Source: Paludibacteraceae bacterium (lineage in GTDB: Bacteria; Bacteroidota; Bacteroidia; Bacteroidales; Paludibacteraceae). Taken from it: 38,189 nucleotides of DNA. The notes under the pieces were generated by a model that did no database searches, was not told the DNA's origin, and saw only the letters and a program-made list of their open reading frames with translations. The translations under genes and the position numbers were made by a program. Shown in pieces: positions 1 through 38,189 of the stretch; position 1 is the stretch's first letter, and the number at the start of each line of letters is the position of its first letter. Where the stretch lies: assembly GCA_017444615.1 (NCBI GenBank), contig JAFSWF010000060.1, positions 1 to 38,189 of the forward strand, given 5' to 3'.

Positions 1-48
1 CTATGTATATATATAGTATGTATGACGTTTTGTGCAAAAAATTGCGTT

Positions 49-92
49 TATCCTATGGGTATCCTATGGTTATCCTATGGGTATCCTATGGT
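49..92. repeat. Four tandem copies of an 11-base unit
   Basis: Four consecutive 11-base units (tatcctatggg or tatcctatggt) occupy this stretch without interruption. Units 1 and 3 are identical, as are units 2 and 4. It lies in a gene-free stretch (1-354) that otherwise holds a leftward promoter and the terminator of the BspA-like gene. The 11-base period recurs in two other gene-free stretches of the window (27120-27207 and 36261-36315) with different unit sequences. Confidence 0.9.
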
Positions 93-213
93 AAGGGTTC
101 GTGTCGGTCTCGTCTTTTGGTGCTCTTTGGGGGCAGACTGAACCTAAAATGGTTGACTCGGTATCTTGAATGGTTGACGCATCAACTAATTTTGCGGACT
201 ACTTTAAAAAACC

Positions 214-248
214 GTGCAAAGGTAGTAAAAATATTTGATATGTGCAAA
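214..248 (-). promoter_or_regulatory. Leftward Bacteroidetes-type promoter
   Basis: On the minus strand TTTGC (complement of 244-248) is followed by about 20 bases and TACCTTTG (complement of 217-224), the Bacteroidetes -33/-7 pattern. It points out of the left edge, so its gene is not visible. About 210 bases up to the edge would be leader and include the 11-base repeat array. No convincing gene is seen in 1-354. Confidence 0.65.
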
Positions 249-278
249 TTTTTTGGCACCGAAAAGTTAAGAAAATAG

Positions 279-309
279 AAAAAATGCTCGCAACAGAAGT
301 TACGAGCAC
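279..309 (-). terminator. Terminator of the BspA-like gene
   Basis: On the minus strand the arms TGCTCG and CGAGCA (complements of 303-308 and 285-290) can pair and are followed directly by six T (complement of 279-284). It starts 46 bases after the stop codon of the leftward BspA-like gene, where an intrinsic terminator is expected. Confidence 0.75.
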
Positions 310-354
310 TTAATGAAGATATAATGCGACATAAAATTATGCCGCTCATAAAAA

Positions 355-2949
355 CTATTTTACCAATTGGCCGGTGAGGGTGTAGGTCTTATCTCCGCGG
401 AGGATGTAGATTTGACCGTTGCGGAGGAGTTTGCGTGTTCCGACAAGATTATCGGAAGAATTGACATCTTCGATGGCAGTGGGGGATGGCTGTGCCCATT
501 TGTAGTAGGTTGCGGAACTCAAATCAAGCGAAATGATCTTATAACCCGTTAAATCCTCCGTTCCATCGTTCCATACACTGCTCATCGTCCAACCATACGA
601 ATACCAGTCGTTGTCATAATCGGAATAAGTGAGTATCATATTATCCCATGTTCCTTGTTCCCTAATAAAGAAATAATCTGATTCTTTTGCTTGGATTTCT
701 GCCGTCCATTGGCTGGTAGAGGTATTGTACAGCATCGGTGTAGGCACCCAATCGTCAAACGAACCGATAATCTCTATATTTTTCGGTGCGCCATCCGGCA
801 CAACCAGATACACAAGAACATCATACAGTTCCTGGCATTGTTCAAAACGATATTTCTCATTGTCCGAATAATCGAAGACTATCGTGGTATCTTGATTGAC
901 TGCCGGAAGGATATAATTATCGAATGTACGCCAATAACCGTATACCTCGTCATAATACTGCAACTCGTTGTTCCATCCGAGTTCAGAATCTGCGAATTTG
1001 AAGGAGCTTCCATTTGCGTCATAGATGGTGTATGTATATACTGTACGGAACTGTGCGTCCAAGCTCTCGTTCATGGGAACAAAATTCCAATTATTGAAGG
1101 AGCCGATAATAGCCGGTTTCATATCTTCACACGCATCCGGGGCGTATAGTTGGATAGTATAATTGTGAGGAATCAATTCACAGGGGTTATTGTGGTTTTT
1201 CCAATAGGCGATTTCATAGATGTAGCAACCCGGAGCGGGATAGCGAATGTCGGCTTCTCCCGGATAGCCGGATATTACCGTTGCTTGATTGCCGCCTTTG
1301 TAAATCCACGCGTTCGCATCGCCGCTCTGGTAATCCCAATTGAAGATGCCTTTGAACGTGAGTTGCACAGGCTTGCCTTGTGCATTCGTTACATAAGGAA
1401 CTTCCACCACATACCATCCAGGGAATCCCTGTAGTGGTTCAAAGCGTTCCAGTTCGGTAATATCGGTGCTCCAGCCACCTGAAGTGTTCATCCGATAGTT
1501 GCCCGGGAAATACACATCATAGCAAGGCGCGACATCAAAATAGAGGCACACCACCAGACTGTCATTTACATGATAACCGGCCGCTGCCAAATCAGTGGAA
1601 GTCGGGATGTCCGTGGGGCCGATGATTTCAGTAGTGTCTTCCTCAATGATGAAATCTTGCCATACAGGCGCATTCGTGTAGAGGGTATAAGACTCTGCCG
1701 GTACGACTAGATGACATGCTGCTTTGTTGACGCCATTGAATACATTTTCTTTTATGGTTTGTGGCGTTTCAGCGTTATTATACATAACAGAAAGGTTACT
1801 GCAATAAGCGAAAGCCCATCCTCCGATGCTTGTGACGCTGTTGGGAATAGTAACACTAGTCAAACCAGAGCAACCATAAAATGTATATTCACCGATGCTT
1901 GTAACGCTGTTTGGAATTTCCACACTGGTCAAACCGCTACACCCAGTGAAAGCCCATACACCGAGGCTTGTAACGCTTTCGGGAATAGTAATCGAAGTCA
2001 AACCGGGACAAAAGGCGAAGGCATACTCTTCAATGCTTGTAACGCTTTGGGGGATTGTAACACCGGTCAAAGCATAGCAATCCGAGAAAGCGTGATCTCC
2101 AATGGTTGTAACGCTATTGGGAATAGTGACAGAGGTCAAATTGCTGCATGCAGAGAAAGCGCCACCTACAATCGATTCAATACCATCCGGTATGGAATAT
2201 GCGCCCGAATATGAATAAGGCATGCGAACGAATAAGTGTGCATTGTATATAGGAGAGGTCAAGCTGGTGCAATCATAGAAAGGAGCCTCTCCAATGCTTG
2301 TGACGCTGTTGGGAAGTTCAATGCTTGTTAGACCGGTGCAGCCGGCGAACGCATAAGTTCCAATGCTTGTGACACTATTGGGGATGGTAATGGCGGTCAG
2401 ATTGGTGCATTTAAAGAGAGCAAAATCTCCAATGCTTGTGACGCTATTGGGAATAATATATGCACCCTTTTTTCCTCTGGGATATTGGATGAGGGTTGTT
2501 ACGTCCTTATTGAATAACACGCCATCAACAGAGCTATAATTGGAATTATCGCTCTCCACATTAATAGAAGTCAAACCGCTGCAACTTGAAAAAGCACCCG
2601 CTCCAATACTTGTGACGCTATTGGGGATGGTAATACCGGTCAAATTGCTGCAACCTGAGAAAGCACCCTCTCCTATGCTTGTGACACTGTTGGGAATTTC
2701 AATAGATGTCAAACTACTGCAATCAACGAAAGCATACGTTCCAATGCTTGTGACGCTGTAAGTAATAGAGTTGTATACCACGGAGACGGGAATAATAATG
2801 TCACCAGTACAATCACTTCCTGTCACCTCTGCTGTTTTATTTGTTTCATCGAGGTTGTAATACAAATCGCCAATTTGGACGGGGCTAGCATAATTTGTTC
2901 CTACGCTTGCAGCAAGGGCGATGAAAAGAATAATAAATGTTTTTTTCAT
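355..2949 (-). CDS. BspA-like leucine-rich-repeat surface protein with C-terminal sorting-like tail
   Basis: 864 residues. A lipid-free signal peptide (MKKTFIILFIALAASVG, cleavage near residue 21) is followed by about a dozen LRR_5/BspA-type repeats (residues ~63-390), each carrying the pattern IPNSVTSIG..AF.GCS.LTS. The typical BspA close, with a VVP motif, follows near residue 410. Residues ~440-830 form a second half with two GSFNNW/GSFDDW motifs (near 615 and 728) that recall CBM48/glycogen-binding-like beta sandwiches. The last ~40 residues end in YTLTGQLVK and match the tails of the proteins at 15619-16644 and 34754-36163. BspA-like proteins in this phylum bind host or matrix proteins, but no ligand can be read here. 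The gene is monocistronic, with its own promoter and terminator. The repeats create long antisense open frames that are not genes. Confidence 0.93.
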   Translation of the reverse strand: MKKTFIILFIALAASVGTNYASPVQIGDLYYNLDETNKTAEVTGSDCTGDIIIPVSVVYNSITYSVTSIGTYAFVDCSSLTSIEIPNSVTSIGEGAFSGCSNLTGITIPNSVTSIGAGAFSSCSGLTSINVESDNSNYSSVDGVLFNKDVTTLIQYPRGKKGAYIIPNSVTSIGDFALFKCTNLTAITIPNSVTSIGTYAFAGCTGLTSIELPNSVTSIGEAPFYDCTSLTSPIYNAHLFVRMPYSYSGAYSIPDGIESIVGGAFSACSNLTSVTIPNSVTTIGDHAFSDCYALTGVTIPQSVTSIEEYAFAFCPGLTSITIPESVTSLGVWAFTGCSGLTSVEIPNSVTSIGEYTFYGCSGLTSVTIPNSVTSIGGWAFAYCSNLSVMYNNAETPQTIKENVFNGVNKAACHLVVPAESYTLYTNAPVWQDFIIEEDTTEIIGPTDIPTSTDLAAAGYHVNDSLVVCLYFDVAPCYDVYFPGNYRMNTSGGWSTDITELERFEPLQGFPGWYVVEVPYVTNAQGKPVQLTFKGIFNWDYQSGDANAWIYKGGNQATVISGYPGEADIRYPAPGCYIYEIAYWKNHNNPCELIPHNYTIQLYAPDACEDMKPAIIGSFNNWNFVPMNESLDAQFRTVYTYTIYDANGSSFKFADSELGWNNELQYYDEVYGYWRTFDNYILPAVNQDTTIVFDYSDNEKYRFEQCQELYDVLVYLVVPDGAPKNIEIIGSFDDWVPTPMLYNTSTSQWTAEIQAKESDYFFIREQGTWDNMILTYSDYDNDWYSYGWTMSSVWNDGTEDLTGYKIISLDLSSATYYKWAQPSPTAIEDVNSSDNLVGTRKLLRNGQIYILRGDKTYTLTGQLVK

Positions 2950-3150
2950 AATGATTCCCTAAATTTGTGTCGGGCGCAACTTTGATACTGAATTTTGCGA
3001 AGATTCTGATGAGTCGCAAACAACGTTCATAAACGCCTTTTATTATGTCCTTCTGTTTAACGTCGGTAAGCGACGGAGTAAGGTTATTCCGGTATCTCGG
3101 GATGGCGGTATATCGGGACACCGACAGGGGAGAATGCAGATAGAAACCTT
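2950..3150 (-). other. Long 5' leader of the BspA-like gene
   Basis: About 200 bases separate the predicted transcription start from the ATG. The stretch holds a small hairpin (CGTCG/CGACG arms, 3061-3075) and two near-identical 13-base direct repeats, cggtatctcggga (3090-3102) and cggtatatcggga (3106-3118), spaced 16 bases apart. A 78-codon frame crosses it into the gene in another frame but has no recognisable features. Together with the promoters this accounts for the gene-free stretch 2950-3285. I do not recognise a known riboswitch. Confidence 0.4.
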
Positions 3151-3158
3151 TGCGGCTA

Positions 3159-3190
3159 CAAAGTTACAAAGAAATTTTGATATATGCAAA
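3159..3190 (-). promoter_or_regulatory. Promoter of the BspA-like gene
   Basis: On the minus strand TTTGC (complement of 3186-3190) and TAACTTTG (complement of 3159-3166) are about 20 bases apart, matching the Bacteroidetes -33/-7 consensus. The T-rich spacer ends in CTTTG, as in the promoters at 10449 and 26921. Transcription would start near 3150. Confidence 0.8.
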
Positions 3191-3197
3191 TAAATAA

Positions 3198-3218
3198 GGT
3201 GAAAAGTGAAAAATGAAA
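3198..3218. repeat. Three 7-base units between divergent promoters
   Basis: The units ggtgaaa, agtgaaa and aatgaaa follow one another, between the leftward promoter of the BspA-like gene and the rightward promoter at 3235. This is a short member of the 7-base array class found across the window. Confidence 0.6.
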
Positions 3219-3234
3219 GGAATTTGCATTTTTA

Positions 3235-3266
3235 TTTGCGTATGTCAAAAAAAAGTAGTACCTTTG
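3235..3266 (+). promoter_or_regulatory. Promoter of small membrane protein and ompH-like gene
   Basis: TTTG at 3235-3238 and TACCTTTG at 3259-3266 are 20 bases apart. The spacer holds TCAAAAAAAAGTAG, almost identical to the ffh promoter spacer at 27352. The ATG of the first gene is 19 bases past the -7 box, so the leader is very short. Confidence 0.85.
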
Positions 3267-3285
3267 CGGCGTAAATTGAGATATT

Positions 3286-3486
3286 ATGCACCAGATAGTA
3301 ATAGTAATAGGGTTTGTGGGGGTGGCCGTGTTGCTGCTGAGCGTGGGAGTGATTCTGAGGAAGGATCATACGTTTCGGTCGCAACATATGCATGAGAATG
3401 AGCGAATGAGAGAGGATGATATTCGTTGCGCTACTTCGCAAGATAGAGAGATGAGAAGGGGGAATCCTCATAAGATTGAGGTTTAG
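3286..3486 (+). CDS. Small single-pass membrane protein, function unknown
   Basis: 66 residues. Residues 3-24 form one hydrophobic helix (IVIVIGFVGVAVLLLSVGVI), followed by a basic, hydrophilic tail with many Met, Arg and Glu and a C-proximal block IRCATSQDREMRR with a single Cys. I associate this helix-plus-CxxSQDRE layout with conserved small Bacteroidetes proteins of unknown role. A distant resemblance to NqrM-type assembly proteins is possible but unproven, because the Cys cluster of NqrM is missing. It has a strong promoter directly upstream and is followed after 74 bases by an OmpH/Skp-like gene on the same strand, so the two are probably co-transcribed. Confidence 0.75.
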   Translation: MHQIVIVIGFVGVAVLLLSVGVILRKDHTFRSQHMHENERMREDDIRCATSQDREMRRGNPHKIEV

Positions 3487-3523
3487 AGTTGAGAGAAGTT
3501 GAGAGTTGAGAGAAGTTGAGAGT
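3487..3523. repeat. agttgag 7-base array between two genes
   Basis: Imperfect direct repeats of agttgag, with two agaga interruptions, start right after the stop codon of the small membrane protein. The same unit recurs inside waaA at 11641-11668. Confidence 0.8.
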
Positions 3524-3560
3524 GATTTTAAGGAATATAAACATTATAATAAAAATAATT

Positions 3561-4187
3561 ATGAACAAGATTTCGATTATTGTAGAATCAATTTTGGCAG
3601 CGGGAGTGATTGCGCTGTTTGTGCTGTTTTTTACGGTAACGCCGGGTACAAAGAAGAATGCTTCTTCAGATGTTGAGGCACAGGGCGAATTATTGCCGGT
3701 TGCTTTGGTGAACACCGATTCGATTTTGCTGCACTATACGTTGGCAGTTGAGTCTTCTGAGCGTCTGATGGCGCAGTACGAGGAGTCGATGGTGAAGTTG
3801 GATACCAAGGCTAAATCGCTTCAGAAAGAAGCTGAGACTTTCCAACGCGAGGTGTTGGATTTTCAGCGTAAATTGGAGGCAAATGCCTTCTTGAGTCGTG
3901 AGCGCGCAGAGAGTGAGCAGGCTCGTTTGCAGAAGAAAGAGCAACAGTTGATGACCAAACAGCAAGATTTGGAGAATCTTCGTCAGAAACTGAGCAATGA
4001 TTTTCTGACGGAGCAGAACGCGCTGAACCAACAATTGCAGGATTCGGTGACCCAGTATCTGCGTGAGTACAATGCGGATGGTCATTTGCATCTGATTCTG
4101 AATTCGGCTGTGGTGATGAACAAAGTGGCCGGATACGATATTACCGATGAGGTGATTGAAGGGCTGAATGCAAGATATAAGAAGTAA
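3561..4187 (+). CDS. OmpH/Skp-family periplasmic chaperone-like protein
   Basis: 208 residues from the ATG at 3561. The frame stays open upstream to 3516, but that part is repeat-like and lacks the family start. A hydrophobic helix (residues ~5-25, uncleaved anchor or signal) is followed by the family-typical start VALVNTDSILLHY (residues ~48-60), a long Gln/Glu/Lys-rich coiled coil (~65-165), and a conserved end, NKVAGYDITDEVIEGLNARY. OmpH/Skp proteins form jellyfish-like trimers that hold unfolded outer-membrane proteins in the periplasm. The next gene, 58 bases downstream, encodes an outer-membrane barrel, which fits a client role although that is inference. It probably shares the promoter at 3235. 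Confidence 0.88.
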   Translation: MNKISIIVESILAAGVIALFVLFFTVTPGTKKNASSDVEAQGELLPVALVNTDSILLHYTLAVESSERLMAQYEESMVKLDTKAKSLQKEAETFQREVLDFQRKLEANAFLSRERAESEQARLQKKEQQLMTKQQDLENLRQKLSNDFLTEQNALNQQLQDSVTQYLREYNADGHLHLILNSAVVMNKVAGYDITDEVIEGLNARYKK

Positions 4188-4211
4188 ATAACTTCGTTGA
4201 CCGCCCTTCGG

Positions 4212-4241
4212 GCTGTAGGACCGCTGCGCTGTAGGACCGCT
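4212..4241. repeat. Two 14-base copies at 16-base period, after a palindrome
   Basis: gctgtaggaccgct occurs at 4212-4225 and 4228-4241. It is preceded by the palindrome gcccttcgggc (4203-4213). A related palindrome, gccctgaagggc, lies at 12313-12324 between waaA and hisS. The array ends five bases before the start codon of the wzi-like gene. Confidence 0.75.
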
Positions 4242-4245
4242 CACT

Positions 4246-6051
4246 ATGTTCGCTGAAAGAAATACTCGTGCCAAAAGGCTAAGAACAAAGACTAATTGGA
4301 TAAGACCGGTACTATTCGGTCTATTGTCTATTGTCCTTTGTCCACTGTCCATTGTGCATGCGCAGCGGATACCTCAGGCGATAGAGTACACGGAGGTGTA
4401 TGATTTTATTGAGGAATTGACGACGGATGGTGTTATTCGTTCGAATGCGGCTATCAAACCTTATACGCGCGATCAGATCGCGCGTATGTTGGTTGAGGCA
4501 CAAGGCAAGGATTCGTTGCTGACGAAACGGCAGAAAGAAGATTTGCAGTTTTATCTGCAAGATTATGCGTTGGAATGCGACACATTGCCGGTGTATTTGA
4601 GTTACGGTCATCGACATGTAACTCAGTGGATTACAGAGGTTTCGAACTTATCGTTGGCGGATCCGAGTTTGCATATATTGACGAAAGATAAGATCTTTAA
4701 GATGCGGGTTCGGCCGATTTTGGGTATGGATATTTATGCCAACCGGAAGGGCTTTATTACACATCGCTGGTATGGGGCAGAGATCCAAATGGACATCGCC
4801 AAACACCTTTCTATCTGGGGTTCGATACGGGACAATAGTTGGAAAGGAACCGGTTACCTGAAAGATGCGTATTACCCGACGGAAGCGGATAAGATCTATG
4901 GTGCGCGGTTGAGTCAACCCGGGTATCTGAATAACTTGCCCGGGGTGCAGTATAAGGAGGCCAATTACGGCGGTGATTTCTCTGATTCGAGAGGAGGTAT
5001 CTCGTTGTATGCCTGGTGGGGTTCTATTGGCGTGCAACGCGAGCGGATTACTTGGGGCGATGCGCAACATAGTTCGAATATCCTTTCGGCGCATAATCCT
5101 GCGGTGCCGATGGTGACGCTGCAATTGACGCCGTGTAAGTGGTTTCAGTTCGATTATTTCCACGCATGGTTGGTTAGTAATGTGATTGATTCGACGTATT
5201 GGTACACAGAGCAGCAGACAGCTACGAGTACGCAGCGCGAGTATCGACCGGCGAATAAGTTTATGGCGGCGAACATGTTTACGTTCATGCCTTGCAAGTA
5301 TGTGCAGTTTTCGTTCGGTAACTCGATTATTTATGCCGAGCGCAATGTGCAGGCGGCGTACTTTATTCCGATTGCTTTCTTCAAATCAATGGACCATCTG
5401 TTGACGAAGGGACTTAATACAGAAAACCAGAACAGTCAGGCTTTTGCGACGATTACTGTTCGTCCAACCGACCATTTGCGGGTGTATGGTTCGTTTTTTA
5501 TCGATGAGTTTAAGTTGTCCCGGCTTAAAAAATCCGACCCTCAACATAATCTGTATTCGTACTTGGTTGGCTTTAATTGGAGCGGTTGGCCGGTACGTGG
5601 TTTGAGTCTGCGGGGTGAGTTTGCCCGAACGAATATCGCTACGTATCAACATTCGATAAAAGTGCTGGATTATACGTCTAATTCGTACACAATGGGACAT
5701 TATATGGGTACGAATGCGCAATCGATTTTTGTGCAGTTGGCGTATCGTCCGACTCGGAGTCTGCGGTTGACGCTCGATTATACCAACGACACCAAATACA
5801 CGACGTATGAGTATATCCGTGGCGATATAAAGACGATTATCTCGCAGCCGTCTTTTGTTAATCCTATTTGGCGCAACGATGAGGTGAACCTGCGGGCTGT
5901 TTATGAGGTCTTCAATAACTGCTACGCGCACGTGGACTTCACCTACAATAATACCCGTGCTTTTGGTGACACGGATATTAACTTGTACTCGCCGGTTTTT
6001 TACCAGGGGCAGAATTTTACCTTTACCTGCGGTCTAAGCTTTGGGTTTTAG
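4246..6051 (+). CDS. Wzi-like capsule assembly outer-membrane beta-barrel protein
   Basis: 601 residues. The only usable start is the ATG at 4246, which gives a long basic n-region (~24 residues), a hydrophobic core LLSIVLCPLSIV and a plausible signal peptidase I site at AHAQ-like residues (HAQ, near residue 40). The body resembles the Bacteroidetes Caps_assemb_Wzi family. It has an N-terminal helical part (EVYDFIEELTTDGVI... with DQIARML), many alternating Trp/Tyr/Phe strands (for example ISLYAWWGSIGVQRERITWGD), and ends in an aromatic residue (CGLSFGF), as outer-membrane barrels do. E. coli Wzi anchors capsular polysaccharide to the cell surface; the exact ligand here is unknown. The hydrophobic core of the signal is encoded by a 7-base repeat array (4321-4355). 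The gene converges on the glycosyltransferase gene at 6072. Confidence 0.8.
   Translation: MFAERNTRAKRLRTKTNWIRPVLFGLLSIVLCPLSIVHAQRIPQAIEYTEVYDFIEELTTDGVIRSNAAIKPYTRDQIARMLVEAQGKDSLLTKRQKEDLQFYLQDYALECDTLPVYLSYGHRHVTQWITEVSNLSLADPSLHILTKDKIFKMRVRPILGMDIYANRKGFITHRWYGAEIQMDIAKHLSIWGSIRDNSWKGTGYLKDAYYPTEADKIYGARLSQPGYLNNLPGVQYKEANYGGDFSDSRGGISLYAWWGSIGVQRERITWGDAQHSSNILSAHNPAVPMVTLQLTPCKWFQFDYFHAWLVSNVIDSTYWYTEQQTATSTQREYRPANKFMAANMFTFMPCKYVQFSFGNSIIYAERNVQAAYFIPIAFFKSMDHLLTKGLNTENQNSQAFATITVRPTDHLRVYGSFFIDEFKLSRLKKSDPQHNLYSYLVGFNWSGWPVRGLSLRGEFARTNIATYQHSIKVLDYTSNSYTMGHYMGTNAQSIFVQLAYRPTRSLRLTLDYTNDTKYTTYEYIRGDIKTIISQPSFVNPIWRNDEVNLRAVYEVFNNCYAHVDFTYNNTRAFGDTDINLYSPVFYQGQNFTFTCGLSFGF
4321..4355 (+). 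repeat. Five 7-base units encoding the wzi-like signal peptide core
   Basis: ctattgt, ctattgt, cctttgt, ccactgt and ccattgt follow without gap. They are read as L-S-I-V-L-C-P-L-S-I-V, the whole hydrophobic core of the signal peptide. Because 7 is not a multiple of 3, gain or loss of a single unit would shift the frame of everything downstream. Confidence 0.88.
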
Positions 6052-6053
6052 GA

Positions 6054-6081
6054 GCCGTCAGCTGTCAGCCGTCAGTATTCA
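6054..6081. repeat. Four 7-base units at the convergent gene ends
   Basis: gccgtca, gctgtca, gccgtca and gtattca lie between the wzi-like stop (6051) and the glycosyltransferase, and supply the last three codons and the stop of the latter. Related units occur in waaA (11894-11907) and in the GSCFA gene (33903-33930). No clear intrinsic terminator was found between these convergent genes. Confidence 0.85.
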
Positions 6082-6962
6082 GATTTCATTTTGCGATAAT
6101 CGCGTCGGGCTTGGAACACGGCTTTGCAGGCAGCGAAACGGCCTTGCAGCAGGTAGAACAACGCCGCCGCATAATCCAAGAAGAACCGTACAAAGAGCAC
6201 TCCGAACGGGTGCTTTTTGTTTTTGGCTATCATGAGGAGGTTATTGCGGTGGTTGAGGTAGGTTTTGCGGGGACTGTCATAGTGGAGCGAGCCTCCGCCG
6301 AGGTGGTACACGACGCTTTGGGGCAGGCATGCCATGTGCCACCCGGCATTGCGCATGCGCCAACAGAGGTCGATCTCTTCCATATGGGCAAAGAAAGCTG
6401 CGTCTAATCCTCCGCACTCCTTATATACTGACGTGCGCACGCACATACATGCGCCCGAAGTCCAGTCCACTTCAGCCGTGGTGTCGTATTGGCCTTTGTC
6501 TTCCTCCACATGCCATAGGATGCGTCCGCGGCAGTACGGGTAGCCGAGGGCGTTGAGGTAACCGCCTGCGGCGCCTGCATGCTCGAAGTAAGTGCGATTC
6601 CGCCAACTTCTGATTTTGGGTTGCACGGCTGCGGTGTCGGGGTGGGTTTCCAAGTAATCGAGTAGGGGGGGGAGCCATCCTTCGGGCGTTTCGACATCCG
6701 AATTGAGGAGCACGGTGTAGTCGGCATCCGTTTGTGCGAGCGCACGGTTATAACCTTCGGCAAAGCCGTAGTTTTGGTCTAATGCGATGACGCGAACGGA
6801 GGGAAACTCCGTTTGGAGGACCTCTAATGAGTTGTCGGTACTCCCATTATCGGCCACAATGATGTCGCAGCCCGGGATGGCAGTGTGGGCAATGACCGAA
6901 GGCAGGTAGGTGCGAAGCATCTCAGCGCCATTCCAGTTGAGTATGATGATGGAACAAGTCAT
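6072..6962 (-). CDS. Family 2 glycosyltransferase (rhamnosyltransferase-like)
   Basis: 296 residues with a GT-A fold start, SIIILNWNGAEML, of the GT2 class. Nucleotide-binding motif DNGSTD lies at 38-43, the DxD-like metal/sugar-nucleotide motif NSDVE at 87-91, and an acceptor-side motif EEIDLCWR at 195-202. The last ~50 residues hold a basic, amphipathic or weakly hydrophobic segment (FFLDYAAALFYLL) that could attach it to the inner leaflet. This layout matches GT2 enzymes that add rhamnose or similar sugars to surface glycans, but the donor cannot be read. It is the last gene of the five-gene leftward operon, six bases after the acyltransferase gene. Its final codons come from a 7-base repeat array. 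Confidence 0.88.
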   Translation of the reverse strand: MTCSIIILNWNGAEMLRTYLPSVIAHTAIPGCDIIVADNGSTDNSLEVLQTEFPSVRVIALDQNYGFAEGYNRALAQTDADYTVLLNSDVETPEGWLPPLLDYLETHPDTAAVQPKIRSWRNRTYFEHAGAAGGYLNALGYPYCRGRILWHVEEDKGQYDTTAEVDWTSGACMCVRTSVYKECGGLDAAFFAHMEEIDLCWRMRNAGWHMACLPQSVVYHLGGGSLHYDSPRKTYLNHRNNLLMIAKNKKHPFGVLFVRFFLDYAAALFYLLQGRFAACKAVFQARRDYRKMKSEY

Positions 6963-6968
6963 TGGCAG

Positions 6969-7862
6969 TTAGTCGTTAGTCGTTGGTCCAGTCAGGGCCT
7001 CGTTGGTTCTTTTGTGTTTCCAGCGGTTATGGGTCCACAGCCATAGATGCGGGGAGGTTTGGATGTTTTGTTCCAATGCTTGAGCGAAGGCCGTCGTTAT
7101 TTCTCCCGATTGAGACGATTGCGGTTCGGCCGAAAGGATGCGTACGTACCCGTGGTAATAGCCTCGTTTGGGACGAGTGATAAAGACATAGAAGACGGGG
7201 TAGTGGAACTTGGTTCCTAATAACTCTCCACCATCCAGAAATCCAGTGTCTTGGTGCAGAAAATCCACCCACACGTGGGTCACTTCAGGGCGAGGTTTTT
7301 GGTCGGCAATCAGTCCAATGATAACCGGTTGTTTTTCTGCCCGGTAACGCACCATTTCTCGTAGAATGCGTTGTTTTTCCACACATTCGCCTCCTCGTTT
7401 GGAACGGATGTCAAGCATCAATTGGTCAATGCGGGGATTCTTTTGTTTGCGATAGACATTGAGTTCTTTGACGCCCGGTGACACCCATAATTGCATGGTA
7501 GCCATCCACTCCCAATTGCCCATGTGTGCGAGCATGAAGATACCTCCTCCGGCGGCATCGATGAGTCGGTTCACTTCCTCCATGTTTTCGAAGATGACGC
7601 GTTGTTTCATCTCTTGGTCGGGGCAGTGATAGCCGTAGATGTTCTCTACGATGTTGTCACAAAACTGATGGTAAAAATCGCGCGCTATTTGTTGGCGTTC
7701 GGCGTCGGTCTTGTCAGGAAAAGCGTTTTGCAGGTTCTTGGTCACCATTTTGCGTCGATAGCGCACTACATAGAAAAGTAGCGGAAAGAGTATTCCATCC
7801 GCGAGTAAATAGTGCACGCGCAAAGGTAGGCGGCTTAGAAGAGAGACCAGAACATGTAACAT
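6969..7862 (-). CDS. LpxL/HtrB-family lipid A acyltransferase
   Basis: 297 residues with an N-terminal hydrophobic anchor (residues ~5-33) and the catalytic HX4E motif HMGNWE at 113-118. The later family blocks IGLIADQKPRP and LDGGELLGTKFHYPVFYVFI are present, and WLWTHNRWKHKR closes the fold. The family transfers a fatty acyl chain from acyl-ACP to lipid A precursors at the inner membrane; chain and position are not predictable. The last 11 residues, NEALTGPTTND, and the stop codon come from a 35-base repeat that recurs inside valS (37137-37171). The start overlaps the 3' end of cdsA by 28 bases, so the genes are probably translationally coupled. Confidence 0.92.
   Translation of the reverse strand: MLHVLVSLLSRLPLRVHYLLADGILFPLLFYVVRYRRKMVTKNLQNAFPDKTDAERQQIARDFYHQFCDNIVENIYGYHCPDQEMKQRVIFENMEEVNRLIDAAGGGIFMLAHMGNWEWMATMQLWVSPGVKELNVYRKQKNPRIDQLMLDIRSKRGGECVEKQRILREMVRYRAEKQPVIIGLIADQKPRPEVTHVWVDFLHQDTGFLDGGELLGTKFHYPVFYVFITRPKRGYYHGYVRILSAEPQSSQSGEITTAFAQALEQNIQTSPHLWLWTHNRWKHKRTNEALTGPTTND
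6972..7006 (-). repeat. 35-base element, copy 1 (lpxL end)
   Basis: This stretch matches 37137-37171 in valS at 34 of 35 bases (the difference is G at 6985, A at 37150). It has two 7-base units of the gtcgtta type plus a 21-base unique part. It is read as NEALTGPTTND and the repeat supplies the TAA stop. Confidence 0.92.
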
Positions 7863-8713
7863 ATATAGCAGTAAATGGCTAAGATAGGCGATGCGAAAAG
7901 AATACTATCAAAGCGATCTAAGACGCCTCCGTGTCCCGGCAGGAAATGTCCGCTGTCTTTGACGCCTACGGTTCGTTTCATGAGGCTTTCCATCAGATCT
8001 CCGAAGGTTCCAAAGGCACAAACTAAGGCAGCAAAACCAAAGATGATGGCTTTGTGGTGCGATTCTCCGGCGATGGTATCGAACCAGCCGAAATGACCTA
8101 ACAGGTAGGCGACGAGGATGGTGACGATGATACCACCGAGCAAGCCTTCCCAACTCTTCTTTGGGCTCACGCGGATGAACATCTTATGGTTGCCGTTTGG
8201 CATCCATTTGGCGGTTAGCGACCCGACGCAGTACGCACCCGTGTCGTTCGCCCAGATGAGCACAAAGAGCGCCAAAAGGAGCCATTTGTCCAAGTAGAGG
8301 ATGGAGCCCATGGTACTCATCGGAAAAACAATCATAGCCTGCGAGATAAACAGGTTTCCCCAGTTATGAATAGGGTTCACCTCTTTATGCCACAGCTCCT
8401 CCATGAGAATACCGATGATGACCAGTATATAAGCCGCTGCGATAAAAGCGTAGATGCCCCAAGACTGATGGCTGAGCGTGTTTTCGGGGACGAAGACGAA
8501 CCATTGTGTACCCGTCCAAAGGAGGAGGGTGGCGATGAGTGAGCCCCAACGCGTTGTGCTGTCGGAACCGACCATGGTATGGAACTCCCATACGCCCCAA
8601 CACATGATAATCAGCAAGAGGGCGCAGAAAGCGGCCGGATGCCATAGAATACTACCTATTACACAGGCTACAAAGATGGCACCACTGAGGGTGCGTTTCC
8701 AAAATTCGCTCAT
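7835..8713 (-). CDS. cdsA: Phosphatidate cytidylyltransferase
   Basis: 292 residues, strongly hydrophobic, with about eight membrane helices. The CDP-alcohol signature is near the C-terminus: SLMKRTVGVKDSGHFLPGHGG followed closely by LDRFDS (residues ~235-270). The enzyme makes CDP-diacylglycerol from CTP and phosphatidic acid, the entry to all phospholipid head groups, in the inner membrane. It sits in an envelope operon between the DoxX-like gene (3-base gap) and the lipid A acyltransferase gene (28-base overlap). Length and motif match the family. No ftsH gene adjoins it here. Confidence 0.95.
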   Translation of the reverse strand: MSEFWKRTLSGAIFVACVIGSILWHPAAFCALLLIIMCWGVWEFHTMVGSDSTTRWGSLIATLLLWTGTQWFVFVPENTLSHQSWGIYAFIAAAYILVIIGILMEELWHKEVNPIHNWGNLFISQAMIVFPMSTMGSILYLDKWLLLALFVLIWANDTGAYCVGSLTAKWMPNGNHKMFIRVSPKKSWEGLLGGIIVTILVAYLLGHFGWFDTIAGESHHKAIIFGFAALVCAFGTFGDLMESLMKRTVGVKDSGHFLPGHGGVLDRFDSILFASPILAIYCYICYMFWSLF

Positions 8714-8716
8714 ATT

Positions 8717-9835
8717 CTACAGATCTATAGTTACTTGTCTAAAATTCTTTTTCTCGATGATGGTCCCGTTTTGGATGATTACTAATCCCGGGTTTGCCCG
8801 AACGATGGTTTTGAGGGTAACGGGGTCAGCGGTGCAGATGAGATCCCATGCCTCTTCTTCGCACAAACCTAACTCTTCCGCAAAGGTGTAGATTTCCTCA
8901 GTTCCTGAACCGGTGACAATATAGTATTTATCGGGTGTGTTGTAATAGAGCGCCAGCACTTTGTTGAGTTGCTTGCGGTCCATTTGTGCGATGTCGTAGA
9001 TGATAGCTAGGGTGACCGGTTCTTCCGATTCGAGAATATCGTAGGTGATATCTGCGTAACCGAGCGTCATGATTTCGAAATCATGGATGGGTGGTTGATA
9101 GCCTTTCTGAATGAGCACGGACCGCTGCTCCACAAAGGTCCATTCGGGATCTCCCTTGGGGTAGTTCTGCAGCGTAAACTCCTGCTGCACGCCGTTTTTC
9201 TCGTAGATGAGCGTTGTTTGGTAAATGTTCTGTGGCGCATCTTCAGGTATCTCCATGAGGGTAGGGATATGATTGCCTACTTTATATGGCCGGAAATCGA
9301 TAAGGGGGAGGTGCTGGTAGGTATATTTCATCAGAATGAACACTGCCACTGCGGCAACTGCGGCGATAGTTATTTCAGCCCACGTGCGCCAGAGTTGCGG
9401 AATGGCTTTGCGGCAACAAAGGAGGGTGACGACGAGTGCCAGTAAAACGATGTTCTTCCTGAACGTCTGCCAGTTAGTCAGTACGATGGCATCGCCAAAG
9501 CACCCGCAGTCTGAGACGGGGTTCGTGAGGGCTATCCATAGCGTGAGTGGAGTCATGAAAAGATAGAAAACCAATGCTATCCAAGCAGTCCAGTTTGTGC
9601 GAACATTGCATAGCATACACACACCTAACACAAACTCCAAACCGATTAAGCCGACTGCCATTATTTCGGCATACGGCATGAAATCTATGAAGAACCCGCC
9701 GAAGGCTTTGAGGTAATCTTCGATCTTATAGACAGTGCCGAGGGGGTCTATGGCTTTGACGAGGCCTGAGAAAATAAAGGTCAATGCCACCAGTGTGCGG
9801 GCGATACTTCCTATGATATGAAGGGATTTTTTCAT
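8717..9835 (-). CDS. BT_3928-type DoxX/MauE-like membrane protein with extra C-terminal domain
   Basis: 372 residues. Residues 1-~165 form about five membrane helices of the DoxX/MauE type, with a start (TLVALTFIFSGLVKAIDPLGT) typical of the family and a loop Cys pair, SDCGCFGD (CGC at 110-112), as in MauE-like redox membrane proteins. Residues ~185-372 form a soluble domain ending in VIIQNGTIIEKKNF, which looks like a degenerate thioredoxin-like fold without a CXXC pair. It matches what is called the BT_3928 family in Bacteroides, whose function is not known to me. A role in periplasmic thiol transfer is inference. It lies 10 bases after the C_GCAxxG gene. Confidence 0.85.
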   Translation of the reverse strand: MKKSLHIIGSIARTLVALTFIFSGLVKAIDPLGTVYKIEDYLKAFGGFFIDFMPYAEIMAVGLIGLEFVLGVCMLCNVRTNWTAWIALVFYLFMTPLTLWIALTNPVSDCGCFGDAIVLTNWQTFRKNIVLLALVVTLLCCRKAIPQLWRTWAEITIAAVAAVAVFILMKYTYQHLPLIDFRPYKVGNHIPTLMEIPEDAPQNIYQTTLIYEKNGVQQEFTLQNYPKGDPEWTFVEQRSVLIQKGYQPPIHDFEIMTLGYADITYDILESEEPVTLAIIYDIAQMDRKQLNKVLALYYNTPDKYYIVTGSGTEEIYTFAEELGLCEEEAWDLICTADPVTLKTIVRANPGLVIIQNGTIIEKKNFRQVTIDL

Positions 9836-9845
9836 GTTTTTTGGT

Positions 9846-10340
9846 TTATTTGGTTTCGGGATTTATAGTGCGCAAGGCTATTCGTACAGCTTCGCCAACC
9901 ATTTCGCTGCACGGTCGTTTCTGATAAAACTCCGGTGTTCGCTCGGCAGGGCGAGGGTCAAGGTCTAACTGAGAGGGACAGGAACCTTTGGGTGCCAGTC
10001 CTAATAGTTCTGCGCAGATGAGACTGCCGTAGGTGCCTTTGAATTCTCCGGCTAACTGTTGCACGAGTGCATAGTTTGCCATTGTGCCTTGATTGTCATG
10101 CGGAGTGGCTGAACCGTTATGCAGTCCGGCTAATAGGAACATTCCACTGGCGGCACCGCATACCATCCTCATGCGCCCCATACCGCCTCCGAACGAAGCT
10201 GATAGCCGAAGAGCCAATGTTTCGTCTTCCAAACCGAATAAATCTGCACACGAAGCAAACACTGCTTGCGAGCAGTTGTAGCCTTGTTTAAAGAGTTTTT
10301 GTGCGCGTTGCGCGCGTTCTTCGATTATTTCTTCTTTCAT
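9846..10340 (-). CDS. C_GCAxxG_C_C family protein
   Basis: 164 residues, soluble, no signal peptide. The conserved cysteines are visible in order: NCSQAVF (22-28), CGAASG (61-66, the GCAxxG-type box), LICAELL (~115), GSCPS (~128) and RPCSEMV near the end. The family is thought to bind a metal or cofactor through these cysteines, but no activity is established to my knowledge. It is the first gene of the leftward envelope operon and is served by the promoter at 10351-10382, with an 11-base leader after the -7 box. Confidence 0.92.
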   Translation of the reverse strand: MKEEIIEERAQRAQKLFKQGYNCSQAVFASCADLFGLEDETLALRLSASFGGGMGRMRMVCGAASGMFLLAGLHNGSATPHDNQGTMANYALVQQLAGEFKGTYGSLICAELLGLAPKGSCPSQLDLDPRPAERTPEFYQKRPCSEMVGEAVRIALRTINPETK

Positions 10341-10350
10341 AAAACAGCCG

Positions 10351-10382
10351 CAAAGATACTACTTTTTTGTGAATTATGCAAA
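10351..10382 (-). promoter_or_regulatory. Promoter of the five-gene leftward envelope operon
   Basis: On the minus strand TTTG (complement of 10379-10382) and TATCTTTG (complement of 10351-10358) are 20 bases apart. The spacer carries TTCACAAAAAAGTAG, close to those at 3235, 20150 and 27352. It is divergent from the promoter at 10449. Confidence 0.88.
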
Positions 10383-10448
10383 TAAAGTACTGTTTTTTCT
10401 CTTTTTCTTTCTTATTTGCGTAGCAAAACGATTATTTTTTTCAAAATG

Positions 10449-10480
10449 CTTGCATATATGCAAATTTATTTGTAACTTTG
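10449..10480 (+). promoter_or_regulatory. Promoter of the small outer-membrane barrel gene and waaA
   Basis: CTTG at 10449-10452 (one mismatch to TTTG) and TAACTTTG at 10473-10480 are 20 bases apart. The spacer ends in ATTTG, the T-rich class. The ATG at 10520 is 40 bases further on. Confidence 0.8.
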
Positions 10481-10519
10481 CAGCCAAATATGATTTTTTA
10501 CTTTAAAACAAACAATCTT

Positions 10520-11008
10520 ATGAAGAAAATTTTCACATTTGCCGTAGTGGCTTTGATGGCTCTCAGCGTTTCTGCATCTACCTACACTCACAGTATTGGT
10601 ATGGTAGCCGGTTTAGGTATCGGAGCTCAGTACAAAGTTATGCCTTTGGAGCACTTCACTATTATCGAGGAGTTCGGTTATTTCACGAACCCTGATGGTG
10701 GCACTGGTTTTGGTTATGCCGGTGCTATCGACAACCTTGTTTTGGCTTATCAAACGAATGGTGTGACGGGCGAAGGAATTGAATTAGACTGGTACGTAGG
10801 CGGCCAAATCAAAGTAGGTTATGGTATGGGCAGTTTCGCTGTCTTTGGATTCGGTGCTACTGCCGGTTTGGAGGCTAATATGCAGAAGGCCCCGATTGCT
10901 TTCTCGTTCGATTTCCGCCCGGGTTACGCCTTGATGGGAGCTCCGAATGCCGGTATTGGACATATGTTTGACTACTCGTTCAACCTTGGCGTTCGTTATA
11001 CCTTCTAA
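10520..11008 (+). CDS. Small secreted outer-membrane beta-barrel protein
   Basis: 162 residues from the ATG at 10520, chosen because it begins a clear signal peptide (MKKIFTFAVVALMALSVSAS); the frame is open upstream but runs into the promoter. The mature part consists of short alternating strands rich in Gly, Tyr and Phe (for example SIGMVAGLGIGAQYKV, FAVFGFGATAGLEA), and ends in LGVRYTF, the aromatic end that the Bam machinery recognises. The size suits an eight-stranded barrel. Function is unknown. Its stop codon is followed immediately, in the same frame, by the GTG start of waaA. Confidence 0.82.
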   Translation: MKKIFTFAVVALMALSVSASTYTHSIGMVAGLGIGAQYKVMPLEHFTIIEEFGYFTNPDGGTGFGYAGAIDNLVLAYQTNGVTGEGIELDWYVGGQIKVGYGMGSFAVFGFGATAGLEANMQKAPIAFSFDFRPGYALMGAPNAGIGHMFDYSFNLGVRYTF

Positions 11009-12283
11009 GTGTACCTGTATTTTTTATTGATACGAATTGCAGCTTGGCTCGGGCATGAAAAAGCCCGAGCCTTGGTGCGTGGACAGAAGGAACAAAAAGC
11101 GCACCCTGAGCGGATAGCCGTCCATGCCGGTGCTATTTGGATTCATGTGGCATCGGTTGGAGAGTTTGAGCAAGCGAGACCGTTGATTGAGCGAATAAGG
11201 AGTACAGAATACAGAGTACAGAGTACAGACCGAATTACTCCTACAATTGTCGTCACTTTTTTCTCGCCGTCGGGATATGAGATGCGGAAGGGGTATGAGT
11301 TGGTGGATGGTGTTTTTTATCTTCCTTTTGCTACAAGGCGTAACGCGCGGAGGTTTTTGGATACGCTGCAACCAAAGATGGCTATTTTTGTCAAGTATGA
11401 GTTTTGGCCGGCGTATTTGCATGAACTGAAGAAACGCGGTATTCCAACCTATTGTATCTCCTCTATTTTCCGTCCCACGCAACGGTTCTTCCATTGGTAT
11501 GGCAAGTTAGGGCTTCGTTTGTTGCATTGTTTCACGCATATCTACGTACAGGATGAGGCTTCGCGTCGTTTATTGGCAGAGCACGGGGTGCATGACTGTT
11601 CTGTGACAGGCGACACGCGGTTTGATAGAGTGACGAAAATAGTTGAGAGTTTAGAGTTGAGAGTTGAGAGAGATGAGCGTTTGGCGCCTATAGCACAATT
11701 TGTAGAAGGCTGCGAGCGGGTGATTGTAGCCGGTAGTACATGGCCTAAAGATGAGGAGTTGCTGGAGAGGGCGTTTAGCGATGAGCGATTAGCGATGAGC
11801 GGGACTAAGCTTATTATTGTGCCACATGAGATAGATGAAGCGCATTTGCATTTTATCTTTAAGTTGTTCCAAGGAAGGCTAATCACTTATTCCGCCATCA
11901 GCCGTCAGCCTTCTGCTACTCGTCGGAATATACTGCAGCGAGCGAATGTGCTGGTGGTGGACCAGATGGGTCTGCTTTCGAAGATTTATACCTTTGCTCA
12001 AGTTGCTTATATAGGAGGCGGTTTTGGCGCAGGTATCCATAACACGATTGAAGCCGCGGTGTACGGTTTGCCCGTTGTATTCGGGCCTAATTACACACAT
12101 TTCCGCGAAGCGAAAGGCCTGATAGCAGCGGGTGCCGCGCGGAGTATTAACAATAGTGAGGCTTTGGCAGAGGCATTGGCTTTGGCGTTAGAGCAGCACG
12201 AGAAGATAGGAGAGAAAGCGCGCGAGTATGTACAAAGTGAACTCGGCGCCACTGAGCGCATTTATCATGCGCTGTTTAATTGA
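11009..12283 (+). CDS. waaA: 3-deoxy-D-manno-octulosonic acid (Kdo) transferase
   Basis: 424 residues, GT30 family. A short N-terminal anchor (YLYFLLIRIAAWL) is followed by the catalytic SVGEFEQARP with Glu near 52, FFSPSGYEMRK, KYEFWPAYL, the C-domain block AGSTWPKDEE and the sugar-nucleotide site GGGFGAGIHNTIEAAVYGLPVVFGP. It attaches Kdo to lipid A precursor at the inner membrane. The start is GTG at 11009, because an in-frame TAA (the stop of the previous gene) directly precedes it. Four 7-base repeat arrays lie in frame inside the gene (11201, 11641, 11771, 11894) at positions that look like surface loops, and the stop codon lies in a fifth (12279). All catalytic blocks are intact, so the gene is probably functional. 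Confidence 0.94.
   Translation: MYLYFLLIRIAAWLGHEKARALVRGQKEQKAHPERIAVHAGAIWIHVASVGEFEQARPLIERIRSTEYRVQSTDRITPTIVVTFFSPSGYEMRKGYELVDGVFYLPFATRRNARRFLDTLQPKMAIFVKYEFWPAYLHELKKRGIPTYCISSIFRPTQRFFHWYGKLGLRLLHCFTHIYVQDEASRRLLAEHGVHDCSVTGDTRFDRVTKIVESLELRVERDERLAPIAQFVEGCERVIVAGSTWPKDEELLERAFSDERLAMSGTKLIIVPHEIDEAHLHFIFKLFQGRLITYSAISRQPSATRRNILQRANVLVVDQMGLLSKIYTFAQVAYIGGGFGAGIHNTIEAAVYGLPVVFGPNYTHFREAKGLIAAGAARSINNSEALAEALALALEQHEKIGEKAREYVQSELGATERIYHALFN
11201..11228 (+). repeat. Four 7-base units inside waaA (agtacag type)
   Basis: agtacag, aatacag, agtacag and agtacag, followed by accga, are read as STEYRVQSTDR (residues ~65-75). The same units, followed by the same accga, occur upstream of the GSCFA gene at 33688-33713. 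Confidence 0.92.
11641..11668 (+). repeat. Four 7-base units inside waaA (agttgag type)
   Basis: agttgag, agtttag, agttgag and agttgag are read in frame as part of VESLELRVERD (residues ~212-222). They are related to the intergenic array at 3487-3523. Confidence 0.9.
11771..11798 (+). repeat. Four 7-base units inside waaA (gcgatga type)
   Basis: gcgttta, gcgatga, gcgatta and gcgatga are read as part of AFSDERLAMSG (residues ~255-265). Confidence 0.88.
11894..11907 (+). repeat. Two 7-base units inside waaA (gccatca type)
   Basis: gccatca and gccgtca, followed by the degraded gccttct, are read as AISRQPS. Related units lie at 6054-6081 and 33903-33930. Confidence 0.7.
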
Positions 12284-12361
12284 TAATTGATAATTGACAA
12301 TTGATAATTCTTAGCCCTGAAGGGCACAATTATTTGACAAAGTCAAATCTTGATAATTGAT
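12279..12361. repeat. attgata arrays and two palindromes between waaA and hisS
   Basis: Four 7-base units (attgata, attgata, attgaca, attgata; 12279-12306) contain the waaA stop codon. Then come the palindromes gccctgaagggc (12313-12324) and tttgacaaagtcaaa (12333-12347), and two more units (12348-12361) end four bases before the hisS ATG. Nothing else is seen in the gap. Confidence 0.88.
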
Positions 12362-12364
12362 ATT

Positions 12365-13678
12365 ATGGCACAGAAACCCAGTATTCCTAAAGGCACGCGT
12401 GATTTCGGGCAACTCGAAATGGCACGTCGCAATTATATTTTTGACGCGATTAAAGGGGTCTTTTCCTTGTATGGTTTCCAACAAATCGAGACACCAGCAA
12501 TGGAGAATATCGGTACGCTGATGGGTAAATACGGCGAGGAAGGCGACAAGTTGCTTTTCCGTATTCAGAACAGTGGCGAGAAGGCAGCGTCGGCACCGGA
12601 GAAAGGTCTGCGCTACGACCTGACTGTTCCTTTTGCCCGCTACGTGGTACAACACCGCGAAGAGATTTCTTTTCCTTTTAAACGCTTCCAGATCCAACCT
12701 GTTTGGCGTGCAGACCGTCCACAGAAAGGACGTTATCGCGAGTTCTATCAATGCGATGTAGATGTAGTGGGGACAGATAGTCTGCTCTGCGAGTTGGAGT
12801 TGATTCAAATCGTGGAGGAGGTGTACCGTAGGCTTGGCATACGTGTGTGTCTGCATATCAATAACCGCAAGATTCTGGCCGGTATCGCGGAAGTAATAGG
12901 TGCGCCGGATAAGATAGTGGATATCACCGTGGCGATCGATAAGTTGGATAAAATAGGTGTTGAGGCGGTTAATGACGAGTTGCGCGAACGCGGACTGAGC
13001 GAAGAACAAGTGGAGAAATTGCAGCCTATTTTGAATCTTAACGGTTCTACGGCCGAGAAACTAACGGCCCTTCATTCGATTCTGAGCAATAGTGAAATTG
13101 GTCTGAAAGGCGTGGGGGAGATGGAGACTATCTTCGATGAATTAAAGATTGTAGATTGTACGTTGGACATTGAGCTTGATCTTTGTCTCGCGCGCGGACT
13201 AAACTACTACACCGGAGCAATTTTTGAAGTGAAGGCTTTGGATGCGCAAATCGGTTCTATCACCGGTGGTGGACGGTACGATAACTTGACCGGTATCTTC
13301 GGTTTGCCGGGTGTATCGGGAGTAGGTATCTCGTTCGGTGCAGATCGTATCTATGATGTGCTGACGGAGTTGAACCTCTTCCCCGCTGAACTGCAATCGA
13401 CCACGCGGCTGCTCTTTGCTACTTTTGGTTCGGATGAGTTGCGCTACGCGCTTACTTGGGCGAACGCATTGCGCGAACAAGGTATCGCCGTGGAGGTGTA
13501 CCCCGAGCCGGCTAAGATGAAGAAACAAATGGGTTACGCGGATGACAAACAGATTCCCTTTGTGGCTATCGTAGGAAGCAATGAGTTAGAGCAGAATAAA
13601 GTGATGCTCAAGGAGATGAGCTCCGGAAATCAACAGTTGGTTGATTTGTCAGAACTCGTTCAATTATTAAATCGTTAA
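12365..13678 (+). CDS. hisS: Histidine--tRNA ligase
   Basis: 437 residues from the ATG at 12365. A TTG in the repeat just upstream is less likely, because [15 protein letters not shown] is the family start. The class II motifs are in order: motif 2 [19 protein letters not shown] (~105-125), the histidine-specific blocks [12 protein letters not shown] and GGGRYDNL (~275-305), motif 3 [15 protein letters not shown] (~318-332), then the anticodon-binding domain ending in [10 protein letters not shown]. It charges tRNA-His in the cytoplasm. It follows waaA across an 81-base gap filled with repeats; no separate promoter was recognised. Confidence 0.96.
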
Positions 13679-13712
13679 AAAGGTTTTTATTTGATAAAAA
13701 CGTCAAACTGTT

Positions 13713-14249
13713 ATGGCTGATACGAATAAACAATTCGATGTAGTGACTGCTCGCTGTAGGACTATCTTTGTGGAAAAGATGCAAGATTATGGTCCTTCGT
13801 GGCGGATTTTCCGTTTGCACGGGATCACGGATCAGTTGTATATAAAGGTATGTAACATCCGTCAGCGTCAAGAGACCGGCGTGAGTTTGGTAGGCGATGA
13901 TATACCCGGAAATCTGCGTGCCATCGTCAATTATGGTATCACGGCGATTATCCAAGCCCGCCATGGTTATGCCGATTCGATTGATATGACTCGCGAACAG
14001 GCACTTCAATTGTACGACGGCGTGCTTGGCGAGGCCAAGGAGTTGATGGTTCGCAAGAATCATGACTACGGCGAGGCGTGGCGAGAGATGTCTAAGGAAG
14101 GTATAGTGGATATGATCTTGGCCAAGATTATCCGAATCAAAACCATCATAGAGCATGACGGCAAAACGATAGCATCCGAAGGCGTAGAAGGCAATTATTT
14201 CGATATCATCAACTATGCCATCTTTGATCTAATCCATTACGAGAACTAA
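13713..14249 (+). CDS. DUF1599 domain-containing protein
   Basis: 178 residues, soluble, no signal. Two similar halves are visible: KMQDYGPSWRIFRLHGITDQLYIKVCNIRQ (residues ~24-53) and KNHDYGEAWREMSKEGIVDMILAKIIRIK (~111-139). This is the duplicated DUF1599 pattern, with a DYG.(S/A)WR box in each half. The helical, acidic/His-containing layout resembles MazG/all-alpha NTP-pyrophosphatase-like folds, but that is a weak inference. In Bacteroides I recall this family next to the BT_3928-type gene; here that gene is about 3.9 kb away on the other strand. It follows hisS by 34 bases and precedes lpd by 6. Confidence 0.9.
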   Translation: MADTNKQFDVVTARCRTIFVEKMQDYGPSWRIFRLHGITDQLYIKVCNIRQRQETGVSLVGDDIPGNLRAIVNYGITAIIQARHGYADSIDMTREQALQLYDGVLGEAKELMVRKNHDYGEAWREMSKEGIVDMILAKIIRIKTIIEHDGKTIASEGVEGNYFDIINYAIFDLIHYEN

Positions 14250-14255
14250 GACTAT

Positions 14256-15593
14256 ATGCACTATTTTTTGGCTATAATAGGTGGTGGACCTGCTGGTTAC
14301 ACAGCCGCTGAGAAGGCTTCGAAAGCCGGTAAAGATGTCATTTTGTTTGAACAGAATGCAGTAGGGGGGACGTGCTTGAATGTGGGTTGTATTCCTACCA
14401 AATCGTTGTTGTATGGTGCGAAACAGTACTTTAACGCTACGCACGCACAGAAATACGGTGTGACGGCAGAGAAGGTGTCGTTTGATTTTGCCGCTATGCA
14501 AAAGCGCAAAACGATTGTAGTTCGTAAGCTGGTTGCCGGTATCAAACAGCGTTTGAATAACGAGCATTGTACTGTGGTGAGCGGTGCAGCAACCGTGGTC
14601 AGCCGGACAGATGAGGCAGTGACCATTCAGTGCGGCGGGCAAACCTACGAAGCGCAGAACCTGCTCATCTGTACGGGTTCGACGAACTTTGTGCCCCCTA
14701 TTGTGGGTATTAAGGATAATCCTGCTGTTTGGGATAGCACGGATGCGTTGGCGGCTACTGAACTGCCGAAGCGAATCATCATCGTTGGCGGAGGTGTCAT
14801 CGGAATGGAGTTCGCGACGCTTTATCATGAACTTGGTGTTCCAGTGACGGTTATCGAAGCGATGCCTACTATTCTGCCGAACCTTGACCAAGACATCGTT
14901 TCTGTGTTGCTGGATAAGTACCGCAAGGCAGGAATGACCATTCTGACAAGCACCAAAGTAGAGTCGTTTGAAGGCGGCAAAGTGACAGCTAACGGTGAAG
15001 TGTATGAGGCCGATAAGATACTGGTGAGCGTTGGCCGCCGGGCGAACTTACAGGGTCTGGAAGCGCTTAGTGATTTGGAACTGAACCGCGGGGCAATCAT
15101 GGTGGATGAGTTTATGAAAACTAACCTGCCGAATGTGTATGCTGCCGGAGATGTGACGGGTAAGATTATGTTAGCGCATGTGGCGGCTCGTCAAGCGGAA
15201 GTGTGTGTGGGACGGTTACTGAAGCAGATTCCGCTGCAACGTATCGCGTACAATGCCATACCATCCGTAGTCTATACGAACCCCGAGATAGCATCTGTAG
15301 GTATTACGGAGCAGCAGGCAGCAGAGTTGAATATCGAATCGGAGGTTCGTCAGTTGCCGATGACGTTTAGCGGGCGGTTTATGGCAGAGAATGAAGGCGA
15401 GACGGGGCTGTGTAAGATGGTGATTGACGCCAAGAACCAAAGCGTGTTGGGGGTACATTGTATTGGCAATCCTTGCTCGGAGTTTATCGCCGCTGCGTCC
15501 TTTGCCGTACGTAATGGGTACACAGTGCCGGAGTTCCAACAAGTGGTCTTCCCGCATCCTACCGTCAGTGAGATTTTACATGAAATTTTGTAA
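14256..15593 (+). CDS. lpdA: Dihydrolipoyl dehydrogenase
   Basis: 445 residues. The FAD-binding GGGPAGYTAA (9-18), redox-active disulfide GGTCLNVGCIPTK (Cys 40 and 45), NAD-binding IIVGGGVIGMEFA, second FAD motif VYAAGDVTG, and C-terminal catalytic pair PHPTVSE (His 434) are all visible. The enzyme re-oxidises dihydrolipoamide of 2-oxoacid dehydrogenase or glycine cleavage complexes in the cytoplasm. No E1/E2 or gcv genes adjoin it, so its complex is unknown. It lies six bases after the DUF1599 gene and probably in the same transcript. Confidence 0.95.
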   Translation: MHYFLAIIGGGPAGYTAAEKASKAGKDVILFEQNAVGGTCLNVGCIPTKSLLYGAKQYFNATHAQKYGVTAEKVSFDFAAMQKRKTIVVRKLVAGIKQRLNNEHCTVVSGAATVVSRTDEAVTIQCGGQTYEAQNLLICTGSTNFVPPIVGIKDNPAVWDSTDALAATELPKRIIIVGGGVIGMEFATLYHELGVPVTVIEAMPTILPNLDQDIVSVLLDKYRKAGMTILTSTKVESFEGGKVTANGEVYEADKILVSVGRRANLQGLEALSDLELNRGAIMVDEFMKTNLPNVYAAGDVTGKIMLAHVAARQAEVCVGRLLKQIPLQRIAYNAIPSVVYTNPEIASVGITEQQAAELNIESEVRQLPMTFSGRFMAENEGETGLCKMVIDAKNQSVLGVHCIGNPCSEFIAAASFAVRNGYTVPEFQQVVFPHPTVSEILHEIL

Positions 15594-15618
15594 TTGCAAT
15601 AACCTTAAAATAACACAT

Positions 15619-16644
15619 ATGAAAAAACATTTTATTACTTTTTTTGCCTTGGCGTTGATGACGCAAGTAGGTTTGGCCAATGTGCCAACAGGCGTGGCCG
15701 CTATTCCGGAAGGATATTATCAGACAGTAAACAACAAGACCGGAGATGCAATCTTGGAAGCTCTGAAGACTCAAATTGACAACCACACAGAAATCGCGTA
15801 TGGGGCGTTGGAGGACTATTATGAGCAAACGGATTTTCGTGGCGATACGGTTTGGGACATGTATTCAACGTGTCGTTTTACGATTCATGACACTGGATCT
15901 CAATCGTATGTTTGTCATACTTGGAATAAGGAGCATTCTATTCCGCAGTCTTGGTTCAACAAGAAGACTCCGATGAAGTCTGACCTTTTCCATGTGTATC
16001 CGACTGATTCGCGTGTGAACAATTTCCGTGGGAATATGCCCTATGGAGAGACGAATGCGACTACCAGTGGAATTTCGCAAGACCCTCATAATCATGCGTT
16101 GGGTAAAATAGGAATAAGTTCCTTCAGCGGTTATTCCGGTAAAATCTATGAACCGGATGATGAATACAAGGGTGATTTTGCACGTACATACTTTTATATG
16201 GTAGCTCGATATCGCAACAATACTTTGAATAGTTCAGAAGGAGCTAATGTGTTTACGGCTAATCCGACTAACTTAACTTCTTATGCGCAAGCTTTATTCC
16301 TTAAATGGCATCGCCAAGACCCCGTTTCACAGAAGGAGATAGACCGCAATGAGGCAGTATATGGCATTCAACACAATCGCAATCCGTTCATTGACTATCC
16401 CTATTTGGTAGAATATATCTGGGGAGAGAAAGCCGGAGAAAAAGTTGCGATGGAACATCTGGTAGCATCCTGTGATACAATTTTCATTCCTGGAGAGAGT
16501 GACGGATGGCGAAGCGATGTAGTCCCACAAAGAGTGGAAGACGCGGATGAAGTGCACGCGGCAAAGAAAGTATTGGTCGATGGGCGTATTTATATCGTCA
16601 TCGAAGGCCAATGGTTCACGGTGATGGGTGAGCATGTAAAATAA
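15619..16644 (+). CDS. Secreted endonuclease I family nuclease with sorting-like tail
   Basis: 341 residues from the ATG at 15619, which starts a signal peptide (MKKHFITFFALALMTQVGLA). The endonuclease I core is clear: NKEHSIPQSWF (103-113, His 106 as the likely catalytic His), then FHVYPTDSRVNNFRGNMPYG (~124-143) and KGDFARTYFYMVARY (~190-205). The family cuts DNA or RNA non-specifically outside the cytoplasm with a metal ion. The last ~37 residues, containing KVLVDGRIYIVIEG and ending in VMGEHVK, match the tails of the BspA-like protein and the protein at 34754. Nutrient nucleic acid use or DNA clearance is inference. It is 26 bases after lpdA and 36 before rpiB. Confidence 0.92.
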   Translation: MKKHFITFFALALMTQVGLANVPTGVAAIPEGYYQTVNNKTGDAILEALKTQIDNHTEIAYGALEDYYEQTDFRGDTVWDMYSTCRFTIHDTGSQSYVCHTWNKEHSIPQSWFNKKTPMKSDLFHVYPTDSRVNNFRGNMPYGETNATTSGISQDPHNHALGKIGISSFSGYSGKIYEPDDEYKGDFARTYFYMVARYRNNTLNSSEGANVFTANPTNLTSYAQALFLKWHRQDPVSQKEIDRNEAVYGIQHNRNPFIDYPYLVEYIWGEKAGEKVAMEHLVASCDTIFIPGESDGWRSDVVPQRVEDADEVHAAKKVLVDGRIYIVIEGQWFTVMGEHVK

Positions 16645-16680
16645 CTGATAATAACGACATTATTCAAAAACAATACGATT

Positions 16681-17127
16681 ATGAAACCATTACAAGAAAT
16701 GACGGTTGCGTTGGCCAGTGACCACGCAGGTTTTGGACTGAAATCGATGATTCTACTGTATTTAGAGCGCGAAGGTGCTAAAGTGATAGATTTTGGATGC
16801 TATTCGATGGAGAGTTGTGATTTTCCTGATTTTGCGCATCCTATGGCCGAGGCCGTAGAGAAGGGCGAATGTGATTTTGGTATAGGTTTTTGCTCCACCG
16901 GCAATGGTATGGCAATAGCTGCGAACCGCTACTCTGGTATTCGTGCCACTGTTTGTTGGGAACCTAAAATGGCGAAGAACGCGCGTCGATTCTTTGATGC
17001 CAATGTGCTCTGTCTGCCCGCAGGGAATATCGCCACGGACAAAGCTTTGGAGGTGCTGCAGAAGTTCTGTGAGACCGATTTTGAGGGTGGACGATATGAA
17101 CGTCGAATCAATAAATTAGCGATATAA
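16681..17127 (+). CDS. rpiB: Ribose-5-phosphate isomerase B
   Basis: 148 residues. SDHAGF (13-18), the catalytic Cys in GFCSTGNGMAIAANR (Cys 71), GIRATVCW and the phosphate-site stretch ANVLCLPAGNI are in the usual order for RpiB/LacAB. It interconverts ribose 5-phosphate and ribulose 5-phosphate in the pentose phosphate pathway. The box reads CSTGNGM where E. coli has CGTGIGM; I regard this as a lineage variation. The DASS symporter gene follows after 13 bases. Confidence 0.94.
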   Translation: MKPLQEMTVALASDHAGFGLKSMILLYLEREGAKVIDFGCYSMESCDFPDFAHPMAEAVEKGECDFGIGFCSTGNGMAIAANRYSGIRATVCWEPKMAKNARRFFDANVLCLPAGNIATDKALEVLQKFCETDFEGGRYERRINKLAI

Positions 17128-17140
17128 AAATACAAAATTA

Positions 17141-18550
17141 ATGAGTAAGCTTAACGTTAAAATGCATATCTTGGCACCGCTGACTGCGTTGGTGGTGCTG
17201 TTCATGTGGTTTGTGCCGAGTTCATTCTTCGGTATTGAGGGGCTGACAGTGGTGCAACAACGTACCATCGCCATTTTCTGCTACGCTGCCCTCATGTGGA
17301 TGTTTGAGATCATTCCCGCATGGGCGACCTCTGTGACGACGATGGTGTTCTTGCTGTTGGCGGTTTCCAATAAGGGCTTCACCACGCCTGAGATGGGTAA
17401 TCTGGTCAACTTCAAGGAGATCATGGGCGCGTTTGCTGACCCGATTATCATGCTTTTCTTAGGTGGCTTTGTGTTGGCTATCTGTGCCAGCAAAGTAGGA
17501 CTGGATGTCGTTCTGGCACGGGTGATGTTAAAGCCCTTTGGCACCAACCCTAAATGGGTGTTACTGGGCTTCTTGACACTCATCAGTGTGATGTCCATGT
17601 TCATGAGTAACACCGCCACTGCTGCGATGATGTTAGCCTTCTTGGCGCCTGTATTACGCACGTTGCCGGCGGATGGTGGAGGACGTGTGAGCTTAGCGAT
17701 GGCCATTCCTATCGCGGCCAATATAGGTGGTTTGGGAACGCCTATTGGTACGCCTCCTAATGCTATCGCTATCGGTCAGTTAGCTGCGATGGATATTAAC
17801 ATCGGCTTCAGTGCTTGGATGGTACGCATGGTGCCGGTGGTGATTATTATGATTCTGTTTGCATGGTGGTTGCTGATGTTTCTTTTCCCCTTTAAGGCAA
17901 AGGATGTGAAGATTGTTATTCAGTCCGACGAGCATCATCATATAGGTTGGAAATTCTGGGTCGTTGCTGTGACGTTCGTTGTTACGATTTTGCTGTGGAT
18001 GACGGGTGAGCTTACTCACCTTAACTCCAACGTGGTAGCGCTGATACCATTTGCTGTCTTTGCGCTCGTAGGTGTTTTCAAACGCGAAGATTTTGCCAAG
18101 ATTGAATGGCATGTATTATGGATGGTAGCCGGTGGATTTGCTATCGGAACAGCGTTGAACAAGACCGGTCTGGCTGCTGCACTGGTAGAAGCGATCCCAT
18201 TCGGTAATTGGTCGGCTATAGCTGTGCTCATCATCGCCGGTGTGCTGGGTTGGTTGCTATCTAACTTCATCTCTCACTCTTCGGCTGCGAACCTCCTGTT
18301 GCCTATTTTGGCGGTAGTAGGAACGGCGATGAGCGAGCAGTTAGGTGCTTTTGGTGGCGTGACCACCTTACTCGTTTGCGTAGCTGCCTCCACTTCCTTC
18401 GCCATGTTACTGCCTATCTCCACGCCACCGAATGCTATTGCCAGTTCGACCGGTTTGATTAAGACTTCGGATATGGCCAAAGTAGGGCTTATCATCGGTT
18501 TGACCGGTGTGGCGTTGGCTTATACTGTGATCATGTTATTCCCGTTCTAA
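17141..18550 (+). CDS. DASS (SLC13) family sodium/dicarboxylate or anion symporter
   Basis: 469 residues with about 11-12 hydrophobic helices. The two DASS clamshell motifs are visible: SNTATAAMML (~156) with GTPIGTPPNAIAIG (~203-216) in the first half, and SHSSAANLLLPIL (~380) with LPISTPPNAIASSTG (~425) in the second. These SNT and TPP motifs bind sodium and the carboxylate substrate. The family imports succinate, malate, citrate, sulfate or phosphate; the substrate cannot be told here. One base separates it from a porin-like gene, suggesting a matched inner/outer membrane uptake pair. Confidence 0.92.
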   Translation: MSKLNVKMHILAPLTALVVLFMWFVPSSFFGIEGLTVVQQRTIAIFCYAALMWMFEIIPAWATSVTTMVFLLLAVSNKGFTTPEMGNLVNFKEIMGAFADPIIMLFLGGFVLAICASKVGLDVVLARVMLKPFGTNPKWVLLGFLTLISVMSMFMSNTATAAMMLAFLAPVLRTLPADGGGRVSLAMAIPIAANIGGLGTPIGTPPNAIAIGQLAAMDINIGFSAWMVRMVPVVIIMILFAWWLLMFLFPFKAKDVKIVIQSDEHHHIGWKFWVVAVTFVVTILLWMTGELTHLNSNVVALIPFAVFALVGVFKREDFAKIEWHVLWMVAGGFAIGTALNKTGLAAALVEAIPFGNWSAIAVLIIAGVLGWLLSNFISHSSAANLLLPILAVVGTAMSEQLGAFGGVTTLLVCVAASTSFAMLLPISTPPNAIASSTGLIKTSDMAKVGLIIGLTGVALAYTVIMLFPF

Positions 18551-18551
18551 G

Positions 18552-20006
18552 ATGAAACGAGTACTAAGTATATGCTTTCTTTTTTCGCTGCTGGCAGTAC
18601 CTGTTATTGCGCAGGATTCTGTCCAAGTAGCGAAGAAAGCGGCGGTGAAGTCGCATCTCAAGCAGCACTTCAAACCCTATGGTTTTATTCGCAACTATTT
18701 TGTCTATGATAGCCGCGAGTCCTATTCTGGCACCGGTGATTTGTATAATTACCAGCCTAAGGATGAGAATTGGAATCAAACGGACGACCCAGCTTTACGC
18801 CAAGATCTGAATGCGCAGAGCACGTTCCGTTTTCTATCCCTTACCACGCGTTTGGGCTTGAATATAGTAGGGTATAAATGGCGTAACACAGAGTTCAGCG
18901 CTAAGATCGAAGCTGACTTTTACGCAGGGCTGAGTACTAAGACCTCTACCGTCAATTCCGCCATCAAGGAATCGCACGCTGTGAGTGGTGTGGCGCAGTT
19001 CCGTCTCCGTCAGGCCTATCTGACACTGGCTTGGGATAGCCTGACGATGGTAGGAGGCAAGGATTTCGCCCGTGTGGACCTGTTGATAGGTCAGACTTGG
19101 CATCCGATGGCGGCAGACTTGTGCGACGTGATTGCTTTGGCTTCCGGTGCGCCATTTGGTCCGTTTAACCGTTCGCCGATGGTGAAGATGGATGCGCGTT
19201 TGGGTAAGTTTGTGACGCTCACCGCGGCAGGGATTTGGCAAATGCAGTACTTGTCTATCGGTCCCGGTAACGTGCAGTCAGCGGAGTATATGCTGTATGG
19301 CAAAACACCGGAGGCGTACGTAGGCTTATCGGTGCACACAAAGGGTTTCTTAATGCGTGCCGGTGCCGATGTGCTGAGTATTCAACCCCGTCATATCGGC
19401 ACAGCCTTGGATGCTATCGGTAATCCTGTCAATGGTACGGATGGCAAACCCTTGCAAATCAAAGTGAATGATCGTATTACCACCGCTTCGCCGTTCGTTT
19501 ATCTGCAATACAAAAAGGGCGAGTTCTCCATTAAAGCGAAGACCATCTTTGCCGAAGCTGGTGAACATATGAACCTTAATGGCGGATACGGCGTGAGTCG
19601 CATCAACGCAGATGGTTCGTACGCGTACACACCTACGCGCACTTCGTCTTCATGGATTAGTATCGTCTATGGTGGTAAAGTGGGTAAGCAAGAGGACAAA
19701 CATCCGCAGAAATTGCAAGGAATCCTATTTGGTGGATATGTGCAGAATTTCGGTACCAAAGAGGCGTTGGTTAGTGCGAGCGAATTCTACTACCCCCGCG
19801 CGAATAATATGAACCGCATGTGGCGTCTTTCTCCAACCTTGCTTTATACGGTAGGGAAGTTCCAATTGGGACTGGAATATGAGATCACATCGGTTCAGTA
19901 CGGCGATAAAGCACAAGGTATGAACTTGGCCAACGGGCTATATGATAAAGGGCTGCACTGGGTCACTAACCACCGCCTGCAACTCATGACAAAATATAAC
20001 TTTTAG
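18552..20006 (+). CDS. Outer-membrane porin-like beta-barrel protein
   Basis: 484 residues. A signal peptide (MKRVLSICFLFSLLAVPVIAQ) is followed by a short Lys/His-rich stretch and PYGFIRNYFVYDSRES, then many amphipathic strands and a terminal LMTKYNF ending in Phe. Within the barrel, FRLRQAYLTLAW and GKDFARVDLLIGQTWHPMA resemble the constriction-loop region of DcaP/phosphoporin-like proteins. The Bacteroidetes homologues are annotated only as porins or hypothetical. Because its ATG is one base after the DASS symporter stop, it may supply that symporter's substrate across the outer membrane (inference). A terminator follows at 20033. Confidence 0.8.
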   Translation: MKRVLSICFLFSLLAVPVIAQDSVQVAKKAAVKSHLKQHFKPYGFIRNYFVYDSRESYSGTGDLYNYQPKDENWNQTDDPALRQDLNAQSTFRFLSLTTRLGLNIVGYKWRNTEFSAKIEADFYAGLSTKTSTVNSAIKESHAVSGVAQFRLRQAYLTLAWDSLTMVGGKDFARVDLLIGQTWHPMAADLCDVIALASGAPFGPFNRSPMVKMDARLGKFVTLTAAGIWQMQYLSIGPGNVQSAEYMLYGKTPEAYVGLSVHTKGFLMRAGADVLSIQPRHIGTALDAIGNPVNGTDGKPLQIKVNDRITTASPFVYLQYKKGEFSIKAKTIFAEAGEHMNLNGGYGVSRINADGSYAYTPTRTSSSWISIVYGGKVGKQEDKHPQKLQGILFGGYVQNFGTKEALVSASEFYYPRANNMNRMWRLSPTLLYTVGKFQLGLEYEITSVQYGDKAQGMNLANGLYDKGLHWVTNHRLQLMTKYNF

Positions 20007-20029
20007 AAAATACATACCCATAAAAATGA

Positions 20030-20143
20030 AAGCAGCCGTCATCGCGACGACTGTTTTTCTTAGGTATTAGTCTGTTTATTTAAGGTACAAAAAAGATTGG
20101 TCTATTTAGTTGGATTTGCTAACTGTAGTTGTCATTTTTAAAT
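20030..20143 (-). ncRNA. Candidate short transcript with no long frame
   Basis: The leftward promoter at 20150-20180 has no gene ahead of it; only ~115 bases separate it from the hairpin at 20033-20053 and from the convergent porin gene. The stretch holds a nine-codon frame (MTTTVSKSN, start at 20136) and otherwise AT-rich sequence. It could be a small RNA, a tiny peptide gene, or the remnant promoter of a lost gene. Evidence is the promoter and hairpin only. Confidence 0.35.
20033..20058 (+). terminator. Terminator after the DASS-porin operon
   Basis: The arms cagccgtc (20033-20040) and gacgactg (20046-20053), with one mismatch, flank a five-base loop and are followed by five T. It closes the rightward run from 10449. 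The same hairpin read leftward could stop the transcript from the promoter at 20150. Confidence 0.72.
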
Positions 20144-20149
20144 CCGATG

Positions 20150-20180
20150 CAAAGGTACTACTTTTTTTTGAATGTGCAAA
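20150..20180 (-). promoter_or_regulatory. Orphan leftward promoter
   Basis: On the minus strand TTTG (complement of 20177-20180) and TACCTTTG (complement of 20150-20157) are 19 bases apart, with the spacer TTCAAAAAAAAGTAG. It is as good a match as the ffh promoter. It points away from the phosphoesterase gene and into the end of the porin gene. Confidence 0.8.
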
Positions 20181-20257
20181 ATTATTTTATATGTTATTCA
20201 GCATATTTTTGGTTTTGCACTACTTTTTTTGCATTTTGTAAGCAAAATAGTGAATTT

Positions 20258-20779
20258 CTACGCCCTCTCCAACTCAATAACTTCTAAATTGTCTATTTTG
20301 GAACCATCAATCGTAAACCGCAGTAAGGTCTGGCAGGGTTGCCAACCTTGTTTGCCGGCTGCACCGGGGTTCATCGTCAAAAAATGATAGAGCGGATCGT
20401 ACTGCACTTTGAGAATATGACTGTGACCGCATACCACAAGGTCAATGCGCATCTTTGGATCGTCAGGGAACATACGCGTACCTTCGAACATATTCCGTAG
20501 GACGGGATTATATCTTCCGGGGTGACCGATGATGTGACCGAGCAACACATTGACCTCTTCTACCTTAAACCGATAGAACTCCTCCAACGAGTATCGCACA
20601 TCGCCGCTATCCATATTTCCATAGACAGCGCGCGTAGGTTTGAACTCACGCAAGGCTTGTAGCACCTCCATCGAACCGATATCACCGGCGTGCCAGATCT
20701 CATCCACCTCTTTGAAATGCTCAAAGACGCGTTTATCTAAATAGCCGTGTGTGTCTGATAATACTCCGATTCGTGTCAT
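20258..20779 (-). CDS. YfcE/MJ0936-type metallophosphoesterase
   Basis: 173 residues with all calcineurin-like metal-binding boxes: VLSDTHG (Asp 9, His 11), WHAGDIG (Asp 33), YGNMD (54-57), GHIIGHPG (~82) and VCGHSH (~118). This is the compact bacterial phosphodiesterase class (YfcE-like), whose physiological substrate is usually unknown. It overlaps the gldF stop by four bases (ATGA), so the two are translationally coupled, though no functional link is known. It is the last gene of the leftward pheT run. Confidence 0.92.
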   Translation of the reverse strand: MTRIGVLSDTHGYLDKRVFEHFKEVDEIWHAGDIGSMEVLQALREFKPTRAVYGNMDSGDVRYSLEEFYRFKVEEVNVLLGHIIGHPGRYNPVLRNMFEGTRMFPDDPKMRIDLVVCGHSHILKVQYDPLYHFLTMNPGAAGKQGWQPCQTLLRFTIDGSKIDNLEVIELERA

Positions 20780-21441
20780 TTCCTTGTCAAATGGTCAATG
20801 GAATAGATTGCCGCCAAAAGGGCGAGGATGATGATGGTGGCGAAGAAAAGCACATCGCGGAGGTCCAAGACGCCGCGCGAAAGGGCGGAGTAGTGGTCCT
20901 GCAAAATCACCCAATAGAGCACAAAACAGCTCAGCGCGCCGGTGATGAAGCAGACAATCTGACTTTTGCTGAACGTGGCGCATAGCAGGCCCAAGGACAT
21001 GAACGTGCCGCTCAGCAGAACAAGACCGATGAACGCACCGGCAAATGCACCGCTATCCAAGTTACCCATCGGTTCGGCCATATACGCCACTACAAAATAG
21101 TGCACGAGGCATGGCAGTAAACCGATTAGCACTAAGGTCCATGCGGCAAAGTACTTACCCAATACTATGCGACTGAGTGAGACAGGCTTTGTACGCAGCA
21201 GATCCCACATTCCGCTTTGTCGCTCTTCGGAGAACAAACGCATCGTCAGCGCTGGACAGAGTAACATGAACAACCACGGACTGAGTTGGAAGAGACCATC
21301 CACTTGGGCGTACCCCGAGTCTATGATATTCCATTGACCCGGGATCACCCAAAGGAAGAGACTGATCGCCAACAGGTACAACCCGATAACTATATACGCA
21401 ATCGGCGTCGAGAAATAATATGCGAGTTCCTTACGGAACAT
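20776..21441 (-). CDS. gldF: GldF-type ABC transporter permease
   Basis: 221 residues with six predicted membrane helices. The start FRKELAYYFSTPIAYIVIGLYLL, the segment NIIDSGYAQVDGLFQLSPWLFM, and PALTMRLFSEERQSG followed by LLRTKPVSLSRIVLGKYFAA match GldF, the ABC-2 permease found with GldA and GldG in Bacteroidetes gliding systems and also present in non-gliding members. No gldG or gldA gene adjoins it: an MFS transporter gene lies upstream and a phosphoesterase downstream. Function in a non-gliding cell is unknown. It could be another ABC-2 permease of the same branch. Confidence 0.82.
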   Translation of the reverse strand: MFRKELAYYFSTPIAYIVIGLYLLAISLFLWVIPGQWNIIDSGYAQVDGLFQLSPWLFMLLCPALTMRLFSEERQSGMWDLLRTKPVSLSRIVLGKYFAAWTLVLIGLLPCLVHYFVVAYMAEPMGNLDSGAFAGAFIGLVLLSGTFMSLGLLCATFSKSQIVCFITGALSCFVLYWVILQDHYSALSRGVLDLRDVLFFATIIILALLAAIYSIDHLTRK

Positions 21442-21443
21442 GT

Positions 21444-21467
21444 ACGAATTTACGATTTGACGATTAG
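21444..21467. repeat. Three 8-base units between gldF and the MFS gene
   Basis: acgaattt, acgatttg and acgattag fill the gap between the MFS stop and the gldF ATG. The last unit contains the MFS stop codon. Confidence 0.65.
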
Positions 21468-22765
21468 TGTTTTACCTCAACGTTCGGGTCAACGGGCGTT
21501 TTGGGGAAGAAAATCCAGAAACTAACAGCCACTACGAGGGCAAAGCCTGCGAAAATGTACCAAGCATGCTTCCAACCGTCCCAAATAGCCAACGGACCTT
21601 GCACTACTACCTCTTGGGCGTTAACAAGTTTATTTACAATCGCTTGCGCGGAAAGGGTACCGATGGTAGCGCCTAAACCGTTGGTCATCATCATGAACAG
21701 ACCCTGAGCCGAAGAACGCTGAGCAGGTTCGGTCTCTTGGTCCACATACAGCGCACCGGAGATGTTGAAGAAATCAAACGCAAAGCCGTAAACGACGCAA
21801 CTCAGCACGAACAGCAGTACTCCCGGGAAACCAGGATCGCCGGCTCCGAAGAAACCAAAGCGGAACACCCAAGCGAACATAGCCATCAGCATCACATTCT
21901 TGATACCGAAGCGTTTCAAGAAGAACGGGATAGTTAAGATACACAACGCCTCGCATATCTGAGAAATAGAAATCAAGATATTCGCGTGCTGTACACCAAA
22001 TGTGCTGGCGAACTCAGAGATGTTCTCAAACGAGGTGATATAAGGGTTGGCGTACGAGTTGGTAACTTGCAAACACATTCCTAACAGCATCGAGAAGATG
22101 AAGAACAACGCCATCTTTTTCTGTTTGAAGAGGGCAAACGCTTTCAGACCCAGCGCCTCTACCAAATCCACATTGCCTTCTACTTTCTTCACCGGACAAG
22201 CAGGTAAGGTGAGCGAATAACCGGCCATCAGCAGACTCAAACCACCACTGAGGATGAATTGCAGCGGTGATGCTTGAATACCTAAAAGATCCACACTCCA
22301 TTCCGCCGCAATGAAACCTACCGTACCAAACACACGAATAGGCGGAAAATCCTTTACGGTGTCCATGCCTTCTTTCACCAACGCATTGAAAGCCACGGAG
22401 TTAGTCAGTGCGATGGTTGGCATATAGAATGCTACCGAAAGGGTGTAAAGGGTGAATAAAGTACTAAACTGCACCTCAAGACCACTTTGTAGGCCGTACC
22501 AACCGGCTGCAATCATGAACGCGCCTGCCAGAAAATGACAGATACTCTGCAGTTTCTGCGCCTCTATCCAGCGGTCCGCTACGATACCCATTAACGCCGG
22601 CATAAAGAGGCTGACGATACCCTGAATAGAGTAGAACCAACCTATCTGATGTGCCATGCCGTGCTTGAACAGGTAAGTACCCATCGAAATCAAGTACGCA
22701 CCCCATACGGCGAACTCCAAGAAGTTAAACACAATCAGACGAATCTGTAACGATCTGTTTTTCAT
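21464..22765 (-). CDS. MFS transporter, nucleoside:H+ symporter (NupG/XapB) type
   Basis: 433 residues with 12 predicted helices. The start RLIVFNFLEFAVWGAYLISMGTYL and GIVADRWI belong to the nucleoside/H+ symporter branch of the MFS (PF03825-like), and TNGLGATIGTLSAQAIV lies in the second half. The branch imports nucleosides across the inner membrane; sugar substrates also occur in Bacteroidetes relatives, so the substrate is tentative. It is 61 bases after prfC, with a hairpin in the gap, and 22 before gldF. Confidence 0.87.
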   Translation of the reverse strand: MKNRSLQIRLIVFNFLEFAVWGAYLISMGTYLFKHGMAHQIGWFYSIQGIVSLFMPALMGIVADRWIEAQKLQSICHFLAGAFMIAAGWYGLQSGLEVQFSTLFTLYTLSVAFYMPTIALTNSVAFNALVKEGMDTVKDFPPIRVFGTVGFIAAEWSVDLLGIQASPLQFILSGGLSLLMAGYSLTLPACPVKKVEGNVDLVEALGLKAFALFKQKKMALFFIFSMLLGMCLQVTNSYANPYITSFENISEFASTFGVQHANILISISQICEALCILTIPFFLKRFGIKNVMLMAMFAWVFRFGFFGAGDPGFPGVLLFVLSCVVYGFAFDFFNISGALYVDQETEPAQRSSAQGLFMMMTNGLGATIGTLSAQAIVNKLVNAQEVVVQGPLAIWDGWKHAWYIFAGFALVVAVSFWIFFPKTPVDPNVEVKH

Positions 22766-22806
22766 AATAATATTATTTTTATGGATTAATGTTTCATCCT
22801 ATGCTG

Positions 22807-22840
22807 CCTCGGAATCCCTATGAGACCTAAAATTCCGAGG
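22807..22840 (-). other. Inverted repeat at the end of prfC
   Basis: Perfect 9-base arms, cctcggaat (22807-22815) and attccgagg (22832-22840), flank a 16-base loop holding the prfC stop codon. There is no T-run after it on either strand, so it may be a transcript-processing or stabilising hairpin rather than a terminator. Confidence 0.5.
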
Positions 22841-24371
22841 TAAAGTGGAACGTGATATGTTTGTAATCTTGCTGCGCCATGTTAAGCACGTACGCGCTAT
22901 CCGCCATAAACACATCCCTTCCTTCTTTGTCGGTGGCCATGTATTGCGCCTTGCGTTTCTTAAAGGTGTCCAGTTCGATCTCACCCTCTTTGTCGGTCAC
23001 TTGTATCCAGCAGGCTTTGTACATTTGTAGGGGTTGCCAACGACATTTGGCTTGGTACTCATGCTCGAGACGGTATTGGATCACTTCGAACTGCAATTGT
23101 CCTACCGTGCCGATTATCTTGCGTCCGTTTAGTTGACTGACGAACAGCTGTGCCACACCTTCATCCATCAATTGCGCCACACCCTTATCGAGCTGTTTCT
23201 GCCGCATCGGATCTGCGTTTTCAATGTATTTAAACATCTCCGGCGAAAAGGACGGCAGACCTTTAAAATGCAGCTTCTCTCCGCTGGTCAGCGTGTCGCC
23301 TATCTTAAAGTTTCCTGTGTCAGGCAGACCCACAATGTCGCCGGCAAACGCTTCATCCACGGTCTCTTTCTTCTGTGCCATAAAACAGGTAGGAGCCGCA
23401 AAACGCATTTGCTGGTCCTTACGCACGTGGTAATAATAGGTATTTCGAAGGAACTTACCGCTGCAAATCTTAAAGAAGGCAATACATGACCGATGGTTCG
23501 GGTCCATGTTCGCATGGATCTTAAAGCAGAACGCTGTGAACTTATCTTCCATCGGTTCTACTGCCCGCTCCTCTGCTTGCACGGGACGAGGCGAAGGTGC
23601 ATTCTCCACAAAGAAATCCAGCAACTCCTGTACGCCGATGGTCTTGTAAGCTGAGCCAAAGAAGACCGGTGCCAAGTCACCCCGCAGGTATGCCTCGCGG
23701 TCAAACGCATCGTACACACCATCTATCATCTCCAATTCTTCTTGCAACTTCGGCGTTAGTTCGGATGGCCGGTTGTTGAGTGCGAAGACAGATTCAAACT
23801 TCAATCCCTGTCCGTTCGCCCAAGTAACAGGAGTGCAATGAATACCGAGTTCGCGTTCCGCTTCGTCCATCAGGTCAAACGGGTCCTTGCCTTCGCGGTC
23901 CATCTTATTCATAAACACCATCACCGGCGTCTTACGCATTCGGCACACCTCCATCAACCGACGCGTCTGCGTCTCCACACCTTTGGCACTATCAATCACA
24001 ACGATCGCACTATCCACGGCTGTCAACGTACGGAACGTATCTTCCGCAAAATCCTGGTGACCCGGCGTGTCAAGAATGTTGATATGATAAACGGTGTCGT
24101 CCTGCTGCGAATGTCCGGGTCCGGAGCCTCTCCGGTAATCAAAGCCCATGACTGAGGTGGCAACAGAGATTCCACGTTGTTTCTCTATCTCCATCCAGTC
24201 GGAGGTCGCCGTCTTGCGGATCTTGTTACTCTTCACGGCACCGGCCACGTGGATAGCACCACCGTAGAGCAGCAGTTTCTCGGTCAGCGTCGTCTTACCT
24301 GCATCAGGGTGCGAGATAATAGCGAACGTCCTACGGCGTAATATTTCCTGTTGATCAGCGGAGGGTAGCAT
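22827..24371 (-). CDS. prfC: Peptide chain release factor 3
   Basis: 514 residues. The GTPase boxes are in order: [11 protein letters not shown] (21-31, G1), EKQRGISV (G2 region), DTPGHQDF (~99, G3) and MNKMDRE (G4). Together with [13 protein letters not shown] and the C-terminal [13 protein letters not shown] these mark RF3 rather than EF-G. RF3 removes RF1/RF2 from the ribosome after termination. Its RF1 partner gene prfA lies in the same window at 29650. Its start overlaps the pheT end by 17 bases. Confidence 0.96.
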
Positions 24372-26895
24372 TGAACTGTTTCTCGAATGTAGCCTTCAGG
24401 CGGTTCATGATGTTTTCTATCTGCGTGTCTTTGAGCGTGTTATCGGGGTCTTGTAAGATGAACGAGATCGCGTATGATTTCTTACCGGCCGGTAAGTTCT
24501 TGCCTTCATAGACGTCAAAGAGGAACACGTTCTTGAGCAGTTTCTTCTCAGTCGCAAACGCCGCGCGGGCAAGGTCTGCGAACTGTACTTCGGTATCAAC
24601 GAGCAACGCAAAATCACGTTTCACTTCGGGATACTTAGGCAGGTCGGTGATGACGGCTTTGTATTGTTTGTTCTGCTTCAGAAGGGCGTTCCAGTCCAAG
24701 TCGGCGTAGAACACTTCTTGGTCGATATCGAAGATCTTCAGCACCGAACGAGCGACGATACCGATGAAGCCTAAACACTTGCCGTTCACCGCTTTGAGCA
24801 CTAAACCGTCTGCGAATAGTTCGGACTCTAATTTCTCCGTCGTCAGTTTGGCTACATCCACGCCCAGACGAGTCAATATATTATTTACGTACGCGCGCAA
24901 ATGGTAGAACGAACTCTTCTCCTCTTTGCGTACCCAACTCTGCGCGGCTTTGTTGCCGGTTACCCACAAACCCAAATGCGGCTCTTCTGAGTAGCGTACG
25001 AGCGGATCTAATTCCTTCCCTTCAGGGAGGGTTAGGGTAGGCTTGTAGTGGTAACAATTGCCAAACTCATAGAACTGCAGGTCGGTGTTACGACGGTTCA
25101 CATTGCGGGCAATGGACTCCAGACCGCCAAAGAGCAAGGTCTGACGCATCACACCAAGGTCTTGGCTCAGCGGGTTCATAATCTTCACGCACGTATCAAG
25201 CGTCAGTTCGTGGAGCGGCTCGTAGTAACTCATTTTCGTCAGTGAGTTATTGAGGATCTCGTTGAAGCCTTGTGCCGTCAGCTGCTCGGCAATGCGGCGT
25301 TGTAAGGCCACAGGGTCGGGTTTCTTACCGTACGCCAAACTGGTGTTCAACTTCTCAGGGAACTCAATATTGTCGTAGCCGTAGATACGCAGAATATCTT
25401 CCACTACATCGCACTCACGCTGCACATCCACGCGGTAACGCGGCACTTCAAGTTGCCAAACATCGCCGTTCTTGGACTTGATCTTAATCTCCAACGCGTT
25501 AAGGATGGTCTCAATCGTCTCTTCGTCTATCGCTTTTCCTATCAGTGAGTTAACACGGTTGATATCAATCGTCACAGGCCAGGGCGCAAACACCTCTCTC
25601 CCGTCTCCACCAAGGGGAGAAGCTCCCTCTCCTTGGGAGAGGGGTTGGGTGAGGTTGTCACTAACCTCCATCGCTACTTGTCCACCGGCTACTTCTTGAA
25701 TCAGCAAGGCCGCGCGTTTGAGAACGTAAAGGGTATTATTGGGATCGCAGCCACGCTCGTAACGGAAAGAAGCGTCTGTTTGCAACTGATGCCTACGGCT
25801 GGTCTTACGAATCGTCACAGGGTCAAAATAAGCGCTCTCAAGGAAGATATTCTTCGTCTGCTCACTCACGCCGCTTTCCAGACCTCCGAACACACCGGCG
25901 ATACACATCGCTTCTTCGGCATTAGCAATCATCAGGTCGCGTTCATCCATCGTCCGCTCAATGCCGTCCAGCGTCACAAACTTCTCTCCGGCGTGCGCAT
26001 AACGCACATGAATCTCGTTACCCTTGATCTTATCGGCATCGAAAGCGTGCAAGGCCTGACCCATCTCATGCAGCACGAAGTTCGTTACATCCACGATATT
26101 ATTGATAGGCCGTAAACCGATGGTGCTCAGCGCTTTCTGCAACCACTCCGGTGATTCTTTTACCGTCACACCGGTGATACTGATACCTGTATAACGCGGA
26201 CAAGCCTCCGGCGCATCTACAATAACCTTCACCTTAAGCCCTTCACTATTCACCTTAAACGCCTCCACCGAAGGTTTCTGAAGGCGGACTGCTGACTGCT
26301 GATGGCTTTGATAGTACGCATACAGATCGCGCGCTACGCCGTAGTGACTGCAAGCGTCCGAACGGTTAGGTGTTATATCTACCTCAATCAGCGTATCGTT
26401 CTCCACGTGGTAATAATCCGCCGCTTTCATACCAACCGGTGTGTCGGCAGGCAGCACAATGATACCGGCGTGGTCAGTTCCTACACCTATCTCATCCTCT
26501 GCACAGATCATTCCCCAACTCTCCTCACCGCGCAGCTTACCCTTCTTGATCGTAAAGGATTGTTCGGCTCCGGAGCCGCTCCGGTCATAAAGCACGGTGC
26601 CGATGGTAGCAACAATCACTTTCTGACCGGCAGCCACGTTCGGTGCACCGCAAACGATAGGCAACGGTTCGCCTTCACCGATATTCACTTTGGTAACATG
26701 CAAATGGTCCGAATTAGGGTGCGCCTCGCAACTCAGCACTTCGCCTACTACCAAGCCTTTCAGACCGCCACGGATGGTCTCTACTTCCTCTACTGTTCCT
26801 ACCTCGAGACCGATAGAAGTAAGAATCTTGGCTACTTGTTCTGCATCATCCGGCAGATTAATATAGCGCTTTAACCAGTTGTACGAAATATTCAT
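24355..26895 (-). CDS. pheT: Phenylalanine--tRNA ligase beta subunit
   Basis: 846 residues. The N-terminal tRNA-binding EMAP/OB domain ([19 protein letters not shown], ~55-73), B3/4 editing domain, B5 domain, the catalytic-like core and a C-terminal ferredoxin-fold anticodon-binding domain (ending [15 protein letters not shown]) are all present. It pairs with PheS, not seen here. Two in-frame palindromic repeats lie in it: one read as [17 protein letters not shown] (25592-25656), between the B3/4 and B5 regions, and one read as [14 protein letters not shown] (25014-25043). A short duplicated stretch, SHQQSAV, also looks repeat-derived. The flanking motifs are intact, so these are tolerated additions. 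It is the first gene of the leftward run. Confidence 0.95.
25014..25043 (+). repeat. Palindromic G-rich element, copy in pheT (degenerate)
   Basis: The arms CCTTCCC and GGGAGGG around TTCA are followed by TTAGGGTAGG. This is a degenerate version of the 25625-25655 element, in the same orientation, and is read through on the minus strand as part of pheT. Confidence 0.65.
25592..25656 (+). repeat. Palindromic G-rich element, copy in pheT (best preserved)
   Basis: CCCTCTCC-TTG-GGAGAGGG (25625-25643) is followed by a G-rich tail to 25655. It matches 28 of 31 bases with the valS copy on the opposite strand (37633-37663). A second, weaker hairpin (ctcc-accaa-ggggag) precedes it. In pheT it is read as [11 protein letters not shown] plus flanking residues. 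Confidence 0.88.
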
Positions 26896-26920
26896 AGATA
26901 CAATTTTTCCAATTTGGCTG

Positions 26921-26952
26921 CAAAGTTACAAAAAATATTTGGAATAAACAAG
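26921..26952 (-). promoter_or_regulatory. Promoter of the pheT run
   Basis: On the minus strand CTTG (complement of 26949-26952, one mismatch to TTTG) and TAACTTTG (complement of 26921-26928) are 20 bases apart, with a T-rich spacer ending TTTTTTG. The pheT ATG is 26 bases past the -7 box. Confidence 0.75.
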
Positions 26953-27040
26953 GATTTTACAAAAAAAATCAAACTACTTGACTTTTTTGCAAAATTTTTA
27001 TGTGCGATGATTTTCCGAAAAAAACCTTTCGGTCTCTTCG

Positions 27041-27112
27041 GATTCTCCGGATTCTCCGGATTCTCCGGATTCTCCGGATTCTCCGATCTCTCCGGATTCT
27101 CCGGATTATCCC
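27041..27112. repeat. Eight tandem 9-base units (gattctccg)
   Basis: Five perfect gattctccg units are followed by atctctccg, gattctccg and gattatccc. The array lies in the 513-base gene-free stretch between the divergent pheT and ffh genes. Its open frames encode only Gly-Phe-Ser or Asn-Pro-Glu triplets and are not genes. Confidence 0.95.
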
Positions 27113-27119
27113 TAATCTG

Positions 27120-27207
27120 CCCCGAAACTGCCCCGAAACTGCCCCGAAATTGCATCGAATGCTCATCGTATGCTCATCGTATGCTCATCGTATGCTGAAT
27201 GGATGCT
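27120..27207. repeat. Eight tandem 11-base units drifting in sequence
   Basis: Three ccccgaaactg-type units pass into four catcgtatgct-type units and a last degraded one, all on an exact 11-base register. It starts eight bases after the 9-base array. The rest of the gap to 27352 is AT-rich with no gene seen. Confidence 0.93.
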
Positions 27208-27351
27208 TGTGCTTACGTCTGTACACTCAAAAGACGCTATGAGGCCGAGAACCAACCTCTTTTCGAAATCGAGTACAAAGATACAAAAAAAAATTCAAAT
27301 ATCCAAATTTTGTACCAAAAAAATGAAAAAAAATACGAATGTGCAAATTTA

Positions 27352-27383
27352 TTTGCATATGTCAAAAAAAAGCAGTATCTTTG
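27352..27383 (+). promoter_or_regulatory. Promoter of ffh
   Basis: TTTG at 27352-27355 and TATCTTTG at 27376-27383 are 20 bases apart. The spacer, ATGTCAAAAAAAAGCAG, is almost identical to that at 3235. The ffh ATG is 25 bases further on. Confidence 0.88.
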
Positions 27384-27408
27384 CACGCTAAATTAAATTA
27401 GGTGTATT

Positions 27409-28707
27409 ATGTTTGATAACTTAAGCGAACGATTAGAGAGAAGTTTTAAGATTCTGAAAGGTGAAGGTCGTATCACCGAAATCAATATTGCTGAGACCGT
27501 CAAGGATATCCGCAAGGCTTTGCTGGAAGCGGATGTGAACTACAAGACTGCCAAACAGTTCACCGACCGCGTGAAGGAGAAAGCATTGGGACAGAACGTC
27601 ATCAACGCTGTTCGGCCGGGGCAATTGATGATTAAGATCACCCACGACGAGTTGGCGGAACTGATGGGTGGCGAAGCGCAGGAGATTAACCTGAAAGGTA
27701 ATCCGGCAGTCATCTTAATGGCTGGTTTGCAAGGTTCCGGTAAGACGACGTTTGCCTCCAAACTCGCCAATTATCTGCAGACCAAGAAGGGCAAGAAAGT
27801 GATGCTCGTGGCCTGCGACGTCTACCGCCCTGCCGCCATCGAGCAATTACGCGTATTAGGCGAACAAATCAACGCCAAGGTCTATACCGGCGAGAATGAA
27901 CCAAACCCTGTCAAGAAAGCCGAGGCAGCTATCTCAGAGGCCAAGAAATTCGGCTACGATGTGGTGATCGTGGATACTGCCGGTCGTTTGGCGGTTGATG
28001 AACAGATGATGAACGAGATAGCCGCTATCAAACAGGCTATCACGCCGAGCGAGACTTTATTTGTCGTCGATGCGATGACAGGTCAAGACGCCGTGAATAC
28101 CGCTAAGGAGTTCAACGACCGACTGGATTTTGGCGGCGTAGTACTGACCAAACTGGATGGTGACGCCCGAGGCGGTGCAGCCCTCAGTATCCGAACGGTG
28201 GTCGATAAACCGATTAAGTTCATCGGCACCGGCGAGAAGATGGAAGCCATTGATGTGTTCCACCCCGCACGTATGGCAGATCGTATCTTAGGTATGGGTG
28301 ATGTCGTATCGCTCGTGGAGCGCGCGCAAGAACAGTACGACGAAGAGGAAGCACGGCGCGTAGCGAAGAAGATTGCCAAGAACCAATTTGATTTCAATGA
28401 TTTCCTTGGACAATTGGCGCAAATCAAGAAAATGGGTTCGATGAAGGACCTGTTGGGTATGATACCGGGCATGGACAAAGCGCTGAAAGGTGTAGAAGTG
28501 AGCGACGACGCATTCAAACCCATTGAGGCGATGATCAACTCCATGACGCCGGCTGAACGTGCTAACCCCTCCTTGCTCAACGGTAGCCGAAAAGCGCGTA
28601 TTGCTAAAGGTGCCGGAGTGGACATTGTTGCCCTCAACCGATTCCTCAAACAATTCGACCAAACGGCAAAGATGATGCGCAAAGTGCAACAAATGAAGAG
28701 ACGGTAA
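27409..28707 (+). CDS. ffh: Signal recognition particle protein Ffh
   Basis: 432 residues. The N domain (residues 1-~95) is followed by the G domain with P-loop GLQGSGKTT (106-114), DVYRPAAIEQL, DTAGRLAVDE (~188) and TKLDGDARGGAALS (~247-260). The Met-rich M domain (~300-432) holds MGSMKDLLGMIPGM and ends in KMMRKVQQMKRR. Ffh with 4.5S RNA brings nascent membrane proteins to FtsY. Neither FtsY nor 4.5S RNA is in the window. folD follows after a 29-base repeat-filled gap, probably in the same transcript. Confidence 0.97.
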   Translation: MFDNLSERLERSFKILKGEGRITEINIAETVKDIRKALLEADVNYKTAKQFTDRVKEKALGQNVINAVRPGQLMIKITHDELAELMGGEAQEINLKGNPAVILMAGLQGSGKTTFASKLANYLQTKKGKKVMLVACDVYRPAAIEQLRVLGEQINAKVYTGENEPNPVKKAEAAISEAKKFGYDVVIVDTAGRLAVDEQMMNEIAAIKQAITPSETLFVVDAMTGQDAVNTAKEFNDRLDFGGVVLTKLDGDARGGAALSIRTVVDKPIKFIGTGEKMEAIDVFHPARMADRILGMGDVVSLVERAQEQYDEEEARRVAKKIAKNQFDFNDFLGQLAQIKKMGSMKDLLGMIPGMDKALKGVEVSDDAFKPIEAMINSMTPAERANPSLLNGSRKARIAKGAGVDIVALNRFLKQFDQTAKMMRKVQQMKRR

Positions 28708-28712
28708 ATAGC

Positions 28713-28745
28713 AAATGGTAAATGGTAAATGACCAAATGGTAAAT
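28713..28745. repeat. aaatggt 7-base array spanning the folD start
   Basis: aaatggt, aaatggt, aaatgac and caaatggt, then aaat, fill the ffh-folD gap and contain both possible ATG starts of folD (28722 and 28737). Confidence 0.88.
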
Positions 28746-29666
28746 ATCCTTGATGGTAAAAGAGTAGCGGCGGAGATTCGCGCGGAACTGCGCGCTGAGG
28801 TCGAAACGTTGAAGGCACAAGGCAAACGAGCGCCGAAATTGGCCATTGTGCTGGTAGGAAACAACCCTGCAAGCGAGGTATATGTGGCTAACAAACTCAA
28901 GGCCTGCGCAGAAGTGGGTATCGAGGCGCAAGCCATTCGCTATCCGATGGACATCACCGAGCACACCTTGCTCAACGAGATAGCCAAACTCAATAACGAC
29001 GCCTCTATCGACGGCTATATAGTGCAACTACCGTTGCCGGAACACATCAACGAAACGGCGATTCTCTCTGCCATCGATTACCGCAAAGACGTTGATGGTC
29101 TGACACCGGAGAACGTAGGCCGTACAGTACAAGGTTTGCCTTCTATCATCAGCGCTACGCCCCGCGGTATTCGCGAACTGTTAGCGCGGTATAACATCCA
29201 AACGGCCGGTAAGCATGTGGTGGTCATCGGACGGTCGAACATCGTCGGTAAACCGATGGCTATCCTGCTGATGCAACGGCCGTACTTATCCCTGCCGGGC
29301 ATGAGTGCCTCTGCGTTGGGAGATGCCACCGTCACGATCTGTCACAGCAAGACACAAGACCTCGCAGCTATCTGCCGCACAGCGGATATCATCATCGTAG
29401 CGGCTGGCTCTCCAAAACTATTAACTGCGGAAATGGTCAAAGAAGGCGCCGTAGTGATCGATGTTGGTATCAATAGAGTCGAAATCACCAATAACCAATC
29501 ACCAATCACCAATACCAAGCGTTTCCGCTTGGTAGGAGATGTTGATTTTGAACACGTAGCGCCGAAGGCGTCGTATATAACCCCCGTGCCCGGAGGCGTA
29601 GGACCGATGACGATTGTCAGTCTGCTGCAAAACACAATACAAGCATACAATGAACATTCTCGATAA
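28737..29666 (+). CDS. folD: Bifunctional methylenetetrahydrofolate dehydrogenase/cyclohydrolase
   Basis: 309 residues from the ATG at 28737, where MVNILDGKRVAAEI gives the usual family start; the ATG at 28722 would add five repeat-encoded residues. The substrate Lys/Tyr box SEVYVANKLKAC (Tyr in EVYV), DGYIVQLPLPEHI, DVDGLTPENVGR, the NADP-binding VVIGRSNIVGKPMA and PVPGGVGPMTIVSLL are all present. It oxidises 5,10-methylene-THF and opens the methenyl ring in the cytoplasm. A 7-base array (29483-29510) is read as part of VEITNNQSPITN, in a loop that varies between species. The end overlaps prfA by 17 bases. Confidence 0.95.
   Translation: MVNILDGKRVAAEIRAELRAEVETLKAQGKRAPKLAIVLVGNNPASEVYVANKLKACAEVGIEAQAIRYPMDITEHTLLNEIAKLNNDASIDGYIVQLPLPEHINETAILSAIDYRKDVDGLTPENVGRTVQGLPSIISATPRGIRELLARYNIQTAGKHVVVIGRSNIVGKPMAILLMQRPYLSLPGMSASALGDATVTICHSKTQDLAAICRTADIIIVAAGSPKLLTAEMVKEGAVVIDVGINRVEITNNQSPITNTKRFRLVGDVDFEHVAPKASYITPVPGGVGPMTIVSLLQNTIQAYNEHSR
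29483..29510 (+). repeat. Four 7-base units inside folD (aatcacc type)
   Basis: aatcacc, aataacc, aatcacc and aatcacc are read in frame near the C-terminal part of FolD as ITNNQSPIT. Confidence 0.9.
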
Positions 29667-30750
29667 AATAGAAGGCTTGGAAGCCAAGTTCCATGAGGTA
29701 TCACTCCTCATCACCGACCCTTCGGTCATAGCCGACCAAGCACGTTATGTGCGGCTCAACCGTGACTACCACGACCTCGAGCGTGTGCTCGAAGTGGCTT
29801 CGCGTTACAAGAAAGCCCTTAAGGACCTTAAGGACGCTAAGGACCTTTTCTTCAATGAACAGGACGCTGACCTAAAAGAAATGGCGAAGGCAGAGATAGA
29901 GGAACTCGAACCGCAGATTCCTAAGCTTGAAGAAGAACTCAAACTGCAACTGCTGCCCCAAGATCCCGAAGACGGTAAGAACGTGGTGATGGAGATTCGT
30001 GGCGGCACAGGCGGTGACGAAGCAGCAATCTTTGCCGGTGACCTTTTCCGTATGTACTGTAAGTATTTTGAGATCAAAGGTTTCAAATACACCGTCTCTT
30101 CTTTCACCGAAGGTGCCGCAGGCGGATACAAGGAGATTATCTTCAATGTGACAGGCACCAATGTCTATGGCACGCTTAAGTACGAGTCCGGTGTGCACCG
30201 TGTACAACGTGTGCCGGTGACGGAAACGCAAGGACGTGTGCACACGTCCGCGGCGACAGTGGCTGTACTGCCCGAAGCGGATGAGTTTGAAGTGCATATC
30301 AATGAAGGCGAGATCAAATGGGAGACCTTCCGTTCCGGTGGAGCAGGCGGACAGAACGTCAACAAAGTGGAATCGGGTGTGCGGCTGCGCTATAACTGGA
30401 AGAACCCCAATACAGGCGAAGTGCAAGAGATTCTAATCGAGTGTACAGAAACGCGTGACCAGCCTAAGAATAAGGAACGCGCGCTCTCACGCCTGCGCAC
30501 GCAGATATATGATAAGGAGCACCAGAAATACATTGACGACATCGCTGCGCGCCGTAAGACCATGGTCTCTACGGGTGACCGCTCGGCCAAGATTCGTACC
30601 TATAACTACCCACAAGGACGTATCACAGACCATCGTATCGGCTACACCGTCTATAACCTCGCCGCTTTCATGGACGGTGACATCCAAGGCGTCATCGATG
30701 CCCTCCAAGTAGCCGAAAATGCAGAACGACTCAAGGAATCCGAGTTATAA
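29650..30750 (+). CDS. prfA: Peptide chain release factor 1
   Basis: 366 residues from the ATG at 29650 inside the folD end, where MNILDKIEGLEAKFHEV is the usual start. The anticodon-like PVT tripeptide (~189-191, in VQRVPVTETQGR) marks RF1 rather than RF2, and GGQ (~233, in RSGGAGGQNVNKVESG) is the peptidyl-hydrolysis motif. RF1 terminates at UAA and UAG. It overlaps folD by 17 bases and rsmE by one base (TAATG), so translation is probably coupled. Confidence 0.97.
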   Translation: MNILDKIEGLEAKFHEVSLLITDPSVIADQARYVRLNRDYHDLERVLEVASRYKKALKDLKDAKDLFFNEQDADLKEMAKAEIEELEPQIPKLEEELKLQLLPQDPEDGKNVVMEIRGGTGGDEAAIFAGDLFRMYCKYFEIKGFKYTVSSFTEGAAGGYKEIIFNVTGTNVYGTLKYESGVHRVQRVPVTETQGRVHTSAATVAVLPEADEFEVHINEGEIKWETFRSGGAGGQNVNKVESGVRLRYNWKNPNTGEVQEILIECTETRDQPKNKERALSRLRTQIYDKEHQKYIDDIAARRKTMVSTGDRSAKIRTYNYPQGRITDHRIGYTVYNLAAFMDGDIQGVIDALQVAENAERLKESEL

Positions 30751-31457
30751 TGTATTTATTCTACTGTCCTGATATTGAAGTAAAACAGACCCTCTCTGAA
30801 GAGGAGAGTGGACATTGCGTGCGGGTGTTACGCTACACCAAAGGTGATGAGATTCTCATCACAGATGGACGCGGTACAACCTATACCGCGCGTATCACGA
30901 ATCCGCATCCCAAGCATTGCGATTTTGAGATCATCAGTCGCGAGAAGCAAGAACCGCATCATCATTTCCATTTGCACATAGCCGTGGCACCCACGAAGAA
31001 TATCGAACGCTTGGAATGGGCCATTGAGAAATGCGTGGAGATAGGCGTAGATGAAATCACGCCGCTGTTATGCCGTTTCTCCGAACGCAAGCAGTTACGC
31101 ACCGACCGATTAGAGAAAATCATCCTCTCTGCCGCCAAACAGAGCCTCACACCCTATCTACCCGTCCTCCACGAACTCACACCATACGATGAATTCATCA
31201 AACGACAAACGACAAACGACCAACGACAAAACTTCATTGCGCATTGTTATAAGGACGAGAAGAGGTTGCTCAAACAAGAGATAGAGCGGGGCAGGGATGT
31301 TGTCGTGCTTATCGGACCGGAAGGAGACTTCAGCGAGCAGGAAGTAACTGAAGCGTTAGCGGCAGGTTTTATTCCTGTTAGTTTAGGCAATTCGCGTCTG
31401 CGCACCGAGACTGCCGCCGTTGTGGCGTGTCATACGGCGGTGCTCGTTAATGAGTAA
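30750..31457 (+). CDS. rsmE: 16S rRNA (uracil-1498-N3)-methyltransferase
   Basis: 235 residues. The N-terminal PUA-like part (HCVRVLRYTKGDEILITDGRG region) is followed by the SPOUT knot with LIGPEGDFSEQEV and VSLGNSRLRTETAAVVACH, the SAM-binding signature of RsmE. It methylates U1498 of 16S rRNA. A 7-base array (31199-31230) is read in frame as KRQTTNDQRQN, at a loop between the two halves, where Bacteroides relatives as I recall them are a few residues shorter. The start overlaps the prfA stop (TAATG). Confidence 0.94.
   Translation: MYLFYCPDIEVKQTLSEEESGHCVRVLRYTKGDEILITDGRGTTYTARITNPHPKHCDFEIISREKQEPHHHFHLHIAVAPTKNIERLEWAIEKCVEIGVDEITPLLCRFSERKQLRTDRLEKIILSAAKQSLTPYLPVLHELTPYDEFIKRQTTNDQRQNFIAHCYKDEKRLLKQEIERGRDVVVLIGPEGDFSEQEVTEALAAGFIPVSLGNSRLRTETAAVVACHTAVLVNE
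31199..31230 (+). repeat. caaacga 7-base array inside rsmE
   Basis: Three perfect caaacga units are followed by ccaacga and a partial unit, read as QTTNDQRQ. The reverse complement of this unit builds the valS array at 36594-36625, where it is again read as NDQRQTTND. Confidence 0.93.
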
Positions 31458-31489
31458 ACGTTAAACTGTTAAACTGTTAAAACGTTACA
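31458..31489. repeat. aaactgtt 8-base array before the PAP2 gene
   Basis: Units of aaacgtt, aaactgtt, aaactgtt and aaaacgtt fill the gap between the rsmE stop and the TTG start of the PAP2 gene. Nothing else is seen in the gap. Confidence 0.75.
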
Positions 31490-32092
31490 TTGTTAGAAAT
31501 CGACTCAACAATATTATTGTGGATCAATGGTCATGGGAACGAGTGGCTGGACACGTTCATGTGGACGGTTAGTCGGTCCAAGACTTGGCTTCCGCTCTAT
31601 GTGTTGCTGGTAGGGCTCATCGCTTATCGGTATCGCAATTGGAAAGCGGTCTTGCTCATTTTGGTAGGCTTTGGGATTGCAGTCGGACTGAGCGATTTGA
31701 CCACCAGCGGGTTTATCAAACCGCTTGTGGCACGCTATCGCCCCACACGCGAACCGTCCATTGATCCGATTCGTTTGGTGCATAAATATATAGGGGGACG
31801 GTATGGCTTTTGCAGCTCTCATGCAGCCAATACGATGGCGTGCGGGCTTTTGTTTAGCCTGCTTTACCGCAATAATTATGCCACCGCAGGTCTGATGACT
31901 TGGGTGGCAGTAGTTGGTTACAGTCGAATGTACTTAGGTGTACACTATCCGACGGATATTCTATGTGGTTGGATTATTGGCGCTCTATGGGCTGTGCTTG
32001 TTTATTGGGCCCTTCTGAGACTCTGGCGGGCGTGCGTTGCATCACATTCGCCCCTCGTGGACGACGCGGTTGCTCAGCGGGGTGGTTCATGA
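31490..32092 (+). CDS. PAP2-family membrane phosphatase
   Basis: 200 residues with about five helices. The three PAP2 motifs are KPLVARYRP (77-85), SSHAANT (109-115, with Ser-His in place of SGH) and SRMYLGVHYPTD (145-156). The family removes phosphate from lipid phosphates such as undecaprenyl pyrophosphate, phosphatidic acid or lipid A. The only start is TTG at 31490: an in-frame stop lies at 31478 and no ATG lies between, so the repeat just upstream may have replaced the original start. The last ~20 residues are hydrophilic and non-conserved, and the gene end overlaps the leftward gene at 31974-32393 by 119 bases. Confidence 0.88.
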   Translation: MLEIDSTILLWINGHGNEWLDTFMWTVSRSKTWLPLYVLLVGLIAYRYRNWKAVLLILVGFGIAVGLSDLTTSGFIKPLVARYRPTREPSIDPIRLVHKYIGGRYGFCSSHAANTMACGLLFSLLYRNNYATAGLMTWVAVVGYSRMYLGVHYPTDILCGWIIGALWAVLVYWALLRLWRACVASHSPLVDDAVAQRGGS

Positions 32093-32393
32093 ACCGCTCA
32101 AACTCCTCGGGCGTCAGCAGTACTTGAAGTTCGTTGACGATGGCGTTCATACGATCCATCTCTTGAGCACGACTGAGACCTGTGCGACGCAAATGAGCGT
32201 ACTTGAGGTGCATTTTGTACAAGGTATCAATGCGTACGGAGTCCTGAATACCCAATTCGCGCACTAAGCGTTCGGTCTGCTTGATAGCCTCCTCCTCAGG
32301 AGTACGTTGTAACCGCGCAGCCGTTGGTTCCTGCGCACAAAGGATGCCGCTAAAGGCGGTCGCTAAAAGAAAGATAGAAAAACGTTTCATCAT
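31974..32393 (-). CDS. Small secreted Spy/CpxP-like helical protein
   Basis: 139 residues from the first of two adjacent ATGs (32391-32393). A signal peptide (MMKRFSIFLLATAFSGILCAQ) is followed by helices rich in Glu/Arg: RTPEEEAIKQTERLVRELGI, MHLKYAHLRRTGLSRAQEMDRM and LTPEEFERFM. The L-TPEEF box and arrangement recall LTxxQ-motif (Spy/CpxP/DUF4890-like) periplasmic proteins of Bacteroidetes. No function is established. The C-terminal ~35 residues are Pro/Arg/Gln-rich, low in complexity, and antisense to the PAP2 gene end. Confidence 0.72.
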   Translation of the reverse strand: MMKRFSIFLLATAFSGILCAQEPTAARLQRTPEEEAIKQTERLVRELGIQDSVRIDTLYKMHLKYAHLRRTGLSRAQEMDRMNAIVNELQVLLTPEEFERFMNHPAEQPRRPRGANVMQRTPARVSEGPNKQAQPIERQ

Positions 32394-32401
32394 ACTATTT
32401 C

Positions 32402-32433
32402 GGTATTCCGGTATTCCAGTATTCCGGAATGCC
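32402..32433. repeat. ggtattcc 8-base array between divergent genes
   Basis: ggtattcc, ggtattcc, agtattcc and ggaatgcc lie between the Spy-like gene (leftward) and the permease gene (rightward). No clear -33/-7 promoter was found for either gene in this 61-base gap. Confidence 0.85.
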
Positions 32434-32454
32434 ATTAAATAAACTACAAAAATC

Positions 32455-33687
32455 ATGCCAAATAGTGCATTTAAAATAGCCTTACGTTTGTATTTTTCAC
32501 AAGAAGGTGAGCAACGTAATTCGCGGCCGGCTGTGCGGGTGGCGTTAGCGGGTATGATAGTAGGGGTATTGGTGATGATTCTAACGATCTGTATTGTGGT
32601 GGGATTTAAGCAGACGATTACACAGAAAGTAGCAGGCTTTGGGGCGCATATACAGGTTGTTTCCTTTGATAATAACAACACGTATGATTTGCAACCGATT
32701 GCCGTCTCGGACTCGTTGTTGGCGGTCTTGGGGGGCTATGAACATGTTCGGGCGGCGGTGCCTTTTGTAACCAAGCCCGGAATGCTGAAGACAGCAACTG
32801 ATTTTCAAGGGTTTGTGCTCAAAGGAACCGATTATTGGGATTTTTTTGCCGCTAATCTGATAGAAGGGACGTTACCGGACAAACCGCAAGAGATTCTTCT
32901 CTCGCAGTCGATGGCGGATAAGATGAAGTTGCACATAGGCGATGCTGTGAATGCGTATTTTGTTGATAATCAGGATGTTCGTGCGAGACGGTTTAAGATA
33001 GTAGGTTTATACGAAACGGGCTTTGGTCAGTTCGATGAGCTCTTTGTGTTAACGCCTTTAGCCACTGCGCAGCGTTTGTTGCCGGCTGATGCAAGGGGGC
33101 AATACTCCGGCGTGGAGATCTTGCTGGACGATATGCGGTATTTGGATGAAGTGGCGGATAAGATTTATTTTGCAACGGTTCACCTTTACGATGAGGATGG
33201 TTATAACGCCTATTATGTGGAGACGCTTCATCAACAAAATCCTGCTATTTTTGCGTGGCTGGACTTGCTGGATATGAATGTGGTAGTGATTATTGTGCTG
33301 ATGCTCTTAGTGTCAGGCTTTAATATGGTGTCGGGACTGATAATATTGATTCTGGATGGCATCCCATTGATAGGAACGTTGAAGGCCTTAGGGGCAGATA
33401 ATACGTTTGTGCGGCGGATCTTCCTCACGCAGGCGGCGATGCTTATTGGCAAAGGAGTGTTATGGGGCAATATAATTGGTTTAGGTTTGGCGGCATTGCA
33501 GTACTGGACGCATTTGGTACCACTGGAGGCAGCTACGTATTACGTCAGTTATGTGCCGATTACGTTTGCGTGGGGGTGGATTATTGCGCTCAATGTGCTG
33601 ACGATAGTTTTGTCGCTACTCATCCTATTGTTGCCATCGCTTATTATCACCAAAATCAGTCCCGCACAAGTAATGCGATTTGAATAG
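32455..33687 (+). CDS. FtsX/LolC/LolE-type ABC transporter permease
   Basis: 410 residues. One helix near the N-terminus (residues ~28-50, VALAGMIVGVLVMILTICIVV), a large periplasmic MacB-like domain (~55-270), then three helices (~278-305, ~325-350, ~370-400) form the 4-helix FtsX topology. The C-terminal end, KISPAQVMRFE, is typical of LolC/LolE permeases in Bacteroidetes. These release lipoproteins from the inner membrane together with the LolD ATPase, which is not in the window. A related role in lipid or peptide export cannot be excluded. The GSCFA gene follows after 28 bases of repeat. Confidence 0.88.
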   Translation: MPNSAFKIALRLYFSQEGEQRNSRPAVRVALAGMIVGVLVMILTICIVVGFKQTITQKVAGFGAHIQVVSFDNNNTYDLQPIAVSDSLLAVLGGYEHVRAAVPFVTKPGMLKTATDFQGFVLKGTDYWDFFAANLIEGTLPDKPQEILLSQSMADKMKLHIGDAVNAYFVDNQDVRARRFKIVGLYETGFGQFDELFVLTPLATAQRLLPADARGQYSGVEILLDDMRYLDEVADKIYFATVHLYDEDGYNAYYVETLHQQNPAIFAWLDLLDMNVVVIIVLMLLVSGFNMVSGLIILILDGIPLIGTLKALGADNTFVRRIFLTQAAMLIGKGVLWGNIIGLGLAALQYWTHLVPLEAATYYVSYVPITFAWGWIIALNVLTIVLSLLILLLPSLIITKISPAQVMRFE

Positions 33688-33708
33688 AGTACAGAATACA
33701 GAATACAG
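33688..33708. repeat. Three 7-base units upstream of the GSCFA gene
   Basis: agtacag, aatacag and aatacag, followed by accga, fill the gap between the permease stop and the GSCFA ATG. This is the same family as the array inside waaA at 11201-11228. Confidence 0.92.
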
Positions 33709-33715
33709 ACCGAGT

Positions 33716-34576
33716 ATGAAGTTACAGACACAGGTAGAAATAAAGCCCTCTAAATGGAAGATAGAGCCGGAGGATAAGATCCTAGCGGTGGGTTCGTGCT
33801 TTGCGGACGAGATCAGCCGTAAGATGGAAGAGTGTTACTTGCCGGTGACTTCTAACCCATTCGGCACGCTCTATAATCCGCTTTCTATTGCGCAGGCATT
33901 CAGCCTTCAGCCATCAGATGTCAGCTATCAGTTTTACGACGGTCTTTGGCATTCGATGGCACACCATGGTTCGTTCTCGCGGCCTACGAAAGAGGAAGCT
34001 GAGAAGGCGGTCGTGGCGTCTATTGAGACGCTGCAAAGGGCGTTAAAAGAAGCAAAGGTAGTGATAGTGACTTTTGGCACTGCGTGGATTTATGAAAGTA
34101 CAAAGGGACAAGGTACAAAGGACAAAGGTCAAGTGGTGGCTAATTGTCATAAGATGCCGGCGGAGTGGTTTAGCAGAAGGCGATTGACGGTGGAGGAGAT
34201 CGTAGCAGCGTGGAAGCCGATTATTGAGGCTTATGCAGATAAAAGATGGATCTTTACCGTTTCGCCTATACGACATGTAAAAGACGGGCTGCATGAGAAC
34301 CAATTGAGCAAAGCCACGCTGTTAATGGCGGTGGAGCAACTCTCCTCCCTTGTGGGGAGGTCGGGAGGGGTTACTTATTTCCCCTCGTACGAGATTGTAC
34401 TCGATGAGTTGAGGGATTATCGGTTCTATGCCGATGATTTGGTGCATCCGTCGAGTTTGGCGGTCAATTATATATGGGAGCGTTTTTGTGAGACATATTT
34501 CTCGCCGCAGACAAGAAACGAATTGGTCTTGGCGCATAAGCGTTGGCAATTTGAGCATCATCGGCCGTTACATTAA
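33716..34576 (+). CDS. GSCFA domain-containing protein
   Basis: 286 residues from the ATG at 33716 (MKLQTQVEIKPSKW). The name-giving box VGSCFADEISRKM (~27-39) is followed by NPFGTLYNPLSI, VTFGTAWIYE, CHKMP and SPIRHVKDGLHENQLSKA, the conserved order of this SGNH-hydrolase-like family common in Bacteroidetes. The Ser in GSCFA and the later D..HP (DDLVHPSSLA) would fit catalytic Ser and Asp-His. Substrate is unknown. Three repeat segments lie in frame: 33903 (SLQPSDVSYQ), 34096 (STKGQGTKDKGQV) and 34343 (SLVGRSGGV). Confidence 0.9.
   Translation: MKLQTQVEIKPSKWKIEPEDKILAVGSCFADEISRKMEECYLPVTSNPFGTLYNPLSIAQAFSLQPSDVSYQFYDGLWHSMAHHGSFSRPTKEEAEKAVVASIETLQRALKEAKVVIVTFGTAWIYESTKGQGTKDKGQVVANCHKMPAEWFSRRRLTVEEIVAAWKPIIEAYADKRWIFTVSPIRHVKDGLHENQLSKATLLMAVEQLSSLVGRSGGVTYFPSYEIVLDELRDYRFYADDLVHPSSLAVNYIWERFCETYFSPQTRNELVLAHKRWQFEHHRPLH
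33903..33930 (+). repeat. Four 7-base units inside the GSCFA gene (gccatca type)
   Basis: gccttca, gccatca, gatgtca and gctatca are read as LQPSDVSYQ. The units are related to 6054-6081 and 11894-11907. Confidence 0.8.
34096..34130 (+). repeat. Five 7-base units inside the GSCFA gene (aaggtac type)
   Basis: aagtaca, aagggac, aaggtac, aaaggac and aaaggtc are read as STKGQGTKDKGQ, a low-complexity basic loop right after the conserved FGTAWIYE block. Confidence 0.85.
34343..34373 (+). repeat. Palindromic G-rich element, copy in the GSCFA gene
   Basis: The arms CCTCCC and GGGGAGG around TTGT are followed by TCGGGAGGGGTT, the same layout and tail (TCGGG) as the valS copy. It is read in frame as SLVGRSGGV. 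Confidence 0.75.
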
Positions 34577-34613
34577 GAAAAAACAAGTTTTTTGGCAGAA
34601 AAAGCAGTTTATT

Positions 34614-34645
34614 CTTGCGTAATTGAAAATTTTGTTGTATCTTTG
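34614..34645 (+). promoter_or_regulatory. Promoter of the secreted multi-domain protein gene
   Basis: CTTG at 34614-34617 (one mismatch) and TATCTTTG at 34638-34645 are 20 bases apart. The T-rich spacer ends TTTTGTTG. About 100 bases of leader follow before the ATG at 34754. Confidence 0.75.
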
Positions 34646-34753
34646 TGCCGAAATTGCAAAGTATGGTTTGCAAAATAAGAAAGCACGAAAGCAATTTTGC
34701 TGATATATCATTATTAATTAACTTATTTTATTAACTTAATTTTTTTTCGTATC

Positions 34754-36163
34754 ATGAAAAAAATCTTTTCTCTTTTTATCGCCGCGCTCTTTAGCGTAGC
34801 AATGTTTGCAATCGACTCGTGGACAGTGGCTGGTAACAATACTACTATTCTCGGCTCAAGTTGGAGTGCTGATGAGTCGGCTGGCAATGACATGGTTGCT
34901 GTTGATGGAACAACTTATTTTCAATTGGAAAAAAGTTTCACGGCATTGGAAAGTAAAACTTGGTTTGAATTTAAAGTCGTAGGTGATCATGGCGCTAATG
35001 ATTGGGGGACAGCCTATCCTTCGGATAACTATGGAATTAATGTTCACGCTGGGGCTAATTATGCTTTGTTTACATTTGATACCGAAACTACGAATGTTGG
35101 CTGTTATAGTGCTTGTACAGTTGTAGGTTCTTCTACTACTCTTTTTGGAACCAGTTGGGATGTGACAAACACCGATAATGATATGACTTTTGCTAATAAT
35201 GTATTTACCTTTGCAAAATCGGATGTAACCCTTCCTGCCGGTGATATTACCTTTAAAGTTAATGTGAATCACGATTCGGACTATAAATACGCATATCCCG
35301 CTTCTAATTACACATTAAATATCCCTTCTTCCGGTAAATATAACGTGACTATTACGTTTAACCCGTTTACGTTTGCTGTATCCGCTGAAGCAGAATTGCA
35401 GGAAGAAGAAGAGGTTGTGCCTACTGTTGCTGTGAAAGGTGGATGGGATAGTTGGGCTGAAACAACTCCATTAGTAATTGCCGCAAACAAGGAAACTGCG
35501 TCTGTGACTTTGACTGATCTTCCTTATGGTCAATATTACTTTGGTGTAGAGGTAGATGGTAACTTCAAATCTAAATCCGGTACTATCAGCCGTGCTTCAA
35601 ATTCTCTTTCCGATATTACGGGTAATGAAGGCGGAATGTTGTTGGATGTTGACCAAGATGGAGATTATACTTTCACCTGGACTTATGCTACAAATGAGTT
35701 AACTGTTACTTACTTGACAGAATATGTAGAAGCAAAATACTATATTACCGGTGATAGTATGATGGTAGGTAATGATAGAAAATGGAATTCTAAGGCAATT
35801 AAAGTAGAGTCCGATAGTTATACCTTTACAAGCCTTCCTGCCGGAGACTACAAAATGAAGATTTCTCTTGATGGTACATGGAGTAATATCAAGGGCTACG
35901 ATGATTTGACAGAAGTTGCTAAAGGTCTTACCGCTGATGGTGATAGGAATATCTTGTTCACGTTGGAATCGGCCAGTGACGTAACAGTAACTTACACCTC
36001 TGATCCTTCTGTATTTAAACTCGAAGGTAGTTTCAAAGATACAGCTACCGCGATTAATGAGGTTGAAGGTGGTGTGAAGGCAGTGAAGCGTGTTGTGAAC
36101 GGTCAGCTGATTATTGAGCGTGACGGTATGTTCTTCAATGCCCTTGGTGCACAAGTTAAATAA
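34754..36163 (+). CDS. Secreted protein with four beta-sandwich repeats and sorting-like tail
   Basis: 469 residues. Signal peptide MKKIFSLFIAALFSVAMFA. Two similar domains follow, starting WTVAGNNTTILGSSW (~23) and CTVVGSSTTLFGTSW (~119). Two further domains start VAVKGGWDSWAE (~225) and YYITGDSMMVGNDRKW (~328); all four have LPAGDY- or LPYGQY-like turns. The layout resembles pullulanase X25/CBM-like starch-binding sandwiches, but this is a resemblance only and no catalytic domain is present. A stretch of five acidic residues (LQEEEEVV, ~216) links the halves. The tail ~431-469, containing KRVVNGQLIIERDG and ending in ALGAQVK, is shared with the proteins at 355-2949 and 15619-16644. Own promoter and terminator. 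Confidence 0.85.
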   Translation: MKKIFSLFIAALFSVAMFAIDSWTVAGNNTTILGSSWSADESAGNDMVAVDGTTYFQLEKSFTALESKTWFEFKVVGDHGANDWGTAYPSDNYGINVHAGANYALFTFDTETTNVGCYSACTVVGSSTTLFGTSWDVTNTDNDMTFANNVFTFAKSDVTLPAGDITFKVNVNHDSDYKYAYPASNYTLNIPSSGKYNVTITFNPFTFAVSAEAELQEEEEVVPTVAVKGGWDSWAETTPLVIAANKETASVTLTDLPYGQYYFGVEVDGNFKSKSGTISRASNSLSDITGNEGGMLLDVDQDGDYTFTWTYATNELTVTYLTEYVEAKYYITGDSMMVGNDRKWNSKAIKVESDSYTFTSLPAGDYKMKISLDGTWSNIKGYDDLTEVAKGLTADGDRNILFTLESASDVTVTYTSDPSVFKLEGSFKDTATAINEVEGGVKAVKRVVNGQLIIERDGMFFNALGAQVK

Positions 36164-36183
36164 GCATAACACCTTATATTACT

Positions 36184-36214
36184 AAAAAGGACGAGCTTCG
36201 TGCTCGTCCTTTTT
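36184..36214. terminator. Strong bidirectional terminator
   Basis: Perfect 13-base arms, aaaaaggacgagc (36184-36196) and gctcgtccttttt (36202-36214), flank the loop ttcgt. The arms begin with A and end with T runs, so it works on both strands: for the secreted protein gene and, from the other side, for valS. Confidence 0.92.
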
Positions 36215-36220
36215 AGTTTG

Positions 36221-36335
36221 CGGTAATATAGAACATTTATCGCATGGTTTTTGGCCTATAATTACCCTCGGCTTGCCTTTGACTTGCCTTCGACTTTATT
36301 TCGACTCACTCTCGTACGGCAATATTGAACATTTA
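36221..36335. repeat. 11-base array bracketed by 19-base direct repeats
   Basis: cggtaatatagaacattta (36221-36239) and cggcaatattgaacattta (36317-36335) differ at two of 19 bases and bracket a degenerate 11-base array (36261-36315: attaccctcgg, cttgcctttga, cttgccttcga, ctttatttcga, ctcactctcgt). The right copy contains the valS stop codon. The whole looks like an inserted unit between terminator and valS. Confidence 0.75.
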
Positions 36336-38189
36336 GGCTTTCAAGGCTGCGATGGAGGCTTCGATGGCTGCGATGCGTGATTCGGCATCGGCTTTCTTCT
36401 TACGCTCCAGTTCTACGATTTCCGGTTTGGCGTTCTGTACAAAGCGTTCGTTACTAAGTTTCGCCATGACGCCACGGAGGAAACCTTGTTGGTGCGCGAG
36501 GTCCGCCTCGAGTTTCTTCAACTCCTCGTCCACGTTGATGAACTTATCCAATGGGATGGCATATTCGACCGTTCCTACAAGGAAGGTCGATAGTTTGTCG
36601 TTTGTCGTTTGTCGTTGGTCGTTAGACAGTTCTACATTAGCGAGTTTGCTCAGGAGGGCAGCATAGGCGTAGGTGTCGGCTCCGTCGAAATAGAGCGTGA
36701 GCACTTCCTTTGGTGGGATGTTCTTCGACGCACGGATGTTACGAACACCTGCTACGATGAGTTTGAGGTTTTCAACTTCGTCTAGGAGGCCTAGGTTGCC
36801 TATGTTGCCTAGGTTGCCTAGTTGGCTGGTCATGATACTCTCGCCCGGTTGGCGCTCGTAGAGGTTCTGCCAGAGTTCCTCTGTGATGAACGGCATGAAG
36901 GGGTGGAGCAGTTTGAGCATGCGGTCAAAGAAAGCGAGGGTCGCTTCGTAGGTCTCGCGGTCGATAGGCTGTTGGTACGCGGGTTTGATCATCTCTAAGT
37001 ACCATCCGCTGAACTCGTCGCAATAGAGTTTATATATTGCCATGAGGGCCTCCGAGAGACGGTATTTGCTAAAGAGGTCGGTGATTTCTGCTTCGGCCTG
37101 ACGCAGTTTGGCATCAAACCAAGCTATGGCTTGTTGGTCGTTAGTCGTTAGTCCAGTCAGGGCCTCGTTGGACACTTCCCAGCCTTTGATGAGGCGGAAG
37201 CAGTTCCAGATCTTATTGCAGAAGTTACGTCCTTGCTCGCAGAGCGAGTCATCATAGAGGATGTCGTTTCCGGCAGGTGCGCTCAACAAGATACCCATAC
37301 GTACGCCATCGGCTCCGTAACGCTCGATGAGGTCAAGCGGGTCAGGACTGTTGCCAAGCGATTTGGACATCTTACGGCCTAACTTATCGCGGACAATACC
37401 TGTGAAATAGACGTGACGGAACGGCATTTTGCCTTGGTATTCATAGCCCGCCATGATCATACGTGCTACCCAGAAGAAGATGATGTCCGGTCCGGTTACG
37501 AGGTCGGCGGTGGGGTAGTAGTATTGGATCTCCTTGTTGTTCGGATCTTCGATGCCGTTGAAGAGGCTGATAGGCCACAGCCATGAGCTGAACCAAGTAT
37601 CCAGCGCGCCTTCGTCTTGAACGAGGTTGGCCACCTCACCCCGACCCTCTCCCAAGGAGAGGGAGGACTGTAGGGCTTTGGCTTCTTCGAGGGTCTCGGC
37701 GACGATGATCTTGTCGGCGGGGTAGTCCTCGAGGCCGGTTTGGGCAAGGAGGTCGGTGTCGTAGTAGGCAGGAATACGATGTCCCCACCAGAGTTGACGA
37801 GAGATGCACCAGTCTTTGATGTTCTCCAGCCAGTTACGGTAGGTGTTCTTGTATTTCGCGGGATAGAAGACAATCTCGTCGTTCATTACCGGCGGCAGTG
37901 CGATGTCAGCAAAGTGCTGCATTTTGATGAACCATTGGAGGGACAAACGAGGTTCGATAGGCACGTTGGTGCGCTCGGAGTAACCCACTTTGTTGTCGTA
38001 GTCTTCAATCTTCTCCACGAGGTTGAGCGCTTGCAGGTCCTCTACAATCTGTTTGCGGCAGTCGAAACGGTCCATGCCGTGGTACTTGCGTACGTTGGGT
38101 TGGAGTTCGGGTTCGACGGTATCCATGTTGAGATGCGCGTCCGGCGTGAAGATATCGATGGTGCGTAGGTTGTATTTCTGTCCGAGGGC
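36333..38189 (-). CDS. valS: Valine--tRNA ligase, C-terminal part (cut by right edge)
   Basis: The frame is open to the window edge (619 residues visible); the N-terminal third with the HIGH motif is outside. Visible are the WFIKM and CISRQLWWGHRIPA blocks, KMSKSLGNSPDPLDLIERYGADG (KMSKS motif), the anticodon-binding domain (PFITEELWQNLYERQPG), and the C-terminal coiled-coil arm (ELKKLEADLAHQQGFL to the end). It charges tRNA-Val. Four repeat segments are read in frame: 37633-37663 (SLSLGEGRGEV), 37137-37171 (NEALTGLTTND), 36781-36825 (GNLGNIGNLG) and 36594-36625 (NDQRQTTND). Motifs between them are intact. Confidence 0.96.
   Translation of the reverse strand, partial: ALGQKYNLRTIDIFTPDAHLNMDTVEPELQPNVRKYHGMDRFDCRKQIVEDLQALNLVEKIEDYDNKVGYSERTNVPIEPRLSLQWFIKMQHFADIALPPVMNDEIVFYPAKYKNTYRNWLENIKDWCISRQLWWGHRIPAYYDTDLLAQTGLEDYPADKIIVAETLEEAKALQSSLSLGEGRGEVANLVQDEGALDTWFSSWLWPISLFNGIEDPNNKEIQYYYPTADLVTGPDIIFFWVARMIMAGYEYQGKMPFRHVYFTGIVRDKLGRKMSKSLGNSPDPLDLIERYGADGVRMGILLSAPAGNDILYDDSLCEQGRNFCNKIWNCFRLIKGWEVSNEALTGLTTNDQQAIAWFDAKLRQAEAEITDLFSKYRLSEALMAIYKLYCDEFSGWYLEMIKPAYQQPIDRETYEATLAFFDRMLKLLHPFMPFITEELWQNLYERQPGESIMTSQLGNLGNIGNLGLLDEVENLKLIVAGVRNIRASKNIPPKEVLTLYFDGADTYAYAALLSKLANVELSNDQRQTTNDKLSTFLVGTVEYAIPLDKFINVDEELKKLEADLAHQQGFLRGVMAKLSNERFVQNAKPEIVELERKKKADAESRIAAIEASIAALKA
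36594..36625 (-). repeat. tcgtttg 7-base array inside valS
   Basis: Plus-strand units tttgtcg, tttgtcg, tttgtcg and ttggtcg, then ttag, are read in valS as NDQRQTTND. Same family as rsmE 31199-31230 and as the 7-base part of the 35-base element. Confidence 0.93.
36781..36825 (-). repeat. Five 9-base units inside valS (cctaggttg)
   Basis: tctaggagg, cctaggttg, cctatgttg, cctaggttg and cctagttgg are read in valS as repeated Gly-Asn-Leu/Ile triplets (QLGNLGNIGNLGLLD). Nine bases keep the frame, so copy changes would only add or remove three residues. Confidence 0.9.
37137..37171 (-). repeat. 35-base element, copy 2 (inside valS)
   Basis: 34 of 35 bases match 6972-7006. Here it is read through in the same frame as NEALTGLTTND and continues into the valS anticodon-binding region without a stop. 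Confidence 0.92.
37633..37663 (-). repeat. Palindromic G-rich element, copy in valS
   Basis: On the minus strand CCCTCTCC-TTG-GGAGAGGG is followed by TCGGGGTGAGGT. It matches the pheT copy at 28 of 31 bases and is read in frame as SLSLGEGRGEV within the editing/catalytic region of valS. Confidence 0.9.

Follow-up and report, generated by a model that had tools for sequence, protein, structure and literature searches.

Short tandem arrays of imperfect 7-base units have proliferated in this Bacteroidales genome, where they fill variable stretches of core proteins in frame, with different units in different species and little net change in length. Unit families are genome-specific, show site preferences relative to genes, and in some cases share longer core sequences at unrelated loci. 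The reading we favor, to which we assign a probability of about one-half, is that arrays and REP-like palindromes reach permissive sites by short-patch ectopic copying, with slippage and recombination between species acting as well; the arrays would then be short dispersed repeats forming a population that spans the genus.

Density of period-7 arrays

Arrays were scored at +1 per match and -2 per mismatch, and those scoring at least 12 were considered strong. The window, meaning the whole 38,189-nucleotide stretch analyzed, holds 10 strong period-7 arrays; in 40 third-order Markov shuffles the number averaged 0.02 and never exceeded 1. It also holds 11 exact period-7 runs of at least 10, against 0.12 expected (Table 1). 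The same excess was found in 318,235 bases of the assembly (the window plus 16 other stretches, ~20% of the total). Periods from 4 to 30 other than 7 and 14 yielded at most 17 arrays each in this sample, and period 14, a harmonic of 7, yielded 52 scoring at least 12. Arrays were short, with a median of 4.4 copies. Genomes from other families of the order (n = 13) carried ~1 array per 100 kb, and a single 20-kb stretch of G034 carried 7.

The first-pass annotation had proposed a proliferating 7-base class, and had named a density no higher than that of shuffled sequence as evidence against it; the sample contains 94 period-7 arrays scoring at least 12, and a single shuffle contains 0. Its 19 sites were mostly sound, since 17 coincide with a period-7 segment scoring at least 9, a looser cut that carries no shuffle control of its own, but those at 11894 and 12348 do not, and a segment of this score at 26287 was missing from its list. 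Chance or base composition as the source of the arrays was ruled out by Markov, synonymous, and codon-order shuffles. An assembly artifact is unlikely, as many genomes that were assembled separately contain arrays, and the array-bearing frames are intact in the orthologues examined.

Table 1. Heptamer arrays and REP-like hairpins in the window (scores are period-7 scores)
Feature	Positions	Strand	Location and remarks
GTGAAAA array	3199..3218	.	Intergenic; score 10
AGTTGAG array	3476..3523	.	Intergenic; unit identical to WaaA array at 11641
GTCCATT-type array	4319..4359	.	First codons of Wzi-like gene (Pfam PF14052); score 16
AGCCGTC array	6053..6075	.	Between Wzi-like gene and end of family 2 glycosyltransferase gene (Pfam); score 10
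AACGACT array + core B (6985-7005)	6968..7005	-	C terminus of LpxL-type acyltransferase; NEALTGPTTND
AGTACAG array	11200..11229	+	WaaA variable stretch 1; STEYRVQSTD; score 17; absent or different in relatives
AGTTGAG array	11641..11670	+	WaaA variable stretch 2; VESLELRVER; score 17; other units in G034, G030
AGCGATG array	11771..11801	+	WaaA variable stretch 3; SDERLAMSG; score 12; 4 other units in 4 other genomes
Weak TCAGCNN array	11891..11920	+	WaaA variable stretch 4; SAISRQPSAT; below cut
TAATTGA array	12277..12309	.	Spans waaA stop codon; score 20
Family A composite (AAATGGT/AAATGACC)	28703..28746	+	Over stop of upstream gene and folD start; gives MVNDQMVN
AATCACC array	29483..29518	+	FolD; ITNNQSPITNT; score 18; 6-13 residues longer than 4 relatives
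CAAACGA array	31199..31230	+	RsmE; KRQTTNDQRQ; score 19; net +3 nt
AGAATAC array	33686..33709	.	Between permease-like gene and GSCFA gene; score 14
TTCAGCC array	33899..33917	+	GSCFA stretch 1; SLQPSDVSYQ; score 9; arrays there in 12 other genomes
AAGGGAC array	34098..34133	+	GSCFA stretch 2; STKGQGTKDKGQ; score 11; +24 nt
REP-like hairpin	34340..34372	+	GSCFA stretch 3, in frame; LSSLVGRSGGV
AAACGAC array	36593..36623	-	ValS stretch 2; SNDQRQTTNDK; score 21; 5 other unit classes in 6 other genomes
AACGACT array + core B (37150-37170)	37131..37172	-	ValS stretch 1; SNEALTGLTTNDQQ
REP-like hairpin	37629..37673	-	ValS, in frame; 15 residues

In-frame filling of variable protein stretches

In-frame arrays had been claimed for several core genes, and we observed them in WaaA, FolD, RsmE, ValS, and GSCFA. 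Across 120 orthologues of four genes there were 52, compared with 1 to 4 after synonymous shuffling, and they fall in 13 variable stretches, which may be surface loops, judging from alignment gaps and column conservation. Eleven of the stretches are filled in two or more species, and in 8 of these each species has a unit of its own. Arrays at a shared site differ even between close relatives. The possibility that relatives encode the same residues with unrelated codons was not borne out; they carry other sequence, other arrays, or nothing at these positions. The idea of heptamer arrays in frame thus holds but is incomplete, as REP-like palindromes and other repeats occupy the same protein stretches in other species. 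At GSCFA stretch 3, for example, G035, G070, G022, G079, and G012 have heptamer arrays, whereas the window has a REP-like hairpin.

Arrays mostly overwrite a stretch rather than add to its length. The median array is 29.5 nt long and the median net growth of its stretch 9 nt, net lengthening was less than half of the array in 38 of the 52 cases, and array length was uncorrelated with net length change (r = -0.003); the net-length figures depend on the MAFFT alignment and the choice of array-free sequences. ValS stretch 1 was replaced with no change in length in G118 and G143. Twelve of the 52 arrays added at least 21 nt, as expected from simple insertion.

These length data bear on whether local slippage alone could be responsible, with chance seeds growing under a 7-nt preference set by the polymerase and selection retaining the arrays that are in frame. 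A single unit size with many sequences, the variable unit number, and the 12 lengthening arrays all fit this account, and a polymerase-footprint idea for heptamers has been published (PMC4692102). The replacement of sequence in an essential gene (ValS) at constant length and the cost to the reading frame of growth in 7-nt steps argue against it, as do the genome-specific families and the non-heptamer cores at unrelated sites described below, and we consider it unlikely that slippage suffices.

Alternatively, old arrays may have stayed at old sites, their units homogenized together and their alleles swapped by recombination between species, with little copying between loci. GSCFA stretch 1, where 12 of 30 genomes have arrays of similar length with related units, has the appearance of a single inherited array in which the units changed in concert, and the patch by which G083 differs from G088 resembles the G143 allele and looks like recombination between species. 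Inheritance fits poorly with ValS stretch 1 and GSCFA stretch 3, where unrelated units and palindromes are found, with the array-free state of the former in 20 of 30 species, and with the presence of core B in unrelated proteins. As a general explanation it seems improbable to us, on a par with slippage.

Unit families and shared cores

The 97 arrays in the own-genome sample scoring at least 11 fall into 46 classes when rotations and strands are merged, while units drawn randomly from the genome gave a mean of 92.5 classes and at least 85 in each of 200 draws, which agrees with the earlier observation that unit families recur at distant sites. Class sharing was 0.0326 within genomes versus 0.0101 between them; the within-genome value reached at most 0.0241 in 300 label shuffles and at most 0.0052 in 500 sets of letter-permuted units. 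About half of the arrays had been placed within reading frames, and 48 of the 97 do lie wholly inside predicted genes, with 27 partly inside and 22 outside according to a simple gene caller. Because 87.8% of the sample is predicted to be coding, arrays are thinner inside genes than outside them. All 8 members of the TAATTGA family fall on predicted stops.

Sharing extends beyond the unit. The tcgtttg/caaacga sites at 6971 and 37137, noted in the first pass as having a common unit, are both followed by core B, a 20-bp sequence whose interior (~13 bases) departs from the heptamer. When up to one mismatch is allowed, core B occurs at 22 sites, confined to 5 of the 121 genomes; among the 21 distinct stretches translated, there was one related pair of host proteins, and these carry the core at different positions. 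Outside the five genomes we discounted matches with 2 or 3 mismatches, since a reversed-pattern control itself gave 7 when as many as 3 mismatches were allowed. In the own genome, family A is present in 27 exact and 83 near copies, and its reversed pattern in none. Composite sequences common to unrelated sites, together with the within-genome excess in class sharing, lend support to the suggestion that sequence is copied between loci. Relatives are mostly 80 to 88% identical at the DNA level, and among them we saw no donor-recipient pair.

A possible mechanism

Under short-patch ectopic copying, slippage would create and resize arrays, all with units of the 7-nt class, and segments of ~20 to 45 nt, made up of an array and in some cases a family-specific core, would pass from locus to locus by template switching or illegitimate recombination at microhomology, with no need for a dedicated enzyme. 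Template switching/MMBIR and short-patch double illegitimate recombination (SPDIR) would replace a short patch with sequence from elsewhere, the same outcome that we propose. Copies would survive where they do little harm. A unit free of stops in the coding direction would persist in variable protein stretches, one holding ATG in start regions, and one holding TAA or TGA at gene ends. Because the 7-nt period is not divisible by 3, the same cyclic heptapeptide is encoded by a long array in every frame. Recombination between congeneric species would also move filled and empty alleles. We infer the chemistry and direction of the copying, as well as its continuation to the present.

A stronger form of this proposal is that heptamer arrays are enzyme-independent dispersed elements, spread by ectopic short-patch copying, that repeatedly rewrite the same stretches of essential proteins with little length change and, because a 7-nt period is indifferent to frame, have diverged into separate families for coding, start, and stop positions. 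We offer it tentatively, as somewhat less probable than its negation.

RAYT-type enzymes are thought to move REP-like palindromes, and the occurrence of such palindromes in the same stretches as arrays raises the possibility that a RAYT transposase, reverse transcriptase, or other dedicated enzyme spreads the arrays as nonautonomous elements. One Y1_Tnp match at the cutoff was found in G035, and RVT_1 matches in 4 of 12 genomes tested (G015, G030, G002, and G057). Neither was matched in two array-rich genomes, G000 (76% complete) and G034 (97% complete), which speaks against RAYT or reverse transcriptase as the driver in these two. The tested ValS and FolD arrays form no notable hairpin, their stretches folding no better than shuffles (z = -0.21, z = -0.73, and none). 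We consider an enzyme-driven spread very improbable.

Implications

The central parts of bacterial genes are reported to be depleted of simple sequence repeats (Lin and Kussell, cited in PMC4692102). Here, stretches of essential enzymes are rewritten by repeats in parallel, and the sequences differ between sister species. In a group of gut bacteria, the same flexible stretches are taken over by species-specific seven-letter words, apparently by copying from place to place beyond growth on the spot. This amounts to a natural experiment in the entry of short nonhomologous patches into genes, and in which parts of ValS, WaaA, or FolD can accept nearly any peptide. Should ectopic copying be confirmed, it would give genomes a way to diversify proteins and to gain new start and stop regions without a transposase. 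Insertions of this type make poor phylogenetic markers.

Comparison with known repeats

The combination of features was not found in the literature searched; its component kinds are already known. The arrays resemble the cyanobacterial STRRs and related heptamer repeats of Nostoc and Calothrix in having tandem imperfect 7-nt units and many arrays per genome, as had been pointed out, but membership in that class is not supported. Its Nostoc units GGGGACT and GGGGATT account for 0 of the 97 arrays in the own-genome sample, many families coexist, about half of the arrays are in genes, and the host belongs to the Bacteroidales, its closest named relatives being uncultured members of that order; Nostoc repeats are reported to be mainly noncoding (PMC4692102). 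More broadly, the published units TAACTGA, GGGAATC, GGGGATT, GGGGACT, and GTGATTA are all missing from the unit classes of the sample. The first-pass annotation found such repeats surprising in Bacteroidales; heptamer direct repeats (TAACTGA) have in fact been published for Beggiatoaceae, cyanobacteria, and five Bacteroidetes (PMC4679880). Those are likewise heptamer arrays, many near start codons, as is family A here, but they have one unit, found in 0 of our 97 arrays, against 46 classes, and here coding stretches are rewritten as well.

Bacillus tandem repeats of fixed size and variable sequence similarly combine a single repeat length with many sequences per genome, although their units are 20 to 21 or 52 nt rather than 7 nt (PMC8161180). 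Rickettsia palindromic elements (PMC10969869) are dispersed, in frame in unrelated genes, and of several families; they are palindromes of ~150 bp, unlike the 20- to 45-nt heptamer segments here, which mostly overwrite rather than add. The trait of lying in frame in unrelated protein genes is seen here for both core B and the arrays.

Heptamer arrays in the window and in its genome

Tandem repeats were scored at periods 3 to 30 (match +1, mismatch -2). In the window, 10 period-7 arrays (tandem runs of imperfect 7-nt units) reached a score of at least 12; 40 third-order Markov shuffles averaged 0.02. The first-pass annotation had placed such arrays at 19 positions, and 17 of these overlap a segment scoring at least 9; those at 11894 and 12348 fall below. 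A sample of 318,235 bases, made up of the window and 16 further stretches of the same assembly (1,595,505 bases, 72 contigs, 76% complete), held 94 period-7 arrays versus 0 in one shuffle. Among the other periods from 4 to 30, period 14, a harmonic, gave 52 arrays and each remaining period at most 17. Other repeats of the window are listed in the table, including 11-nt units, a second repeat size that is also common in the genus (14 arrays of period 11 in 374 kb).

Repeat features of the window
Position	Strand	Feature	Details
48-92 and 27117-27207		Intergenic 11-nt-unit arrays	TATCCTATGGG, CTGCCCCGAAA, CATCGTATGCT
355-2949	-	Large surface-type protein	Leucine-rich 23-residue repeats (69-nt DNA repeats)
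25600-25653	-	PheT, in-frame REP-like hairpin	Similar words elsewhere in the own-genome sample
27035-27111		9-nt unit TCTCCGGAT	~8.6 copies; adjoins 11-nt arrays
28703-28746	+	Family A copy	FolD start
37131-37172	-	Array and core B	ValS stretch 1

Arrays were thinner in genes, as the predicted coding fraction of the sample is 87.8% and only 48 of its 97 arrays lay wholly in predicted genes (27 partly, 22 outside). Genes were predicted with a simple purpose-made caller, and one WaaA array was scored as intergenic because the caller starts waaA too late. Peptides from coding arrays are rich in S, Q, T, and N. Of the 48 coding arrays, 7 have a consensus unit with a coding-strand stop and 27 have one with a stop on the opposite strand. 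Each of the eight TAATTGA arrays has a predicted stop codon no more than 10 nt away; of all 97 arrays, 28 do.

Distribution among relatives

The closest FolD matches were four named relatives (77 to 82% identity), all uncultured Bacteroidales metagenome genomes and three of them RUG-named, which we take to mean rumen; matches beyond these, Paludibacteraceae among them, were at most 58% identical. G006, a genome of the same genus, matched RUG11479 at 100% over 12.3 kb. Across 20 congeners, each sampled over one 11- to 20-kb stretch, array density ranged from 0 to 65 per 100 kb; the 374 kb together contained 51 arrays, and five of the stretches had none. Other families of the order had 3 arrays in 260 kb (13 genomes) and other lineages 24 in 1.38 Mb (76 named loci). 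Samples of ~100 kb gave 3 to 35 arrays per 100 kb in seven congeners and 0 in one genome of another family. Given these uneven counts within the genus and low counts outside it, high array density is a trait of part of the genus. Also, a Flavipsychrobacter locus (sp. HJP_bin8, L095) had 11 period-8 arrays and none of period 7 in 20.9 kb; the preferred unit size may differ from 7 in that lineage.

Across eight genus genomes, two arrays shared a unit class (grouped over rotation and strand) with a frequency of 0.0326 within a genome versus 0.0101 between genomes. Shuffling genome labels gave a mean of 0.0173 and a maximum of 0.0241 (300 trials). The sharing is not explained by composition, since 500 permutations of the letters within each unit gave no more than 0.0052. 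It could also arise if each genome had inherited its own bias toward expanding particular units.

Arrays in the same protein stretches

We aligned WaaA, ValS, GSCFA, and RsmE from 30 genomes each, including our own, out of 55, 120, 55, and 53 matching genomes, respectively. The four sets contained 52 period-7 arrays scoring at least 10, only two of them in RsmE, versus 1 to 4 in five synonymous shuffles and 0 in five codon-order shuffles. These arrays sit in 13 variable stretches, putative surface loops. Columns conserved in at least 80% of sequences contain 0 to 6% of array residues versus 42 to 80% of all residues. Two or more genomes carry an array in 11 of the stretches, eight of which have a different unit class in each genome.

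ValS stretch 1 is the clearest case. It reads ADIPQPETSKY or a variant in 20 of 30 genomes and, at unchanged length, SNDQRQTTNDF in G118 and SNDKSQMSNDY in G143. G065 has an AAAGTCG array there, and our genome (G000) has an AACGACT array followed by a composite sequence, core B. By eye, we also found a second composite sequence, family A (G009 and G123), a GGTTACG-like repeat (G126), a 6-nt repeat (G093), and REP-like palindromes (G035 and G036). GSCFA stretch 3 is, by species, short or occupied by palindromes or by arrays (AAATGGT, AAAGTCG, CGTCAAT, or AACGACY). In G065, G006, and G002 (L281, L282, and L283), this stretch is occupied by yet another dispersed repeat, which contains CGGTCTNACAG words. 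Inheritance with homogenisation of units fits these patterns in part: it matches GSCFA stretch 1, where 12 genomes have seven unit classes, but does not fit ValS stretch 1 or GSCFA stretch 3.

The arrays mostly overwrite existing sequence: their median length is 29.5 nt, yet their stretches are a median of just 9 nt longer than array-free orthologues. Net length change was at most 3 nt in 14 of the 52, below half of the array length in 38, and unrelated to array length (r = -0.003). Counting against overwriting, 12 of the 52 stretches grew by at least 21 nt, and FolD is 18 to 39 nt longer than in its four relatives. The consensus unit of the arrays in WaaA stretches 2 and 3 would place an in-frame TGA, and the unit concerned carries TTA instead.

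Close pairs of genomes also differ. At one GSCFA site, G012 contig 93 and G035 (93.5% over 881 bp) have different array families of ~43 and ~37 nt. G012 has two differing copies of rsmE and of GSCFA on contigs C93 and C109, one near G035, and a listed contamination of 6%; the bin may mix two organisms. G030 and G127 (87.4% over 3011 bp) carry differing arrays directly after valS and, in two GSCFA stretches, an array against none. G083 and G088 (95.3% over 4763 bp) differ in a ~60-nt ValS patch whose G083 version resembles the G143 allele, suggesting that recombination between species contributes to the array distribution.

Shared composite sequences and possible origin

Core B (GTCCAGTCAGGGCCTCGTTG) follows the arrays at both 6971 and 37137, and ~13 of its inner bases lie outside the heptamer pattern. 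Of the 121 genus genomes searched, five have it with at most one mismatch, at 22 sites in total (seven in our own, six in G110, five in G118, three in G035, and one in G138); weaker matches were left uncounted because the reversed pattern also matched seven times at up to three mismatches. Translation of 24 loci gave 21 distinct stretches. In 19, two with frames of only 45 aa, the longest open frame across the core is on the strand reading TNEALTGPTTND or TNDQRGPDWTND; in L208 and L211 it is on the opposite strand. The host proteins are unrelated, bar one pair in which residues flanking the core differ.

Family A (TGACCAAATGGTAAATR), in which AAATGGT and AAATGACC units alternate, is represented in our genome by 27 exact copies and 83 near ones; the reversed pattern has none there. 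The 30 loci fetched gave 25 distinct copies. An open frame of at least 80 aa begins near 20 of these, versus 24% of 2000 random positions, and for 15 of the 20 a stop also lies no more than 120 nt upstream (random positions, 7%). The copy at the FolD start encodes MVNDQMVN.

Slippage explains the arrays in part, accounting for the single unit size and for gains or losses of units, but it leaves the shared cores and the family changes at one site unexplained. Alternatively, a patch of sequence would be copied from elsewhere in the genome into a site, and selection for frame and harmlessness would retain it. Such copying with selection fits most of the data, as well as the palindromes that share these stretches. 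Among the genomes compared, no pair of donor and recipient was seen, so we infer the chemistry of copying.

Passages of earlier papers cite bacterial heptamer over-representation and a polymerase-footprint idea (PMC4692102) and cover TAACTGA arrays, five Bacteroidetes included (PMC4679880), Rickettsia palindromic elements (RPEs; PMC10969869), and high genic repeat density in Bacteroidota (PMC12699852). We found no report of such arrays overwriting protein stretches in a literature search largely limited to open-access papers. A domain search for Y1_Tnp and RVT_1 gave no match in G000 or G034; Y1_Tnp had one match at cut-off in G035, and RVT_1 was present in G015, G030, G002, and G057.
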